64,000 bases of DNA. Origin: Paenibacillus sp. DCT19 (GTDB lineage Bacteria > Bacillota > Bacilli > Paenibacillales > Paenibacillaceae). The stretch covers positions 476,501 to 540,500 of the forward strand of contig NZ_CP029639.1 in NCBI RefSeq assembly GCF_003268635.1, read 5' to 3'. Shown here in pieces: positions 1 to 64,000 of this stretch (positions are counted from its first letter, which is position 1; each line of letters begins with the position of its first letter). The notes below the pieces were generated by a model. That model made no database searches. It was not told where the DNA came from and was given only the letters and a program-made list of their open reading frames with translations. Position numbers and translations under genes: made by a program.

Positions 1-989
1 ATGAAGGTAGATTCGGACAACGCCGGTATGGAATTCATCCCGGAGGAGCGATGGATACTTTTGCTGCGAGGGTGTCTAACATGTTAGTGGGCAATACTCG
101 GAATGCAGCCGTAATTGAGATGACGATGACGGGGTCAGAGCTTCGGTTTGAGGAAGACCAGTTAATCTCCCTATGCGGAGCTGATCTGTCAGCAAAGGTA
201 GATGATATGGACGTTCCGATGTGGCGCCCCATTGTAATGCCTGCCGGAGCAGTCTTGCGATTCGGACGATGTCGCTCAGGGCTCCGAACATATATGGCCG
301 TTGCAGGTGGCATCGATGTGCCTGTAATCATGGGAAGCCGAAGTACGGATCTGAAGACCGGAATCGGTGGTATCGATGGACGTGCTTTGCATGTCGGTGA
401 CAAGCTGAGGATCGGAAAGCCTTCTGCAGAAGCGAGCATGATCTTGGATTTCTGGGGGACAAAACGGAAGTCTGATGTTCATCGTGTGAAAACAACTGCA
501 TGGTATTTCTCCAGCAATGAATGGCCTGGCTATCGCGCAGAGCCTGTTATTCGTATTGTACCGGGCATAGAGGATCGTGGATTTACGGAAGAAAGCTTAA
601 GAAAATTTTACGAAGAGTCCTACCTTGTATTGCCTCAATCGGATCGAATGGGCTATCGTATGCAAGGTGCTGTCCTAGAACGGAAACAAGCCAGAGAGCA
701 GCGATTATCTGAAGCGGTCACCTATGGAACGGTGCAGATTCCTGCGGACGGTCAGCCGATTATTTTGATGGCAGATCATCAGACCATAGGCGGCTATCCT
801 GTACTTGGTCAGGTTGCTCGGGTTGACTTACCAATTCTGGCGCAGGCTAGACCTGGAACAAGGGTTACTTTTAGACAGATTACATTCAGGGAAGCGGAGA
901 TGTTATGGCTCGAACAGGAGCGGCATCTACGATTGGCTGAGAATTTCATTTGCAGCAGGATGGTAGCGGGAATGGAGGAACTTCGGTGA
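1..989 (+). CDS. pxpC: 5-oxoprolinase subunit PxpC, 5' end outside the window
   Basis: Carboxyltransferase-type subunit of the PxpABC 5-oxoprolinase, which opens 5-oxoproline (a damage product of glutamine/glutamate) to glutamate using ATP. The open frame runs from base 3 without a start and reads G-R-F-G-Q-R-R-Y-G before the family's G-A-M-D block at base 51, so the ATG at 51 is internal and only a short N-terminal piece is missing. Other family blocks follow: NMLVGN, then a [13 protein letters not shown] block, the central S-D-R-M-G-Y-R, and [12 protein letters not shown] near the C-terminus. It overlaps pxpA by four bases (GTGA), so the two are surely co-transcribed; pxpB should lie just upstream, outside the window. 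Older names are KipA or biotin-dependent carboxyltransferase-like protein. Assignment to the family is firm. Confidence 0.93.
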
Positions 990-1753
990 AACATGTGGAT
1001 ATAAACTGTGATCTAGGTGAAAGTTACGGGATTTATCAAATGGAATCGGACGAAGCAATATTGCCTTTGGTCACCTCCGCAAACATTGCCTGTGGCTTTC
1101 ATGCTGGCGATCCGGGGACAATGAGGCGCACTGTAGAACTTGCCATGGAACATCATGTCGCTATTGGAGCCCATCCGGGATTACCTGATCTGCAAGGGTT
1201 TGGCAGAAGACGTATGGAGATTACTCCACGGGAAGCCTATGACATGGTAGTTTATCAAATGGGTGCTTTGAATGCATTTGTCCGTGCCCGAGGAGGACAG
1301 ATGCATCATGTGAAGCCGCATGGAGCCCTGTACAATATGGCAGCCGTGGATACTAGCTTGGCCGAGGCAATTGCAGAGGCTATTTATCAGGTTCAGCCTG
1401 AACTGTATCTATACGGTTTGGCAGGTAGCGCCATGATCGAAGCAGCGGATCGCATTGGTTTGCGTAGCGTGAGTGAGGTATTTGCAGATCGAACCTATGG
1501 AGCAGACGGTAGGTTAACTCCGCGAAGTCAGGAGGGAGCACTGATTCAGCATACAGAACAATCGCTCAAGCAGGTACTTCATATGGTGAAGGAAGGACTT
1601 GTTGATACGACCGCAGGCACGAGTATACCTATTAAAGCGGAGACGATATGTATACATGGTGACGGGGTACATGCCCTTACGTTTGCACGCCAGATTCGTG
1701 CTATGCTAGAGGCCGAGGGAGTTACCCTGTCTGCGATAGGAACAATTGGATGA
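986..1753 (+). CDS. pxpA: 5-oxoprolinase subunit PxpA (LamB/YcsF family)
   Basis: Subunit A of the ATP-dependent 5-oxoprolinase, 255 residues, the usual YcsF length. The N-terminus carries the family signature [11 protein letters not shown], followed by [37 protein letters not shown] and [11 protein letters not shown] chose GTG 986 rather than an upstream ATG at 950 because GGAGG at 974-978 sits seven bases before it and the protein then begins just ahead of the conserved block; the longer form adds twelve residues of no similarity. The start overlaps the pxpC stop. A Nudix gene follows after 15 bases. Confidence 0.94.
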
Positions 1754-1768
1754 GTAGGAGAGATAAAC

Positions 1769-2229
1769 ATGACTAAACCGATACGTAATTCGGCGAAAGC
1801 TGTCATTGTACAGGATGGACGATTGCTCGTGATTCGTGTGGAGGATCAGTACGGTACAGCGTATATTTTCCCTGGTGGGGACAAGAGAAATATGAGGAAT
1901 TGAAGGACAGCGTACTGCGGGAATGTCTCGAAGAGATTGGTCAGGCGGTTACAGTGGGTGAGTTGATGCACATTCGGGAGTATATCGGTAAAAACCACGA
2001 GTTCGCCGAGTGGGATGCGGATTACCATCAGGTCGAGTTTTATTTTGCATGCAGTTTAATCGATCCGGCAGCGACAAGTTACGAAGGCTCTAATCCAGAC
2101 AACCATCAGGTTGGTGTGGAATGGATTCCGCTTGAAGACCTGTCTAAGGTTCGGTTATATCCAAAAAGAATCGGAGAGATGCTGCTCGCACAGGACTCCT
2201 CCAAGATCTATCTTGGCGATCTGAACTAA
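1769..2229 (+). pseudogene. Nudix hydrolase, frameshifted at a G run (probably a sequencing error)
   Basis: Nudix hydrolases cleave nucleoside diphosphates linked to another moiety; the substrate here is unknown. Reading from ATG 1769 (AGGAGAG upstream) gives M-T-K-P-I-R-N-S-A-K-A-V-I-V and reaches F-P-G-G at the start of the Nudix box, then stops at once. The second half of the box, with R-E-C-L-E-E-I-G, continues one frame over to 2229. Adding one G to the four-G run at 1877-1880 rebuilds a complete box G-G-G-Q-E-K-Y-E-E-L followed by x-R-E-x-x-E-E-I-G, and gives a 153-residue protein of normal size. The gene follows pxpA by 15 bases and is likely in that operon. I regard the break as a base-calling deletion; a recent true mutation cannot be excluded. 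Confidence 0.8.
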
Positions 2230-2414
2230 CAGTAACTAATCAAATAGATGTGCCTATTTTGATATATAAACATTTTAATAAATAAAATTTCCAGTATTGT
2301 CACGTTTGCAGGTCCGGTTCATGGATTCACCAATGATGAGGTGGGTACACTATAAGTACAGGCTTATACAACAATATCGTTATAAGCGGTGCCAGTTGAA
2401 GAACTCTGAAAGTA

Positions 2415-2547
2415 GTGAAGGGAACGGAATCGATTCTGAAGAAGCAAAGCGCTCGCCTTTGTTTCTGAATTTTATACCGATAGAAATTTCAATGAGAAAA
2501 TTCAGAAACAACAGCGATCGAAAGAACGATCCGTAACCGTAACGTCA
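2415..2547 (+). repeat. Intergenic repeat family A, copy 1
   Basis: This stretch fills most of the gap between the Nudix and PPOX genes. It contains AAAGCGCTCGCCTTT (2447-2461) and AACAGCGATCGAAAGAACG (about 2510-2528), both of which recur near 11.2 kb, and the second recurs reversed at 10.7 and 28.1 kb. Between them lies a perfect 13-base inverted repeat, GTTTCTGAATTTT against AAAATTCAGAAAC, so the unit can fold into a long hairpin. A short open frame across it has no coding look. Orientation is called plus by the AGCGCTCGCC arm. Confidence 0.6.
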
Positions 2548-2595
2548 CACACAGCTTCTGTCAAAATACCCCCAAACCCGAAAGGAGCAACTCCC

Positions 2596-3012
2596 ATGAA
2601 CCGGACTGAATTGGAAGAGAACATTGTAAAGGCATTAGAGAATAATCCGTTTTGTAGCTTCTCCACGGTGGAGAATGGCAAACCCAAATCTCGCTATATG
2701 GCTCTGTTTAACGATGGAATGAACATTCATCTTGCAACGAATCGTCGCACGCATAAGGTAGAAGAATTGGAGAACAATCCGAATGTAAGCCTTCTGCTTG
2801 GTTATGAGTCGGGTGGCTCCAAAGAAGTTGTTGAGGTAGAAGGAACGTGTGAAATCACGAAAAACGAAGGATTGCGTGAACAGGTGTGGAATGATGAATT
2901 GAAGGCATGGTTTGACGGTCCTCAGGATCCGAATTATGTCATTCTGGACATTACACCAACGCGGATTGAATATACGGGGAAAGATCACGAACATCAAGTG
3001 TGGGAACAATAG
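2596..3012 (+). CDS. Pyridoxamine 5'-phosphate oxidase-like FMN-binding protein
   Basis: A 138-residue split-barrel flavoprotein of the PPOX/general stress protein 26 type. The layout is typical: M-N-R-T-E-L at the start, F-C-S-F-S-T-V-E-N-G-K-P-K-S-R-Y-M in the first strands, I-H-L-A-T-N-R-R-T-H-K-V with the basic FMN-phosphate contacts, then V-S-L-L-L-G-Y and a C-terminal I-E-Y-T-G-K-D-H-E-H-Q-V-W. Such proteins bind FMN or a related cofactor and act in redox or stress responses; the true substrate is usually unknown. AAAGGAG precedes ATG 2596 with normal spacing. It appears monocistronic, with a terminator at 3077-3107. Confidence 0.85.
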   Translation: MNRTELEENIVKALENNPFCSFSTVENGKPKSRYMALFNDGMNIHLATNRRTHKVEELENNPNVSLLLGYESGGSKEVVEVEGTCEITKNEGLREQVWNDELKAWFDGPQDPNYVILDITPTRIEYTGKDHEHQVWEQ

Positions 3013-3076
3013 AATTCGTACTTATGAATCACCTTTTGCGAACGATGCGTGAATGCACTGTTTCGGAAGAGGTTTC

Positions 3077-3107
3077 AACCGTGAGGCCATGTGGCTTCGC
3101 GGTTTTT
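3077..3107 (+). terminator. Rho-independent terminator after the PPOX gene
   Basis: AACCGTGAGGCC pairs with GGCTTCGCGGTT around an ATGT loop and runs into six T residues. Confidence 0.75.
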
Positions 3108-3279
3108 TGAGGTTAGACATAATCGTTCTAAAATGGATATACATGTAAGATGAATGTAATATACGTATTTAGCATGATGAGTAAACTATTTTTAGAAAAA
3201 AACGCGAGGAATTTGTCGAAATTACGCATGATTGTGTAAAGTAAGGCAGGTATGTGCGGATAACGTAAAAAAATAAAGC

Positions 3280-3308
3280 TTTTCAACGACTTCACATTGC
3301 GGTATTAT
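3280..3308 (+). promoter_or_regulatory. Candidate promoter for the secreted nucleotidase
   Basis: TTTTCA (3280-3285) and TATTAT (3303-3308) are 17 bases apart, a plausible sigma-A promoter. It would give a leader of about 170 bases before the TTG start at 3488. I see no clear riboswitch or hairpin in that leader. Confidence 0.45.
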
Positions 3309-3487
3309 TTGGAATGTAAACGACACGCACAGATATGAATAGATGTTCATGTGAGATAAACTAACCTGGAATTTTGATGGTTTCATCAGAAGATCAGCAC
3401 GCACAACCCATGGAATCTATCTTGGTCTGCGCTTGTTCGTTTGCGTACTAATGCATGATTCAATGTACATAACCGGGAGGGGTTATT

Positions 3488-5745
3488 TTGAAAAAGAGTA
3501 AGAAAGTATTATCAAGCCTGACTGCCGCTTTGGTTGCATTTAACGTGCTTGCGGTATTTCCAGTACCAGTATCGGCTGCGGACGCTGCCAAAGTTAAATT
3601 GCGGATTATGGAAACGACAGATATTCACGTCAATCTGCACAACTACGACTATTATTCTGACAAAGAAACCGATCAGTATGGACTGGCTAAGACAGCAACT
3701 CTGATCAAAAATGCACGTGACGAGGCGAAGAACAGCCTGCTATTTGACAATGGTGACTTGATTCAAGGAAATCCTTTGGGGATTATGTTGCCAAGATTGA
3801 TCCACTGAAAAAGGGTGAAACTCACCCTGTATATAAAGCAATGAACCTGCTTGATTATGATGCAGGGAACATTGGTAACCACGAATTTAACTATGGCCTT
3901 GATTTCTTGGATATGACGCTTGAAGGCGCTAATTTCCCTTATATCAATGCCAACGTATATATCGATGACGGTGATGATGATGAAACGAATGACAAGAACT
4001 ATTTCACACCGTATGAAATTCTCGACAAAAAAGTAACGGACGAAGATGGCAAAGAGCACACGATCAAAGTGGGCGTGATTGGCTTCGTTCCACCACAAAT
4101 TATGCAATGGGATAGCGCGAATCTTGAAGGTAAAGTCATTGCCAAGGATATAATCGCAACTGCGAAAAAATTCGTTCCACAAATGAAGGCTGAGGGTGCT
4201 GACATTATTGTTGCTATTCCTCACTCCGGTTTCGAGGATATCCCTCAAACAGACCTGATGGAGAACTCCGTATTATATCTGAGCCAAGTTGAAGGTATTA
4301 ACGCGATCTTGTTCGGACATGCCCACAAAGTCTTCCCAAGTGCTGATTTTGCAGGTAAAAAAGGTGTAGATCTTGAAAAAGGTACAATTAATGGCGTTCC
4401 ATCTGTTGAACCAGGTTTCTGGGGCGATCACCTAGGTATTATTGATCTGGATCTGGAGCAAGTAGACGGCAAGTGGAAAGTAGTGGATTCTTCTACAGAA
4501 GCACGTCCGATCTATGATACAGCGAACAAAAAACCATTGGTGGACGCTGACCAAGAGATCATTGATGCTGTGCACGAAGAGCATGAAGGTACACTTGAAT
4601 ATGTTCGTGGTCCTGTTGGCGAGACAACTGCACCAATCAACAGCTTCTTCGCACTCGTTCAAGATGATCCATCCATTCAGATCGTAACGAATGCACAGAA
4701 ATGGTATGTTGAGAAACATCTGCAAGGAACGGATTATGAGAATATTCCTGTATTGTCTGCTGGAGCGCCATTCAAAGCAGGTGGACGTTCAGGTGCTTCG
4801 TACTACACGAATATTCCTGCTGGTACGATCGCAATCAAGAACGTAGCGGATCTGTACGTATATCCAAATACGGTACATGCTGTTGAGATCAACGGTGCTG
4901 AACTCAAAGAATGGCTCGAATGGTCTGCAGGACAATTCAATCAGATCGACCCTGCCAAAGGTGGACAGCAGCAATTGATCAATATGGACTTCCCAACATA
5001 TAACTTTGACGTTATTGACGGGGTGACATATCAGATCGATGTGACACAACCAGCGAAATACGATGCCAAAGCAACAGTGGTTAATGAATCCGCAAGCCGG
5101 ATTAAGGATCTGAGCTTTGAAGGTAAACCGGTTGATCCAGCACAAAAATTCATTGTAGCTACGAATAACTATCGTGCTTCTTCATCCAAACTGGCCAATC
5201 CAGATGGTAAACGCATCGTTCTGGCTGCACCGGATGAGAACCGTCAAGTCATTATCGATTATATTCGTGAGAACAAAACGATTAACCCAACAGCTGATGG
5301 TAACTGGTCTTTGGCACCAATTAAACCGTCAGCAGGTGTAACTGCAGCAGCCTTGAATGATCTCGAAGTGGTGTTTGCTTCTTCTCCAGATGCGAAGGCT
5401 CTGGTTGAAGCTAATCCAGCGATGTCTTTCATCGGTACAAACGAAGATGGTTTTGCTGAGTATGGTTTGAAATTGACAGGAGACGCGGTTACAACTCCAA
5501 CAACAGGGGCTGAGCCTACTCCAACGCCAGCACCAACTCCGACACCTGCACCGGCTCCAACACCTAAGCCACAACCGGAAAAACCTGCAAAGGACAACGT
5601 GGTATATGTGGTGAAAAAAGGAGATAACCTGTACCGCATCGGATTGAAATATGGTGTGGACTGGCGCAAACTCGTAACGGTAAATGCAATTAAAGATGTG
5701 CACAACTTGAAAGTTGGACAGAAAATCATAATTCCTGCTTCCTAA
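3488..5745 (+). pseudogene. Secreted 5'-nucleotidase / 2',3'-cyclic phosphodiesterase with C-terminal LysM, frameshifted at a G run
   Basis: An extracellular nucleotide-salvage enzyme of the UshA/YfkN type. TTG 3488 with GGGAGGGG upstream starts a signal peptide ending near V-S-A-A-D. The metallophosphatase domain shows T-T-D-I-H, F-D-N-G-D, G-N-H-E-F and F-G-H-A-H. The 5_nucleotid_C domain follows, then a Pro/Thr linker and a LysM domain starting Y-V-V-K-K-G-D-N-L-Y-R-I at the C-terminus, which should hold the enzyme on peptidoglycan. The frame breaks at 3778-3781: four Gs read L-G-I-M-L and stop at 3808, whereas five Gs give L-G-D-Y-V-A-K-I-D-P and a continuous 752-residue protein. All metal-ligand motifs survive, so I believe the gene is functional and the break is a sequencing deletion. 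A long track-like ORF from 3841 is only its downstream part. Confidence 0.88.
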
Positions 5746-5760
5746 TGTGCAGATTGACGA

Positions 5761-5789
5761 CCGACAGTCTTAAGACTGTCGGTTTTTTT
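5761..5789 (+). terminator. Rho-independent terminator after the nucleotidase gene
   Basis: A perfect 22-base palindrome (CCGACAGTCT, loop, AGACTGTCGG) is followed by seven Ts, 16 bases beyond the stop codon. Confidence 0.9.
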
Positions 5790-5860
5790 GATAAGTCTAA
5801 AAGCTCACTCCCCGTCATAGAGGAAGTCACCAAAACAGTAGAGATTAATTTGAATACCCG

Positions 5861-5869
5861 TGCTATAAT
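5861..5869 (+). promoter_or_regulatory. Extended -10 promoter for the EAL gene
   Basis: TGCTATAAT is an extended -10 element (TGn plus perfect TATAAT). No convincing -35 hexamer lies 17 bases upstream, which fits an extended -10 promoter. The start codon is about 55 bases downstream. Confidence 0.55.
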
Positions 5870-5923
5870 ATTTACAAACTTTGGGTATATACTAATATTA
5901 ATGAAACGGCAAGGGGGTTCTAC

Positions 5924-6952
5924 ATGAATTGCAGTGGCTGCAGTCCAATTTATCCGATTGAGGATCAAGGTACTCTGTATCTGCGTCCGTTTTCCCCCAT
6001 TTTGCTGGAAGCGCTGCAAACGCAGGGGATGAGTAGCGAGCATTCAGATCGCTATATCTGGGTGCATTTTGACAATCTTGACATGCTGCAGAGCAATCTG
6101 GAGAAGATCAGGAAGCTGAATCAAGCTGTATTGGACACGATTTCATTTCAAGTGAGAGCAATCCGTGAGCAGGCAGACCAGGAAGACTGGATCAGTCTGG
6201 GAATGCTGGAGAATCGGTTCAAGCATGCGGATATGGTTTCGATTATTTTAGAAAAAAGATTCAGTAGTCATATGCAGCCCATTGTGGATGCTTCACAGCA
6301 AATTATTGGATATGAATTCCTCTTACGTCCTGCTGAGAACGGAAGATCATTCAATGCGTATGAATTGTTTGAAATTGCACGGGATACGGGATTGCAATCC
6401 TTTTTAGATCGAACAGCAAGGATCTCGGCCATTGAGACGAGTTCCGTTTTTTTGCCACAGGGAATTAAGCGTTTTGTTAATTTCTTACCTTCCTCCATAT
6501 ATAACCCCGAATACTGCTTAACACATACATTTGAAGTCATTGAACGATTAAGGTTAGACCCTAAAGACTTTGTATTTGAAGTTGTTGAAACTGAGCCGAT
6601 TAAACACATGGATGCCTTACAGCATATTTTTCAGGTATATCGTAATCATGGGATGTCTGTAGCGCTGGATGATGTGGGAGCCGGGTTTTCGACGGTAGAG
6701 CTGATGAATCGATTAGAACCGGATTTTGTCAAAATAGATCGGAGTCTCATTGATCATTGTGATGATGATCCTGTAAAACAGCAGAAAATCATTCATATTG
6801 TCGAGATGTCGCGTCGATTTGGCGGTCAGGTGCTTGCCGAAGGCGTGGAACGCATCGAAGAATTTGAGTTTTGTCGATCTGCCGGGATCGAGCTGGCACA
6901 GGGATATTATTTTGGGAAACCTGTGGCACAGCCTCCAACCTATTCGAATTGA
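5924..6952 (+). CDS. EAL domain protein, predicted cyclic-di-GMP phosphodiesterase
   Basis: 342 residues with an EAL domain over roughly residues 105-340 and an N-terminal region of about 100 residues, which begins M-N-C-S-G-C-S-P and has no domain I recognise. The catalytic signature is E-F-L-L-R (E131) in place of E-A-L-L-R. Other expected residues are present: N in N-F-L-P-S-S, E-V-V-E-T-E, the loop-6 motif as D-D-V-G-A-G (normally D-D-F-G-T-G), K in V-K-I-D-R-S, E-G-V-E-R and Q-G-Y-Y-F-G-K-P. The metal and base residues therefore look complete, so hydrolysis of c-di-GMP to pGpG is likely, though the loop-6 change leaves room for a c-di-GMP sensor role. AAGGGGG precedes the ATG. It stands alone, next to a chemoreceptor gene. 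Confidence 0.88.
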   Translation: MNCSGCSPIYPIEDQGTLYLRPFSPILLEALQTQGMSSEHSDRYIWVHFDNLDMLQSNLEKIRKLNQAVLDTISFQVRAIREQADQEDWISLGMLENRFKHADMVSIILEKRFSSHMQPIVDASQQIIGYEFLLRPAENGRSFNAYELFEIARDTGLQSFLDRTARISAIETSSVFLPQGIKRFVNFLPSSIYNPEYCLTHTFEVIERLRLDPKDFVFEVVETEPIKHMDALQHIFQVYRNHGMSVALDDVGAGFSTVELMNRLEPDFVKIDRSLIDHCDDDPVKQQKIIHIVEMSRRFGGQVLAEGVERIEEFEFCRSAGIELAQGYYFGKPVAQPPTYSN

Positions 6953-7045
6953 AAATAGTATCAATACCAAATATGACCTTACACCTCGAACAAGTCACTT
7001 CGTATAGAAGTTGGCTTGTTTGGCATGCAATGTCCATTTTTTATA

Positions 7046-7074
7046 TCAAATAAATCCCCCCATTCAGCCGATAT
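7046..7074 (+). promoter_or_regulatory. Candidate sigma-D (motility) promoter of the chemoreceptor gene
   Basis: TCAAA (7046-7050), 16 bases, then GCCGATAT (7067-7074) matches the sigma-D pattern TAAA-N15-GCCGATAT closely at the -10. Its place about 80 bases before a chemoreceptor start fits a flagellar regulon gene. Confidence 0.55.
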
Positions 7075-7151
7075 ATAATATAGGCCTTTAAGAGTAGTCC
7101 ATACATAAAAGAGAATGAGGACAATTTTGATATTTGAGGGGGAGAAACGTG

Positions 7152-9230
7152 ATGAGCCAGGATCAAAAGCAGATAAAAGCAGCTAAACCTGCCAAACCAA
7201 AAAATAATAAAAAGAAGAGTAAAAAGAAAGGTTTTGTCTGGAATATAAGGAACAAGCTATTGGTATCGTTCTTGGCCGTGCTGATTCTGCCTAGTCTGGC
7301 GATCGGCTTCGTTACGTTAATTATTGCAGAGGATAGCGTACAAGAACAACTGATGGATAGTGCCGAGCAAAGTGTGAGTACAGCGAATTCCATCGTGGAG
7401 AGCCAAGTCAGTTATAAAGTGAACGACATTAACTATTTTGCCAATACGCTTGATTCAAGTTTAATTAAGGGTGAGAACGATAGCACCGAGCTTCAGGCGA
7501 AGCTGGAGCAATATCTGGGTTTACATCCGGACGCCAATAATATTTTTGTAGGTACGACAGAGGGAGTCATGGTTCGGGGGAAACCGACGGAAAGTAGCTT
7601 GCGCGGCGATGCCTACGATCCAAGGGAGCGAGAGTGGTACAAGCTTGCGATGGCGAAGCCCGGCACAGCCGCTGTATCGAATGTGTCCCTTAATACGGAT
7701 GGAAAAGCCGTTGTATTTATCTCCAAAACGTTGAGCGATCAATCCGCTGTAGTTGGTTTGTCCATGGATCTAACGGATCTGCGTGAACAGGCATCCATCA
7801 GGGTAGGTAAAGAAGGCTACGTCATTATTATGGATGCCAACAAAAATTATGTCGTATCTCCTGTTGTAGAAGCTGGAACGCAGGATACAAGTGATACCTT
7901 AAATGAGATGTTTGAGAAACAAGAAGGACAATTCGATTACGTGTATAATGATGCACCGAAAATGATGATTTTCTCTACTAATGAAGCAACAGGGTGGAAA
8001 ATTGCCGGCACGATGTTTAAAAGTGAAGTAACCGAAGCAAGTAAAGATATTCGCATGGCAACATTTATTGTTATTCTGGCAGCTACATTCATTACCCTCA
8101 TCTTTATTATCTGGTTTACGCGCTCGATGCTGCGTCCAATCAAACGATTGCAAGAATCGGCTAGAGCTGTAAGTAAGGGTGATCTGACTGTCAAAATGGA
8201 AACAGGTCGCAAAGATGAAGTGGGTGACTTGGCGAAGTACTTTGAACGAATGGTTGATAACCTCCGCATGATGATTCTGGGTGTGCAAGAAACGACAGAG
8301 CAAGTATCGGCTTCTTCGCAGGAATTGTCGGCTAGTGCAGAACAAACGACCAAAGCGATTGAGCACTCTACGCTGGCGGTACAGGAGCTTGCCGAAGGTG
8401 CAGAGCAGCAAGTAAGGAGTGTCAAAGAAGGTTCAGGACAAATGAGCCGTATGGCGGAAGACGTACGTCTTATGTCTGAACGTGTGCAATCCATTACTAC
8501 GAATATGCGTCATACTTCAGGTGCGGCTCATTCGGGTAATGAGGCAGCGAGCGAAGCAATGGAACAGATGAATAGCATTCAGGAAACGGTGGAACAACTG
8601 GCGAAGGTAGTACAATCCTTGAATGCCCGTTCCGTAGAGATCGGTAGCATGGTTGATGTCATTGCTTCCATCTCCAAACAGACCAATCTACTGGCGCTGA
8701 ATGCGTCCATTGAAGCGGCAAGAGCGGGTGATGCAGGTCGTGGCTTCGCTGTCGTAGCTGGAGAAGTGCGCAAGCTTGCTGAGGAATCCGGAAGCTCTGC
8801 GGCACAGATTGGGGATTTGGTTCATAACATTCGGATGGATATGGATGCAGCCCTTCATGCGATGAATGCAGCTCAGACTCGGGTAGGCGATGGTATTCAA
8901 GCCGTGAATACATCAGGGCAATCATTTGCTCAGATTCGTACTGCTGTAGAAGACGTTGTTCATACACTTGATGATCTGTCTGAAACAACGAAGCAGATGG
9001 AGCACGGTGCTACTCAAGTTGCTCAAGCAATGAATGATATCTCTATCGTTACCCAAGAATCGGCAGCGAACACCGAATCCGTATCGGCTTCGTCCCAAGA
9101 ACAACTTGCATCTGTTGAAGAGATTGCTTCATCTTCTGCACATTTGAACAGCATGGCTGAACAGCTCCAAGGACTCTTGGGAATGTTCAAAATGATAGAA
9201 GATACGCCGAAGAAGAGCGACAAATCCTAA
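7152..9230 (+). CDS. Methyl-accepting chemotaxis protein with dCache sensor domain
   Basis: A 692-residue transmembrane chemoreceptor. A lysine-rich cytoplasmic head precedes TM1 (about residues 35-58). A periplasm-side dCache domain of about 240 residues follows, containing [12 protein letters not shown]; the R-x-x-W-Y arrangement resembles that of amino-acid-binding dCache receptors. TM2 is near residue 300, then a HAMP ([10 protein letters not shown]) and a signalling domain with the hairpin tip [12 protein letters not shown] and [15 protein letters not shown]. It should pass ligand information to CheA/CheW. I prefer ATG 7152 (GGGGGA nine bases before) over GTG 7149 and TTG 7134. A sigma-D-like promoter lies upstream. 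Confidence 0.9.
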
Positions 9231-9387
9231 GTGATAACGGATTAACGTTCTAACCCATTTACAGCAAGAAAATAAAGATAGACAATCCTCCTGTTGCCCT
9301 GTATAACTAGATCGTCTGGTTATTCCGTACCGGTTGCGGTGTAATCGTATAATAGAAGAAGTGGATGATAGGGGCGCAGGAGGATTC

Positions 9388-10680
9388 ATGACATATATAG
9401 CCATCTTAATATTTATCTTAACCATTACACTGGTCATCTGGCAGCCGCGAGGGCTGGGGATTGGTTGGTCTGCTATGGGTGGGGCGATTCTAGCGCTACT
9501 CTGCGGTGTTGTTAGCTTAAATGATGCATCTGATGTCGCTTCCATCGTATGGAATGCAACGCTAGCCTTTGTCGGCATTATCATGATCTCATTAATTCTC
9601 GATGAGACGGGTTTCTTCGAGTGGGCAGCGCTACATATGGCTAGACTTGCTGGAGGCGATGGACGCAGGTTATTCATATACGCGATCTTGCTGGGAGCGG
9701 CTGTGTCAGCACTCTTTGCCAATGATGGCGCAGCACTTATTTTGACACCCATTGTCTTGGCTATGGTAAGAGCGCTCAAGTTTGATGAACGCATGGTGCT
9801 AGCTTTTGTCATGGCCAGTGGCTTTGTAGCGGATACGACATCATTACCTCTCGTCGTCAGTAATCTAGTGAACATCGTATCTGCTGATTATTTTGGCATT
9901 ACGTTTCTGGAATATGCTGCGAAGATGATTGTGCCCAATATATTTTCCATTGTCGCGAGCACAGTGATGTTATTTTTGTTCTATCGCAAAAGCATACCGC
10001 TTCGTTATGATATCACCGCTGCGCGTGATCCGAAGGAAGTTATTCGCGACCCACGTATGTTCCGCATTGCATGGTTCATGTTAGTATTACTGTTGGTTGC
10101 GTATACGCTTAGTGAGTTTCTCCCGATTCCAGTTTCGGTTATCGTGGGTGCCGTAGCACTGCTATTCGCATGGCTTGCGCGTAAGAGCGAAGCGGTTAAT
10201 TTGAAACGGGTAGTGATGGAAGCGCCATGGTCGATCGTTGTATTTTCCGTTGGCATGTATATCGTCGTATACGGGCTTCGTAACGCAGGTTTGACTGACC
10301 ATCTGAGTCGCTGGCTTGATGCGATCGCAGAACATGGTGTGCTAGCAGCATCTGTTGGGATGGGCGTCATTGGTGCAGTGTTATCCTCGGTGATGAACAA
10401 TCTGCCTACCGTGCTGATTAACGCCCTAGCGATCCATGGTTCGAATGCTGAGGGCATTGTGCGTGAAGCGTTAATTTACGGTAATGTGATCGGCTCCGAT
10501 CTAGGTCCCAAAATGACACCGATCGGCTCGCTTGCAACGTTACTATGGCTGCATGTGTTATCACGTAAAGGTGTGAAAATCACATGGGGATATTATTTCA
10601 AGGTTGGCGTAATCCTAACCATTCCAACATTGCTAATTACGCTTGCGGGTTTGGCGTTATGGTTGTGGATTCTAGGTTAG
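9388..10680 (+). CDS. arsB: Arsenite efflux membrane protein ArsB
   Basis: A 430-residue inner-membrane transporter of the ArsB/ion transporter superfamily, with about twelve hydrophobic spans. ArsB exports arsenite and antimonite using the proton gradient or, with ArsA, ATP. Family blocks are visible: [17 protein letters not shown] near residue 75, [14 protein letters not shown], and [11 protein letters not shown] near the C-terminal half with [17 protein letters not shown] after it. ATG 9388 has AGGAGG six bases upstream; an 18-residue N-terminal extension from 9334 is polar and unsupported. No arsR or arsC is nearby, so it is a solitary copy and its regulation cannot be read here. A terminator lies at 10908-10957. 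Confidence 0.9.
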
Positions 10681-10692
10681 TAAACTAAAATA

Positions 10693-10790
10693 GTTACACT
10701 TTCTACTTCGATGACAGAATAACTTTCCGATCGCTGTTATCCCCAGATTTTTTGATTCCTTTTCTAAGGGAAAATCCAGGGATGGCGTAT
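10693..10790 (-). repeat. Intergenic repeat family A, copy 2 (reverse orientation)
   Basis: Bases 10693-10763 match 28132-28199 nearly base for base, including ACTTCGATGACAGAATAAC and TTCCGATCGCTGTTATCC. The motif CGATCGCTGTT is the reverse complement of the AACAGCGATCG arm seen at 2.5 and 11.2 kb. A short hairpin (TTTTCtaaggGAAAA) follows. The repeat starts 12 bases after the arsB stop. Confidence 0.65.
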
Positions 10791-10907
10791 GCTTCCGATG
10801 TAGCTTTCTTTCAGAAAGCTTTCAGCCGAACGCTTCGCTTCTCCATGTTATTTCTGTCCTCTCCGTTCTCGTGTACATGTTTAGGTTATAAAAACAATTT
10901 AGTATAA

Positions 10908-10957
10908 AACTGCTCATAGTTGGTGCTGATGCACTCACTGTGAGCAGTTTTTTTATT
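10908..10957 (+). terminator. Rho-independent terminator downstream of arsB
   Basis: AAACTGCTCA (10908-10917) pairs with TGAGCAGTTT (10941-10950) and is followed by a T-rich run. It sits 228 bases past arsB, beyond the repeat, so the repeat is probably in the arsB transcript. Confidence 0.7.
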
Positions 10958-11009
10958 AGCCGATTGTTTTCTGGGATAGCGACCAGGCGAGCATAACGCA
11001 TTAAAACAT

Positions 11010-11096
11010 GACCAGCCTCTCCTGAATTCCATCACTAATTGTTAAACACCGTTAACAATGGACGGTGGAGCAATTCATTGTAGGCCTGGTCTTTTT
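11010..11096 (+). other. Nested hairpin ending in a T run, possible RNA element or terminator
   Basis: GACCAG (11010-11015) can pair with CTGGTC (11086-11091), which is followed by five Ts. Inside lies a perfect 8-base inverted repeat, ATTGTTAA/TTAACAAT with a 6-base loop (11038-11059), flanked by a CCATC/GGTGG pairing. No gene on the plus strand needs another terminator here, so this may be the end of a small transcript or part of the pst leader region. Function unknown. Confidence 0.4.
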
Positions 11097-11155
11097 CCTA
11101 CCCTTCCCTAGGCTGTAGATTGAAATGTTTGGGGAGTTTCATCAGCGCTGACATA

Positions 11156-11296
11156 GCGCAGGGAACGGAACGATTGTGGAAAAGCGGAGCGCTCGCCTTT
11201 ATCCCCGGATGTTTTCCTTGGAAAAAACAAATCATATACATCAGGGGATAACAGCGATTGAAACAACGTCCGTTCCCGGAGCGACCTACTCAGCGA
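11156..11296 (+). repeat. Intergenic repeat family A, copy 3
   Basis: It shares GGGAACGGA, AGCGCTCGCCTTT and AACAGCGATtGAAA with copy 1 at 2.4 kb in the same order. The two ends are inverted copies of each other: GGGAACGGA near the left, TCCGTTCCC near the right, and ATCCCC against GGGGAT inside. The whole unit can therefore fold into one long imperfect hairpin. It lies about 170 bases upstream of pstS. Confidence 0.6.
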
Positions 11297-11336
11297 TGAA
11301 GTATATCCAGTTATTTTCCAAACACAGCCTACATTT

Positions 11337-11353
11337 TTAACATTGCGTTTACA
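11337..11353 (+). promoter_or_regulatory. Candidate Pho box upstream of pstS
   Basis: TTAACA (11337-11342), five bases, then TTTACA (11348-11353) fits the PhoP direct-repeat pattern TT(A/T/C)ACA with 5-base spacers. Further half-sites are degenerate. Its place about 110 bases before pstS supports phosphate-starvation control by PhoPR, which is not encoded in this window. Confidence 0.45.
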
Positions 11354-11462
11354 AAACAATGATTTTGAGATGACATACCGAAACTACAATGATTAAAGAG
11401 TTGATGGTGAACACACAAATTCACAAAACGCCATCACTAAATTGGGGGAGGAAAACAAAACT

Positions 11463-12389
11463 ATGTTTAAAAAGTTGCCGTTTATTTTGATGACCTTGTC
11501 GTTCGTACTCGTGCTTGCAGCATGTGGATCGAACAATAACGCTGGAACAGAGGGTTCTGCAAGCAATGGATCAGGCGAAGCTGCCACTGAACTTAGTGGT
11601 AACATTCTGGCTGTTGGATCTACAGCATTACAACCTCTGGTTGAGCAAGCTGGACAGAAATTTATGGCAGTTGATGAATATAAGAACGTAACAGTACAAG
11701 TGCAAGGCGGCGGTAGCGGTACTGGTCTGACACAAGTGTCTGATGGACAAGCTACTATCGGTAACTCCGACGTATTTGCAGAAGAGAAATTGGAAGACGA
11801 AGCAAAAGCAAAAGAATTGGTTGACCACCAAGTAGCAGTTGTAGCTATCGCTCCAGTTAGCAACAAAGATGCAGGTGTAACAGACTTGACGAAGCAACAA
11901 TTGATCGACATCTTCTCCGGTAAAATCACGAACTGGAAAGACGTTGGTGGTGCGGATCAAGCAATCGTTATCGTTAACCGTCCTGGTAGCTCCGGAACTC
12001 GTGCAACATTCGAGAACTTCGCACTGGGTACAAAAGTAGAAGATATCCAAGGATCTATTCAAGAAGATTCCTCAGGTACAGTTAAGAAATTGGTTTCCGA
12101 AACGCCAGGAGCTATTGGATACCTTGCACTTTCTTACCTGGATGACAGCTTGACGGTTCTGAAATACGAAGGCGTAGAAGCATCCGTTGAAAATGTTGAA
12201 GCTGGAACATACCCAGTATGGGCTTACCAACACATGTATACAAAAGGTGAACCTGATGCAGCTACAAAAGCATTTCTTGATTACATGCTGAGTGACGAAA
12301 TTCAACTGACAGACGTTAAGGAACTGGGCTACATTCCAGTATCCGGTATGAAAGTTAAACGCGATGCAACTGGCGCAGTGACTCAATAA
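11463..12389 (+). CDS. pstS: Phosphate ABC transporter substrate-binding lipoprotein PstS
   Basis: A 308-residue lipoprotein that captures phosphate outside the membrane and hands it to PstCAB. The signal peptide ends in the lipobox L-A-A-C-G. Phosphate-binding loops are recognisable: G-S-T-A-L-Q-P-L near the N-terminus, G-G-G-S-G-T-G and I-G-N-S-D-V-F, then N-R-P-G-S-S-G-T-R-A-T-F, and late V-S-E-T-P-G-A-I-G-Y. ATG 11463 follows GGAGG with good spacing; the frame open from 11442 only adds residues that belong to the ribosome binding site. A strong hairpin separates it from pstC, which would keep PstS in excess over the membrane subunits. Confidence 0.95.
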   Translation: MFKKLPFILMTLSFVLVLAACGSNNNAGTEGSASNGSGEAATELSGNILAVGSTALQPLVEQAGQKFMAVDEYKNVTVQVQGGGSGTGLTQVSDGQATIGNSDVFAEEKLEDEAKAKELVDHQVAVVAIAPVSNKDAGVTDLTKQQLIDIFSGKITNWKDVGGADQAIVIVNRPGSSGTRATFENFALGTKVEDIQGSIQEDSSGTVKKLVSETPGAIGYLALSYLDDSLTVLKYEGVEASVENVEAGTYPVWAYQHMYTKGEPDAATKAFLDYMLSDEIQLTDVKELGYIPVSGMKVKRDATGAVTQ

Positions 12390-12414
12390 TCTTTGAACTT
12401 GCTCATACAGCGAG

Positions 12415-12442
12415 AGAGGCGGACTTAGGTCCAGCCTCTTTG
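12415..12442 (+). terminator. Attenuating terminator between pstS and pstC
   Basis: AGAGGC-GGAC-loop-GTCC-A-GCCTCT followed by a short T run lies 25 bases after the pstS stop. Partial termination here would explain higher PstS levels than PstC/A/B. Confidence 0.7.
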
Positions 12443-12526
12443 CGCGGTTTATGAAATAATCCCATATTTTACATTAATTCTACGATGAAGGATGGTTGTT
12501 ATGGAACAGACCGAAGGGGAACGGTA

Positions 12527-13435
12527 ATGAACAGCAACATGAAACCTCGCCGGCCCTTGAGAGAGAAACATTACTGGGAAGATTGGACAGGTCGTATTTA
12601 TACGTCGATTTGTGTTGTTTTTCTGATCGTTGTTATGTTTTCCATTGTGTATTTTGTGGCGTCCAAGGGTCTGACGACCTTTTTCCGGGATGGCGTGAGT
12701 TTACGTGAATTCATATTTGGAAGAACGTGGAATCCGTCTGCCGAACCATCAGCTTATGGAGCATTACCGTTCATCACCGGTTCCTTTACAACCACCTTGC
12801 TGGCGGCTTTGATTGCAAGTCCACTCAGCCTATGTGCAGCGCTCTTTATGACAGAGATTGTACCGGGCAAAGGGAAAAAGATACTGCAGCCTGCAATTGA
12901 GCTGTTGTCTGGGATCCCGTCCGTTGTTTATGGATTTATCGGTCTGAGTGTAATTGTGCCTTTGATGCGTACTCTTTTCGGTGGAGCTGGCGTCGGGATT
13001 GCTGCGGGATGTTTGGTATTGGCTGTTATGATTTTGCCTACAGTAACAAGTATTATGGCAGACGCTCTCTCTGCTCTTCCTAAAGGATTGCGTGAGTCAT
13101 CCTATGCTCTAGGTGCTACACGTTGGCAAACGATTTATCGTGTCATCATCCCAACGGTTCTACCAGCCTTGTTGACAGGGGTTGTACTGGGGATGGCTCG
13201 TGCATTTGGTGAAGCGCTGGCTGTGCAAATGGTTATCGGTAACGCACCACATGTACCGACGTCCCTGCTTGAGTCTGCTTCAACGTTAACTAGTGTTATC
13301 ACATTAAGTATGGGTAATACGACAATGGATTCAGTTCATAATAATGCGCTCTGGAGTATGGCACTGGTATTGCTCGTAATGACCTTTGTATTCGTTATTC
13401 TGGTTCGCTTGCTTGAAAGGAGAAACCGGGTATGA
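12527..13435 (+). CDS. pstC: Phosphate ABC transporter permease PstC
   Basis: A 302-residue inner-membrane permease, one of the two channel subunits of the high-affinity phosphate importer. The first span is at residues 20-45 of the chosen form, and six spans are visible. The E-A-A-like cytoplasmic loop that docks on PstB appears as R-E-S-S-Y-A-L-G-A-T-R-W-Q-T-I-Y-R-V-I-I-P. I chose ATG 12527 because AGGGGAA lies just upstream with suitable spacing; the ATG at 12485 adds 14 residues. The stop overlaps the pstA start (ATGA). Confidence 0.93.
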   Translation: MNSNMKPRRPLREKHYWEDWTGRIYTSICVVFLIVVMFSIVYFVASKGLTTFFRDGVSLREFIFGRTWNPSAEPSAYGALPFITGSFTTTLLAALIASPLSLCAALFMTEIVPGKGKKILQPAIELLSGIPSVVYGFIGLSVIVPLMRTLFGGAGVGIAAGCLVLAVMILPTVTSIMADALSALPKGLRESSYALGATRWQTIYRVIIPTVLPALLTGVVLGMARAFGEALAVQMVIGNAPHVPTSLLESASTLTSVITLSMGNTTMDSVHNNALWSMALVLLVMTFVFVILVRLLERRNRV

Positions 13436-14325
13436 GAATGAAGGCCAAAACAGTAGATAAAATTGCTACCTATGTCATCGTTGTGCTCGCACTGTTCATC
13501 GTTGCATTGTTGCTTGGGTTACTTGGTTTCATCTTGGCACGAGGAATTGGCCACATTGACTGGAACTTCCTGACCAGTGCACCCCAGATGCTCAAAGGTG
13601 GAGGCGGTATCGGACCGCAGCTCTTCAACTCCATATTCCTGCTTGTGTTAACACTGATTATTACGATTCCGCTCGGATGGGGCGGAGGAATTTATATGGC
13701 GGAATATGCGAAGCCAGGACGCATTACAAGCTTCATTCGCTTGGTCGTTGAGGTACTGTCATCCTTCCCGTCAATCGTTATCGGTTTGTTCGGACTTTTA
13801 CTCATTGTAAATACATTTGGCCTGGGCTTCTCTCTAATCTCAGGTGCGATGGCGCTTGCGATCTTCAACTTGCCGCTTATGGTACGTACGACAGAGCAGG
13901 CTTTCCGCGCAGTTCCTAAGGAACAAAAAGAAGCTGGATTGGCACTGGGCTTGTCCAAATGGAAGATCATCACATCCATCTTGTTGCCTGTGGCTCTGCC
14001 AAGCTTAATTACAGGTACGATCCTGGCTTCTGGACGGATCTTTGGTGAAGCAGCTGCCCTCATGTTTACAGCAGGGATGAGTAGTCCACCGCTCGATTTC
14101 ACGGATTGGAATCCAACGAGCCCAAGATCACCGCTCAATCCATTCCGTCCAGCTGAGACGCTGGCCGTTCATATCTGGAAAGTTAACAGTGAAGGCATTG
14201 GTCCAGATTCCAAGGAAGTTGCAGCCGGTGCGTCCGCAGTCCTTGTCATTCTCGTGCTAGCTTTCAATCTAAGTGCACGCTGGATCGGTCGGGTTGTATA
14301 CCGTCGTATGACAGCTTCGAAATAA
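13432..14325 (+). CDS. pstA: Phosphate ABC transporter permease PstA
   Basis: The second membrane subunit of the phosphate importer, 297 residues, six predicted spans. It carries the permease coupling loop as [21 protein letters not shown] and the family's [13 protein letters not shown] block. It starts four bases inside pstC (ATGA overlap) and ends 13 bases before pstB, whose ribosome site AAGGAGG covers the gap. Confidence 0.94.
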
Positions 14326-14338
14326 GGAGGAATCTCAC

Positions 14339-15094
14339 ATGGCCATACCTTTTGGTACGGAACAGTTAAGCATATATTATGGGCATTTCCAGGCAGTTAA
14401 ACAGATCAGTCTGGCATTCCCTGAAGCAAGCGTGACGGCGCTTATTGGTCCGTCAGGCTGCGGTAAATCGACGTTCCTTCGTTCTTTGAATCGGATGAAT
14501 GATGAGATCGCTGGATCTCGCACAGAAGGTCATATCTGGATGGACGGCAAAGACCTGAACGAGCCGGGTACGGATGTAATCAAGCTTCGCCAAAAGATCG
14601 GCATGGTGTGGCAGAAGCCCAATCCTTTCCATAAGTCTATTTATAACAATATCGCGTTTGGCCCCCGCTATCGCGGTACGAAGAGTAAAAAGGCATTGGA
14701 TGAAATTGTGGAAAAAAGCCTGCGTCGTGCAGCTCTTTGGGATGAGGTAAAAGACAGACTTAACGAGTCGGCCTTGTCACTATCTGGTGGACAACAGCAG
14801 CGTCTGTGTATCGCACGCGCACTGTCGGTTGACCCGCAGATTTTGCTGCTTGATGAGCCAGCATCTGCGCTTGATCCAGTATCTACGGGTAAAGTAGAGG
14901 AATTGATCTCCGAACTGAAGAAGGATCTACGGATCGTTATTGTAACGCATAACATGCAGCAAGCAGCACGTATTTCGGATTTTACCGCGTATTTCTATTT
15001 GGGTAGCATGATTGAACACGGGAATACAGAACAGATCTTTACGAACCCGGACAATCGCCTGACACAGGAATACATTATGGGACGTTTCGGTTAA
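14339..15094 (+). CDS. pstB: Phosphate ABC transporter ATP-binding protein PstB
   Basis: The 251-residue ATPase that powers PstSCA. Walker A is G-P-S-G-C-G-K-S-T (near residue 40), the Q loop is V-W-Q-K-P-N-P-F, the signature is L-S-G-G-Q-Q-Q-R, Walker B is [13 protein letters not shown], and the switch histidine is in [10 protein letters not shown]. The length and the [10 protein letters not shown] block are typical of PstB. No phoU follows, unlike in many bacteria; a terminator ends the operon. Confidence 0.95.
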
Positions 15095-15154
15095 TCTCAA
15101 TTGGAGTGGTTGGAGGACATCGGAACTAAGGTAGGATAGAACATATAGAGAAAT

Positions 15155-15202
15155 AAGAGAGCATAATTCTTGGGTGAACGCGCCAGGGTTATGCTCTCTT
15201 TT
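15155..15202 (+). terminator. Rho-independent terminator of the pst operon
   Basis: AAGAGAGCATAA pairs with TTATGCTCTCTT and runs into TTTTATAT, about 60 bases past the pstB stop. Confidence 0.88.
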
Positions 15203-15339
15203 ATATATACATGGAAAGATACTTCAATATTTTCTGAAAATATAATATGGGAAAGTTTGCCACACTCAAAACAATCATGCTACGATAATTTGCAGGTAAT
15301 AAAGCAATAAGGAGTGGTGATGAGAAGGGTGATTAGAGA

Positions 15340-15930
15340 ATGAACAATATACACAATGATGATACAAGTGCTAAAGAGAACACAACAGGCGGCACAATAG
15401 AGGAGAGCGAATTAGTAGAAACCGCATCCAATGCTTCTAGTCCAAAATCACTAAAATCACAGAGCCTTCGACGTCTTCATCCCAAAGTAAAGCGGGCAAC
15501 CGCTATGACATCGCTGATCACCAATGGAATATTGGGCGCTATAGCGGCTGCGTACTTGGTCGTAGCATTTAATCGAGATTGGACGTTGTGGCCAGGCTGG
15601 GCTGCGCTCGGATTATGCATCTTGTCCTTCATCTGGTTTGGCTGTGCTCTGCCAGCACTCCAATATCGTTATTTCAGTTTCCGAGTTGCTGAGGATGAGC
15701 TTGAAATTCATTCCGGCTGGCTGTGGATTACTGACACGATTGTGCCAATGACACGTGTGCAGCAGGTAGAATTGGAGAGCGGCCCGTTGCTGCGAAAGTA
15801 TGGGCTGGCTAAGGTTAGCATCGTTACCGCGGCAGCTACACTTGAAATCGCTGGTCTGGAGCGTGAGGAAGCGGAGCAACTCAAAAGAAATATTGGACAT
15901 TTAGCCAAGGTGGAAGATCGAGATGAATGA
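15340..15930 (+). CDS. ydbS: PH domain-containing membrane protein, YdbS-like
   Basis: A 196-residue protein with an acidic, Ser/Thr-rich N-terminal 45 residues, two membrane spans (about 68-90 and 95-113) and one bacterial PH (bPH2, DUF304) domain beginning Y-R-Y-F-S-F-R-V-A-E-D-E-L-E-I. The hallmark P-M-T-R-V-Q-Q-V-E-L-E-S-G-P-L-L-R-K-Y-G-L-A is clear. In B. subtilis the ydbS-ydbT pair belongs to the sigma-W envelope stress regulon and has been linked to resistance to antimicrobials from other bacilli. It overlaps the next gene by eight bases, so the two form an operon. The exact biochemical role is unknown. Confidence 0.85.
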   Translation: MNNIHNDDTSAKENTTGGTIEESELVETASNASSPKSLKSQSLRRLHPKVKRATAMTSLITNGILGAIAAAYLVVAFNRDWTLWPGWAALGLCILSFIWFGCALPALQYRYFSFRVAEDELEIHSGWLWITDTIVPMTRVQQVELESGPLLRKYGLAKVSIVTAAATLEIAGLEREEAEQLKRNIGHLAKVEDRDE

Positions 15931-17560
15931 GATGAATGAAACGAGTGAAACAACGCGCCTACACAAAAGTTATATTTTATTTCCTTTGTTCAGTGTCCTC
16001 AAATCGTTACTTCCCTTCTTCGTACTACTAGTATTCAGAGGGCTGAATTGGAGCGAAATCCCTTGGTATCTCTATGCAGGAGGTATCGCGCTTGTTTTGC
16101 TGCCCTCTCTTCTATATGGCTGGTTGAAATGGCGGAAATTCAGCTATACCCTGCAAGAGGATCGCATTGTACTACGGCGGGGGATGTTTGTACGGGAAGA
16201 GAAGTCTATCTATTTTAGCCGGATTCATGCTGTACAGACACAGCAGCCGTTAATTCAGCGAATGCTTCGAATCGCACAGCTTAAGATTGAGACGCCTGGT
16301 GGTAACAAAGAGGCAGATGGTGTGTTACCCGCTCTCCGTGTTGATGAAGCGAAGCGAGTGGAGCGATGGCTGTATCAGAAGCGGACTGAGGCAGTGGTGA
16401 AGGAATCTGCTGTGAACAGCCCCGAACAACAGATGGAGACATCCAGAGTAGAGATAGGAACCCATGATGAATATGCCGGAATTAAACGTGAGCAGGGTAC
16501 AGAACCCGGTCTAGGATCAGTTCATGAGACGGGTGCAGATTCTAGACCAAACAGGGTGGATGGCTTAGAACTTCTAGAACCTGTTCATGCGGAAGATCCT
16601 GTACAACAGGAGCCGCTCCTGCGATTGTCGGCGGGCAGATTGTTTGTGGGGGCATTGACGACCATGAATCTGCCGCTCCTGCTCGTTTTTGCGACAGGGA
16701 TCTATTCCTTTGCAGATGATCTGCTACCGGATCATTTTTATCGACGTCTAGTGGAGGAAGCTGGGAGTTTGCCGGCCATTTGGTGGCTAGGTCTAATTCC
16801 TCTCATGTTCCTGCTGGCTTGGATTCTATCAGCGGTGTTATTCACGATTAAGTATGCTGGGTTCACGGTAGAGCGTGAGGGTGGTAACATCTCCATCGTC
16901 TCAGGTCTGTTGGAACGCAAAAAACATGTGTTTTCGCCTACCAAGGTGCAGGCAGTCGCCATTAGAGAAGGCCTGCTGCGTCAACCCTTCGGGTATGCGG
17001 AGGTTGAGATTTATGTGCTGACTTCCGAGAAGGAGAAAAAAATGATGCTTCACCCGCTGTTACCCATGCGTGAGGTGAACGAATTGCTGGCAAGCATCGT
17101 GCCACAATATGAATTACAAACAGATATAGCGCAGCCGCCGACACGGGCGCTCTGGTTGTTTCTCCGTTGGAAACTGCTGATTGCCCTGCTAGTTGGAATT
17201 GCCGGAACGATATATTTTGGCATGGTGGGCGTAGGGCTATTCCTTCTGCTGCCTGTGTTCGGTATGTGGGGATATGCACGCTACAAGGATGAAGGACTGA
17301 ACATATATGAGAAGCAGCTATTGATCCGCCAGCGGCAAATCTCCCGTCTGACCGTGTTAATGCGCCGTCCTCATGTGGTTACAGTGAATACCATCGCAAC
17401 ATCCCGCCAACGTGCTAGGTCATTGCTAACCGTACAGGCCACATTGATGGTGAACCGTGGCGGCTGGAGGGCGACCTTCTTGGATCAAACTCATGCGGTT
17501 GCTGTTATGAATTGGATGCATCAGGCTTCTTTCTATTCAAAGTCGAGGGGGAAACGATAG
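15923..17560 (+). CDS. ydbT: PH domain-containing membrane protein, YdbT-like
   Basis: A 545-residue membrane protein with repeated bPH2 domains. The first, near residues 70-150, has I-V-L-R-R-G-M-F-V-R-E-E-K-S-I-Y-F-S-R-I-H-A-V-Q; the second, near 310-390, has V-S-G-L-L-E-R-K-K-H-V-F-S-P-T-K-V-Q-A-V; a third, weaker one ends the protein. Paired hydrophobic spans precede each. A poorly conserved, charged linker of about 90 residues (about 155-240) is longer than in B. subtilis YdbT. It is translationally coupled to ydbS upstream and abuts an MFS gene downstream with no gap. Presumed partner of YdbS in envelope stress resistance. Confidence 0.85.
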   Translation: MNEMNETSETTRLHKSYILFPLFSVLKSLLPFFVLLVFRGLNWSEIPWYLYAGGIALVLLPSLLYGWLKWRKFSYTLQEDRIVLRRGMFVREEKSIYFSRIHAVQTQQPLIQRMLRIAQLKIETPGGNKEADGVLPALRVDEAKRVERWLYQKRTEAVVKESAVNSPEQQMETSRVEIGTHDEYAGIKREQGTEPGLGSVHETGADSRPNRVDGLELLEPVHAEDPVQQEPLLRLSAGRLFVGALTTMNLPLLLVFATGIYSFADDLLPDHFYRRLVEEAGSLPAIWWLGLIPLMFLLAWILSAVLFTIKYAGFTVEREGGNISIVSGLLERKKHVFSPTKVQAVAIREGLLRQPFGYAEVEIYVLTSEKEKKMMLHPLLPMREVNELLASIVPQYELQTDIAQPPTRALWLFLRWKLLIALLVGIAGTIYFGMVGVGLFLLLPVFGMWGYARYKDEGLNIYEKQLLIRQRQISRLTVLMRRPHVVTVNTIATSRQRARSLLTVQATLMVNRGGWRATFLDQTHAVAVMNWMHQASFYSKSRGKR

Positions 17561-18833
17561 ATGAAGAACAGCCAGGAGAGGGTAGAAAAGTCTGATAACC
17601 AGCCTGGCGGCTGGAAGCATGCCGGACTGTTATTAGGTGGAGTGGGTATATCCAACCTGGGTGATTTTATCTACATTGTCGCTATCAACCTGATGGTGCT
17701 GAACATGACCCAATCTCCAGCAGCCGTAGCAGGGTTATGGATCATCTCGCCAATCGCTTCAGTATGCACCAAGTTCTGGTCAGGCAGTGTCATTGACCGC
17801 TACGATCAACGCCAGTTGATGATTGGGCAGATATCATACGGGCATTGCTGGTCGCGACACTTCCCTTATTTTCAAATCTGTGGATGATGTATGCTGTGAT
17901 GTTTCTGATTAGTATGTCGTCCTCGATATTTGTACCTTCTTCCCAGGTGTACATTACTCGGCTGGTACCGGCTGAGCGGCGTAAGCGATTCAATTCGATG
18001 CAGGCACTCATTAGCTCAGGAGCTTTTATTACGGGGCCTGCTGTAGCTGGCGTATTATTGTTCTATCTATCCCCGCAGTAGCGATCTACGTGAATAGTGT
18101 TTCGTTTGCTGTGTCCGCTCTGATTCTTATGATGTTGCCGAAATTGGGTATAGGCGAGCAGCGTGGTGGGCCATCGAAATTGTCGCCGCGGATCATCGCT
18201 CAGGACTGGCAAGCCGTGCTAAGGTTTAGCCGCAAGAGTGGTTACGTTGTAGGGATTTACGTCATTTTTCAGATTGTTCTCGTCATTGGCATGTCGCTGG
18301 ATGCACAGGAAGTCGTGTTTATTCGCCAGGTGATGAACTTGTCTGAATCTCAATACGGGGCATTGATGAGTGTTACTGGCGTCGGTTATCTAGTTGGTTC
18401 GCTGCTTGTCACCCTGTTTGCCAAACATATTCCGATCCGTCATATGATGGGGATCGGCGTGCTTATGGTTTCGCTTGGTTATTTCCTATTTGCACGTTCG
18501 TTTTCCTTCGAGCTTGCAGCGTTCGCCTTTATCTTGCTTGGGCTGTGCTCAGCACTTGCCAACACAGGCCTGATTACCTTTTACCAGAATAATATTCCGG
18601 TAGATCTAATGGGCAGGATGAGCAGTGTCATTGGACTGATGCTGAGCGCGCTTCAAGTGGCTTCTATTTTGATTGCAGGGGTAGTGGCAGAATATTTATC
18701 CCTTCGTCTTGTGTATACGGTTGTCTCAGCAGCCATGATGTTAGTGGCACTTATCTTATGGATCACCAGCTTGCTTCCTTCAAGAAGTTCGTATTATCAA
18801 GAGGCTGTGACGAAGAGTGCAACGATGAAGTAG
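17561..18833 (+). pseudogene. MFS efflux transporter, two frame breaks at G/C runs
   Basis: A drug-efflux-like major facilitator, begun by an ATG touching the ydbT stop. The frame breaks twice. At 17825-17827 (GGG) one more G turns an early stop into M-I-G-A-D-I-I-R-A-L-L-V-A-T-L-P. At 18071-18074 (CCCC) one more C continues L-S-P-A-V-A-I-Y-V-N-S-V-S-F. With both repaired the protein has 424 residues and about twelve spans, the normal MFS size, with the loop-2 basic motif V-I-D-R-Y-D-Q-R-Q. Both breaks are single-base losses in homopolymers, so I expect the gene to be intact in the organism. Position after ydbST suggests a role in antimicrobial tolerance; substrate unknown. Confidence 0.82.
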
Positions 18834-19076
18834 GTTAGACTGATGCGGAGAACAACTGCAGAAGTGAAATGGCTCGACAAAAAAAGAAAGAAAGTAATAG
18901 TAAGTAAGTTGGGCATTGGTGTGTCCTATAGGGGAGAAGGTCTTGGACAGAAGGTTTTAGACAGAAGTTTGCCTTAACACCCGAACCATTGGACACACCT
19001 GAACATACATAGAATTAACAGCAGAGATGTAAACAAATGAATAAACATGAGTGCCGATGTGACAAAAGTTCACAGT

Positions 19077-19090
19077 AGATAACGCTTACA
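19077..19090. promoter_or_regulatory. Candidate CcpA (cre) site upstream of the serine dehydratase operon
   Basis: Read on the minus strand the site is TGTAAGCGTTATCT, fitting the cre consensus TGWAANCGNTNWCA at all but the last position. It lies about 190 bases upstream of the glycine riboswitch. Catabolite control of serine breakdown to pyruvate would make sense. Confidence 0.4.
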
Positions 19091-19264
19091 TTTGATTTGA
19101 AGCTAACAAATCGTTAAGTTTATTGACATGAAACTTCCGGTCGATTAATCTTAATGAGTAAGAGTGTTTTTTCGTCGGATCACGATATGATTTAGCTTTA
19201 ATGTCACTATTTTGAATCATAATTATCATCATTCTGATCTCATCAGAATAATTCCATACAGCGA

Positions 19265-19520
19265 ATGATAACGAGCGGGAGAGACCTGAGTTGGCTAAGT
19301 AAGATGGCCTGCGATCAGGCACCGAAGGAGCAAGCTGCCTACGCACCCGGCGCGGCGGTTAATCTCTCAGGTAAATGTACCATCGTTGGACGCAACTCTG
19401 GAGAGTGCGCATGATGCGCCACCCAAGGGGTATATGATTAAACAGCTTGGTACAGTATGTGTAAGAACAAGGCATGCACTGTATCGACTGACGCTGTTGA
19501 TCATGAAACTCTCAGGTATC
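19265..19520 (+). ncRNA. Tandem glycine riboswitch (gcvT type)
   Basis: Two glycine aptamers in series. The first opens with GCGGGAGAGACC, has CACCGAAGGAGCAAGC and closes with AATCTCTCAGGTAAA and ACC-TCG-TTGGACG-like bases; the second begins GCAACTCTGGAGAGTGCGC, has GCGCCACCCAAGGGGTA and closes with GAAACTCTCAGGTATCGAGGACAGAG. These are the class hallmarks. Unusually for the class it controls serine dehydratase rather than the gcv cleavage system. A terminator follows directly (19523-19562), so this is an ON switch at the level of termination: glycine should allow read-through and so drain serine made from glycine to pyruvate. Confidence 0.93.
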
Positions 19521-19522
19521 GA

Positions 19523-19562
19523 GGACAGAGAGAGGGCTTAAGGCCTTCTTCTGTCCTTTTTT
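19523..19562 (+). terminator. Expression-platform terminator of the glycine riboswitch
   Basis: GGACAGA...GGGC, loop TTAA, GGCC...TCTGTCC then six Ts. The 5' side of the stem (GAGGACAGAG) is shared with the P1 region of the second aptamer, which provides the glycine-dependent switch. Confidence 0.88.
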
Positions 19563-19641
19563 GATGTCATCATTCAGTAATAATGGAACGTTATGGTTAA
19601 GTATCTGGATGAACATGACGAATACAAATGGAGGGTTTTTG

Positions 19642-20331
19642 ATGCGTTTTAAAGATGTTTTCTCAATTATTGGTCCATCCATGACGGGACCTTCAAGTTC
19701 ACATACGGCTGGTGCGGCGAGACTTGGCAGAATTGCTCGTCAGTGGTTGGGTTGTACGCCGGAGCGCGCCCGGTTAACACTATACGGATCGTTTGCCGAT
19801 ACGTATCAAGGGCATGGCACAGATCTTGCGCTAATCGGCGGATTGCTTGATTATGCGACAGACGATCCGCGAATACCGGATGCTGAAGAGTATGCAGAGC
19901 AAGCGGGTATGGAGGTTGAGTTTTTCACAAGTGGCCTACCTGCTCCCCATCCCAATACGGTCAAAATTGAACTGTGGCACGGTGACCGTGAATGTTCATT
20001 GATTGGTGCGTCCATTGGGGGCGGCAGTGTGTCAGTGCATGCCTTGAATGATTTTCGCGTCCAGATCAGTGGGGAGTTCCCAACATTGGTGCTGCGTCAT
20101 GCGGACAAAGCAGGGGTGCTTGCATCCGTGACGTCCACCATCAGTTCCTCAGGCGTGAACATCGGTTATATGCAGGTAGACCGGAAAGGTCGGGATGGTG
20201 AAGCATTGACTGCGATGGAGATGGATGGGGCGCCAGACCCGAATATGTTAAGCCGTTTGAAGTCGCTGGATCATGTGCTGGATATTCGTGTAATTGATTT
20301 GAAGAAGGGAGTGAGTCCAGATGCGATTTAA
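19642..20331 (+). CDS. sdaAB: L-serine dehydratase, iron-sulfur-dependent, beta subunit
   Basis: The 229-residue beta subunit of the [4Fe-4S] L-serine deaminase, which converts serine to pyruvate and ammonia. It has the family start F-K-D-V-F-S-I-I-G-P-S-M-T-G-P-S-S-S-H-T and a C-terminal ACT-like domain (residues about 150-225) with L-R-H-A-D-K-A-G-V-L-A and V-N-I-G-Y-M-Q-V-D-R. ATG 19642 is right: GGAGG lies eight bases before it, and the longer frame from 19561 begins inside the riboswitch terminator. It overlaps sdaAA by 11 bases. Confidence 0.95.
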   Translation: MRFKDVFSIIGPSMTGPSSSHTAGAARLGRIARQWLGCTPERARLTLYGSFADTYQGHGTDLALIGGLLDYATDDPRIPDAEEYAEQAGMEVEFFTSGLPAPHPNTVKIELWHGDRECSLIGASIGGGSVSVHALNDFRVQISGEFPTLVLRHADKAGVLASVTSTISSSGVNIGYMQVDRKGRDGEALTAMEMDGAPDPNMLSRLKSLDHVLDIRVIDLKKGVSPDAI

Positions 20332-21259
20332 GCATTTGCATGAACTGAATACGATCTGCACGGCTGAATCCAAGACCATTGCTCAGTTAATGATTGAAGA
20401 ACAAGTCCAAGAGACGAATACGCCGGAAGCAGATGTCGTGCAGCAGATGTCTGAATATTATCAGGTGATGAAGGAAGCGGTTCATAAAGGACTGAATGAA
20501 GATACAGTTTCGCGCAGTGGTCTGACTGGTGGAGACGGCAAGAGGATGGCGGAATACATTCGTAAAGGAGAGACTTGCTCAGGTGATGCTTCAGCACTTG
20601 CGATGGCATATGCCCTGTGTGTCTCTGAAGTCAATGCATCCATGGGGCGAATTGTTGCTACACCGACAGCGGGTTCGTGCGGCATTATTCCAGGTGTGTT
20701 CATCAGTTCACAAGAACGTTTTGGCTGGACTGACGAGCATCTGGTTAACGGACTGTTCTGTGCTGGGGCGATCGGATATGTTATTGCAAACAATTCGTTT
20801 ATCTCTGGTGCTGAGGGTGGCTGTCAGGCTGAGGTAGGCTCCGCGATTGGTATGGCGGCGGGTGCTATGGTTGAGCTACGTGGAGGCACGCCGGAGCAGG
20901 TTGTTCATGCGGTAGGTTTGGCGTTAAAAAATACACTCGGTCTTATCTGCGATCCAGTCGCAGGTCTCGTCGAAATTCCTTGCATCGTCCGCAACGGACT
21001 GGGCGCTGTAACCGCTCTAGCCGCTGCTGATATGGCACTTGCTGGGGTGCGTAGCGCCATTCCATCGGACGAAGTGATTGATGTCATGCTTGAAGTGGGC
21101 AGTGCTATGCCAAGCAGGCACCGTGAGACGGCTCAAGGTGGACTGGCTCAGACCCCGACAGGACGCAAAATGATGGAGAAGCTTGCGAAACCGAAGGCAA
21201 AGCGTGCTCCGGAACCAGAGTTAGAAACAGACGGGGCAGCAGGTTCAACGTCAGAATAA
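20321..21259 (+). CDS. sdaAA: L-serine dehydratase, iron-sulfur-dependent, alpha subunit
   Basis: The 312-residue catalytic alpha subunit. Cluster and active-site blocks are present: S-R-S-G-L-T-G-G-D-G-K, A-T-P-T-A-G-S-C-G-I-I-P-G, A-E-G-G-C-Q-A-E-V-G-S-A, and L-I-C-D-P-V-A-G-L-V-E-I-P-C. The three cysteines in these last three blocks (G-S-C-G, G-G-C-Q and I-P-C) are the expected cluster ligands. The last 30 residues are charged and variable (K-P-K-A-K-R-A-P-E). The start overlaps sdaAB, and the operon ends in a strong bidirectional hairpin. Confidence 0.95.
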   Translation: MRFKHLHELNTICTAESKTIAQLMIEEQVQETNTPEADVVQQMSEYYQVMKEAVHKGLNEDTVSRSGLTGGDGKRMAEYIRKGETCSGDASALAMAYALCVSEVNASMGRIVATPTAGSCGIIPGVFISSQERFGWTDEHLVNGLFCAGAIGYVIANNSFISGAEGGCQAEVGSAIGMAAGAMVELRGGTPEQVVHAVGLALKNTLGLICDPVAGLVEIPCIVRNGLGAVTALAAADMALAGVRSAIPSDEVIDVMLEVGSAMPSRHRETAQGGLAQTPTGRKMMEKLAKPKAKRAPEPELETDGAAGSTSE

Positions 21260-21271
21260 AATTAAAATATG

Positions 21272-21316
21272 AAGAGGCGCCTAGCAGTGTAGTAACCTTC
21301 TGCTGGCGCCTCTTTG
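21272..21316. terminator. Bidirectional terminator between sdaAA and the amylase gene
   Basis: AAGAGGCGCC (21272-21281) pairs with GGCGCCTCTT (21305-21314), with an AGCAG/CTGCT extension. It serves two convergent genes. Confidence 0.85.
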
Positions 21317-21360
21317 GCTTTCATGGGTTCGAAACGGAAAGCTGGTACGAACCCCTTATA

Positions 21361-23115
21361 TTACTCCAGAGCCATGCTTAACACTGCATATCCATAAGCC
21401 GGAAGCTCAATCGCAAGTATGCCATCCTCCAGTGCGATCCGGTGCTTCTCGCCAAACAGCTCATTCCAATCATCTGTACTCGTCTCCAGCTCAACGATGG
21501 CCGTTTCTTCTGAGCGATTGAACAGAATTAGAATGCGCTCTTCTTCATCCTGACGTTCCATGACAAGCTGGCTGCCACCTTCGCGGGCTTGTAGGAATCG
21601 AATCGTACCTTCAGCACGCAGAGCAGGATGAGCGTGACGGAGCGCGATAAGTCTCTGATAAAAATCAAACAGTTCACGGTCTTGCTTTGCCTCATCCCAT
21701 TCCATACATTTGCGACATCCAGGATCATGATCACCGTCTAGTCCAATCTCGTCTCCGTAATAGATACACGGTGCACCCATGAAACTAAATTGGAATAATG
21801 CAGCCAGCTTCATCTTCCGTTGATCCCCTTCACAGAGGGTAAGCAAGCGGGGTGTGTCGTGGCTATCTAATAAGTTAAAAGCGACCTCGCTCGCCTGATG
21901 AGGATAGCGGGATAATTGACGACCAATAGAATTAGCAAATTGCTCGGCATGCATTGTATTTTTGACAAAGAAATGATTGACCGCTTCGGTAAACGGATAG
22001 TTCATCGACGCATCGAACTGATCACCCTGTAGCCATGCAGACGATTCGTTCCACACTTCGCCAAGGATGTAGGCTTCCGGATTGGCAGCCTTCACAACCC
22101 GGCGGAAATCTCGCCAGAAGGCATCATCTACTTCATCGGCGACGTCGAGTCGCCAGCCATCGGTGCCTACCTCTTTGATCCAATACTCGGCAACCTCCAG
22201 CAAATAGGCTTTCACCTCGGGATTCTCTGTATTTAGCTTTGGCATATGGGCTTCGAAGCCAAAGGTCTCATACGTGGGAATGCCATCCTTCACATCCAGC
22301 GGAAACTCATGTATGTGGAACCAGTCCTTATATTTGGATTCTGCGCCGTTCTGCTGTACATCGACAAACGGTGCAAATGTCTTCCCGGCATGGTTGAATA
22401 CCGCGTCCAGAACGACACGGATTTTACGTTCATGGCACAGCTTAACAAGCCGTTTAATAGTATCTGCATCTCCAAAGTGCCTGTCTACCCGCATGTAATC
22501 CTCGGTATCGTATTTATGATTGGTTGTCGCTTCGAAGATCGGTGTGAAATAAATCGCATTAATGCCAAGCTCGCTGAGATAATCGAGGTGATCAATGACG
22601 CCTTGTAGATCACCGCCGAAGAAATTAAACGGTGTCGGCTCGCCTCCCCAAGGCTCGACCTTCTCTGGATTAAGCTCAGCATTCCCGTTTGCGAACCGTT
22701 CGGGGAAAATTTGATAAAACACGGCATCTTTCACCCAAGCAGGTGGCGTAAATACAGCACCTTCATGAATGTATGGGAACTGAAACATTCGCCCCGGCTC
22801 ATCGGGTTCTTCCTCTTGGAAGTCGGTTTCAGTCATCCAGATTTGTTCGGTTTCACTTTTGAGGAGAAAAGCATATTTTAGACGGTGATAAGGAGGGCGT
22901 ACTTGCCCTTCATAATAATCAAACATCGAGTCCGATGTATACTTCGTTAGAGGGATCAATTCTTTTGTTTGTTCCCAAGCGTATTTGTCCCCAGTCAGGG
23001 CGTGTACCTCGGTGAGGTCATTCTTTTTGGCACGTAGACGCAAGCGAACGGTATCCTTGTCATAGGCATAAGCCCAATTGCGTTTGGGTTGATGATAGAT
23101 GGCTTCCAGCAGCAT
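21361..23115 (-). CDS. Intracellular maltogenic amylase / neopullulanase / cyclomaltodextrinase (GH13_20)
   Basis: A 584-residue alpha-glucan hydrolase with no signal peptide, so it should act on imported maltodextrins or cyclodextrins. Residues 1-120 form the N-terminal CBM34-like domain typical of this group (start M-L-L-E-A-I-Y-H-Q-P), then the GH13 barrel: D-A-V-F-N-H, G-W-R-L-D-V-A-D-E-V-D (nucleophile D), Y-I-L-G-E-V-W-N (acid/base E), L-L-D-S-H-D-T-P-R. It ends in a C-terminal beta domain. I use ATG at 23115 because GGGAGG lies nine bases before it and it begins at the family N-terminus; the open frame extends 14 codons further. It stands alone, without neighbouring maltose transport genes. 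Choice among the three activities cannot be made from sequence. Confidence 0.9.
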   Translation of the reverse strand: MLLEAIYHQPKRNWAYAYDKDTVRLRLRAKKNDLTEVHALTGDKYAWEQTKELIPLTKYTSDSMFDYYEGQVRPPYHRLKYAFLLKSETEQIWMTETDFQEEEPDEPGRMFQFPYIHEGAVFTPPAWVKDAVFYQIFPERFANGNAELNPEKVEPWGGEPTPFNFFGGDLQGVIDHLDYLSELGINAIYFTPIFEATTNHKYDTEDYMRVDRHFGDADTIKRLVKLCHERKIRVVLDAVFNHAGKTFAPFVDVQQNGAESKYKDWFHIHEFPLDVKDGIPTYETFGFEAHMPKLNTENPEVKAYLLEVAEYWIKEVGTDGWRLDVADEVDDAFWRDFRRVVKAANPEAYILGEVWNESSAWLQGDQFDASMNYPFTEAVNHFFVKNTMHAEQFANSIGRQLSRYPHQASEVAFNLLDSHDTPRLLTLCEGDQRKMKLAALFQFSFMGAPCIYYGDEIGLDGDHDPGCRKCMEWDEAKQDRELFDFYQRLIALRHAHPALRAEGTIRFLQAREGGSQLVMERQDEEERILILFNRSEETAIVELETSTDDWNELFGEKHRIALEDGILAIELPAYGYAVLSMALE

Positions 23116-23425
23116 AGTAAGTATCCTCCCGTCGTAACACACAGCGTATGTTGGCATGTTGGATCGTAATCCCTCGAATGTGGCTGATTACTCTGCATGA
23201 TGCAGAGCATCACTTGTTTATGTAACATTTCCCAGATGAGTGATTAGGTTATAATGGAATGTAGAGGGACTCACTGTACCCCGATGTCATGAATTTGTAT
23301 CTATTTAATGCAAGAAGCTTGCCTTGATCGTTCAGATTCAAGAAGCTGAGAATGATCGAACAGCATCTAATTGTGCTTCAAATATATTTAACCCAAAGGG
23401 TAAAGAAGGGAAACGAATCGAGCGT
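23116..23425. other. Divergent promoter region between amylase and response regulator genes
   Basis: About 310 bases between divergent starts. A TATAAT at 23250-23255 could serve the regulator operon, but its -35 is poor. I see no hairpin, riboswitch or operator I can name. Confidence 0.35.
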
Positions 23426-24109
23426 ATGAAGCCGAAACTATTATACATTGAAGATGAGATCGAAATTGCGACATGGGTTAGAGCAGATCTGGAAGAACGT
23501 GAATATGAGGTCATCTGGTTGGAAAGTGGTGAAGGTGCAACGGAGGCGGCCAAAGGCTGCGCTCTGATTATTCTTGACGTCATGCTTCCGGGTCTGGATG
23601 GATTTACGGTAGGGCAGCGACTCAAAAAAGAACATCCTAGCATTCCAATTGTCATGCTCTCGGCTAGAACGTCTATTGACGATAAGCTGCATGGACTTGA
23701 TTTTGCCGATGATTATGTCACGAAGCCTTTTCACCCGGACGAACTAGCCGCTAGAATAGAAGTCCAATTGCGTAAGGCTGGGACGAATATTACTGCGGAT
23801 GAAGTTGTGAAGCTTGATCATCTGTCCATCTATGAGAAGGATAATCGGATTGTGAATGAGCTTACGCAAGAGGAAGTCATTCTATCTGGGAAACAGTTCC
23901 ATATTTTTGCGTACCTGCTCAGGCACATGGGCATGATTCGAACGAAGGAGCAAATCTATGAAGCGGTCTGGAATGAGTCCTATCTGGATGGAGACAAAAC
24001 ATTAATGGTACATATTCGTCATCTGCGTGAGAAATTGGAACGTGACCCAGCCAATCCGACCATCATTCAGACAATCCGTGGTGTCGGTTACCGCGTGAAG
24101 AAGCCATGA
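23426..24109 (+). CDS. OmpR-family response regulator
   Basis: A 227-residue two-component regulator: receiver domain (about 3-118) with acidic pair E-D-E near residue 9, phospho-acceptor D51 in I-L-D-V-M-L-P-G-L-D-G, and K in V-T-K-P-F-H-P-D; winged-helix DNA-binding domain (about 130-225) with T-L-M-V-H-I-R-H-L-R-E-K and I-Q-T-I-R-G-V-G-Y-R. I chose ATG 23426, preceded by GAAGGGA, since the upstream frame has no similarity. It overlaps the kinase gene by four bases. Likely it controls the ABC transporter operon just downstream. Confidence 0.92.
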   Translation: MKPKLLYIEDEIEIATWVRADLEEREYEVIWLESGEGATEAAKGCALIILDVMLPGLDGFTVGQRLKKEHPSIPIVMLSARTSIDDKLHGLDFADDYVTKPFHPDELAARIEVQLRKAGTNITADEVVKLDHLSIYEKDNRIVNELTQEEVILSGKQFHIFAYLLRHMGMIRTKEQIYEAVWNESYLDGDKTLMVHIRHLREKLERDPANPTIIQTIRGVGYRVKKP

Positions 24110-25647
24110 CATGGCGAGTAGGCTCACGCAAAGGCAAGAAGCAACAAGAGCAGGAGTCTGTGAAAAAGAAAAAGCTCCGTTTCGGACGTTCCTTAATGTC
24201 CCGTTATATGTTTCTTATTTTGGCGGCCATTTTATTCGTGCCTGTCGTTCTTCCAATTACATCTATTATTTACGTGGTTGTGGTGAACAACAGTTATAAC
24301 AATGATGCACCTTATGGTGACGTAAACCATATAAGCAATCTATGGTCTAAAGAGGCAATGAAATTAGGCGAGGCCAGTTCAACCGAGGTTGATCAACGGA
24401 TCAAGCAGCTACATAACAGGTATCCCAAGTCTTCCATGTACCTGGTGGATGAACGTGGGAATACAATCTTTATGTTAGCAGGCGAAGGCGTAACTCTGTC
24501 AGAAGTGACGTCAGGCGATACGGTCATGAAGACGCTGCGATGGACATTGGATGACGGAAAGAGCGTCGTGACGCAAGTTCCAACCGTGTGGGATGCGGCG
24601 AGTACATTGCAATTTATGAAGGAAGCGACGTATCGAGATCCGCTCACGGTGGTTTCTTTTATCGAAGGCGGCGATCAGGACAAGGGAAAAGGCTTCATGG
24701 TAATTGAAGTTCCTCGTTACTTGATGCAAAAACAACAAAATAACTGGCCGATGGAGCTCCTGTACCTTGGGCTATTCATGGCCATCATCTTTCTATTCTT
24801 CATTCTGATGTCGATTCTGTTCTTCGCTCGTATTCGCAAGCGGTTAGTCCGTTTACAGACGGCAATGATGGCACCAGGCAAGGAAGGCATCCCGCTACCT
24901 GTTGATATCCGACGAGAGGATGAGATTGGGCAACTGGAGGAGTCGTTCAACGATATGATACGTCAGCTTACAGATAGTCGGCACCGGGAGAGAGAGGAAG
25001 AACAGCTGCGCAAACGTCTCATTGCGGGGCTTTCCCATGATCTTCGCACACCGTTGACGGTTATTCGAGGACATATGCACGCTCTGCACAAAGAGCAGCT
25101 AAGTCATACGGGCAATAATTCATTACTGCGCATGGAAGCGAAGATGGAGGATCTGGGTGGACTTATCGACAACATGTTATCCTATAACCTGCTGACGAGT
25201 GGAAAGTATACGTTGAAGCTGGAGGAGAAGGATATGCTGCGGATCGTCAGGGAAGTAGCTGCGGCATGGTATCCAGTCTGGGAGAAGGAACAGTTCGATA
25301 TCGACATTGATCTACCGGACGAGCCCCTACTCTGGCAGGTGGATGAACAGGGCATGCGCCGTATTCTCGATAATCTGTTTCAGAACATTGTTCGATATGC
25401 AGCAGTAGGCAAATATATTGGCATCTCGACAGAGCAGATTCAGGGACAGACGGCACTACTTATTCAGGATCATGGGCCAGGCATGCTGGAGGATACAGGT
25501 ACGAAGGGGACTGGGCTTGGTCTATCCATCGTGGATCTGTTGGTTCGTGAGATGGGTCTCCGCAAGAAGGTGGACAGTTCAGCAGAAGGGGTTCGAATCT
25601 ATCTCTATGGCGGCTCAGGAGTGAAAAGTGATAAAACTGATTTTTAA
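24106..25647 (+). CDS. Sensor histidine kinase
   Basis: A 513-residue membrane kinase. A basic head (residues 1-30) precedes TM1 (about 35-60), an extracellular sensor of about 150 residues follows, then TM2 (about 213-238) and a HAMP domain. The HisKA motif A-G-L-S-H-D-L-R-T-P-L-T-V-I holds the phospho-acceptor H311, and the ATPase domain shows N-L-F-Q-N, D-H-G-P-G-M and G-T-G-L-G-L-S-I-V. Its extracellular domain is larger than in the BceS type, which is nearly loop-free, so direct ligand sensing is plausible. Coupled to the response regulator (ATGA overlap) and followed by a transporter operon. Confidence 0.92.
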   Translation: MTWRVGSRKGKKQQEQESVKKKKLRFGRSLMSRYMFLILAAILFVPVVLPITSIIYVVVVNNSYNNDAPYGDVNHISNLWSKEAMKLGEASSTEVDQRIKQLHNRYPKSSMYLVDERGNTIFMLAGEGVTLSEVTSGDTVMKTLRWTLDDGKSVVTQVPTVWDAASTLQFMKEATYRDPLTVVSFIEGGDQDKGKGFMVIEVPRYLMQKQQNNWPMELLYLGLFMAIIFLFFILMSILFFARIRKRLVRLQTAMMAPGKEGIPLPVDIRREDEIGQLEESFNDMIRQLTDSRHREREEEQLRKRLIAGLSHDLRTPLTVIRGHMHALHKEQLSHTGNNSLLRMEAKMEDLGGLIDNMLSYNLLTSGKYTLKLEEKDMLRIVREVAAAWYPVWEKEQFDIDIDLPDEPLLWQVDEQGMRRILDNLFQNIVRYAAVGKYIGISTEQIQGQTALLIQDHGPGMLEDTGTKGTGLGLSIVDLLVREMGLRKKVDSSAEGVRIYLYGGSGVKSDKTDF

Positions 25648-25719
25648 ACTAAACTTAAACTTCAGATAACGTTGATTTTAACCTTGGCGGGTTACGATGT
25701 TATCCGAGGTGATTAAACA

Positions 25720-26634
25720 GTGAGTGATAACATTATTCAAACGGCTAATCTATGGAAAACATATCGTAATCGAGCAGCAGTACGTGAGCTTGACCTGCAT
25801 ATCAAAAAAGGAGATATCTACGGCTTCTTAGGTCCGAACGGTGCGGGCAAAACAACAACGATTCGCATGCTACTAGGCTTAATTAAGCCAACAAAGGGTG
25901 TTATTCGAATCTTCGACCAAGATATTCGCAAAGATCGCATGGACATTCTGCGGCGTATAGGATCACTTGTTGAGTATCCTTCGTACTATGGTCATCTGAA
26001 TGCGGTGGAAAATCTGGAGGCATTGCGCCGGATTATTAACGTGCCGAAGTCGAGAATTGCAGAAGTTCTGTCCATCGTGGATCTGACTCGGGATGCCAAA
26101 CGTCCAGTGAAGGGATATTCTCTGGGAATGAAGCAGCGTCTGGGTATCGCGAGCGCCTTGTTGGGTGAGCCTGAGTTATTGATTTTGGACGAACCTACGA
26201 ATGGGCTTGACCCGGCAGGTATTCAGGAAATTCGAGAGCTGATCAAACGTATGCCGCTGGAACATGGTATTACCGTTCTTGTATCCAGCCACTTATTGAG
26301 TGAAGTAGAGCAGATGGCGAGCCGAGTTGGCATTATCCGCGAGGGTAAGATGGTGCTGCAGGATACCATTGCTAATCTGCACAGTCAAACGGGCAGTTCT
26401 ATTTGTCTGACGGTGTCCGAACCGGAAGACGCGATCAAGCTCGCTAGAGAGCAGGGGCAATTCGGTCAACGACAAGGTTCTGTGCTAACGTTCCCGTACA
26501 TGGATAATAGCGCTATCGCATTATTAGTAAGACGTCTAGTTGAGCATGACCATGCCATCTATCGTGTGGAGGAACATCGCCAATCGTTGGAACACCTGTT
26601 TATGCGGGTGATTGGTGAGGGGGCGACCGTATGA
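25720..26634 (+). CDS. ABC transporter ATP-binding protein, lantibiotic-immunity (LanF) type
   Basis: A 304-residue ATPase: Walker A G-P-N-G-A-G-K-T-T, signature Y-S-L-G-M-K-Q-R, Walker B L-L-I-L-D-E-P-T-N-G-L-D-P, switch S-S-H-L-L-S-E-V-E-Q. The C-terminal extension after residue 225 is common in LanF/BcrA-like exporters. GTG 25720 is the start (GAGGTGA upstream). The gene is followed by two small permeases with ATGA and zero-base junctions, which is the LanFEG layout that removes lantibiotics or bacitracin-like peptides from the membrane. The two-component pair upstream probably induces it. Confidence 0.9.
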   Translation: MSDNIIQTANLWKTYRNRAAVRELDLHIKKGDIYGFLGPNGAGKTTTIRMLLGLIKPTKGVIRIFDQDIRKDRMDILRRIGSLVEYPSYYGHLNAVENLEALRRIINVPKSRIAEVLSIVDLTRDAKRPVKGYSLGMKQRLGIASALLGEPELLILDEPTNGLDPAGIQEIRELIKRMPLEHGITVLVSSHLLSEVEQMASRVGIIREGKMVLQDTIANLHSQTGSSICLTVSEPEDAIKLAREQGQFGQRQGSVLTFPYMDNSAIALLVRRLVEHDHAIYRVEEHRQSLEHLFMRVIGEGATV

Positions 26635-27341
26635 CGGGACGTGCTTTATCATCGGATTGGCTTAAGATTCGTGGCAAGGGCATCTGGTTTCTTGTATTCC
26701 TAGCTCCGATTGGTCTTACACTGATGCAGGCGTTGAATTTTGGATTACGATTGGATTATCTAAAAGGTGTTTATGGCGGAAACCTATGGGAAGGTCTTCT
26801 GGAGAATGTCATCGTCTTTGTACCCCTGGCGCTCATGTTAGGAGCAACCATTATTAGTTCCATGATGGCGAATGTGGAGCATGAACAGGGCTCATGGAAA
26901 CAACTGCTGGCATTACCTATTTCAAGACCAGCGGTGTACTTAGCTAAATTCATCATGACCTGTGTGCTGCTGATCATTTCTTGTTTGCTGTTATCTGTTG
27001 GCACTATTGGGCTGGGATTGATCTTTGGGTTTGATGCGAGTGCGATTCCGTGGTTATCCATTGTTAAATTAGGTATTCTGCCGCTGGCTGGCGCACTGCC
27101 CGTATTATCCGTGGAGCTATGGCTCACCATGGTTTCCAAGAATCAGGCTCTACCTGTAACGTTTGGGATTGTTCTTGCAGTGACAGGCATGTTTGCGCTG
27201 ACCATCTCACCACATTTTCCACTTGCTTGGTCAATGATGGCTTGGAAAGGCTCCTTGATCTATCCCGCGTTGGGCTTAGGCGTAGGCATCTTGATTATGC
27301 TGATGGGTATGGTTCATTTCAGCCGGAAGGATGTGGCGTAG
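26631..27341 (+). CDS. ABC-2 type permease, LanE/LanG-like, first of two
   Basis: A 236-residue, six-span permease. It begins with a short cytoplasmic L-S-S-D-W-L-K-I-R-G-K motif and a first span, then has H-E-Q-G-S-W-K-Q-L-L-A-L-P-I-S-R, the hallmark cytoplasmic loop of this class (the family form is E-x-x-x-x-x-W-K-x-L-x-x-L-P). It overlaps the ATPase gene (ATGA) and abuts the second permease, so the three are translated together. Proposed role: half of the membrane channel of a peptide-antibiotic exporter. Confidence 0.87.
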   Translation: MTGRALSSDWLKIRGKGIWFLVFLAPIGLTLMQALNFGLRLDYLKGVYGGNLWEGLLENVIVFVPLALMLGATIISSMMANVEHEQGSWKQLLALPISRPAVYLAKFIMTCVLLIISCLLLSVGTIGLGLIFGFDASAIPWLSIVKLGILPLAGALPVLSVELWLTMVSKNQALPVTFGIVLAVTGMFALTISPHFPLAWSMMAWKGSLIYPALGLGVGILIMLMGMVHFSRKDVA

Positions 27342-28075
27342 ATGAGCTTTGCGACAACCTATTTCCGAATCCTGTCTTCTGAACGGTTAAAAATGGGGAA
27401 ATCTCCGATCTGGCTTTTAATTCTGCTTAGCCCGTTAATCGCGCTGCTCATCGGCTTGCTGTCATCGCCTTCTGGGCAATGGGAAGTGCTGATGAGTACA
27501 ATGGTGCTCCTTCATGGCTTACTGCTGCTCCCAATTCTGACTGGTGTATTTACTTCTTTTGTCTGTCGATTTGAACATTCGGGCGGAGGGTGGAAGCAGA
27601 TGCTGGTCTTACCGCTTACACGCACTGGTGTATATGCCGCCAAGCTCACCATTGTGTTGTTGCTCTTAGCGGGTACACAAGTGTTGCTATTTGCAGCCAT
27701 TATGCTGGCAGGTCTCGTTCATGGTATAACGGAACCAATACCGTGGGGATTAATTGTGGGTAAGTTATCCCTTGGACTATTCGCCTGTGTGCCACTCGCT
27801 GCGCTACAACTGCTGGTCTCCTTGATCTGGAGCAGCTTTGCCGCACCACTCGCGCTGAACTTTGCTCTAACGGTACCGAATATTCTGATCGTGAACTCGG
27901 TGACATTTGGTCCATATTATCCATGGGCACAGCCGGTCATTCTTATGGCACCGATGGAAGGCGGGGATTTGGAGCCTACAATGTTCCGCTGGCGACGATG
28001 CTGACGGTTGTTGGTGGGAGTGCTGTTCTTTTTATCCTCGCAGGTATTCTCTATTTCAAGAAAAAAGAGATCTGA
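27342..28075 (+). pseudogene. ABC-2 type permease, LanE/LanG-like, second of two; frame break at a G run
   Basis: Partner of the preceding permease, with the same class loop, H-S-G-G-G-W-K-Q-M-L-V-L-P-L-T-R, and six spans. The frame stops at 28004, cutting the last span. Adding one G to the run GGGG at 27963-27966 restores E-G-G-G-F-G-A-Y-N-V-P-L and a final hydrophobic helix ending F-K-K-K-E-I with a stop at 28073-28075, giving 244 residues, like its partner. The gene is otherwise intact. I judge the break to be a sequencing deletion. Confidence 0.85.
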
Positions 28076-28131
28076 TGAAGTGTGCCCCCTTGCTCCTTCT
28101 CGGTATATATAAGTTCAACTAAAGAAGGTTT

Positions 28132-28200
28132 ACACTTACCACTTCGATGACAGAATAACCTTCCGATCGCTGTTATCCCCAGATTTTTGGATTCCCTTCT
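28132..28200 (-). repeat. Intergenic repeat family A, copy 4 (reverse, one arm)
   Basis: Nearly identical over about 68 bases to 10693-10763, with CTTCGATGACAGAATAAC, TTCCGATCGCTGTTATCC and CAGATTTTT. Only one arm of the hairpin seems present. It starts 57 bases past the permease stop. Confidence 0.65.
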
Positions 28201-28210
28201 TCCAAGGGGA

Positions 28211-28272
28211 AATCCCCTTCAAGCACAGCGTGCAGATGTGATCTGCATGAATGCCTGAAGGGGATCTTTGTT
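28211..28272. terminator. Bidirectional terminator between the ABC operon and the acetyltransferase gene
   Basis: ATCCCCTTCAAGC pairs with GCCTGAAGGGGAT, and inside is GCAGAT/ATCTGC. T-rich on the plus side. Confidence 0.75.
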
Positions 28273-28294
28273 TGTTATAGCACGAGTTTATTTG

Positions 28295-28870
28295 CTATCT
28301 TCTAATCCATCCGTCATGGATGGTTAATTCCCGAATGACTTTGGCAGGTGCTCCAGCCACAAGGGTGTTATCAGGAACATCCTTGGTGACGGTGCTTCCG
28401 GCAGCAACCACGGCATTTTTGCCAATCGTTACGCCAGGAAGAATGAGAGCCCCTGTTCCAATCCAGGCATTATCCTGAATCGTTATCCGCTGTGCCATCT
28501 CACTCCCATCATCCAGAGAATCGATTCGGTGGTATGCACTATCGAATATACTTGTGCGCGGTCCAATCATCACATTGTTACCAATGACAACCTCTATATT
28601 GGCGGCTATTCCTACGCCTGCGTTAATCAGTACATCGTCACCAATGGTTAGACGTGCTCCTTTGACCACTGTTAGCTGGGTTCCCCAAGGTTTCCCTATG
28701 ATATTAAGTCGTTTACCTACCTGTAGTTCTCCCGATTTGTTCAAATACACTTTGCCTCGTATTCTCGGCAGTAGTCCAAGTGTAGGTTGTATTTTTCCGA
28801 ACACAGCCCATCCCCGCATCTTGCCATACGCAATCTTCACCTTGTTCGGAAATACCATGTTCAACTTCAT
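28295..28870 (-). CDS. Hexapeptide-repeat (left-handed beta-helix) acetyltransferase
   Basis: About 191 residues with repeated [I/V]-G-x-x hexapeptides: L-T-I-G-D-D-V-L-I-N, V-V-I-G-N-N-V-M-I-G-P, I-T-I-Q-D-N-A-W-I-G-T and V-T-I-G-K-N-A-V-V-A-A-G-S-V-V-like C-terminal coils ending N-T-L-V-A-G-A-P-A-K-V. The catalytic-type histidine sits in D-S-A-Y-H-R-I-D. Such enzymes move acetyl from acetyl-CoA to sugars of surface polymers. The frame is open from TTG 28897; ATG 28870 and ATG 28858 are other choices, and the ribosome site GAAGGG suits 28858 best, so the start is uncertain. It follows the acyltransferase-3 gene by a short gap and is likely co-transcribed. Confidence 0.85.
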   Translation of the reverse strand: MKLNMVFPNKVKIAYGKMRGWAVFGKIQPTLGLLPRIRGKVYLNKSGELQVGKRLNIIGKPWGTQLTVVKGARLTIGDDVLINAGVGIAANIEVVIGNNVMIGPRTSIFDSAYHRIDSLDDGSEMAQRITIQDNAWIGTGALILPGVTIGKNAVVAAGSTVTKDVPDNTLVAGAPAKVIRELTIHDGWIRR

Positions 28871-28905
28871 CCCTTCTGAAGGTTTATCAAAATTCAAATC
28901 TAAGC

Positions 28906-30045
28906 TTAGGCAGGTACTTCTCCTGTTGTGCTACGCTCCACCTGAACAGGAGTAGCGCTTCGTCCCTTCCCAATCTGACCGACCACGAATTTTCCAACGC
29001 GAACGCGATTGAGTAAATACACCGTGATGATGGAGAACGTGAGAGCCCCTAGGAACAGAACCGGAATCGTGAAATACCCTAATGATAAGGAGGCGGCTTG
29101 TAGTAACTGTGCCATCAGATGAAGGTAGAACCAGTGAACAAGATAGATCCCGAAGGAGTAGTCACTGATAAGAAGTAAACTTCGTGGAACGCGTTGAAGT
29201 CGGCTTGCGAATTGGTATAGCCCGAAGAAGAGAAAGGTCGTGAGCAAGAGCATATCAATCCGCTTGGAATCGGAGACAGGAATGATTTCGCTATGGTACA
29301 GGAATAATACGATTCCCATCAGAACCAATGGAAGCGTGCTAACCCATACTTTATGTTGGGCAAGAAGGGCTTTGAACTGTTCTATATTTCGACCACAGTA
29401 GTAGGCGAGTGAGAAGTAAAACAACCAACCGACAAAAGGCAGCCAATTAAAGCTACTCCAGATGATGCCGGATAGCGGAATGCTTTCAATTTTGCCTACA
29501 AAATTGAAGAATCCAAGATAAGCGACATTAATGATGAATGAGACGGTGATTACAGTTAAGGGATTCCATTGATCAAGGAGTTTTTTGAACAGGTAGAACA
29601 GTATGTAGAATTGAAAGATAATCACTACGAAATATCCGTGGAATCCTGCCAGAAAGATATGTTGGAATAACACGCTGGGTAGGCTTCCGAAGCTCCGATT
29701 CTCCGCGTCAAGAAATCCGGATACAGCAAGTCCGCTGTAAATTCCGCTGAATATAAGAAATGGAATGAAGATGTACTTGAACCGTTTGAGGAGGAATCCC
29801 TTTCTTATTCCGTCGCGGTATGAGTAGGAGAGTAGGAGAATGGAGATGAAGACAAACATTGGGGTGCCGAATTTGAGAAGAAGGTTCAGACTATCCAAAA
29901 TGTTTCTTCCAATGACGTGCGAAGAATTCAACAGGTCGGTATAAAACTTGGTGGAGAAACCGATCGAGTGTGTGAGTACGATGGCTAGACATGAGATGCT
30001 TCGGAGAAAATAAATTTCAATTAATTTCTCTTTTTTCACAGACAT
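28906..30045 (-). CDS. Acyltransferase 3 family membrane protein
   Basis: A 379-residue integral membrane O-acyltransferase with about ten spans. The N-terminal span carries the family motif F-L-R-S-I-S-C-L-A-I-V-L-T-H-S, in which the histidine is catalytic; R-D-G-I-R-K-G-F-L-L-K-R and the I-P-F motif (Y-I-F-I-P-F-L-I-F-S) follow. The family transfers acetyl or other acyl groups to exopolysaccharide, peptidoglycan or teichoic acid. The start at 30045 has AAAAGGA eight bases upstream and is preferred to ATG 30069. With the acetyltransferase downstream it forms a surface-modification pair. Confidence 0.88.
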   Translation of the reverse strand: MSVKKEKLIEIYFLRSISCLAIVLTHSIGFSTKFYTDLLNSSHVIGRNILDSLNLLLKFGTPMFVFISILLLSYSYRDGIRKGFLLKRFKYIFIPFLIFSGIYSGLAVSGFLDAENRSFGSLPSVLFQHIFLAGFHGYFVVIIFQFYILFYLFKKLLDQWNPLTVITVSFIINVAYLGFFNFVGKIESIPLSGIIWSSFNWLPFVGWLFYFSLAYYCGRNIEQFKALLAQHKVWVSTLPLVLMGIVLFLYHSEIIPVSDSKRIDMLLLTTFLFFGLYQFASRLQRVPRSLLLISDYSFGIYLVHWFYLHLMAQLLQAASLSLGYFTIPVLFLGALTFSIITVYLLNRVRVGKFVVGQIGKGRSATPVQVERSTTGEVPA

Positions 30046-30369
30046 ATGCACATCCTTTTTTGTATCCATTATAACTTGTTTGATACAAAATGTATCGTTA
30101 TATTTGTATAAAATTGGAACAATCTTTTCTTAATTGATTTACGTCTGTATACCAAATGATACTGCATTGAGAGAATTTCAATTTTTTTAAAGAGAGGTTT
30201 TGAGAATTTAAGGCGAGATATTAATCCAAAAAATATTGGAATCTGTTAAAATAAAAAAAGCTGTTTCTAGGCGGGTTTACATGGTTATTCGAGGGTAAGC
30301 CTAGTTATAATTACAGTGTTATATTTCGTTGTTATAAGAAGCTTTAGGCTAAGAAAAGAGGGGTAAGCC
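30046..30369. other. AT-rich divergent promoter region
   Basis: The 324 bases between the acyltransferase and hybrid kinase starts are AT-rich. I see A/T runs and no convincing hairpin, operator or repeat. Promoters for both genes must lie here but no hexamer pair is clear enough to call. Confidence 0.35.
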
Positions 30370-33078
30370 TTGGAAATGAATAAAACGGAAACCCTAAAAC
30401 GCATTATTTCTGAGGGAAGTTCACACCAATCCTTGTTTTTTAACCACCCGGATGCCATCTATGTTATGGATATCCATGGAAACTATATTGATGCTAATCC
30501 CTCCGTTGAGCGGATTTCAGGGCACACACTTGAAGACTTGATTCATATGAACCGGGAATATCTCTGTCCACCAGAGAGTGAGAAATCACGTCAACAATGT
30601 ATTGATGAAGTATTGGCTGGACGTTCAGTCAGTAACTCTCTCAAGTTCTATCATAGAGATGGCTCGCTGAGACAGGCGGATATAACTTATGTGCCGATCA
30701 CGTCAGAAGGAGAAGTCGTGGGCATATATGGAATTGCCAAAGATGTAACTGAGATCATGGAAGTGGAGCGTAAGTTGCATGAGACCCAGGAAAAGTATCA
30801 GATTCTTGCGGATCATGCACAGGATCTCATCACGAAATGTTCGCTAGATGGAGAATTGCTGTATGTGTCTCCCTCGGTGTATCCTTTGCTTGGCTATCGA
30901 CCAGAAGAGGTGACGGGCAAGTCCTTCAAAGACTACTGTTACCCAGGGGATTACCCAGATCCATTAGATGTATCCGTAATTGGCAATGGATGTACGATGC
31001 GTGTTATGCACAAAAAAGGGCACTACATCTGGATGGAGACGTTGGCGAAGCCGGTATCAGGCAGAGAAGGTGAAGATACGCAGGTTGTAAGTATCAGCCG
31101 AGATATTACACAGCATAAGGATGCAGATCGACGCTTAAGAGAGAGTCGTCAGCGGTACAAATCGTTATTTGAACATACGCCAGCGGCCGTGTATTCGTTG
31201 GATCTGGAAGGTAGATATAGTTCAGTCAACCGTAATCTTGTTCAATTGCTCAATATTCCGCGCAGTGAATTGATTGGGCGATCCTTTCTGAACAATTTAG
31301 ACAAAAACGAAGTGCAGAATGGTAAAACCTACTTTGAACTAGTAAAGCAGGGAAAGCCACAGCACTATGAGACATGTGTCGTTAATGCTAGAGGTAGACA
31401 GATCGATGTATCCATCATGAATGTGCCTATCATTGTGGATCAGGAATTGGTCGGTGTATACGGTATTTTATCTGACATCACAGAGCGAAAAGATTATACG
31501 GAACGGATTCAAGAGCTTAGCAAGCAGCATACGCTGATTCTGAATTCGGTTACGGAAGGCATCTATGGTCTGGATGCAGATGGAATAACGATGTTTATGA
31601 ATCCCGCAGCGGCATCGATGTTTGGTTATGAAGTGAAGGAGCTTGTGGGTAAAAGCTCGCATCCGATCATGCACCATTCTCGCGCAGACGGAAGTTATTT
31701 CCCCGTAGAAGAGTGTCCAATTCATATGACTGTCATGGATGGACAGCGACGCTTAATCAAAGAGGATGTATTCTGGCGTAAGGATGGAAGCAGCTTCTTG
31801 GTGGAATACCAGGTGACGCCAATTATAGATCAAGGTCAGATTCAAGGAGCCGTTGTCGTATTCAACGATGTCACTGGCGAACGTGAAATTGTACGTGCCA
31901 AGGAGACAGCGGAATTGGCGGCTCAGGCTAAGTCTGAGTTCTTGTCTATGGTGAGCCATGAGATTCGTACACCGATGAATGGGATCGTGGGCATGACAGA
32001 GCTTCTAATCGGGACGGATCTGTCTGAGGAACAGCGTGAGTATGCCCAGATTATACAGGAGAGCGGCGACGCATTGCTCAATATCCTCAATGATATTCTG
32101 GATTTCAGCAAGCTGGAGTCTGGCAAGATGGCGCTAGCTTACGAACCTTTCTCACTACGCAAAATGTTAGAGCAGGTGGCGGAGTTGTTCAAGCCTCGCG
32201 CGGATGAGAAGCAACTGAAGATCAGATATCGTCTCAATCCTAGCATTCCGGAATTCATGGTTGGTGATGCGATGCGGATTAGACAGATCCTTGTGAACCT
32301 CGTTAGTAATGCACTCAAGTTTACGGATCAGGGAAGTATTGATGTCACGGTAGACATTATTAAGGGACGCAGACCTGAATCCAGCGTGCTAGATTTTGCG
32401 GTTAAGGATACGGGTATCGGTATTCCCGCAGATAAGCTGGATCAGTTGTTCCAGTCGTTCTCCCAATTGCATCCGGTCATTAATCGGAAGTATGGAGGTA
32501 CAGGGCTTGGACTTGTTATCTCGAAACGCCTTGTCGAGATTATGGGCGGAAGCATCAGCGTAGAGAGTGAGGAAGAAGAAGGTTCTACCTTCCGGTTCGC
32601 CGTCCCTGCCACAAGTGTCGATGTACCGGAAGAGGAAGCCGCACGCCAATTCTCACATGATCGTACACGTCAAGGTGACAAGGTGCCGATCAGTATATTA
32701 GTTGCTGAGGATCATCCGGTGAATCGGAAGATTTTGACTGAATATCTAGAGAAGCTTGGATACAAGCCAGATGTATGTACGAATGGTGTCGAAGCGATTG
32801 AGGCCATCTCTCAGAAAACCTATAATATTGTACTGATGGATATTCAAATGCCTGTCATGGATGGGCTTAAAGCGACGGATCTTGTCCACCGATTGATTCC
32901 ACAAGATCGTATTCCAACGATTATTGCGGTCACGGGCAATTCGAAACGGGAGGATAAGGAGGCTTGTCTAGAGATCGGCATGCGCGACTTTATCAGCAAG
33001 CCTGTTATGCTCAGTGAGTTGAAGAGGGTGCTCCAGCAATGGGGACCAACCGATCAGCCGCAGCTTGCACCTAATTGA
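30370..33078 (+). CDS. Multi-PAS hybrid sensor histidine kinase/response regulator
   Basis: 902 residues, no membrane span, so a cytoplasmic sensor. Four PAS domains are visible: about 15-130 (D-A-I-Y-V-M-D-I-H-G-N-Y-I-D-A-N), 140-255, 262-378 and 385-505, each followed by the PAC-type G-x-x-x-D-[I/V]-T. Then HisKA with S-H-E-I-R-T-P-M-N-G (H530), the ATPase domain with N-L-V-S-N-A-L-K-F, D-T-G-I-G-I-P and G-G-T-G-L-G-L, and a C-terminal receiver with D824 in L-M-D-I-Q-M-P-V-M-D-G. No separate Hpt or output regulator is nearby, so its phospho-relay target is unknown. TTG 30370 suits the ribosome site (GAGGGG) better than ATG 30376. Confidence 0.9.
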   Translation: MEMNKTETLKRIISEGSSHQSLFFNHPDAIYVMDIHGNYIDANPSVERISGHTLEDLIHMNREYLCPPESEKSRQQCIDEVLAGRSVSNSLKFYHRDGSLRQADITYVPITSEGEVVGIYGIAKDVTEIMEVERKLHETQEKYQILADHAQDLITKCSLDGELLYVSPSVYPLLGYRPEEVTGKSFKDYCYPGDYPDPLDVSVIGNGCTMRVMHKKGHYIWMETLAKPVSGREGEDTQVVSISRDITQHKDADRRLRESRQRYKSLFEHTPAAVYSLDLEGRYSSVNRNLVQLLNIPRSELIGRSFLNNLDKNEVQNGKTYFELVKQGKPQHYETCVVNARGRQIDVSIMNVPIIVDQELVGVYGILSDITERKDYTERIQELSKQHTLILNSVTEGIYGLDADGITMFMNPAAASMFGYEVKELVGKSSHPIMHHSRADGSYFPVEECPIHMTVMDGQRRLIKEDVFWRKDGSSFLVEYQVTPIIDQGQIQGAVVVFNDVTGEREIVRAKETAELAAQAKSEFLSMVSHEIRTPMNGIVGMTELLIGTDLSEEQREYAQIIQESGDALLNILNDILDFSKLESGKMALAYEPFSLRKMLEQVAELFKPRADEKQLKIRYRLNPSIPEFMVGDAMRIRQILVNLVSNALKFTDQGSIDVTVDIIKGRRPESSVLDFAVKDTGIGIPADKLDQLFQSFSQLHPVINRKYGGTGLGLVISKRLVEIMGGSISVESEEEEGSTFRFAVPATSVDVPEEEAARQFSHDRTRQGDKVPISILVAEDHPVNRKILTEYLEKLGYKPDVCTNGVEAIEAISQKTYNIVLMDIQMPVMDGLKATDLVHRLIPQDRIPTIIAVTGNSKREDKEACLEIGMRDFISKPVMLSELKRVLQQWGPTDQPQLAPN

Positions 33079-33122
33079 AGTGAGATCAAGTTTTAATTAA
33101 ACTTGTATAGATACGCATAGAT

Positions 33123-33167
33123 AAAGACGCCAGTGCATTCCTCTCGGGAATGGTCACTGGCGTCTTT
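33123..33167. terminator. Bidirectional terminator between the hybrid kinase and ldh genes
   Basis: AAAGACGCCAGTG pairs with CACTGGCGTCTTT, with an internal ATTCC/GGAAT stem. It lies between convergent genes. Confidence 0.88.
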
Positions 33168-33184
33168 GGTTACTTTTCACTAAG

Positions 33185-34138
33185 TTATACCATGGTAAGG
33201 CGATCTATACTTCCAGATAATACAGCGCAGGAGCGTTCGAATTTCTCGCGTTCGGATGCATCCAGATTCAATTCGATGATCTCTTGGATGCCATTGCCAC
33301 CGATAATCGCGGGAACGCCCGCACAGACATTGTTCTGTCCATACTCTCCCTCAAGGATCGCGGAGACGGCGATGATCTTATGCTCGTCATTGAGGATGGA
33401 GCGTGTGATATGAGCAAGTGCATTACCGATGCCAAACTGGGTAGAGCCTTTGCGAGTGAAAATCTCCCAGCCTGCGTCCTTCGTTTTACGAGCGATATCT
33501 TCCAGATCGAGATGTTTGAAACGATCTTTGTGCTGCTCCATAATGTGCAGGATCGGCTTGCCGCCAATGGTAACGTGCGACCAAGCAACAAACTGTGATT
33601 CTCCATGCTCACCTAGAGCATAACCGTGCACACTGCGGGGATCAATGGAGAAGACCTCGGACAACAGTGTTTTGAGTCTGGAGGAATCGATGGAAGTCCC
33701 TGTGCCGATGACGTGTTCGCGTGGAAGACCTGACAGCTTCCATACCATATAAGTTACTATGTCAACCGGGTTCGCTGCGACGACAAAAATCCCGCTGAAA
33801 CCACTTTCCATGATAGGGACGACAATATCTTTGGCGATGGATTCGGCTTCTTCCAGAATATCTAGACGTGTCTGACCAGGCTTAGGGTTCGCCCCAGCTG
33901 TGAGCACGATCACATCCATACTGCCACAGTCAGCATAAGTGCCTGCGTATACTTTGGTGCGATTATGTGTGAAGTCCATACAATGGGAAAAATCTAAAGC
34001 CTGCGCAACAGCGCGATCGTATGTCCGATCAACCATCATAATTTCCCTACAGATCGACTGATTAATCATTGAATATGCACAACTTGAACCAACAAGACCT
34101 GCCCCGATCACCGCTACTTTACCTGATTTGCCTAACAC
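33185..34138 (-). CDS. L-lactate dehydrogenase family protein with altered specificity residue
   Basis: 317 residues of the LDH/MDH family. The N-terminal Rossmann motif is [10 protein letters not shown]. Catalytic residues are kept: R91 in Q-T-R-L-D, D and R in S-I-D-S-S-R-L, and the proton-relay histidine in G-E-H-G-E-S. At the substrate-specificity site, LDH has A-N-Q-K-P-G and this protein has A-N-P-K-P-G (P85 for glutamine; MDH has arginine). It may still be a lactate dehydrogenase, or a 2-hydroxy-acid dehydrogenase of another range. GTG 34138 is the start, GGGGGA nine bases before. I find no Rex-type operator upstream. It is monocistronic. Confidence 0.85.
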
Positions 34139-34659
34139 AGCCGTTCATCCCCCGTATCCTTTTGATTTTTCCGATTATTTTGAGTCCTATGTTAAGTATT
34201 GTCCTATAATTTATGCTGATAATGGCTTCTACGTTACATAAGATAACACACAAAAAAGCTATACAGCAATGATATCCGTTATCGCGGGAGCGTATTGGAG
34301 TAATGGAGTTAACAAAATTGACATGAATATCGTGTTTCCAAAATTTTGACGGCATTTGCATTGACCGCATTCGACATGACACCATTCTTGTAGGTTGTCG
34401 GATCATCAGAGATTTATGCGAATAAGTGGTCTGACAAAAGTTCTTATGAATCCACAGAAACAGAACTAAAGCGTCAAAGGGTTCGCAAGCAGAACTGACG
34501 AATACATATTGGCAAGCGAATCATAATGCATATGCATGTGCAAGTATCGTCCATGTATATGCGGAGTAGACAAGTTGCCCCGATCCGATGGTTGTTACAA
34601 AAGGTTGATGCAGAAGTCACGACCTTGATTACAAAACTTCATTCCGGGAGGGAATAATG
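34139..34659. other. Non-coding stretch between ldh and the MerR-like gene
   Basis: Some 520 bases between divergent starts. Several TTGACA-like words occur (around 34318 and 34358) but none has a well-placed -10. I see no strong hairpin, known riboswitch or repeat from the families described elsewhere. Short open frames here look non-coding. Confidence 0.35.
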
Positions 34660-35313
34660 ATGATTGAAGAAGCAGGAGCTACGACGGAAACGGCCAAGAG
34701 TCTGGGCATTGGAGCCAGTACACTTCGAAAATATGCAGCAGCACTTGAGGAGCAGGGCTATCGGTTTGAACGCTCTGCCAACAAATCCAGACTGTTTCGA
34801 TCCGAGGATGTGGAATGCATTGAACGTCTGATGACGGAGCTTAGAGAACATAATTTGCCCTTGGTGGATGCTGTGGTTACGGTTCTATCTCCAGAAGCAT
34901 CCACAGTTGAAATAGGTGATACGTCCGAAAGCGAATGTGCGGCAACGATCATGCCTGCGTTATTCCCGGAAGGAGCCGAGCCGCCAAATAGCTTGAGATC
35001 ATATGAGGGGTTAGGGCAGTTAGTTACTGAAGTAACGGCTGGTGCAGTGGCGCAGCAGGATGATCGAGTGCAGCAGCTACAGCACCGGGTGGATGAATTG
35101 GAATTAACCTTGAAGCATCTTGCCGATACGCATGAAGCTCTCCAAGAGCAGATGGAGAAGCAGCGCCTATGGATGAATGAAAAGCTGGAGGAAGAGCGGG
35201 ATCGTGAATTGGTGACCAATTTACGCAGCTATCAGGGAAGAAAGCGCAAGCCTAAGGGAACGACGCTCCGCATGTTATTTGGGCTGCTGCCGAAGAAGCA
35301 TAAGGAGGCATAA
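34660..35313 (+). CDS. MerR-like helix-turn-helix protein with coiled coil
   Basis: 217 residues. The first 65 form a MerR-like winged helix: T-A-K-S-L-G-I-G-A-S-T-L-R-K-Y-A, then L-F-R-S-E-D-V-E-C-I-E-R-L as in MerR/RacA proteins. A linker of about 60 residues follows, then a heptad-rich coiled coil (about 130-180: V-Q-Q-L-Q-H-R-V-D-E-L-E-L) and a basic tail (G-R-K-R-K-P-K-G). The layout resembles chromosome-anchoring RacA or plasmid-type MerR-coiled-coil proteins more than metal-sensing MerR regulators, but I cannot assign a role. Of two adjacent ATGs, 34660 has the better spacing to GGGAGGG. A kinase gene follows after 164 bases. Confidence 0.75.
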   Translation: MIEEAGATTETAKSLGIGASTLRKYAAALEEQGYRFERSANKSRLFRSEDVECIERLMTELREHNLPLVDAVVTVLSPEASTVEIGDTSESECAATIMPALFPEGAEPPNSLRSYEGLGQLVTEVTAGAVAQQDDRVQQLQHRVDELELTLKHLADTHEALQEQMEKQRLWMNEKLEEERDRELVTNLRSYQGRKRKPKGTTLRMLFGLLPKKHKEA

Positions 35314-35477
35314 GCGTAAGCGGGCATACGGCATAAGATCCACTGCTGTTCGTGCTATGATTGCCCATCTTCGGACTGTTATAATAAGCTCCATAACAAC
35401 AAGAAAATCAGCAAACAAAGCTTGCTCTGCATGATCATGATGGAGTGGTAGCGGTCGTATGCTAATGGGGATAATGA

Positions 35478-36308
35478 GTGGAGCTGCAACGAAGCTGGCA
35501 AAGATTGCTGGGACTGTGGACAGATCGACCCTTGCCAAAGGGGGCAAAAATAGCGGAAAGATATACGATATGCGAATTGCTTGGTATGGGAAGCTACGGA
35601 CTGACATACCTCTGTATAGATGAACAAACAGGAGATGAGGTTGCGTTAAAAGGTTCGAAGCCCAGCAAAGGCAAGTTATCTGCCCGATTGCTGAGTAGAG
35701 AAGCAGATGTGATGAGCCGGCTGCAGCACCCGGCGATTCCCAAACTTTTGAATGCATTTATATATAAGGGAAGAAGTTACATTGCTATAGAATATATTCG
35801 GGGAGAGACGCTGGAGACGTATATCTTCGAACAGGGCCAGGTATATAGCGAACGAGAATGTATTGAACTGGCGAGCCAGTTATTATCTCCAATCGCTCAT
35901 GTTCATCAGCAGGGTTATATCCATGGGGATGTACGAATTCCCAACGTGATTATGAAGGATGGGCACTTGCATCTGATTGATTTTGGCCTGGCGAGGCAAA
36001 TGGGGGAGCCGTTGTTGCCAGAGCTGAAACGACGTATGCGTGAGTTGCCTGCACCTGAAGATGAACCAGCAACGCCTGATCAGGATTTGCAGGATCTCGG
36101 TCATTTTCTTCTATTTATGCTGTACTCTGCCTATGAACCAGAGAAAGGGAAAGCACCTGCAAGCTGGCAGGAGGAACTGGATCTTCAGCCGGATCTGGTC
36201 ATTATGCTGGAGAGGTTGCTGGGGCTTAGACCTGGGTATGAGGCGGGGGCACCCGAGCTGCAGGCTGAGATGCAGCGGATTCTGCCCAAGCTGCATGGAT
36301 CAGTTTAA
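35478..36308 (+). CDS. Ser/Thr protein kinase-like protein
   Basis: 276 residues with a eukaryotic-type kinase fold: glycine loop G-M-G-S-Y-G, lysine K58 in V-A-L-K-G-S, helix-C glutamate E75, then H-G-D-V-R-I-P-N (149-156) and D-F-G-L-A (168-172). The catalytic loop differs from the normal H-R-D-L-K-P-E-N: R becomes G and the loop lysine becomes R151+2, while the catalytic D151 and metal-binding N156 are kept. No transmembrane span or PASTA domains are present, so it is a soluble kinase, perhaps weakly active. GTG 35478 is the start, with GGGG seven bases before. Function unknown; two terminator-like hairpins follow. Confidence 0.83.
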   Translation: MELQRSWQRLLGLWTDRPLPKGAKIAERYTICELLGMGSYGLTYLCIDEQTGDEVALKGSKPSKGKLSARLLSREADVMSRLQHPAIPKLLNAFIYKGRSYIAIEYIRGETLETYIFEQGQVYSERECIELASQLLSPIAHVHQQGYIHGDVRIPNVIMKDGHLHLIDFGLARQMGEPLLPELKRRMRELPAPEDEPATPDQDLQDLGHFLLFMLYSAYEPEKGKAPASWQEELDLQPDLVIMLERLLGLRPGYEAGAPELQAEMQRILPKLHGSV

Positions 36309-36340
36309 CATCAGGTGTAGGACGAAGATGGTGACGAATG

Positions 36341-36373
36341 ACCTCTGTAAACGTCATAGCGGAGGTCCTTTTT
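36341..36373 (+). terminator. Weak terminator after the kinase gene
   Basis: ACCTC pairs with GAGGT (36341-36345 with 36362-36366) followed by CCTTTTT. The stem is short. Confidence 0.45.
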
Positions 36374-36402
36374 GTTGTTAAATTATACGGAACGAATGCA
36401 TA

Positions 36403-36453
36403 AAAAGGGTGTCGCGCTGGCTTAAAATACAGCCAGCGTGGACACCCTTTTGT
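36403..36453. terminator. Strong bidirectional terminator
   Basis: AAAAGGGTGTC and GCGCTGGCT pair with AGCCAGCGTG and GACACCCTTTT in one long stem. It lies between the kinase gene and the convergent small gene at 36543. Confidence 0.88.
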
Positions 36454-36542
36454 TAATTTACACAGCACGCCAAAGTGAGTTTTACAAACCTAAATTGGAG
36501 TTCTACTATGCACATTCTATCGTTCAAGAGCGCGCAGCTTGA

Positions 36543-36755
36543 TTAGCTTGAGCTATACTTTCTGCTCTTATAGTAACCAGAGCCATGACGGCTATCCCGG
36601 TATTTCATATCGGATGAGGAGTAGCGTTTATAGGAACGTTTCCCTGACGAACTGCTGTACCGTTTATAGGAACGTCGTCTGTCAGAGGAGCTGTAGCGCC
36701 TTCGGTGTGATGAAGATTTGGAGTCGAGAAGTTTGCCAAGAATTTTTTTGAGCAT
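36543..36755 (-). CDS. Small Ser/Arg/Tyr-rich basic protein
   Basis: A 70-residue protein starting M-L-K-K-I-L-G-K-L-L, an amphipathic helix, then a strongly biased tail of serine, arginine, tyrosine and lysine with near-repeats S-Y-K-R-Y-S-S-S and a Y-K-S-R-K-Y-S-S-S end. AAAGGATG lies just upstream of its ATG, the frame is closed by a normal stop and a strong terminator sits downstream, so it looks like a real gene. I know similar short, Paenibacillus-type hypothetical proteins but no function. The basic, aromatic, low-complexity tail suggests nucleic-acid or membrane binding. Confidence 0.65.
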   Translation of the reverse strand: MLKKILGKLLDSKSSSHRRRYSSSDRRRSYKRYSSSSGKRSYKRYSSSDMKYRDSRHGSGYYKSRKYSSS

Positions 36756-36986
36756 GAGCTTTCATCCTTTCGTCTACCATCGTTTTTAGCATATACGCAC
36801 GGCCGAGGAAGAGGGTTTCGGGTTTCTTCAGAAAAATATATTCATAAAGATCGGGCCAGGCGTATAATAAATTGTTGGTATTTTCACGGTTATTTAACAA
36901 TTTACTTATACTGAATTTCTTATTTTGAGTAATTAGCGTTACAATAGAAGACAAGGTAAGATCTTAACGGACAAGGAGAAGTCGTC

Positions 36987-37733
36987 ATGATTACATTGAA
37001 AACAAAAGAGCAGATTGAACAGATGAAAAGAGCAGGTGAGATTCTTGCCGCATGCCATAGAGAAATAGCGAAAATGATTCGTCCAGGGATCACAACGCAG
37101 GAGATTGACCAATTTGCAGAAGCTTTTATGAAGAAAAATGGTGCAACGCCGGAGCAAAAAGGGTATAACGGATACCAATTTGCGACATGTGCTTCAGTAA
37201 ACGACGTAATCTGTCATGGTTTTCCCGGGAAATATGTGTTGCAGGACGGCGACATTGTAACGATTGATATGGTCGTGAATTTGAACGGATGGCTCGCTGA
37301 TTCTGCGTGGTCTTATGCAGTAGGGCAAGTTACACCAGAAGCACAACATTTGTTAGATGTGACCAAAAACTCGCTGTATAAAGGCATTGAACTTGCTGTC
37401 GTTGGCAACCGGATCGGGGATATTTCGCATGCAATCCAAACATATGCTGAAGGCGAGGGGCTGTCGGTTGTTCGTGAGTTTATCGGGCACGGCATTGGCG
37501 AGAAAATGCATGAAGAGCCGCAGGTGCCTCATTACGGCCCGCCTCATCGTGGACCACGACTCAAAGAAGGCATGGTCATTACGATTGAGCCTATGTTGAA
37601 CATCGGTACGTTCCGCAGTAAGCTTGATTCAGATGGTTGGACGGCGCGTACAATGGATGGAAGCTTGTCTGCTCAATATGAGCACACCATTGCGATTACA
37701 GCAGATGGCCCAGTGATTTTAACGGCTCAATAG
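36987..37733 (+). CDS. map: Methionine aminopeptidase, type I
   Basis: A 248-residue enzyme that removes the initiator methionine from new proteins. Metal ligands are in place: D in T-I-D-M-V, D in L-A-D-S-A-W-S-Y-A-V-G, H in G-H-G-I-G-E-K-M-H-E, E in T-I-E-P-M-L and E in Q-Y-E-H-T-I-A-I. AAGGAG precedes ATG 36987 with eight bases between. It is a stand-alone copy rather than the one usually next to adk in the ribosomal protein cluster, so the organism may carry two. The stop is followed within 26 bases by a repeat of family B. Confidence 0.93.
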   Translation: MITLKTKEQIEQMKRAGEILAACHREIAKMIRPGITTQEIDQFAEAFMKKNGATPEQKGYNGYQFATCASVNDVICHGFPGKYVLQDGDIVTIDMVVNLNGWLADSAWSYAVGQVTPEAQHLLDVTKNSLYKGIELAVVGNRIGDISHAIQTYAEGEGLSVVREFIGHGIGEKMHEEPQVPHYGPPHRGPRLKEGMVITIEPMLNIGTFRSKLDSDGWTARTMDGSLSAQYEHTIAITADGPVILTAQ

Positions 37734-37758
37734 GGGAATACGACGGAGGCTCAATCAC

Positions 37759-37946
37759 TATAAGTGCGTGTTCAAAAAGGGCGGTTTTCAGTACCAAGAA
37801 GATGGGATGAAGCTAGAAATGGAGTAGCGGAGCGTAGGCAGGACTACGTGAGCAACGGACATTTCGGCTGAATCCCATATTCGATGCTGAGATGCCGCTC
37901 GCGCATCCTTCGTAATCAAAAGCGGACTTTTTGAACAACCTCTATA
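37759..37946 (+). mobile_element. Repeat family B, copy 1: 188-base MITE-like element with inverted ends
   Basis: The element matches 42813-43000 at almost every position. Its ends are inverted copies: TATAAG..TGTTCAAAAAG on the left and CTTTTTGAACA..CTCTATA on the right, about 29 bases with a few mismatches. No open frame of note. It lies 26 bases after the map stop. Non-autonomous transposon remnant or folded RNA element; no transposase in the window. Confidence 0.75.
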
Positions 37947-38002
37947 ATTTTAGTGAATTTCAAGGCGGCCCACGTTTGTGATCCGCCTGTTTCGGTTTAA
38001 AA

Positions 38003-38061
38003 TATAAGAGTGTGTTCAAAAAGTCCTGTTTTCATTAGCTGGGGACGATTTGAACAACTTT
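38003..38061 (+). repeat. Repeat family B, short derivative
   Basis: TATAAGAGTGTGTTCAAAAAG matches the left end of the 188-base element, then the TTGAACAAC of the right end appears after only about 30 bases. It looks like an internally deleted copy, 57 bases downstream of copy 1. Confidence 0.6.
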
Positions 38062-38154
38062 TGATGAGAAGGTTATAACATATCGTGCTGGTGGTAGAGT
38101 GTAAGCGTAAGCGAGAGTTAATGCTGATCCACTGGTTACAAGGAGGTCATTAAG

Positions 38155-39168
38155 ATGTCTGAAAATGAACAAATCGTACTTGCATCTCGTCCAGAAGGTG
38201 CACCATCCCGTGACAATTTCCAATTTATAAATACACCACTTCCTGAACCGGAAGCAGGACAGGTTCTGGTTCGTACATTATATTTGTCTGTTGATCCGTA
38301 TATGCGAGGTCGGATGAAGGATACGAAGTCCTATTCACCACCCTATGCGCTGAACGAAGTGATTAAAGGCGGAGCAATTGGTCAAGTGGTGGAATCCTCG
38401 GAGCCTAATCTGCGTAAGGGTGACCTTGTGACAGGGATGTGGGGCTGGCAACGTTATGCGGCGGTTAATACAGGAGATCTTTCATTGATTGATACCGAAG
38501 AAGCTCCATTGACTGCATATTTGGGCGCGGTTGGACTTACGGGGCTAACAGCCTATTTCGGAATGGAGGATATCGGTAAACCTAAGGAAGGCGAGACGGT
38601 CGTTGTATCAGGCGCAGCAGGCGCGGTAGGGATGATCGCAGGACAGATTGCCAAGATCGTAGGCGCTCGTGTCGTAGGTATTGCTGGTTCTGATGAAAAA
38701 TGCGCATACCTCAAAGACAAATTAGGATTCGACGTGGTATTGAATTACAAACAAGAGAACGATATGACTGCTGCCATTGAACGGGTATGCCCTGATGGCG
38801 TAGATGTCTATTTTGATAATGTTGGCGGCGAAATTTCGGATGCGGTGTTGCGTCACATTAACCGCAATGCACGTATCCCATTGTGTGGACAGATCTCGTC
38901 CTATAACTTGGAGAAACCAGATATTGGTATGCGTCCGCAGACCCTGTTGTTAACCAATACAGCATTAATGAAGGGGTTCCTATTAGGTGACTACGCCAAG
39001 TCCTTTAAGGAAGGGCGTGCGAAGTTAGCTAAATGGATCAAAGCAGGTCATATTCAATATGAGGAAAACATTGTAGAAGGTTTCGAACAGACACCTGACG
39101 CATTTATGGGTCTCTTCTCAGGGGATAACCTGGGTAAACAACTAGTTAAGGTTGCCGACCCTGAGTAA
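38155..39168 (+). CDS. Zinc-independent NADP-dependent oxidoreductase (MDR family, YfmJ/CurA-like)
   Basis: 337 residues of the leukotriene B4 12-hydroxydehydrogenase/CurA branch of medium-chain reductases. Marks: N-terminal V-D-P-Y-M-R-G-R-M, the cofactor loop V-V-S-G-A-A-G-A-V-G (near residue 152) and V-D-V-Y-F-D-N-V-G-G. The catalytic-zinc cysteines of alcohol dehydrogenases are missing, as expected. Such enzymes reduce activated double bonds of enones or quinones with NADPH. AAGGAGG precedes ATG 38155. The gene stands alone between repeats and a terminator. Confidence 0.9.
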   Translation: MSENEQIVLASRPEGAPSRDNFQFINTPLPEPEAGQVLVRTLYLSVDPYMRGRMKDTKSYSPPYALNEVIKGGAIGQVVESSEPNLRKGDLVTGMWGWQRYAAVNTGDLSLIDTEEAPLTAYLGAVGLTGLTAYFGMEDIGKPKEGETVVVSGAAGAVGMIAGQIAKIVGARVVGIAGSDEKCAYLKDKLGFDVVLNYKQENDMTAAIERVCPDGVDVYFDNVGGEISDAVLRHINRNARIPLCGQISSYNLEKPDIGMRPQTLLLTNTALMKGFLLGDYAKSFKEGRAKLAKWIKAGHIQYEENIVEGFEQTPDAFMGLFSGDNLGKQLVKVADPE

Positions 39169-39180
39169 TGTAGATGAAAT

Positions 39181-39210
39181 GATGAAATGAGAATTGATGA
39201 AATGAGAATT
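39181..39210 (+). repeat. 15-base tandem repeat, two units
   Basis: GATGAAATGAGAATT occurs twice in tandem just after the oxidoreductase stop, with a partial third unit (GATGAAAT) on the left at 39173. Confidence 0.7.
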
Positions 39211-39322
39211 GATGTGAAGTGAAGTGTACTATCCCTTTTGGTTCTGCGGCTGAATTCCAATGGGACGCAACCACATGGAACTTAGCGCTATAGAACTTAG
39301 CCTTATAGAACGCTTAACCTTA

Positions 39323-39367
39323 AAAAGACACGTTCTTCCGCATACCGATGCAGAGAACGTGTCTTTT
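39323..39367. terminator. Bidirectional terminator between the oxidoreductase and ccdC
   Basis: AAAAGACACGTTCT pairs perfectly with AGAACGTGTCTTTT around a 17-base loop. Confidence 0.88.
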
Positions 39368-39399
39368 GGTGTGTCTATGTGTGTGAAAAAATGGAGCGG

Positions 39400-39438
39400 A
39401 GAAAGATACACTTCAGCGAGTTTTCAGACGCGACCTAG
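39400..39438 (+). repeat. Repeat family C, right-end copy overlapping the ccdC stop
   Basis: The word AAGATACACTTCAGCGAGTT and the following TTCAGACGCGACCTA match the right end of the family C unit at 59.26-59.29 kb (AAGATGCACTTCAGCGGGTT, then TTGAGACATGACCTA). The CTA at 39435-39437 is the reverse complement of the ccdC TAG stop. Confidence 0.6.
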
Positions 39439-39923
39439 GCTTCCTCTGCATTAATGACTTCTTTATAGTGCTTATACATGTACACACGCCAGCGGACGAT
39501 CATACCGAAGGCGAGTAGGAAGAATAGTCCACCTGTCTGTGGAATGGATACATAACGCTGGATAACTTCATGCAATATGAGCCGCACAGCGAGCAGTCCA
39601 AGCAAGATAAAAGCAAAGCTGCGTGAGCGCGTTGCGAATATTTCGCCGTTAATGCGTTCGAAGCGAGTACTGCGGATAAGCGGATACGAGAAAATAAACC
39701 AACCCACAAGCAGTGCAATAGCTGCCCACAGCAGTGGGACATGCGTTTCAGGAACGACAAACATGAGAAACCCTGTGCTCATACCGAGTGGTGGAATCAG
39801 AATTTTACGAATAGTGACAGGGCGATGACTGGCTTTCATGCGAATGAAGATGGCGAGCAGCGCCATGATGAGCATACCTAGAGTTGCACCGATCTGAAGG
39901 TAAAATGGACTAATTTGAGCCAC
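39435..39923 (-). CDS. ccdC: Cytochrome c biogenesis protein CcdC-like membrane protein
   Basis: A 162-residue protein with four to five spans (starting near residues 10, 40, 65, 105 and 130). It has the CcdC/DUF1453 blocks R-K-I-L-I-P-P-L-G-M-S-T-G, F-E-R-I-N-G-E-I-F-A-T-R-S-R-S-F and I-L-L-G-L-L-A-V-R. In B. subtilis ccdC sits near the thiol-disulfide gene ccdA, but it is not essential for cytochrome c making and its role is unclear. The start is GTG 39923, with AGAGGGA seven bases upstream; ATG 39977 would add a basic, non-conserved head. The TAG stop lies inside a family C repeat. Confidence 0.82.
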   Translation of the reverse strand: MAQISPFYLQIGATLGMLIMALLAIFIRMKASHRPVTIRKILIPPLGMSTGFLMFVVPETHVPLLWAAIALLVGWFIFSYPLIRSTRFERINGEIFATRSRSFAFILLGLLAVRLILHEVIQRYVSIPQTGGLFFLLAFGMIVRWRVYMYKHYKEVINAEEA

Positions 39924-40184
39924 GAAGATATCCCTCTTTCTGGAATAATATATTACTGAAGCCTTTCGGATCATCATGTGAAGTCTCAGAATTTTCTTTC
40001 CCTATTATATCACAAACGTAGTTTGCCGATAGAATGCTTAGTAAGCATTTTGACCGTATCTAAGGACGGCTAATAATCAGCAGATCATACGTATATCGCA
40101 CCGGTTGTAAGACGAACATTGTTCTTTGGAAATGGTTACTAGTGTAACCAATGGTAGGCGGTTTATTCGATTGAGGGACAAGTC
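39924..40184. other. Divergent region upstream of ccdC and the HEAT-like gene
   Basis: About 260 bases without a clear repeat or hairpin. I cannot name a promoter with confidence. Confidence 0.3.
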
Positions 40185-41339
40185 ATGAGTGAATATATGA
40201 GAAACAGAGTGCAGTGGTTTGGGAAATCCATGTCGGGATGGACGGAAACGGGAAGTAGTTATTTGGTTCAGGTGACCGGTTTAATCTGTGGAGGCGTGTT
40301 GGTGACACTCCTGGCCATCTATCTCGTTTTGTTGTGGAGAAATCGGCTGAAGCAACGAACGCTAAAACTCCAAAAAAAGGCCTTTCGCGACCTAATGGCT
40401 GATGATTCTTCACTTCGTCACTACCTTGCAGGAGGAGAGATCACACCAAAGCTGCTGGATGTGAGGAAAGTTCAGCAAAAAGCGCTACAGGAAGTGTTAC
40501 TGCAACAACTGGAGGAAAGTACGGATGATCTCCAAAGGGAACGGATTCGCTTCCTCGCAGGACAGGCCTTTGGTACGTTGTACCGGACACAGCTTGGTTC
40601 GATGAAATGGAGTGAACGTATTAATACATTGCTCTACATAGAGCAGTTTCAGATGACGGAACTTCTACCTAGGCTGGAAGAGATGATGCGTTCTTCGTTA
40701 TGTTCGATCCAGGAACGTTTTATTATTTTGAGAATTTACGCTAGATCAGGCTATGTACGATTAGTGAAAGAGCTGCTTAAGAGAAACACAGCCATGTCGG
40801 ATTCGCAATATTTGCAGATCATGCTATTACTTACGGATGAGATCTGGGAGAAGGTCGTTGACCACTATGCGGAGCTTCCTGTGCAGGCAAAGTGTAGCGT
40901 CGTGGATGCCATGCGTATTCGAAATGTGCAAACGACGAGGGAGCTGGCGTTATTAGAACGACTGCTATTCGAAGATCATGTAGAGCAGCGCATCTTTTCG
41001 CTGCGTGCCTTAGCCCAGATCGGCAGGATGAGTGATGGAACCAAGGATAAGCTATTACTTGCTTGGCATGAAGAGAGATGTATTCGATCACGTCTAGAAC
41101 GACTTATGTACGCTAGGTTGTTGGGACGTGTTCACACAGAGGGATTTATTGAGCATCTGAATGGACTTATGGGTGATCCCGCTTACGAAATAAGGCAGGA
41201 AGCTGCTAACTCTCTCGCTCAATATGATCAAGGAATCGAGAAATTACGCTGCGTAGCAAGAGTACATCCGGACAAATATGCGAGGCAGATAGCGGAAGAA
41301 ACGCTGGAAAGGAAGCAGTATGAACGAAAGATGGCTTGA
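40185..41339 (+). CDS. Membrane-anchored HEAT-repeat-like protein
   Basis: 384 residues: a short head, one membrane span (about 28-48, L-I-C-G-G-V-L-V-T-L-L-A-I-Y-L-V-L-L-W) and a long all-helical cytoplasmic part with paired helices of HEAT/armadillo type (for example M-G-D-P-A-Y-E-I-R-Q-E-A-A-N-S-L-A-Q-Y at about 327-345). Such domains are protein-docking surfaces. It overlaps the next gene, a membrane glycosyltransferase, by 20 bases, so the two are translated together and probably work as a complex, with this protein as partner or regulator. GAGGGA precedes ATG 40185. No exact family name. Confidence 0.75.
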   Translation: MSEYMRNRVQWFGKSMSGWTETGSSYLVQVTGLICGGVLVTLLAIYLVLLWRNRLKQRTLKLQKKAFRDLMADDSSLRHYLAGGEITPKLLDVRKVQQKALQEVLLQQLEESTDDLQRERIRFLAGQAFGTLYRTQLGSMKWSERINTLLYIEQFQMTELLPRLEEMMRSSLCSIQERFIILRIYARSGYVRLVKELLKRNTAMSDSQYLQIMLLLTDEIWEKVVDHYAELPVQAKCSVVDAMRIRNVQTTRELALLERLLFEDHVEQRIFSLRALAQIGRMSDGTKDKLLLAWHEERCIRSRLERLMYARLLGRVHTEGFIEHLNGLMGDPAYEIRQEAANSLAQYDQGIEKLRCVARVHPDKYARQIAEETLERKQYERKMA

Positions 41340-42792
41340 ACTGCTGCAGAGTTTAATTCTGTTATGTTATAAAGGCATATGGATATATCTCGTTGTTGTG
41401 ATCATCGCATGTATTTGGTTATTTCTAGCGGCCGTTCGTACGATGGTGCGAAAAAAGGATCTAGATCTGCTTCACTATGATGAAGTGCTTAATGAAGCAC
41501 TCGCTCCTCCGGTGTCTGTACTGTTACCAGTTCATAATCGAGAGAACACCATTATTGCGGATGTAAATCATCTCCTTGATATCCATTATGGCTGCTACGA
41601 AGTGATTGTGATTAATGACGGCTCAACAGACGATACGATGGAACGATTAATGGAAGTGTATAAACTGTCTACTGTTAAGAGCAAGATTCATTATTCGAGT
41701 ATTGGGCAGGCCGTTGGAGAGATCAGAGGTGCATATCGTTCATTGCGATACGATAATCTTGTCGTGGTCGATAAGCAGCATGGGGGACACTCCGATGCTT
41801 TGAATGCCGGAATACGTGTCTCACAATATCCGTATTTTGCATCCATTGGCCCTACAACCATGCTGGACAAATATGCATTTGTGAAAATAATGAAGCCTAT
41901 TATGGCTGCATTGCCTGACGAAGAAATTATCGCATGTGGTGGGCGATTAGAGCTTGCGAACTCGCAGAAGGTGTCCTGCTCCAGATTCCACATTCAGAGT
42001 GAAAAGCCTGTTGCAGATCTTCCAAAAAGTCCACTGCTTATGATGCAGAGAATTGAGTATATCCGTGCATTTCTCATCAGTGGATTGGGCTTGGTTAGAT
42101 ATAATATCAATACGTTATTGTTCACGTCAGAAGCTTTTGGATTGTTCAAAAAAAGTTATGTTATGGAAGTCGGAGGATATAATCCTGATCCGAGAATGGC
42201 ACACCTAGAGCTGATCATGCGTCTTCACAAGCACATGAAACAGATCAAGGGCAGGGGGCGAATCGTGTATATAGACGATCCCGTGTGCAGCACAAAAGTG
42301 CCTGAGTCATGTGCTGGGCTGCACCAGCAGCGAATACGCTGGCATCGTCAGTTGACCAACACTATGTGGGAGCAACGGGAGATGGCAGGCAATCCGAAGT
42401 ACGGTTGGATGGGCATGGTGACGATCCCTTATTTTATTATGGTTGAATTGATTGGGCCTGTTTTGGAAATAGGGACGCTATTGCTATTATTCATAGGTCT
42501 GCTGCTGCCGTTTGTGGAGAACAGTCTATTAGTTGTGCTGGGTATGCTCTTACTGCTCTACGGTTCACTCCTATCTGCGGCAGTCATTCTATTTGAAGTT
42601 TGGCTGGCGCGTAGAAGGTATACGGCACGTGAAGTCACACGTCTGTTCTTGTACGCGTTATCCGAATCGTTCTGGTTCAGACCGATGAATAACATCTTCC
42701 GTATTCATGGACTCATCAAAGCTCTTTGGAGTCTGAGAGAGCATGGAGACTCAGGAAGGTCGGCTTATTCGGGGCTTCGGGCAGATAAGTAA
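41320..42792 (+). CDS. Membrane glycosyltransferase, family 2, with degenerate DxD motif
   Basis: 490 residues: one N-terminal span (about 18-40), a GT-A domain with V-S-V-L-L-P-V-H-N-R-E-N-T and V-I-N-D-G-S-T-D-D (about 100), K-Q-H-G-G-H-S-D-A-L-N-A-G-I, and Q-R-I-R-W (about 337) of the Q-x-x-R-W type, then four C-terminal spans. The layout is that of processive polysaccharide synthases. The metal-binding DxD, expected just after the A-L-N-A-G-I strand as I-D-A-D, reads I-G-P-T-T at about residue 178. It could be inactive, or use another metal mode. AAAGGAAG precedes the ATG, which overlaps the HEAT-like gene by 20 bases. Proposed role: exopolysaccharide synthesis. Confidence 0.82.
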   Translation: MNERWLELLQSLILLCYKGIWIYLVVVIIACIWLFLAAVRTMVRKKDLDLLHYDEVLNEALAPPVSVLLPVHNRENTIIADVNHLLDIHYGCYEVIVINDGSTDDTMERLMEVYKLSTVKSKIHYSSIGQAVGEIRGAYRSLRYDNLVVVDKQHGGHSDALNAGIRVSQYPYFASIGPTTMLDKYAFVKIMKPIMAALPDEEIIACGGRLELANSQKVSCSRFHIQSEKPVADLPKSPLLMMQRIEYIRAFLISGLGLVRYNINTLLFTSEAFGLFKKSYVMEVGGYNPDPRMAHLELIMRLHKHMKQIKGRGRIVYIDDPVCSTKVPESCAGLHQQRIRWHRQLTNTMWEQREMAGNPKYGWMGMVTIPYFIMVELIGPVLEIGTLLLLFIGLLLPFVENSLLVVLGMLLLLYGSLLSAAVILFEVWLARRRYTAREVTRLFLYALSESFWFRPMNNIFRIHGLIKALWSLREHGDSGRSAYSGLRADK

Positions 42793-42812
42793 AAGTGCTG
42801 GTAGTTTCACAG

Positions 42813-43000
42813 TATAAGTGCGTGTTCAAAAAGGGCGGTTTTCAGTACCAAGAAGATGGGATGAAGATAGAAATGGAGTAGCGGAGCGTAGATGGAGCTA
42901 CGTGAGCAACGGATATTTCGGCTGAATCCCATATTCGATGCTGAGATGCCGCTCGCGCATCCTTCGTAATCAAAAGCGGACTTTTTGAACAACCTCTATA
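42813..43000 (+). mobile_element. Repeat family B, copy 2: 188-base MITE-like element
   Basis: Nearly identical to 37759-37946, same length, same inverted ends. Like copy 1 it lies just after a plus-strand stop codon (20 bases past the glycosyltransferase stop). An open frame across it on the minus strand is not coding. Confidence 0.75.
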
Positions 43001-43065
43001 ATTGAATTAAACTTTATTGTGTGGGACAGGATAAGAGGCGATGTCTAGGACACAATCATATAAAA

Positions 43066-43101
43066 CAAGAGGGTTGCAGGGATGATGCTGCAGCCCTCTT
43101 G
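43066..43101. terminator. Bidirectional terminator downstream of the tetR gene
   Basis: CAAGAGGGTTGCAG pairs perfectly with CTGCAGCCCTCTTG around an eight-base loop. Confidence 0.85.
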
Positions 43102-43144
43102 CGTGTTTATGAGTTACTCGCGGGATATGGTAGGAGACAGTTAA

Positions 43145-43720
43145 CTAATTGTCTGTACGAAGATGCTTTAAGCCGTCAAGGAAGGCTGAAATCGTAAGAT
43201 GTAGGCTCTCGCTTGCTTCGAAATTCATGGCGAACCCACCTTGTGCACCAATGGAGGCAAAGCCATGACACAGACTTCGTAGTCCACGCACCGCATGAAG
43301 CGCATCGGCTTCGGACAGTCCATACGGCTGTAAAGAGTCTAGCAACAACTGTAGCGCTACGGTGCTGGCCGCAGCGAGTTGTGGCTCATCCCGATCAGGG
43401 GCATGGAAGGAAGCTTCGTAAAGCCCAGGGTGCTGGCGTACAAAATGAATATAGGCGGTAGCGATATCCTGAATGGCTTCGCTACCGACACGTCCTGCGG
43501 CGGCCACGGTTAAAGCCTGGCCGAGCTGCTCTACGGACATCAGCGCAAGTTCCTGGCGAAGCCCGGGTAAACCGCTGATGTGGTTATAAAGCGACGGGGA
43601 GCGCACATCGAGCCGCTGGGCCAATGCGGCCAGCGTCAGCGCATGAAATCCGTCGCTGTCAGCAAGCTGGGACGCGGCATTCAGCAGCATGCCGCGATCC
43701 AGCCCTTGCCGCGGGCTCAT
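43145..43720 (-). CDS. TetR-family transcriptional regulator
   Basis: 191 residues. The N-terminal HTH reads L-A-A-L-A-Q-R-L-D-V-R-S-P-S-L-Y-N-H-I (about 30-48), and the C-terminal part belongs to the WHG (TetR_C) type: R-G-L-R-S-L-C-H-G-F-A. It overlaps the MBL hydrolase gene by four bases and is its downstream partner, so both are probably repressed from the two operators at 44458-44496. The pair is clearly more GC-rich than its neighbours. The inducing ligand is unknown. Confidence 0.88.
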   Translation of the reverse strand: MSPRQGLDRGMLLNAASQLADSDGFHALTLAALAQRLDVRSPSLYNHISGLPGLRQELALMSVEQLGQALTVAAAGRVGSEAIQDIATAYIHFVRQHPGLYEASFHAPDRDEPQLAAASTVALQLLLDSLQPYGLSEADALHAVRGLRSLCHGFASIGAQGGFAMNFEASESLHLTISAFLDGLKHLRTDN

Positions 43721-44442
43721 CGAAGCCCTCCGGCAGGGCGCAGCCGTTGCTCGGCGTCAGCCATTGCTGCGCGCATCGCCGCTGCCGGCTGACGTAACAT
43801 TCGTCCGTGGCCTACAGCCAGCACGGACGGCTCCAGCTCAGCCAAGCGCTTGGCGCTGGCAAGAGCGGTTTCACGGTGCCATGTGGCAAGCGCAGGAAAT
43901 GGAAAGAGTGGGCGTAGCTGACCGGCAACGGCCAAGCCGCCATGCAGTTGATAGGCATCGCCGGCGATGAGGACGCCGCTGCGCGTATCCATAAACGCCA
44001 TATGCCCTGGTGTGTGACCAGGAGTAGCAATCGCCAGTAACGATCCAATGCGATCCCCATCTTCGAGCAGGCGATCGGGGCGGGTGTGAATGTTCTTGGG
44101 TACACTGCCCCGTACCGGAGTCTGCGGTTCATCAGGTAATAACGAAGCATCTCCAGTGAGTAGTGCAGCGTCCCGTCTAGAGATGATCACCTCTACATCA
44201 GGGAGTGCATTCTTGAGACCGTCTAAGGCGCCAACATGGTCACCATGGGCGTGAGTTAGAATCACTTTGGTGATAGGTTTGTTAAGAGATTGAGCAGTGG
44301 CGAGGATACCCTTGAGACTGAACGGCATCCCTGCATCGACAAGAGTTAATTCACTGTCCTCTTCAACAAGATAAACGTTCACAGGAAAGAGCCGAGGTAG
44401 GAATGAAACCTGAATGACATTATATTCACATGTAATACGCAT
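43717..44442 (-). CDS. MBL-fold metallo-hydrolase
   Basis: A 241-residue metallo-beta-lactamase-fold hydrolase with T-H-A-H-G-D-H-V-G (H-x-H-x-D-H zinc motif), A-T-P-G-H-T-P-G-H and G-D-A-Y, followed by a late V-G-H-G-R. A member of the broad group that includes lactonases, glyoxalase II and sulfur dioxygenases; substrate unknown. AAGGAGG lies seven bases before ATG 44442. It leads a two-gene operon with tetR. GC content rises through the 3' half. Confidence 0.88.
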   Translation of the reverse strand: MRITCEYNVIQVSFLPRLFPVNVYLVEEDSELTLVDAGMPFSLKGILATAQSLNKPITKVILTHAHGDHVGALDGLKNALPDVEVIISRRDAALLTGDASLLPDEPQTPVRGSVPKNIHTRPDRLLEDGDRIGSLLAIATPGHTPGHMAFMDTRSGVLIAGDAYQLHGGLAVAGQLRPLFPFPALATWHRETALASAKRLAELEPSVLAVGHGRMLRQPAAAMRAAMADAEQRLRPAGGLR

Positions 44443-44457
44443 CGTAATTCCTCCTTA

Positions 44458-44496
44458 AAACTAATGGTATTAGTAATATAACTAATGTCATTAGTT
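44458..44496. promoter_or_regulatory. Two palindromic operators upstream of the MBL/TetR operon
   Basis: AACTAATGTCATTAGTT (44480-44496) is a perfect 17-base palindrome about a central T. A second, near-perfect one (AAACTAATGGTATTAGTA) lies at 44458-44475. Their position 16-55 bases before the MBL start is right for self-repression by the TetR regulator. Confidence 0.7.
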
Positions 44497-44558
44497 TTCG
44501 CAATACCCTTTGCAAAAATAAACAAAGATACGAAAAGATTATTTTAACAAAAAAAGCG

Positions 44559-44656
44559 TTTTCAAAATAAAGATTACCGATTATAATGATCAAGTAAGCC
44601 CTTTCATATGTCTATCTTATTGGAGCCTTTCGCGAAGCGGAGGGCTCACTTTTTTG
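44559..44656 (+). ncRNA. Candidate short transcript (orphan promoter plus terminator)
   Basis: TTTTCA (44559-44564), 17 bases, then TATAAT (44582-44587) is a good promoter. About 35 bases downstream GAGCC..GCG pairs with CGC-like..GGCTC (44623-44647) and is followed by six Ts. No plus-strand gene lies between, so a transcript of about 65 bases from about 44594 to 44656 would result: either a small RNA or an attenuated leader of the Rrf2 gene, which starts 207 bases on and has its own strong promoter. Confidence 0.4.
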
Positions 44657-44771
44657 TTTTCTTTAATAGGTTAAATACATAGTGATCAAGTAAAGGGTGA
44701 GCTTGGATGTGAGGCTGTATATATAGACACATCAAGGGATATCCTGTGTTCAGGCACTGCGAGAGAAGAAG

Positions 44772-44809
44772 TTGACAAACATAACTGTCATTCATATAAT
44801 AACAGTTAT
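44772..44809 (+). promoter_or_regulatory. Consensus promoter with overlapping operator of the Rrf2 gene
   Basis: TTGACA (44772-44777), 17 bases, TATAAT (44795-44800): a perfect sigma-A promoter. ATAACTGT (44781-44788) and ACAGTTAT (44802-44809) form an inverted repeat spaced 13 bases, wrapped around the -10, as expected for autorepression by the regulator. Confidence 0.75.
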
Positions 44810-44862
44810 ACTTACCTTGGATTGAAGTCCATCGGTGTTTTTTGCCGGGAAGGGAGTAAGTC

Positions 44863-45327
44863 ATGAACAGCGAGTTTACCATTGCCGTCCATTGTCTTGT
44901 GTTTCTATCCATGAAGGAAGACTGTATGGCCAATAGTGAAGATTTATCTCAGAGTGTAGGTACACACCCTGCAAGAGTTCGTAAGGTGCTGAGTGTGCTG
45001 CGGAAGCATGGGTATTTGACAACCAAAGAAGGCGCTCACGGAGGGTACCTGCTTAATCGTGCAAGTGATGAGATCAAGCTTGGGGAATTGTACAGACTGG
45101 TTGCCGGAGGTTCACTTGGACCCAATTGGTGTTCTGGCGAATCAGGTTCGCCATGCGTTGTGTCCTCTAACATGAGGGATGTCATGGGAGGCATATATGA
45201 CGGAGGCGAGGAAGCGCTGAGCATTTATTTTGATCGCATTTCCATCGAGGATGTGAAGCATCGGATCGGGAAAAGTGAAGGGCTATCTAAGTCCATGAAT
45301 GAGTTACTGAGACAAGATAAGAATTAA
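44863..45327 (+). CDS. Rrf2-family transcriptional regulator (YwnA-like)
   Basis: 154 residues with the Rrf2 start N-S-E-F-T-I-A-V-H-C-L-V-F-L-S and wing H-G-G-Y-L-L-N-R-A. In NsrR and IscR three cysteines bind an iron-sulfur cluster; here only two central cysteines occur (P-N-W-C-S, eight residues, P-C-V), so a cluster is doubtful and thiol sensing is possible. AGGGAG precedes ATG 44863. Its own strong promoter carries an inverted repeat. A nitroreductase lies downstream and may be a target; a YwnB-like reductase also occurs at 58.5 kb, and B. subtilis ywnA is adjacent to ywnB. Confidence 0.87.
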   Translation: MNSEFTIAVHCLVFLSMKEDCMANSEDLSQSVGTHPARVRKVLSVLRKHGYLTTKEGAHGGYLLNRASDEIKLGELYRLVAGGSLGPNWCSGESGSPCVVSSNMRDVMGGIYDGGEEALSIYFDRISIEDVKHRIGKSEGLSKSMNELLRQDKN

Positions 45328-45658
45328 TTCTGGCTACAGAATTGATGTGGCTACAGTTTATATGTATACATTTCATATTTAGGCTCAGTTCTGATACCCT
45401 GTGATTATGGGGACACTGCAGACTGCGTATAGAACATAACAAGCGTTGCCCCGGTTTCGCGATTCATGAAGGCTTCAAGATTATTCCGGGCATAACGTGA
45501 ACACAGATAGAGTTAATCTTCTGCGCTGATGTTATTTTCGGAAGGTGGGTATGTCATTACACCACTTATCATGGTTGTTGGATCAAAGCCTTGCGAAATT
45601 AAAAGCGATATAACAGCAATGATATTTACAATAATCAATAGAAATAGGAGTGGAGAAC
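45328..45658 (+). other. Long gap between the Rrf2 and nitroreductase genes
   Basis: About 330 bases. No clear terminator after the Rrf2 gene, so the two could share a transcript. I see no hairpin or operator I can name; a promoter cannot be called with confidence. Confidence 0.3.
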
Positions 45659-46276
45659 ATGTCTAACAATGAAACACTTCGCGTAATTAGCGAACGTCAC
45701 GCTGTCAAAAAATACGAAAAAGGTTTTGTATTGCCTGAGGCTGACCTGAATGCAATCTTGACTGCAGCTTCCGAAGCACCATCTTCTTGGAATCTGCAAC
45801 ACTGGAAATTCCTCGTTATTGAATCCGAAGCGGACAAAGCTAAATTGTTGCCAATCGCTTATGGCCAAAGTCAAATCGTAGACAGCTCGGTTACAATCGC
45901 TGTTCTGGGTGACCTGGAAGCTAACCGCAACACCTTCATCTACGATCAAGCTGTTGAAGCTGGTGCATTGCCTGGTGAGGTTCGTGATGCGTTGGTTGGA
46001 CAAATCAACGGTGCTTACCAAAGCGCGCAAACTGCTCGTGATGAAGCGATCCGTAACGCGTCATTTGCTTCACAAAACATTATGCTCGCTGCACGTTCTT
46101 TGGGATATGATACTTGCCCAATGGGTGGTTACAATCCACAACAATTGGTTGAAACGTTCAACATTCCTGCACGTTACATCCCAACATTGTTGATCACTGT
46201 TGGTAAAGCTGCAGAGCCAGCTCGCCCAGCAGGTCGTTTCCCATTATCTGAAACTGTAGTTAAAGGTTCTTTCTAA
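45659..46276 (+). CDS. NAD(P)H-dependent nitroreductase
   Basis: A 205-residue FMN enzyme of the nitroreductase family (YodC/YdgI branch). Marks: E-R-H-A-V-K-K-Y-E (the basic FMN contact R-x-x-x-K-K-Y), A-P-S-S-W-N-L-Q-H-W-K-F (FMN ring contact), A-S-F-A-S-Q-N-I-M-L-A-A and G-Y-D-T-C-P-M-G-G-Y near the C-terminus. Such enzymes reduce nitro compounds or quinones. ATG 45659 has AGGAG eight bases before. Codon use is very even and highly biased, suggesting strong expression. A terminator follows. Confidence 0.92.
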   Translation: MSNNETLRVISERHAVKKYEKGFVLPEADLNAILTAASEAPSSWNLQHWKFLVIESEADKAKLLPIAYGQSQIVDSSVTIAVLGDLEANRNTFIYDQAVEAGALPGEVRDALVGQINGAYQSAQTARDEAIRNASFASQNIMLAARSLGYDTCPMGGYNPQQLVETFNIPARYIPTLLITVGKAAEPARPAGRFPLSETVVKGSF

Positions 46277-46319
46277 GATAGAGCTACTATAAGCACCATT
46301 ATACGGTGTGTATAAATTC

Positions 46320-46357
46320 AGCCGCATGTTCCTCAAGTGAGGGAACATGCGGCTGTT
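46320..46357 (+). terminator. Rho-independent terminator of the nitroreductase gene
   Basis: GCCGCATGTTCC pairs with GGAACATGCGGC around a short loop, then GTTTTG. Confidence 0.85.
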
Positions 46358-46381
46358 TTGCGTTCGAATACGGGAACCGGC

Positions 46382-46567
46382 ATGAGTCCTCAGGTATGTA
46401 ATACAGATCTTACGGGTGACGGTAGAGAAGAAGCAGTCATTATCATTCAGACGGGCAAAGGTACAGGGCTGGATAACTTCGATATTGATGTTCTTGGAGG
46501 TGACCAACCAAGCATTTGTCCATTGATCCAAGACAACCCCTTACCGTACAGCCAGCGATTAGACTAA
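46382..46567 (+). pseudogene. Remnant of a repeat-type (VCBS/FG-GAP-like) protein gene
   Basis: The 61-residue frame contains D-L-T-G-D-G-R-E-E-A-V-I-I-I, a calcium-binding-type D-x-T-G-D-G motif followed by a beta-strand, as in FG-GAP/VCBS modules, then I-D-V-L-G-G-D-Q. It lacks an N-terminal signal and a ribosome site and is far too short for the family. I take it as a fragment of a secreted-protein gene rather than a working gene. Confidence 0.4.
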
Positions 46568-46693
46568 GTGCATCTTGCCTGCCAAAGTCTTCTCGTGATC
46601 TGTGATAAGGGGCTTTTAAATTTCTGAATAGAATGGAGGTTACAGCGCAATTTCGCCTGTTATTCCACTGCTGTTACAGAAATAATAATTGAA

Positions 46694-47377
46694 TTATTTT
46701 TCAGGTGTTTCGGGGACTACTGGTGCGTGAAAGTTATCCATATGTTCAATCGCATTGAACATCATCACAGCAGCTTCTGCGCGAGTAATAGCCTCTTTGG
46801 GATGGAAATTGCCTTCGGCATCCAATGTGTTAATCTTGAACGCTAACGAGCGCTGAACTGCTCCTTGATACTCAGGCGTAAGCTCTTGCTCATCTGTAAT
46901 ATCTACAGGTTGAAGCTTGATCATCGGTAGGCCGCCTTTGGCTTCGATGCCTTGCATGATGAACAGTGTAAATTGCTCACGAGTCATCGGTTTGGATGGA
47001 TCGATATCATCAGCCATCTGGATGCCATTATATTTTGCACGAATGAAGGCATTGCTGTACCACACATGATCAAGCACCTTGGAGAAGGAATCACTTGGTA
47101 GAGGTTCTTTGACAAAACGGATCGTATCCAAATTCAGATCCAGGCCATCTGCAAGCAACTGTATACCTTGTGCCGTGTTTAATTGTTGTTCTGGTTTGAA
47201 CAGGTTGTCGCTCACGCCTTTAATCAGACCATCTTGATGCAATGCTTCAATTTTATCTGCTCCCGCAACTCCCTGAAGATCTGTGAATCCGCCTTGCGCA
47301 GCATGAATAGGTGTAGCACCAAGAGATAAGGTAAGTAATGCTCCAGCAGTCATCAAAGCAATTATATTTTTTTTCAT
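46694..47377 (-). CDS. SLH-domain secreted protein
   Basis: 227 residues with a signal peptide (M-K-K-N-I-I-A-L-M-T, cut after H-A-A-Q) and S-layer homology-like repeats: G-F-T-D-L-Q-G-V-A-G-A-D-K-I-E-A-L-H-Q-D-G-L near residue 30 (F-T-D-L plus G-L-I-K-G), a middle M-T-R-E-Q-F repeat and a final I-T-R-A-E-A-A-V-M-M-F. SLH domains bind pyruvylated cell-wall polymers, so this is probably a small wall-bound protein. The ATG at 47377 is chosen because the five residues before it are not part of a signal peptide. Confidence 0.83.
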   Translation of the reverse strand: MKKNIIALMTAGALLTLSLGATPIHAAQGGFTDLQGVAGADKIEALHQDGLIKGVSDNLFKPEQQLNTAQGIQLLADGLDLNLDTIRFVKEPLPSDSFSKVLDHVWYSNAFIRAKYNGIQMADDIDPSKPMTREQFTLFIMQGIEAKGGLPMIKLQPVDITDEQELTPEYQGAVQRSLAFKINTLDAEGNFHPKEAITRAEAAVMMFNAIEHMDNFHAPVVPETPEK

Positions 47378-47505
47378 ATCAAGTCGCCTCACTTTTCTAG
47401 GAAGGGTATCCCTTTGTATTAAAGTTATTTGCCCCTATAGACGACCCATCCCTGCAAAAGGTTGCTGCATTTTTCCATATATATTTTATGATATATAAAA
47501 TTGAG

Positions 47506-48407
47506 CTACCCTTTGGACTTGTTCCGATAGTCGGTGGGTGATTTACCAATCATTTTACGGAATAACCGTGAGAAATAATACGGGTCTTTGAAGCCGAGTT
47601 TGGAGCTAATCTGCTTCACCGTCCAATCGGTAAAGTCAAGGTAACGACAGGAATGTTGGATCTTCAGCCTTAGAAAATAATCAATTGGAGAATGTCCTGT
47701 CGCTTGCTTGAACAGTTGTGAATAATGCGGGCAGATAAGCTGGCTTGTGCAGCCAATTCTTTGAGTGTGACCCCGCTTTCCAGATGCTCCAGCATGTACT
47801 GCACAGACTGTTCGGCAGCTCGTTTGCTGCTAATCATATTGCCCTCCGTACCATGTCCGTAAGCGAGCATGCCTAACATATATCCAACAATCTGTGAGGC
47901 GTACGTCATCGTTTGTAAAGAATAACCCGTCTCCAATGCTCCATAACATTCATGATATAGTTCCAGCCACTTCTGAGCTTTCGCCGGAGCCATAGTTAAC
48001 AAACTTTCAGCCAGCAGTGGCTCCATATAGGCAGCGGCATGTTCACCACGTAAGTGAATCCAATAGATACTCCAGGGATCGGCTGAGTATGCGCCATAGA
48101 TATGTGCGACATGGGCAGGAAGAACAACGAGACTGCCTGCTTTAACATCCTGCCTTTTGCCACCGTCCGTGGCGTACCATCCTGTGCCTTCGGTACAATA
48201 CATTAAAATATGGGAGGGGCAGCCCTTTGGACGATCCCGGTAATGGTTCTCTGCCTCATGGAAGTATCCAATGTCAGTAACGTACAAACCGGACGTTACG
48301 GGATAAGCCGCGGCTTCCTCTAGTAGCGGGTCAGGTAATACGATTAGTTTCTGCATACGGAATCCGTCGGATTTGCGTAAGGTAGATGAGCTGTTATATG
48401 GTTTCAT
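47506..48407 (-). pseudogene. AraC-family regulator with cupin sensor, frame break at a G/C run
   Basis: A sugar-response type regulator: an N-terminal cupin (about 30-150) with G-T-G-W-Y and H-V-A-H-I-Y and a C-terminal pair of HTH motifs. The frame stops at 47670. Adding one base to the GGG run at 47729-47731 (C on the coding strand) restores L-S-A-P-H-Y-S-Q-L-F-K-Q-A-T-G and, later, I-S-S-K-L-G-F-K-D-P-Y-Y-F-S-R-L-F, the second HTH, ending at a TAG (47506-47508). The rebuilt protein has 300 residues, normal for the class. It is divergent from the lactonase gene, which may be its target. The break looks like a sequencing deletion. Confidence 0.82.
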
Positions 48408-48595
48408 ACTTGTATTATGGTGAGGTAGAATAAACGAGTCAATGATATTTGCGCAAGCGTTATCAAAATGAGCTTTGGTAGAATAACTTGAGCTTAGAAA
48501 CTGAAGGACAACAAAGAGAATTGGTTAAGTACATAACAGAGAAGCAATATGAATTTTAGTTTTGAAGTTAGACATTAACGTTGAAGTTAAGGATT

Positions 48596-48612
48596 TTTCA
48601 GGCACGACCTAG
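48596..48612 (+). repeat. Repeat family C, fragment
   Basis: TTTTCAGGCACGACCTA matches TTTTCAGACGCGACCTA at 39.42 kb and the right end of the unit at 59.28 kb. Only about 17 bases are kept. Confidence 0.4.
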
Positions 48613-48653
48613 CATGTAGGCACTTATTTTAGCATATAAGGAGCGATGGAGGA

Positions 48654-49709
48654 ATGGAACAAGTGGTGAACAAGGATACGTTTTTCTATATCGGAACTTA
48701 TGCATCAGCGGATCAACCAGGTATTTATGTAGGTGCGCTGAATTCGGATACAGGTGAGATGCGGATTGCACATGATATGGCAGGGGTGGACAATCCATCT
48801 TACTTGGCTTTAAGCCCAGGTAAAGACTCTATATATGTTGCAAGTGAAACGGATGAGGGAGAGGTATTGGTCTACCGCCGGGACATCTCCACGGGTGAGC
48901 TGCACCTTATGGATCGCAAAAGCACCAAAGGAGCCTCGCCTTGTTATGTCTCAGTCACGGCAGATGGCAAATGGGTACTCGCATCCAATTACAGTAGTGG
49001 GAGTGTCAGCGTATTTCCCGTAGGGGATCAAGATACGTTAGATGAGACGAGTGCGTTAATTGAGCATACCGGAAGAGGGCTGAACGACGACCGTCAGGAA
49101 GGGCCTCATGCACATTCCATTCAGCCAGATCCATCCGGACAATATGCAGTTGTATGCGATCTGGGGTTAGATCAGATCATTGTCTACCGTCTGGAAGAAG
49201 GTCGATTGGTAACACACCGGGAGACGAATCAACCTCCGGGTTCAGGGCCAAGACATCTCGTGTTTCACGAGAATGGCAAATGGGCCTATGTCATTAATGA
49301 GCTCAATAATACGGTGACTGCATTTATGTACGATGCGCGCAGAGGAGAGCTTAACACAGTGCAGCATATATCCACTCTTCCTGAAGGACATACGGGAGAA
49401 GGCACGGCTGCGGATATCCGAATCTCCCCTTGTGGACGTTTCCTATACGCCTCCAACCGTGGAGACGATAGTATTGTTCTCTATCATATTGATCAGGAAT
49501 CCGGTGAGCTTGAAGCGGTGGATTGGACTTCCACACTGGGACAGACTCCGCGAAACTTCAATGTGCTGCCAGGGGGGATACTGCTCGTAGCCAACCAGGA
49601 AAGCAACAATATCGTTGCATTCCAGATGGATCGCGAGGATGGAAGACTCACACACACCGGCTTCAAGCTGGAAGTTCCACGTCCGGTATGTATTGTGCCT
49701 GTAGATTAA
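48654..49709 (+). CDS. Lactonase family protein (6-phosphogluconolactonase-type beta-propeller)
   Basis: 351 residues of the lactonase (Pgl/YkgB) seven-bladed propeller family, starting D-T-F-F-Y-I-G-T-Y. Family blocks: N-P-S-Y-L-A-L-S-P, H-A-H-S-I-Q-P-D-P-S-G-Q-Y, G-P-R-H-L-V-F-H-E-N-G-K and I-R-I-S-P-C-G-R-F-L-Y-A-S-N-R-G. Members hydrolyse 6-phosphogluconolactone in the pentose phosphate pathway or other lactones. ATG 48654 follows GGAGG closely, with AAGGAG further up. A hairpin follows. The divergent AraC gene suggests induction by a sugar. Confidence 0.88.
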   Translation: MEQVVNKDTFFYIGTYASADQPGIYVGALNSDTGEMRIAHDMAGVDNPSYLALSPGKDSIYVASETDEGEVLVYRRDISTGELHLMDRKSTKGASPCYVSVTADGKWVLASNYSSGSVSVFPVGDQDTLDETSALIEHTGRGLNDDRQEGPHAHSIQPDPSGQYAVVCDLGLDQIIVYRLEEGRLVTHRETNQPPGSGPRHLVFHENGKWAYVINELNNTVTAFMYDARRGELNTVQHISTLPEGHTGEGTAADIRISPCGRFLYASNRGDDSIVLYHIDQESGELEAVDWTSTLGQTPRNFNVLPGGILLVANQESNNIVAFQMDREDGRLTHTGFKLEVPRPVCIVPVD

Positions 49710-49752
49710 GATATTCTCTGCTGCAATCGACGAATACTGAACAACACATATA

Positions 49753-49792
49753 AGCTGTGAGATCATGTGTACGCACGTGATTTTACAGCTTT
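49753..49792. terminator. Terminator between the lactonase gene and a small membrane protein gene
   Basis: AGCTGT pairs with ACAGCT and ATC..GTGT pairs with GCAC..GAT inside. T-rich on both sides. Confidence 0.65.
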
Positions 49793-49805
49793 GTTATTTA
49801 TATAG

Positions 49806-50003
49806 CTATCTGACAACAGATGCAATTTGGCTGAGTTTTCTTCGATTTCTTCTATAATCAAGCATTAGAATAATTACGAATAGAACAGCATAAAGAAAAT
49901 ACTGCTTCTTATCCTCTTGAATCGCATAGTAAGGGTATAACAATCCACATACGAGCATTAACACTACGTTTAATGACATCATCACCTGATAGTAGATCTT
50001 CAT
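49806..50003 (-). CDS. Small two-span membrane protein
   Basis: 65 residues: M-K-I-Y-Y-Q-V-M-M-S-L, span 1 (about 8-27), Q-E-D-K-K-Q loop, span 2 (about 34-49), then a basic tail D-Y-R-R-N-R-R-K. The ribosome site GAAGGAAGGAG lies just before its ATG and the terminator at 49753 can end it. No family recognised; likely a real small gene. Confidence 0.65.
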   Translation of the reverse strand: MKIYYQVMMSLNVVLMLVCGLLYPYYAIQEDKKQYFLYAVLFVIILMLDYRRNRRKLSQIASVVR

Positions 50004-50177
50004 AGAGGCTCTCCTTCCTTCAAATATAGAATGGATAATAATAGGAGTTTAATATAAATTGTAACACACATACATAGATCGCATAAATACAACAAACCAT
50101 TTCCCCGGCACAACAAATGAAAGTTACTAATTAAGTCCTATAGATGGAATTAAATGTTTAATTTAAAATGGTATACA

Positions 50178-50191
50178 TTAAAGCGCTTACA
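50178..50191. promoter_or_regulatory. CcpA (cre) site upstream of the PL11 lyase gene
   Basis: TTAAAGCGCTTACA agrees with the cre consensus at nearly every position. It lies about 57 bases before the start codon, right after TATACA, so binding would block transcription when a preferred sugar is present. Confidence 0.6.
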
Positions 50192-50247
50192 ATACAGATG
50201 CGCTACAGAGCATCGGGCTTACCAACACATTTGGGGAGGCTAATGGT

Positions 50248-52122
50248 ATGGTCAATCGATCGTCATGGAAGCGCACGTTGCGAACGGCAGGCATTACTCT
50301 ACTAAGTTCAGCATTGCTTGTTACATCTCTAGGTCTATCAGCTCCGTCGGTGACTCATGCAGCAGGAGCACGTCAGATGGAATTTCTAGACCGCGGAGTT
50401 GTGGCGGTGAAGACGGGGAATGGGGTCTTTGTGAGCTGGCGGTTACTCGGTACGGAAGGTTCGAATGTTTCTTTTAATGTATATCGGGATGGCACGAAGG
50501 TGAACGCTTCACCGATCACGAACAGTACTAACCTTCAGGATGCCAGTGGAACGAACAACTCCAAATACACGGTTCGAGCAGTCGTAGGCGGGACAGAGCA
50601 AGCGGCTTCCAAGGTAGCAAGTGTGTGGGGAAATAATTATCTGAACGTTCCTCTTAGTGTTCCCGCTGGTGGGACAACCCCGGATGGAGTTGCATATACC
50701 TACAGTGCCAACGATGCCAGTGCAGGTGATCTGGATGGGGACGGCGAGTATGAGCTCATCGTGAAGTGGGATCCTTCCAATTCCAAGGATAACTCGCAGA
50801 GTGGTTACACAGGGGAAGTATTTATCGATGCCTACAAATTGAATGGAACCCGACTATGGCGGATCAGTCTCGGCAAAAACATCCGAGCAGGCGCACATTA
50901 CACACAGTTCATGGTCTATGACCTGGATGGAGACGGCAAGGCTGAGGTGGCGATGAAAACCGCGGATGGCACCAAAGATGGTGTAGGTACAGTAATCGGA
51001 GATGCGAGTAAGGATTATCGGAACAGCAGCGGATATGTGTTGTCAGGGCCAGAGTTTCTAACGGTCTTCAATGGACAGACAGGTAAAGCGCTCACCACGG
51101 TCAATTATGAGCCTGCACGCGGCACTGTATCGAGTTGGGGAGATAATTATGGTAACCGCATGGATCGTTTTCTAGCTACGATTGCTTATTTGGATGGAGA
51201 GCGACCAAGTCTAGTTATGGCACGAGGCTACTACACCCGGACAGTGCTCGTGGCATATAATTGGCGGAACGGACAATTGACGAAGCAATGGACGTTTGAT
51301 TCGAACACTCCAGGCAACTCAGGCTACGCTGGACAGGGGAATCATAATCTAAGTGTGGCGGATGTGGATAACGACGGGAAAGACGAGATTATCTATGGTG
51401 CGATGGCAGTCGATCATGATGGAAAAGGTTTGTATACCACTGGGCTGCATCATGGCGATGCCATGCATCTGAGTGATCTGGATCCAGATCGCCCAGGGAT
51501 GGAGGTATTCCAGGTTCATGAGACACCGTCTAATGCAGGCATTGAATTCCGCGATGCAGGAACAGGTCAGTTGATCTGGGGTATACCAACAACGAAGGAT
51601 ATTGGACGCGGCATGGCTGCAGATATCGATCCAAGGTATAGAGGAGCTGAAGTATGGGCGAACGGTGCGCTGTATACAGCGAAAGGGCAGAGAATCGGGA
51701 CAACCGTACCTTCGTCTACGAATTTTGGCATCTGGTGGGATGGTGATCTGCTTCGCGAACTATTAGACAGTAACCGTATCGACAAATGGGATTATGCGAA
51801 TGGACGGACGATGAATCTGCTAACTGCCTCAGGAGTTTCCTCCAACAACGGAACGAAGTCTACGCCGAACCTTCAAGCGGATCTGTTGGGCGACTGGAGA
51901 GAGGAAGTGGTATGGCGAACCAACGATAGCTCGGCACTCCGTATTTATACGACAACCGCACTCACGGACAAACGAATCCACACGTTGATGCATGATCCAG
52001 TGTACCGTCTGGGCGTAGCTTGGCAAAATGTAGCCTATAATCAGCCGCCACATACGGGCTTCTATTTGGGAGAAGGCATGAATCCACCTCCGATTCCGAA
52101 TATTCGCATTGCAGGACAATAG
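50248..52122 (+). CDS. Secreted rhamnogalacturonan lyase (PL11, YesW-like)
   Basis: 624 residues: signal peptide (about 1-38, ending S-V-T-H-A-A), then the PL11 fold beginning A-R-Q-M-E-F-L-D-R-G-V-V-A-V and rich in calcium-binding loops of the D-L-D-G-D-G type (D-G-D-L-D-G-D-G-E-Y, D-V-D-N-D-G-K-D-E). It should cut rhamnogalacturonan I of pectin by beta-elimination outside the cell. The core length is that of YesW/YesX. GGGGAGG lies nine bases before ATG 50248. Alone here, with no transporter; a cre site upstream indicates carbon catabolite repression. Terminator at 52224. Confidence 0.9.
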   Translation: MVNRSSWKRTLRTAGITLLSSALLVTSLGLSAPSVTHAAGARQMEFLDRGVVAVKTGNGVFVSWRLLGTEGSNVSFNVYRDGTKVNASPITNSTNLQDASGTNNSKYTVRAVVGGTEQAASKVASVWGNNYLNVPLSVPAGGTTPDGVAYTYSANDASAGDLDGDGEYELIVKWDPSNSKDNSQSGYTGEVFIDAYKLNGTRLWRISLGKNIRAGAHYTQFMVYDLDGDGKAEVAMKTADGTKDGVGTVIGDASKDYRNSSGYVLSGPEFLTVFNGQTGKALTTVNYEPARGTVSSWGDNYGNRMDRFLATIAYLDGERPSLVMARGYYTRTVLVAYNWRNGQLTKQWTFDSNTPGNSGYAGQGNHNLSVADVDNDGKDEIIYGAMAVDHDGKGLYTTGLHHGDAMHLSDLDPDRPGMEVFQVHETPSNAGIEFRDAGTGQLIWGIPTTKDIGRGMAADIDPRYRGAEVWANGALYTAKGQRIGTTVPSSTNFGIWWDGDLLRELLDSNRIDKWDYANGRTMNLLTASGVSSNNGTKSTPNLQADLLGDWREEVVWRTNDSSALRIYTTTALTDKRIHTLMHDPVYRLGVAWQNVAYNQPPHTGFYLGEGMNPPPIPNIRIAGQ

Positions 52123-52223
52123 GTGACAAGCCTCTCGGCGCATTGTATTCTGTCTGAGATTCTCATAATTCAGTTATATCAGTAACGTTAGTAACGTATC
52201 GAATATGGCTCAGAGATCGTTGG

Positions 52224-52257
52224 AAGGAATAGGGTATACGAACCCTATTCCTTTTTT
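52224..52257 (+). terminator. Rho-independent terminator after the PL11 gene
   Basis: AAGGAATAGGGT pairs with ACCCTATTCCTT and runs into T residues. Confidence 0.85.
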
Positions 52258-52306
52258 GGCTTTTTTCCAGTTGTAAAATGAATTGGGCAAAAATCGGAAA
52301 AAACGT

Positions 52307-52335
52307 TTGACAGGTATAAGGGCTACCCTTATGAT
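52307..52335 (+). promoter_or_regulatory. Consensus promoter of the sulfate transport operon
   Basis: TTGACA (52307-52312), 17 bases, TATGAT (52330-52335). Just downstream ACTTACTAAACAGGTAGGAA (about 52344-52363) could be an operator of a sulfur regulator such as CymR, but I cannot confirm a dyad. The transcript would have a leader of about 290 bases. Confidence 0.65.
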
Positions 52336-52369
52336 ACATATAACTTACTAAACAGGTAGGAATAATTAA

Positions 52370-52580
52370 AAAGACTGTGTAACATGATGAACTTCTTCAT
52401 GATTCAGTCCAGCAGCACAGAATGTCTTCTGAACAGAATAACGTTCTCACCGTATCGACGGAGGAACACCGCAGCACATCGACCGAGATAAAGCATACAC
52501 GGCAGCGAGCCGGCATGACTTTGTGAGGGAGAGGTGTGTACAGGTGTCCCTCCGTTATTTGTTTTTCGGTGGTTCCAAGC
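52370..52580 (+). ncRNA. Structured leader with two alternative pairings before the sulfate operon
   Basis: Several hairpins can form: GACTG..ATGATGAA/TTCATGAT..CAGTC (about 52371-52409), CGG/CCG near 52500-52512. GGAGGAACACC (52460-52470) can pair with GGTGTCCCTCC (52543-52553), 10 of 11 bases. But GGTGTCCCTC is also the right side of a local stem with GAGGGA (52525-52530), followed by GTTATTTGTTTTT. The two pairings exclude each other, as in antiterminator/terminator switches. The leader does not show the SAM-I (S-box) core and only faintly recalls the T-box word. Not a riboswitch I know. Confidence 0.45.
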
Positions 52581-52630
52581 TGTTCAGCCTGTTCATGTAG
52601 TCACGCAGATCCACAGGGGGAGTGTTATTG

Positions 52631-53710
52631 ATGAAAAAGAGAGTTCAAAAAGGTATTCTATTTGGTCTGGCACTGGTGTTGACAGGCGTGCTGGCAGGTT
52701 GCGGAGCAAATGGCGGCGATTCTAGTGCAACTGGAACATCTGGAGGGCAGGATAGTGGTGGCGATAGCCCGAAGGCCATTGAATTGCTGAATGTATCTTA
52801 TGATCCAACACGTGAGCTCTACGAGCAATATAACAAGGCGTTTGCGGCGTACTGGCAGAAGGAAAAGGGTCAGGACGTGACCATTAAACAGTCTCATGGT
52901 GGTTCGGGTAAACAGAGCCGCTCCGTCATTGATGGCTTGGACGCAGACGTGGTTACACTGGCACTGGGCTATGACATTGATGCAATTGAAGACAAAGGTC
53001 TCATTAACGAAGGCTGGCAAGATAAATATGAGCATAACAGCTCCCCATATACATCCACGATTGTATTCCTGGTAAGGAAAGGCAATCCAAAAGGCATCAA
53101 AGACTGGGATGATCTAATTAAGGGTGATACTCAGGTCATTACACCGAATCCAAAAACATCTGGCGGAGCCCGCTGGAACTATCTCGCAGCTTGGGGGTAT
53201 GCGCTCAAGAAGAATAACAATGACGAGGAGGCAGCAAAAGCTTTTGTCAGTGAGCTGTTCAAGCATGCACCTGTACTGGATTCAGGTGCCCGCGGAGCTA
53301 CAACAACGTTTGTAGAACGTGGACTTGGGGATGTTCTGCTGGCTTGGGAGAATGAAGCGTTCTTGTCCGTGAAGGAGCTGGGTCCGGATAAATTCGATAT
53401 TGTCGTTCCTTCCGTGAGTATTCTGGCTGAGCCTCCGGTAGCTGTCGTGGACAAAAACGTCGACAAAAAAGGAAGCCGTGAAGTTGCTGATGCTTACCTG
53501 AAATATCTGTACAGTGAGGAAGGACAGACGATCGCGGCCGAAAACTATTACCGTCCAACACTGGATACCGTGGCCGAGAAGTTCAAGGATCAGTTCCCTG
53601 ACCTGGAGCTATTCACGCTGAACGATGTATTCGGTACATGGCGTGATACACAGGCTAAACATTTCAATGATGGCGGGGTCTTTGACCAAATTTACGTTCC
53701 AGGCAGTTAA
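52631..53710 (+). CDS. Sulfate ABC transporter substrate-binding lipoprotein
   Basis: 359 residues, Sbp/CysP class. The signal peptide ends in the lipobox L-A-G-C-G, so it is a lipoprotein. Sulfate-binding blocks: [33 protein letters not shown] and [19 protein letters not shown]. It binds sulfate or thiosulfate and delivers it to the CysT/CysW-like permeases next to it. ATG 52631 has GGGGGAG eight bases before; GTG 52622 is the other choice. First gene of the operon. Confidence 0.94.
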
Positions 53711-53788
53711 GTTTGGGTAATCTGTACTCGATCCTATGGCAAGGAGCCAACCAGCCTGACCGGCTGAAGGCAAGAGAGGATGACGTTC

Positions 53789-54625
53789 ATGAGCAAGGTA
53801 ATAGCAACCCGGAGGCGCACGCTTCCGGGATTCGGGTTAACGATGGGATACAGCGTATTTTACCTCAGCCTTGTTGTATTGATCCCGCTGACAGCCCTGG
53901 TGTTTAACTCCACAGGTTTGACCTGGTCTATGCTGGTGGAGACAGCCACGAATCCCCGAGTGCTCGCTTCATTTAAGGTCAGCTTCCTGACCGCAGGTGT
54001 GGCGGCTCTAATCAATCTGGGATTAGGGCTGCTCTTGGCATGGGTATTGGTGCGGTATGAATTTCCGGGTAAACGGCTCTTTGATGCCGTGATTGATCTA
54101 CCTTTTGCGTTGCCAACAGCGGTGGCAGGGGTTGCTCTTACGGCACTGTACGCCGGCAACGGCTGGATTGGGCAGTTTATGGAGCCTCTGGGCATCAAAT
54201 TGGCCTACTCTCAAGCAGGCATTACGCTAGCTCTGATGTTTATCGGTATTCCATTTGTCGTTCGAACGGTGCAACCGGTATTAGAAGAGCTGGAGGCCGA
54301 GGTTGAAGAGGCGGCTGCAACGTTAGGGGCAGGAAGATGGCGGATATTCCGTACCATTCTACTTCCTGATCTTATTCCCCCACTGCTGACAGGCTTCGCG
54401 TTGGCGTTTGCCCGAGGTATTGGAGAATTTGGCTCGGTCGTGTTTATTTCAGGCAATATGCCGATGAAAACGGAGATTGCGCCGCTGCTCATTATGGCGA
54501 AGCTTGAACAGTTTGATTACGCAGGAGCTACGGCTGTCGCTTTGCTGCTGTTGCTGGTTTCATTTATCCTGTTGCTGGTCATTAACTCCTTGCAACGATG
54601 GAGCCGGAAGGCAGGCAGGGCGTAA
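53789..54625 (+). CDS. cysT: Sulfate ABC transporter permease CysT
   Basis: 278 residues, six spans, with the permease coupling loop E-E-A-A-A-T-L-G-A-G-R-W-R-I-F-R-T-I-L-L-P and the CysT block D-L-P-F-A-L-P-T-A-V-A-G-V-A-L. It forms the sulfate channel with CysW. ATG 53789 has AAGAGAGG nine bases upstream; the ATG at 53780 is too close to that site. 78 bases separate it from the binding-protein gene. Confidence 0.93.
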   Translation: MSKVIATRRRTLPGFGLTMGYSVFYLSLVVLIPLTALVFNSTGLTWSMLVETATNPRVLASFKVSFLTAGVAALINLGLGLLLAWVLVRYEFPGKRLFDAVIDLPFALPTAVAGVALTALYAGNGWIGQFMEPLGIKLAYSQAGITLALMFIGIPFVVRTVQPVLEELEAEVEEAAATLGAGRWRIFRTILLPDLIPPLLTGFALAFARGIGEFGSVVFISGNMPMKTEIAPLLIMAKLEQFDYAGATAVALLLLLVSFILLLVINSLQRWSRKAGRA

Positions 54626-54756
54626 CAGATTCGAATCGGTGCGCCCTAACGAATGCTATATCCACCGTGTGCAAGAGCCGCGGGAATATCTAGGCATTCA
54701 ATAGGTTGTTATCTGATGGTAGCTTTTCACTTACCCCACTGAAGGAGGTGCAGCGT

Positions 54757-55632
54757 ATGGCGGGTTCTGTTCCGCTGAGTTCGGCTTCGCGCATACCAAG
54801 TAGCCCTGGGCCAAACCGTGCAACTACGGAGGCTCCTTGGGTCAAATGGCTGTTAATTGGACTGGCAGGTCTTGTATTGTTGTGGTTGCTTATTTTGCCG
54901 CTGGTCATCGTCTTAATGGAGGCATTGAAGCAAGGATGGGGAGTCTATATCGCCGCTCTGACCGAGCCTGATGCGATGTCTGCTCTGAAGCTGACGCTGC
55001 TCGTTGCAGCAATTACAGTGCCGCTCAATACGATATTTGGTGTGGCGGCAGCTTGGGTCATTACGAAGTTCCAGTTCCGGGGTAAAGGAATCATGATCAC
55101 GTTAATCGACCTTCCTTTCTCCATTTCTCCCGTTGTCGGCGGGTTGATCTTTGTATTGGTGTTTGGCTCTAATGGTTGGTTCGGCCCATGGCTGGCTGAG
55201 CATGATATCAAAATAATTTTTGCACTGCCAGGCATTGTACTGGCGACGCTGTTCATCACATTTCCCTTCGTCGCCAGGGAATTAATCCCGCTCATGGAGG
55301 ATCAGGGAACCCGCGAAGAGGAAGCGGCGGTGACGCTAGGAGCCTCAGGATGGCGGATCTTCTGGAACGTGACGTTACCCAATATTAAGTGGGGACTGCT
55401 CTACGGGATTATTCTGTGTAATGCTCGCGCGATGGGTGAGTTCGGGGCGGTATCCGTTGTGTCTGGACATATTCGTGGTGAGACCAACACACTGCCGCTG
55501 CATGTCGAGATTTTGTATAACGAATATCAATTCTCTGCGTCTTTCGCCGTCGCTTCATTGCTGCTGATACTTGCTCTGGCGACATTATTGGTTAAGAGCT
55601 GGCTCGGGCATAAGAATGTGAGCGAACGATGA
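54757..55632 (+). CDS. cysW: Sulfate ABC transporter permease CysW
   Basis: 291 residues, six spans after a variable Ser/Pro-rich head (about 1-25). It has I-D-L-P-F-S-I-S-P-V-V-G-G-L and the coupling loop E-E-A-A-V-T-L-G-A-S-G-W-R-I-F-W-N-V-T-L-P, with G-E-F-G-A-V-S-V-V-S-G-H near the end. ATG 54757 follows GAAGGAGGTG; the upstream TTG 54706 lacks support. No ATPase gene (cysA) follows in this window, which is unusual for the operon; the ATPase must be encoded elsewhere. Confidence 0.94.
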   Translation: MAGSVPLSSASRIPSSPGPNRATTEAPWVKWLLIGLAGLVLLWLLILPLVIVLMEALKQGWGVYIAALTEPDAMSALKLTLLVAAITVPLNTIFGVAAAWVITKFQFRGKGIMITLIDLPFSISPVVGGLIFVLVFGSNGWFGPWLAEHDIKIIFALPGIVLATLFITFPFVARELIPLMEDQGTREEEAAVTLGASGWRIFWNVTLPNIKWGLLYGIILCNARAMGEFGAVSVVSGHIRGETNTLPLHVEILYNEYQFSASFAVASLLLILALATLLVKSWLGHKNVSER

Positions 55633-55764
55633 GTGAAGGCTAAGTACGGTAAAAAAGAATCCTTAACCGGTTAACGGAAAATACCGATTGACAGCTACTG
55701 GAAGCCCTGATATTGTATAATCCAAGTATATAGGTTGGATAAGAATGTTTTATAAGTCAGATGG

Positions 55765-55781
55765 ATATAAGTGCGTGTTCA
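55765..55781 (+). repeat. Repeat family B, isolated end
   Basis: TATAAGTGCGTGTTCAA is identical to the first 17 bases of the 188-base element at 37.8 and 42.8 kb; nothing else of it is kept. It lies 42 bases upstream of yezD. Confidence 0.5.
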
Positions 55782-55822
55782 AGTAATATTGCGGGCACAG
55801 CCCGAGAAGAGGAGGCGGCTCT

Positions 55823-56065
55823 ATGGCTAAGCCGTTGAAAGTGGATGAGGTATGGATGGACAGAATCGCTGGACAGCTCAATGACATGGAGTTTGGGTCG
55901 CTGCACATCGTGGTACACGAGGGTCAGATTGTACAGATGGAGCGAACAGAACGTAAGCGTTTTGAAAATACACCGACAAGTAGCGCCTCCAAATCCGGCG
56001 GTGCTGCACGGAACAACACGCCTCGTTCATTGCGCGGCTCCAATGCCAGCGGTGCGAAGGGATAG
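55823..56065 (+). CDS. yezD: YezD-family small protein (DUF2292)
   Basis: 80 residues. The first half matches YezD: W-M-D-R-I-A-G-Q-L-N-D-M-E-F-G-S-L-H-I-V-V-H-E-G-Q-I-V-Q-M-E-R-T-E-R. The second half is a Ser/Asn/Gly/Arg-rich tail longer than in B. subtilis. YezD-like proteins often sit beside sulfate uptake and assimilation genes, as here, and a role in sulfur metabolism is suspected, not shown. GAGGAGG precedes the ATG. An extended -10 (TGTATAAT at 55714-55721) is close upstream, so it may have its own promoter. Confidence 0.82.
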   Translation: MAKPLKVDEVWMDRIAGQLNDMEFGSLHIVVHEGQIVQMERTERKRFENTPTSSASKSGGAARNNTPRSLRGSNASGAKG

Positions 56066-56188
56066 TATGATGCAGTGAGATGGAGTTTAGCGGGGCAAGG
56101 GTGATGCATGAGAAGATGTATCACTAGATTGTCTAGGATGTCTCCAGCAGAACTGTTTCGCGCGAAGAGTTTGGATGATGGGTAAAAT

Positions 56189-56222
56189 AAAGAGAAGCCG
56201 CAGGTTGCGAGCTTCTCTTTGT
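56189..56222 (+). terminator. Terminator after yezD
   Basis: AAAGAGAAGC pairs with GCTTCTCTTT; T-rich to the right (GTTTTG). It may also serve the convergent gene at 56329. Confidence 0.75.
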
Positions 56223-56328
56223 TTTGTTTTGTATAATGAATACTGTGGATTAACCGGCCTTACAAATCGGTCTATTGTTGTGCCGTGATGTTTGATGATC
56301 ACTGCAAATGTAGTCCAGTGAGCCTGCG

Positions 56329-57228
56329 TTACTCGTCCACTTTGGCACCGGATTTGCGCGTTGTGTTCACTTCGGTCTCCGTAGAAACTTTCTTTGCCGT
56401 AACTAGCTCTGTATGCCCTGCGTAAGGACGTTCACTGCGAGAACTTGTACCTGTGAGACGGAAACCAGACACGAACAATATGAGCTGCAAGCCCAACGTG
56501 TAAGGAGCGGCTACAGGTCCAATGAGGTGCAGGAGAGAGCAGAGTGCAATGAGCGCATATAACACCTTGGTCATCGTGCCGGATGCACCTGGTGTCCTGC
56601 GGCGAGGACTAGCCAAGAGCAGATAACCATAGAGCACTGTAATACATAGAGAGATGAAGCGAATCCAGAACAATGCGTTGACCCAGCCATGCCAGAATGG
56701 TTGATTCAGTCCTTGTTGAACAATGATGAAATCAGCGATCAGATACAGCAATGCTGCTACAGCTAGAGGCTCGACCGCAGATCGAATCACATTCCAGACG
56801 GCTTCCCACCAATGCACCGAGTGTGCCTGGCTGCGAAGTTCTTCCGATAGGCTGGAACTTTCTCGCTCCAAGGCTCTGTGCATCAAGGTTAGCCGCGCAG
56901 GATCGGGGTCTTGAATGCAGCTATGAATCTGATCCTGAAGCTGTGGTGATAGGCTAACGGCTGTTCTGCACGCCAGCATGGCGTTAAGCAATTCGTGCTG
57001 TTCGGCTTCCGTGCGTGTAGATTGGGTATTTTCAATAAAAGTGAGTTGCCCGAGCAGTGGTGTCGTTATGTATAATGTATCTCGTATCGCTTGTGTTCGT
57101 CGTTCTCGGCTTCGTCTAATTTCGGTGACAGACCATATGTATATGCCTAGGAAGATGGCAATAATTCCGAGCAATAAGGCTACGAAGCCTGGATATGAGA
57201 ACAGAAAAAGCATCCAACGTTGTAGCAC
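56329..57228 (-). CDS. Membrane protein of unknown function
   Basis: 299 residues. The frame is open further up, but GTG 57228 has AAAGGAGG seven bases before it. Span 1 is at about 8-31 (L-F-S-Y-P-G-F-V-A-L-L-L-G-I-I-A-I-F-L-G), followed by a long mostly helical cytoplasmic region (about 35-155, with R-R-S-R-E-R-R-T-Q-A-I) and four more spans: about 155-175, 185-205, 220-245 and 250-265. The tail is polar. No named family recognised. The arrangement of one span, a helical cytoplasmic domain and a C-terminal membrane bundle could suit a regulator or scaffold. Confidence 0.7.
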   Translation of the reverse strand: MLQRWMLFLFSYPGFVALLLGIIAIFLGIYIWSVTEIRRSRERRTQAIRDTLYITTPLLGQLTFIENTQSTRTEAEQHELLNAMLACRTAVSLSPQLQDQIHSCIQDPDPARLTLMHRALERESSSLSEELRSQAHSVHWWEAVWNVIRSAVEPLAVAALLYLIADFIIVQQGLNQPFWHGWVNALFWIRFISLCITVLYGYLLLASPRRRTPGASGTMTKVLYALIALCSLLHLIGPVAAPYTLGLQLILFVSGFRLTGTSSRSERPYAGHTELVTAKKVSTETEVNTTRKSGAKVDE

Positions 57229-57328
57229 CGTTGTTCCTCCTTTGTACGAAAGTTGGGCGTAGCATAAATTCCGGTAATCTAAGCTTCTCTCACTATTACA
57301 CAGGAAGTAGTTGAGTTCAAGCAGAAAG

Positions 57329-57607
57329 ATGGGAATGGAAGAGGTGCAGCAAAGTTTATATGATACAGTTCTTGAAGAGATTGAACAGAACAAGGGAGAA
57401 GAGTACTCCTATGACGATGCTCGTGAATTTGTAGATTAGGGGAAGACCATGGCTAGTGGATCGTGGAAGATGCAGGTGGATGATCAAGGTCGGTTGTGGC
57501 TCGGTCAGTTACTGATAGACCTATCCTATCAATGGATAATACCTACTTATATTCCACCTGTGTTATTGTTAAAATCATGGCATAAGGTAACAAGAGTACA
57601 ATTGTAA
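57329..57607 (+). other. Two possible short open frames between the membrane protein and GNAT genes
   Basis: ATG 57329 gives a 36-residue acidic peptide (M-G-M-E-E-V-Q-Q-S-L-Y-D) ending at 57439; ATG 57449 gives a 52-residue peptide (M-A-S-G-S-W-K-M-Q-V-D-D) ending at 57607. They could be remnants of one gene. Neither has a good ribosome site or a known relative, so I cannot decide that they are genes. Confidence 0.25.
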
Positions 57608-57633
57608 TTTAGTATATTGGGGAGGGTTATTTC

Positions 57634-58047
57634 ATGGATCACGTTATCGTTGAACACGCACCACCTGCCGTAGCCGAGTATTTATCGTTGCGAGAGATTG
57701 CAGGGATGAGTCCAAGAAGCCGTGAAGGCGCTGAGCGAGGATTGCCGAATAGTCTATTTGCTGTGTGTTTGCGACAAGATGGTGTACTTATTGGTATGGG
57801 ACGAGTAGTGGGAGACGATGGTTGTTTCTATCAAGTGGTCGATATCGTTGTACATCCAGATGAGCAGGGTAAAGGGTATGGCAAGCTGATCATGAACGAG
57901 ATCATGAAGTATCTAAAAGAGAATGTACCTGCCCGCGCTCTGGTGAGCTTACTTGCAGATGTTCCAGCGGATCAGTTGTATGCTCAGTTTGGCTTCGAGT
58001 ATACAAGCCCGCAATCAGAAGGTATGTGGTGGAGACAAGAAGGATAG
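57634..58047 (+). CDS. GNAT-family N-acetyltransferase
   Basis: 137 residues of the GCN5-related acetyltransferase fold. Motif A, the acetyl-CoA loop, reads I-V-V-H-P-D-E-Q-G-K-G-Y-G-K-L-I-M (about 73-89), i.e. the Q-G-x-G-x-G/A type, followed by A-L-V-S-L-L-A-D-V-P-A-D-Q-L-Y and F-G-F-E-Y. The acceptor cannot be told from sequence. GGGGAGG lies nine bases before the ATG. Monocistronic. Confidence 0.9.
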   Translation: MDHVIVEHAPPAVAEYLSLREIAGMSPRSREGAERGLPNSLFAVCLRQDGVLIGMGRVVGDDGCFYQVVDIVVHPDEQGKGYGKLIMNEIMKYLKENVPARALVSLLADVPADQLYAQFGFEYTSPQSEGMWWRQEG

Positions 58048-58533
58048 TTTGTTCTAAACCGTACATACATAATGAGTGAGGTTACAAGATGACCATGGGA
58101 AAACTGTCTAGGGTATTCCAGATACAGAATAGAGAACCACGGTATACATGCTGGGTTGCATTAAGATAGAGCCGGCGCATGATGTGATTAAGCATGGGCT
58201 GGTTGGATCTTTTGGCATGAAAGATTGCTAAATTAATAGATAGGCTTGAGGAGGCCGCATTTGCGGCTTTTTTTGTCATTACCGAATGTATACTTCATTG
58301 AGTTATTGCGGTTTGTGCGAATTACCTTAGCTAACACCCATGGAATGTTCCAGGTTGTCGGTGCTTGAAGGGGCAATAATAGAGGGCTGGATGAATTCAT
58401 CGGTATTCCCCGTTTACAAGCGAGGCTGTTCGGTTTAAGATGGCGTGAGCCGTTTAAGGTTATAATAGTAGGATTGGGTATCACAATAACGGTACATTCG
58501 CATAATGGAATATATAGAAAAGAGGGATTAGAT
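58048..58533 (+). other. Gap holding a terminator and the promoter of the next gene
   Basis: Some 486 bases. A hairpin terminator sits at 58254-58274. TATAAT near 58461 could be the -10 of the reductase gene, with no clear -35. A few short frames here look non-coding. Confidence 0.35.
58254..58274 (+). terminator. Terminator downstream of the GNAT gene
   Basis: GCCGCA/TGCGGC with a TT loop and seven Ts. It is about 210 bases past the GNAT stop. Confidence 0.7.
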
Positions 58534-59166
58534 ATGAAAGTAGCTATTTTTGGAGCAACTGGAGCAATTGGGAAGACAATCTTGTGGGAGTTAATGGATC
58601 GTGGGCATGAAGTGACTGCGATTGTTCGTGACCCATCGAAGGTTGAGATGAAGCATGAGCGTCTACGTGTAGAACAAGGAGATTTGCTTAACCCGGATCA
58701 GGTGGCTGATTTTACAGCAGGTCAGGAAGCGGTAGTGAGTGCCTATGGCCCGAAATTTGGCTCCGAGGAAGAGTTGCTTGAAGTTACACGTTCCCTTATT
58801 GAGGGTGTTCGACGTGGTAAAGCGGCTCGTCTTGTTGTCGTAGGTGGAGCTGGAAGCTTGCTGACGGATTCGAATGAAATGTTGATGGACACACCGGGGT
58901 TCCCTGAAGAAGTCAAACCGCTTGCGAAGGCTCATGCAGATGCATATGAGATCCTTGCGGAATCGGATATTAACTGGACCTATATGAGCCCGGCGGCGAC
59001 AATCACGACAGGACAGCGGACTGGTCAGTTCCGAATCGGGATGAATCGTGTTGTAACGGACGATCTTGGCGAGAGCACGATATCGGTTGGTGACTTTGCA
59101 GCGGCTCTGGTGGACGAGTTGGATGATCCACAATTTATTCAATCCCGCTTTACGGTAGCTTACTAG
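58534..59166 (+). CDS. NAD(P)-binding SDR-like reductase (YwnB-like)
   Basis: 210 residues, atypical short-chain dehydrogenase with a nucleotide loop V-A-I-F-G-A-T-G-A-I-G-K-T near residue 5 and V-V-V-G-G-A-G-S-L-L mid-chain, as in NmrA-like or YwnB proteins. The catalytic Y-x-x-x-K is not evident. Its function is unknown, perhaps a redox sensor or quinone/flavin reductase. ATG 58534 has GAGGGAT close before it; the frame from 58474 is an upstream extension. The TAG stop (59164-59166) is the first three bases of a family C repeat. Confidence 0.85.
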   Translation: MKVAIFGATGAIGKTILWELMDRGHEVTAIVRDPSKVEMKHERLRVEQGDLLNPDQVADFTAGQEAVVSAYGPKFGSEEELLEVTRSLIEGVRRGKAARLVVVGGAGSLLTDSNEMLMDTPGFPEEVKPLAKAHADAYEILAESDINWTYMSPAATITTGQRTGQFRIGMNRVVTDDLGESTISVGDFAAALVDELDDPQFIQSRFTVAY

Positions 59167-59292
59167 GGCGTGTCTGAAAACTCAGAAGGACGCAGATTGG
59201 ATCGAATCTTCGTTCCAAGCAAGGAAAGTGACTAAGTAGGGTGCGAAAAGGTGATAAAAGATGCACTTCAGCGGGTTTTGAGACATGACCTA
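59164..59292 (+). repeat. Repeat family C, complete 129-base unit
   Basis: Its ends are inverted: TAGGGCGTGTCTGAAAACTC on the left and the reverse complement of TAGGTCATGTCTCAAAACCC on the right (about 16 of 20 bases). It lies between the reductase stop and the nnrD/E start, supplying the stop codon; a GTG at 59251 lies inside it. Confidence 0.65.
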
Positions 59293-59340
59293 ATTACAGG
59301 GTACGAATTCCTTGAAATGCGGTTGGGGAGGGATGAGTTG

Positions 59341-61008
59341 TTGTTTATCGTTACGGCTGAACAGATGAGAAGCATCGACGAGCATACGATTCATACGCTA
59401 GGCATTCCTGCGGCAAGTCTGATGGAGAATGCGGGAAGAGCTATTGCGGAAGAAGTCATTCGGCTGTGCCGGGAAGAGCAAATACATGGTAGAGCAGGGC
59501 GTATGGATGAGTCCAAAAGAGGACAGACCCGGGCGCACACAGGGCCAGGGGATTGGCCTGGACGAGGTGGCGACATCACCGCCGATTCGGCGCTGGTGAT
59601 GGAGCAACCCGGTGATCAGCAGTGGTATATGCTGATCGGCAAGGGCAATAATGGCGGCGACGGGCTGGTGGCGGCGCGCCATTTGGTTGAAGCGGGGCTC
59701 GGCGTGACTGTGGTGTACGCCGATACACCGGAGACACTGCGGGGCGAAGCCGCAGTGCAACGGGATGCCGCCGCGCAGCTCGGCATCCCTGCTCTTGTCC
59801 ACGGGCGCGAAGCCGTGGACTTCAGCCGGTGCACAGGCATCGTAGATGCACTGCTGGGCACCGGCTCGCGGGGGGCGCCGCGCGAAGCTTACGCGGCGCT
59901 GATCGAGGCGGCGAACGACAGCGGTAAGCCTGTCGTGTCCGCCGATGTGCCAAGTGGGCTGAATGCCGACACCGGGGAGGTATACGAGCCCTGCATTCAA
60001 GCCCGGGTGACCGTATGCCTCGCGCTGCTCAAGCGTGGGCTGGTGCAGTACCCGGGCGAATCTGCCGCGGGGCGCATTGTGGTGCGCGCCATCGGCATTC
60101 CCACGCGGCTTGCGCCAGAGCATGGCACCACGGTCCGTCTGTTGACTGACGAGGTGCTGCGCGGTGCGCTGCGCGTGGACACTAGCCGTCTCCGGGCACC
60201 GGACGGCCACAAGGGCACCTACGGCCACGTACTGTTGGCCGCAGGAAGTCTGCCGATGAGCGGCGCTGGCCTGCTCTCGGCGAAGGCCGCGCTGCGCGCA
60301 GGCTGCGGGCTCGCCACATGGGCGCTGCCCGCGGCACTGCTGCCGCATGTCATCGGCACCGTGCCAGAGCTCATGCTCGCCGCCGCTGCCGATGGCGACA
60401 GCGGCGAATGGAACGCGGCTTCCGCAGACGCTGTGCTGCATCTGGCGGACAGCCGCGACGTGATCGCGACCGGCCCTGGGCTCGGCCGCTTCAAGGGCGA
60501 CACAGACTGGCTACGCCGTCTGTGGCAACAGACGGATCGCCCGCTCGTCATTGACGCGGACGCCCTCAACATGCTGGCAGACGCTGGCCCACATGGGCCT
60601 CGCGACTGGGGCAAGCGAAGTGCGGCGACAATACTGACGCCGCACCCTGGCGAGATGGGTCGATTGCTGGGCATATCGACCCCGGAAGTGCAGCGTGATC
60701 GAATTGAACACGCTGCACGGTACGCCCGCGAGCAGGGCGTGACCCTTGTGCTCAAGGGAGCACGAACGGTCATCGCAACGCCATCCGGCGAGGCGTACAT
60801 TAACACCACCGGACACGCCGGCATGGCGACTGGCGGTGCCGGCGACGTATTGACCGGCATGATCGCCGGTCTACTCGCCCAAGGGCTTAGCGCGGAGCAG
60901 GCTGCCGCGTTCGGCGTATATCTGCATGGTGCAGCCGCCGAACGAGCTGCCTTGCTCCGCGGTGATCCAGCGTCTCTGCTCGCAGGAGATATTATCGACG
61001 CACTGTGA
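59341..61008 (+). CDS. nnrD: Bifunctional NAD(P)H-hydrate epimerase / ADP-dependent dehydratase (NnrE-NnrD)
   Basis: 555 residues. The epimerase half has I-V-T-A-E-Q-M-R-S-I-D and G-K-G-N-N-G-G-D-G-L-V-A-A-R; the dehydratase half has G-T-Y-G-H-V-L-L-A-A-G-S, T-P-H-P-G-E-M-G-R-L and G-M-A-T-G-G-A-G-D-V-L-T-G. Together they repair hydrated NAD(P)H. A poorly conserved insert after about residue 45 (R-M-D-E-S-K-R-G) carries a short Arg/Gly/Thr stretch. TTG 59341 (or 59338) is preferred: GGGAGGG is close upstream, and the earlier GTG at 59251 is in the repeat. From about 59.5 to 60.9 kb the gene is much richer in GC than its surroundings. Confidence 0.9.
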   Translation: MFIVTAEQMRSIDEHTIHTLGIPAASLMENAGRAIAEEVIRLCREEQIHGRAGRMDESKRGQTRAHTGPGDWPGRGGDITADSALVMEQPGDQQWYMLIGKGNNGGDGLVAARHLVEAGLGVTVVYADTPETLRGEAAVQRDAAAQLGIPALVHGREAVDFSRCTGIVDALLGTGSRGAPREAYAALIEAANDSGKPVVSADVPSGLNADTGEVYEPCIQARVTVCLALLKRGLVQYPGESAAGRIVVRAIGIPTRLAPEHGTTVRLLTDEVLRGALRVDTSRLRAPDGHKGTYGHVLLAAGSLPMSGAGLLSAKAALRAGCGLATWALPAALLPHVIGTVPELMLAAAADGDSGEWNAASADAVLHLADSRDVIATGPGLGRFKGDTDWLRRLWQQTDRPLVIDADALNMLADAGPHGPRDWGKRSAATILTPHPGEMGRLLGISTPEVQRDRIEHAARYAREQGVTLVLKGARTVIATPSGEAYINTTGHAGMATGGAGDVLTGMIAGLLAQGLSAEQAAAFGVYLHGAAAERAALLRGDPASLLAGDIIDAL

Positions 61009-61174
61009 TGTCGATTTCCCAGTACACGTTGCCCTGCTTCATGAACAAGGGAGGCAGGCACAAACGCAGACGCTGGGTGCGATAATATCCCCTATCGTAC
61101 GGGCATCACACCAATAACCGGGTTACACGACCCATCTCCATCAACAAACCGCAAACAAACGCAAATAAAGCTTA

Positions 61175-61220
61175 AAAACCTCCCGTCTCTCTCATGAAGA
61201 GAAACGGGAGGTTTTCTTTT
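61175..61220. terminator. Terminator between nnrD/E and the chemoreceptor gene
   Basis: AAAACCTCCCGT pairs with ACGGGAGGTTTT around about 17 bases; flanking A/T runs on both sides make it bidirectional. Confidence 0.85.
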
Positions 61221-61514
61221 GTTCTATTATGGTATATTGCATGTCCTTCGATCAAACCCAGCTTACCCAGCCTAAACTCAATTAAGCCAAACGACGACCA
61301 GAAGAACCTAACTTAAACAAGCTTGCCCTCAACTTTACATTCAACCTGCTCGTTCACCCTAATCTTCAACCTCAATGTTTAACTCCACACACGGAACCAA
61401 TCCGAAAGGTACGCTTCAAACTACCAAGCTATCTACCCAGCAGTACCAAATACACTTACTTTACCGACCTCTAATGTAGCGCCTACCTATCGAAGCCTAT
61501 CTATTGACGCCTAC
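61221..61514. other. Non-coding stretch between convergent genes
   Basis: About 290 bases of C/T-rich sequence with short repeats such as CCTACCTAT (61487-61495 and 61511-61519). No gene, no clear hairpin. Confidence 0.35.
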
Positions 61515-63167
61515 CTATAAACGAAACCGCTGCAACTCCTCATGCATCTCTGCACTGATCTCGCGGAGTGATTTCACCTTAAGACTTGCTTCAGCGAAGG
61601 ATCGCTGTTGCTCCGTCGTAGAGGCTGTAATCTCTTCACTGCTCGCAGCCGATTGCTCGGTGATAGCACTGATGTTTTCGATGGCATGCTGCACTTGGGA
61701 ACTAAGTTCATTCGAATGCTGCATCTCCTCGGCAAGCTGGTGGATACCTGTACTGATGCGCTCTGCACTTTGGCGAATCGCAGCGAAGGATTCCCGCGTC
61801 TGTCCAGTGGCCTCTTCCTGCTGGGCAAAGAGCTGCATGCTCTGTGCCACAGAGCCTTTAACCTTCTCCATAGATGTCGTAATCTCATCCACAGCCGCAT
61901 AGATCTGTTTCACCGACTGGGCGGACTGCTCGGCGAGCTTGTTCACCTCACTGGCGACAACGGCAAATCCACGTCCAGCTTCACCTGCCCGAGCCGCCTC
62001 AATGGAGGCATTCAACGATAGAAGCGTCGTCTGCTTCGCGATTTCCGAGACGTATCCAGTCATGGTGGTGATGCGCTCGGCGCTTTCCTCCAGTTCCAGT
62101 ACCGTCTGTTCCACCTCAGACATCGCCAGACGATTCACTTCGGCGAGACGAAGTTGTTCGGCGATCGCCTTATTGCCTTCCTCAACGGTATTCAACACCT
62201 CACGGCCATCTATAGCTGATTGGGAAGTAGCCTCCAGGTTGCTATTGAAGGTGTGCTGCATCTTGTCTACGACCATCACGGTTTCGCTCAAGTCCTCCGC
62301 AATTTTCTGGCTGCCAATCGACAGCTCTTCGGTGGTACGAGAGACTTGCTGCACAATGGCCTGAGAAGTATCATTGCCACGATCAATATCCTGCGCCATT
62401 TCATCAACACGGTTCCCGGCTGTACCAATAGATTGAATGATTCCGCGGATATTGCTGGTCATTAGGCGGAAGGAGCGACTGAGGTCATCAAGCTCGTCTT
62501 TGCCTTTGGCTTCGGGTAATTGTCCGGTCAGGTCGCCGTCGGCAATTTGCCCTGCGGCGACTTTTAACGTACCGATACGTCTAGCGATCTGGCGTGAAGT
62601 GTACATATTGAACAGCATGACCGCAACGAGCAATACGATGGCACCGCCGAGAGCGACCTGCCATGTTTGCTGAATGTTACGTTCCAGTTCAACAGTATAT
62701 TGATCGTACCGTTCTCGGGTAATCTCATCCAACATATAGATGTCATTCTGTATACCTCGAACCCGTGTACTGTAGCGTTTGGCTTCCGCACTATTCATAC
62801 TGCTCATCGCTTCAGTGGCACCTTGACTAAGTGTTGCTAATTTTGTTTGGATCGTCTGAATAAGTTCAAGCTGCTGATCCGTTTCTAGCAATCCATCCGT
62901 AAGCTCCTGAATCATCGTTTGACCATCTTCAAGCAAACGGTTGACCGCATCCTGATTACCTGCCGTCATAGAGAACGAATAGACATCAAGCGCCTGTTGG
63001 ATCTGAATCTGATTGGCATTTAGTTCACTAACCTTGAGCATGGCAGGTACTAAATTTTGATTTTTAGCATTCATGCCAAGCAATTCCATAATGATATAAG
63101 CTACTAGCGCAAGGCATAGAAGTAGCGAGATTAGAGCGTTAAGTAATAGTTTTCCCTGTAATTTCAT
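61515..63167 (-). CDS. Methyl-accepting chemotaxis protein (four-helix-bundle sensor)
   Basis: 550 residues: TM1 (about 7-30), a helical extracytoplasmic domain of about 140 residues rich in Gln/Leu heptads (4HB_MCP type), TM2 (about 173-195, [13 protein letters not shown]), HAMP and the signalling domain with hairpin tip [28 protein letters not shown]. It lies 29 bases after the BMP-type binding lipoprotein gene, with GAGGAGG as its own ribosome site. So the two are one operon, and the lipoprotein likely presents a ligand to this receptor or feeds the same uptake route. Confidence 0.92.
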
Positions 63168-63196
63168 ATGTGCGTACCTCCTCGAATCCGCTTGAG

Positions 63197-64000
63197 TTAT
63201 TGATCCAGCTTAATTTTGATTTGACCGGATGAGATCTGAGTTTTCAGATCCTCGAAGGTTTGCTGCTCTTCATCACTGAGCGTGATATTATGTAGAGCGG
63301 TCAGGCCTACGGCGTTCTCAGCCAGCCCCTCGACAATTTCCTTTTGAGGGAAGGCGTGTTTATTTTGAATGAACGTGTGAACGGCATTGTAGATGGATAC
63401 ATCCACATTTTTCAACATCGATGTCAGAATCGCTTTTTCCGCCAAAAAGAATTGATCGGTATCTACGCCAATCGCGTGTTTCCCCAATTTCTGAATCTCC
63501 GTGAGTGCGCCGACCCCGGTTAAGCCAGCAGCCACATAGATTACATCAGCACCATTCTCCTGGATCAGTTGTGCAGCAAGTTCCTCACCCAGTTTGGCAT
63601 TTCCAAAGTCTCCAGCGTAAATAATATCTACCTTCGCATCCGGGTTGGCAGCGAGTACGCCTTGCTCGAATCCCTGCTCAAAATTGCGAAGCACAGGAAT
63701 CTCCATGCCGCCTAAGAAGCCAACATGATCTTCCGTGGTCGCCATCCCGGCAATAATGCCTGCGAGATAACTACCTTCTTCTGCCCGGAACGAGATGGAG
63801 GCAATGTTGGGCAGTTCGGACTGACTGTCAATCAGCAGGAATTGTCGATCAGGGTACTTCGTCGCTACTTTTTCCATATCGGCTTGAATGGTATCGCTAA
63901 GACCGATAATCAGGTCGAATTTGGCTTCGGCAAATTGTTCAAAGGAAGCTTCAGCAGTCAGCTTCTCATTAGGTTCACGATAGTCAAAGACAATGCTATT
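63197..64000 (-). CDS. BMP-family ABC transporter substrate-binding lipoprotein, 5' end outside the window
   Basis: The gene is cut by the right edge: its frame is open through base 64000, so the ATG at 63877 is internal. The visible 267 residues match Med/PnrA-type basic membrane lipoproteins: F-D-L-I-I-G-L-S-D near the edge, [40 protein letters not shown] and I-G-V-D-T-D-Q. Such proteins bind purine nucleosides or other ligands. It is the leading gene of a two-gene operon with the chemoreceptor downstream. Confidence 0.9.

Follow-up and report, generated by a model that had tools for sequence, protein, structure and literature searches.

Homopolymer indels in long-read bacterial assemblies, and the false pseudogenes that result from them, have been described before (PMC12007338; PMC8011154; PMC11017572). 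The errors reported in the Kastor (PMC12007338) and Homopolish (PMC8011154) papers resemble those that we describe here for Paenibacillus sp. DCT19, i.e., one-base homopolymer deletions that split genes genome-wide and inflate the pseudogene counts. However, the bases involved are different. A/T runs were deleted about twice as often as G/C runs in the nanopore assembly of Kastor (PMC12007338), whereas in DCT19 nearly all of the losses are in G/C. The false pseudogenes of public genomes (PMC11017572) are, as in DCT19, due to technical frameshifts, which vary with the platform, the coverage and the assembler used. The article is a survey, whereas here run-length rates have been measured in one genome. 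A literature search for G/C-specific deletion at the consensus level retrieved no relevant paper. Homopolymer indels that rise with run length are also known from mismatch-repair mutator strains, and DCT19 shares this dependence. However, in DCT19 the changes go in one direction, affect one base class and are as common in coding as in noncoding sequence, unlike what is found in such mutators.

The window, i.e., the whole stretch of 64,000 nucleotides analyzed, covers positions 476501–540500 of a single-contig Paenibacillus genome of 6.67 Mb (6,667,063 bases). The nearest relative was P. tundrae (G013, taken as DS1314), with DNA ca. 89–94% identical over the larger aligned blocks, while two more distant genomes of the same genus, G016 and G011, had 82–86% identity in the tested stretches. 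Conserved genes were sampled in three chromosomal regions far from one another, ca. 0.38–0.55 Mb (around the window), 2.0–2.2 Mb and ca. 4.5–4.6 Mb, and the first 200 kb were additionally compared with G016; the figures given below for the extent of the phenomenon in DCT19 refer to these samples. The main gene set comprised the P. tundrae genes conserved in G016 (n = 285, 302 kb). Four of the six window sites described below fall within this set, the MFS gene having failed the conservation filter.

The initial annotation had described six frame breaks in five genes of the window, each at a run of three or four G or C, and had proposed a comparison with close relatives. The runs are exactly where it had placed them, and in that comparison all six were one base short with respect to each of the relative loci whose alignment spanned the site (Table 1). 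The extra base in the relative was counted within 30 bases of the run. The locus counts include some genomes twice (e.g., P. tundrae at sites 2–5), and at sites 3–5 most of the 80 relative loci were too distant for blastn alignment. The gene families proposed (Nudix, 5'-nucleotidase, MFS twice, ABC permease and AraC HTH) were also recovered, as domains found either in orthologues or in the downstream pieces. Thus, the P. tundrae orthologue is a NUDIX protein (PF00293) of 153 aa at site 1, an ABC2_membrane_4 protein (PF12730) of 244 aa at site 5, and contains the AraC HTH at site 6. The downstream pieces in the window carry 5_nucleotid_C (the 5'-nucleotidase C-terminal domain) and LysM at site 2, and MFS_1 in the gene broken at sites 3 and 4. 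For site 6, an unbroken AraC protein from another assembly (P0001, 283 aa) was identical at 207 of 209 residues (99%) to the piece before the break, and the match resumes in another frame behind it. Inspection of the six sites by eye suggested a G run followed by A as a candidate run context.

Table 1. Runs of G or C in the window that are one base short with respect to related genomes.
Feature	Position	Strand	Gene or location	Extra base in relatives
Site 1, GGGG one base short	1877-1880	+	NUDIX-family gene, ~1770-2229	+1 base in 3/3 relatives
Site 2, GGGG one base short	3778-3781	+	5'-nucleotidase/LysM gene, ~3488-5745	+1 base in 14/14 loci
Site 3, GGG one base short	17825-17827	+	MFS transporter gene, ~17561-18833	+1 base in 12/12 loci
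Site 4, CCCC one base short	18071-18074	+	Second break of MFS gene, ~17561-18833	+1 base in 10/10 loci
Site 5, GGGG one base short	27963-27966	+	ABC-2 permease gene, ~27342-28075	+1 base in 29/29 loci
Site 6, GGG (C on gene strand) one base short	47729-47731	-	AraC-family regulator gene, ~47509-48407	+1 base in 3/3 relatives
Shortened G run	12516-12519	+	Just 5' of start codon	18 loci align; +1 base in 5/5 among the matches listed
Shortened G run	35467-35470	+	Near start of ORF 35478-36308	P. tundrae +1 base; G011 differs by -3, non-deciding
Shortened G run	40175-40177	+	5' of ATG of ORF 40185-41339	P. tundrae (sole aligned locus) +1 base
Shortened G run	46609-46612	+	Intergenic	P. tundrae (sole aligned locus) +1 base

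Four more shortened G runs were found in the window, all of them outside gene bodies (Table 1), three on the basis of one relative each. These runs, together with the genome-wide extent described below, go beyond the earlier reading of this DNA. The two located 5' of a start codon are probably ribosome-binding sites, and their shortening could mislead the calling of start sites or of ribosome-binding sites. A different situation was seen near window position 54703, at the start of ORF 54706–55632, where DCT19 and P. tundrae are separated by two gaps (net +2), which is not a simple run shortage. The window also contains a tandem glycine riboswitch (RF00504) at 19266–19391 (51.2 bits) and 19396–19530 (34.5 bits), directly 5' of ORFs 19561–20331 and 20321–21259, with matches to the L-serine dehydratase beta and alpha chains, respectively.

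With the P. tundrae genes as query, 34 frame-changing events were detected in the 285 conserved genes of DCT19, and 29 of them were isolated one-base deletions, distributed over 26 genes. The three sampled parts contained 10, 14, and 10 events, so that all of these distant parts of the chromosome are affected. When the genes of G016 were used as query, DCT19 had 36 events in 276 genes. By the same procedure, P. tundrae had 4 events (258 genes) and 6 events (253 genes), and G016 had 9 (259 genes) and 11 (263 genes). Over the first 200 kb, with G011 as query, we found 9 events in 59 genes for DCT19 and 3 in 66 for G016. The direct count for this region against G016 gave 24 events among 173 genes in one direction and 26 among 177 in the reverse one. 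It was dropped as too noisy, since it included rRNA, short frames and many places detected in both directions, and this comparison has been used for single genes only. Events of -2, -4, +1, and +2 were also present in DCT19, and some of the events outside the one-base G/C-loss pattern may be real. Outside this pattern are a -2 event at ca. 4529858, in an adenosylhomocysteinase-like gene, and a -4 event at ca. 2011472, in a cation:proton antiporter-like gene. In addition, an A run at position 53813 of DCT19 lacks one base compared with G016 and G011.

The deletions depended strongly on the length and base of the run. In the conserved genes, 25 of the 29 isolated one-base deletions were assigned to G/C runs of at least four. 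Two others were in T runs of eight, and the last two, one of them window site 2, were attributed to T runs of four that have a G run next to them or close by. Among G/C runs of length 1–3 none of 103741 had lost a base, and the loss then increased from 9/619 at four to 12/83 at five, 3/10 at six, and 1/1 at seven. A/T runs had lost one base in 0/577 cases at lengths 5–7 and in 2/10 at eight. The single gain found in the conserved genes of DCT19 was of one base, at a run of length 1. When P. tundrae (258 genes) and G016 (259 genes) were scored in the same way, no loss in a G/C run was detected; their A/T losses amounted to one run of three in each, plus one of nine in G016, and gains were few.

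Coding and noncoding runs were compared between DCT19 and P. tundrae over 428,513 aligned bases, taking runs in which the four bases on each side were identical. G/C runs of five were one base shorter in DCT19 in 12 of 51 cases in coding sequence and in 10 of 32 in noncoding sequence (one further noncoding run was two bases shorter), and runs of six at 4/7 coding and 1/5 noncoding. No G/C run of five or six was longer in DCT19 among these identically flanked runs, coding or noncoding. Runs of four were shorter in 4 and longer in 1 of 339 coding cases, and shorter in 2 and longer in 1 of 78 noncoding ones, while three noncoding G/C runs of three were longer in DCT19. Since the loss rates at G/C runs of five are alike in coding and noncoding sequence, no selection is visible. 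Noncoding A/T runs varied both ways (e.g., at length four 3 were shorter and 7 longer, and at length seven 4 were shorter and 3 longer), as real evolution would make them vary. In coding sequence, one base was missing from two A/T runs of length six and from two of length eight.

PolC is essential in Firmicutes. In DCT19 polC (TIGR01405) is split near 2516869 into two frames (918 and 566 aa). In three of three relatives it is one frame of 1446 aa, and the G run at the DCT19 split has an extra base in them. No other match above the TIGR01405 cut-off was found in DCT19. If real, this break should be lethal. Also split is mutL (2890070–2892018), into 423 and 366 aa, a gene that is unbroken in the three relatives (746, 747, and 738 aa). 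The split is located at a G run that lacks one base with respect to P. tundrae; the alignments of the other two relatives miss the spot. The main mutS is a single open frame of 940 aa and dnaE is also open. Broken genes also include addB, ahcY, trmK-like, spoVD-like and murA-like genes, so the breaks are not concentrated in dispensable genes. The murA-like break was dropped as evidence for a damaged essential gene, because two other copies of murA are open.

The initial annotation had preferred homopolymer deletions to pseudogenes, a choice that the dependence on run length, the equal behavior of coding and noncoding runs, the presence of the losses in three parts of the chromosome and the break in polC bear out. 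The alternative of a real loss of these genes in the strain, through simultaneous frameshifts, could appeal to the breaks being present in the deposited sequence and to the five window genes having no known essential member among them. However, one-base losses in so many conserved genes (26/285), polC included, losses that follow run length and base rather than gene function, and noncoding runs affected as often as coding ones make real pseudogenization very unlikely. The split mutL, intact in the three relatives, could also point to a mutator lineage, in which mismatch-repair loss let the homopolymer runs shrink. Yet slippage in the cell should also produce gains, which are absent among G/C runs of length five and six, and should also affect A/T runs, none of which had lost a base at lengths 5–7 in the conserved genes (the exception, in the wider coding set, being the two shorter A/T runs of six). 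Selection should moreover have spared the coding runs, which are shortened at a rate like that of the noncoding ones, and polC is broken, so that we regard a mutator lineage as still less probable. The break in mutL is best explained as a further instance of the run shortening.

The location of all the breaks at runs, with each gene going on in another frame, is also what programmed frameshifting, transcript slippage or phase variation would give, the proteins still being made in full. However, each of these genes occupies a single frame in the relatives, noncoding runs are equally short, and the pattern would not require any shared slippery site or structure. For phase variation, G/C runs of only three to five bases are short. 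Overall, we consider that such mechanisms have only a minute chance of being the explanation. Equally minute is the chance of a combination of both ideas, a living mutator strain whose mutL lesion is real, with hundreds of G/C runs truly one base shorter and slippage in transcription or translation rescuing the frames, including that of polC.

We conclude that the six breaks are almost certainly consensus errors, i.e., residual homopolymer deletions, and that the genes are most likely intact in the living strain and are to be annotated accordingly. A single direction, a single base class, a steep dependence on run length, the absence of any trace of selection and a broken polC together indicate that it was the sequence, and not the cell, that lost the bases. 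The loss would thus have arisen during sequencing or consensus building, and the single contig suggests a poorly polished long-read assembly. A base-caller or an assembler probably under-counted G or C runs, more often the longer the run, and the errors left over would have remained uncorrected before the genome was deposited. Errors of this kind are expected to be one-base deletions in runs, with a rate that rises with length, blind to gene function and spread over the whole assembly. All of this is seen in DCT19, the spread in the three sampled parts. Against consensus errors we count the losses in T runs of eight, the A run at 53813, the coding A/T runs of six, the events of -2, -4, +1, and +2 bases, the occasional longer G/C runs and the noise in the comparison of the first 200 kb with G016. 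The preference for A/T runs in the nanopore assembly of PMC12007338, which does not match the DCT19 data, also counts against them.

At ca. one event for every 10 kb of conserved coding DNA, extrapolation indicates that annotators would count several hundred false pseudogenes in this genome, polC and mutL among them. A table of losses by run length and base is a simple test for such errors, for which a related genome suffices, without any reads. The DCT19 genome might otherwise be wrongly taken to show gene loss or a mutator state.
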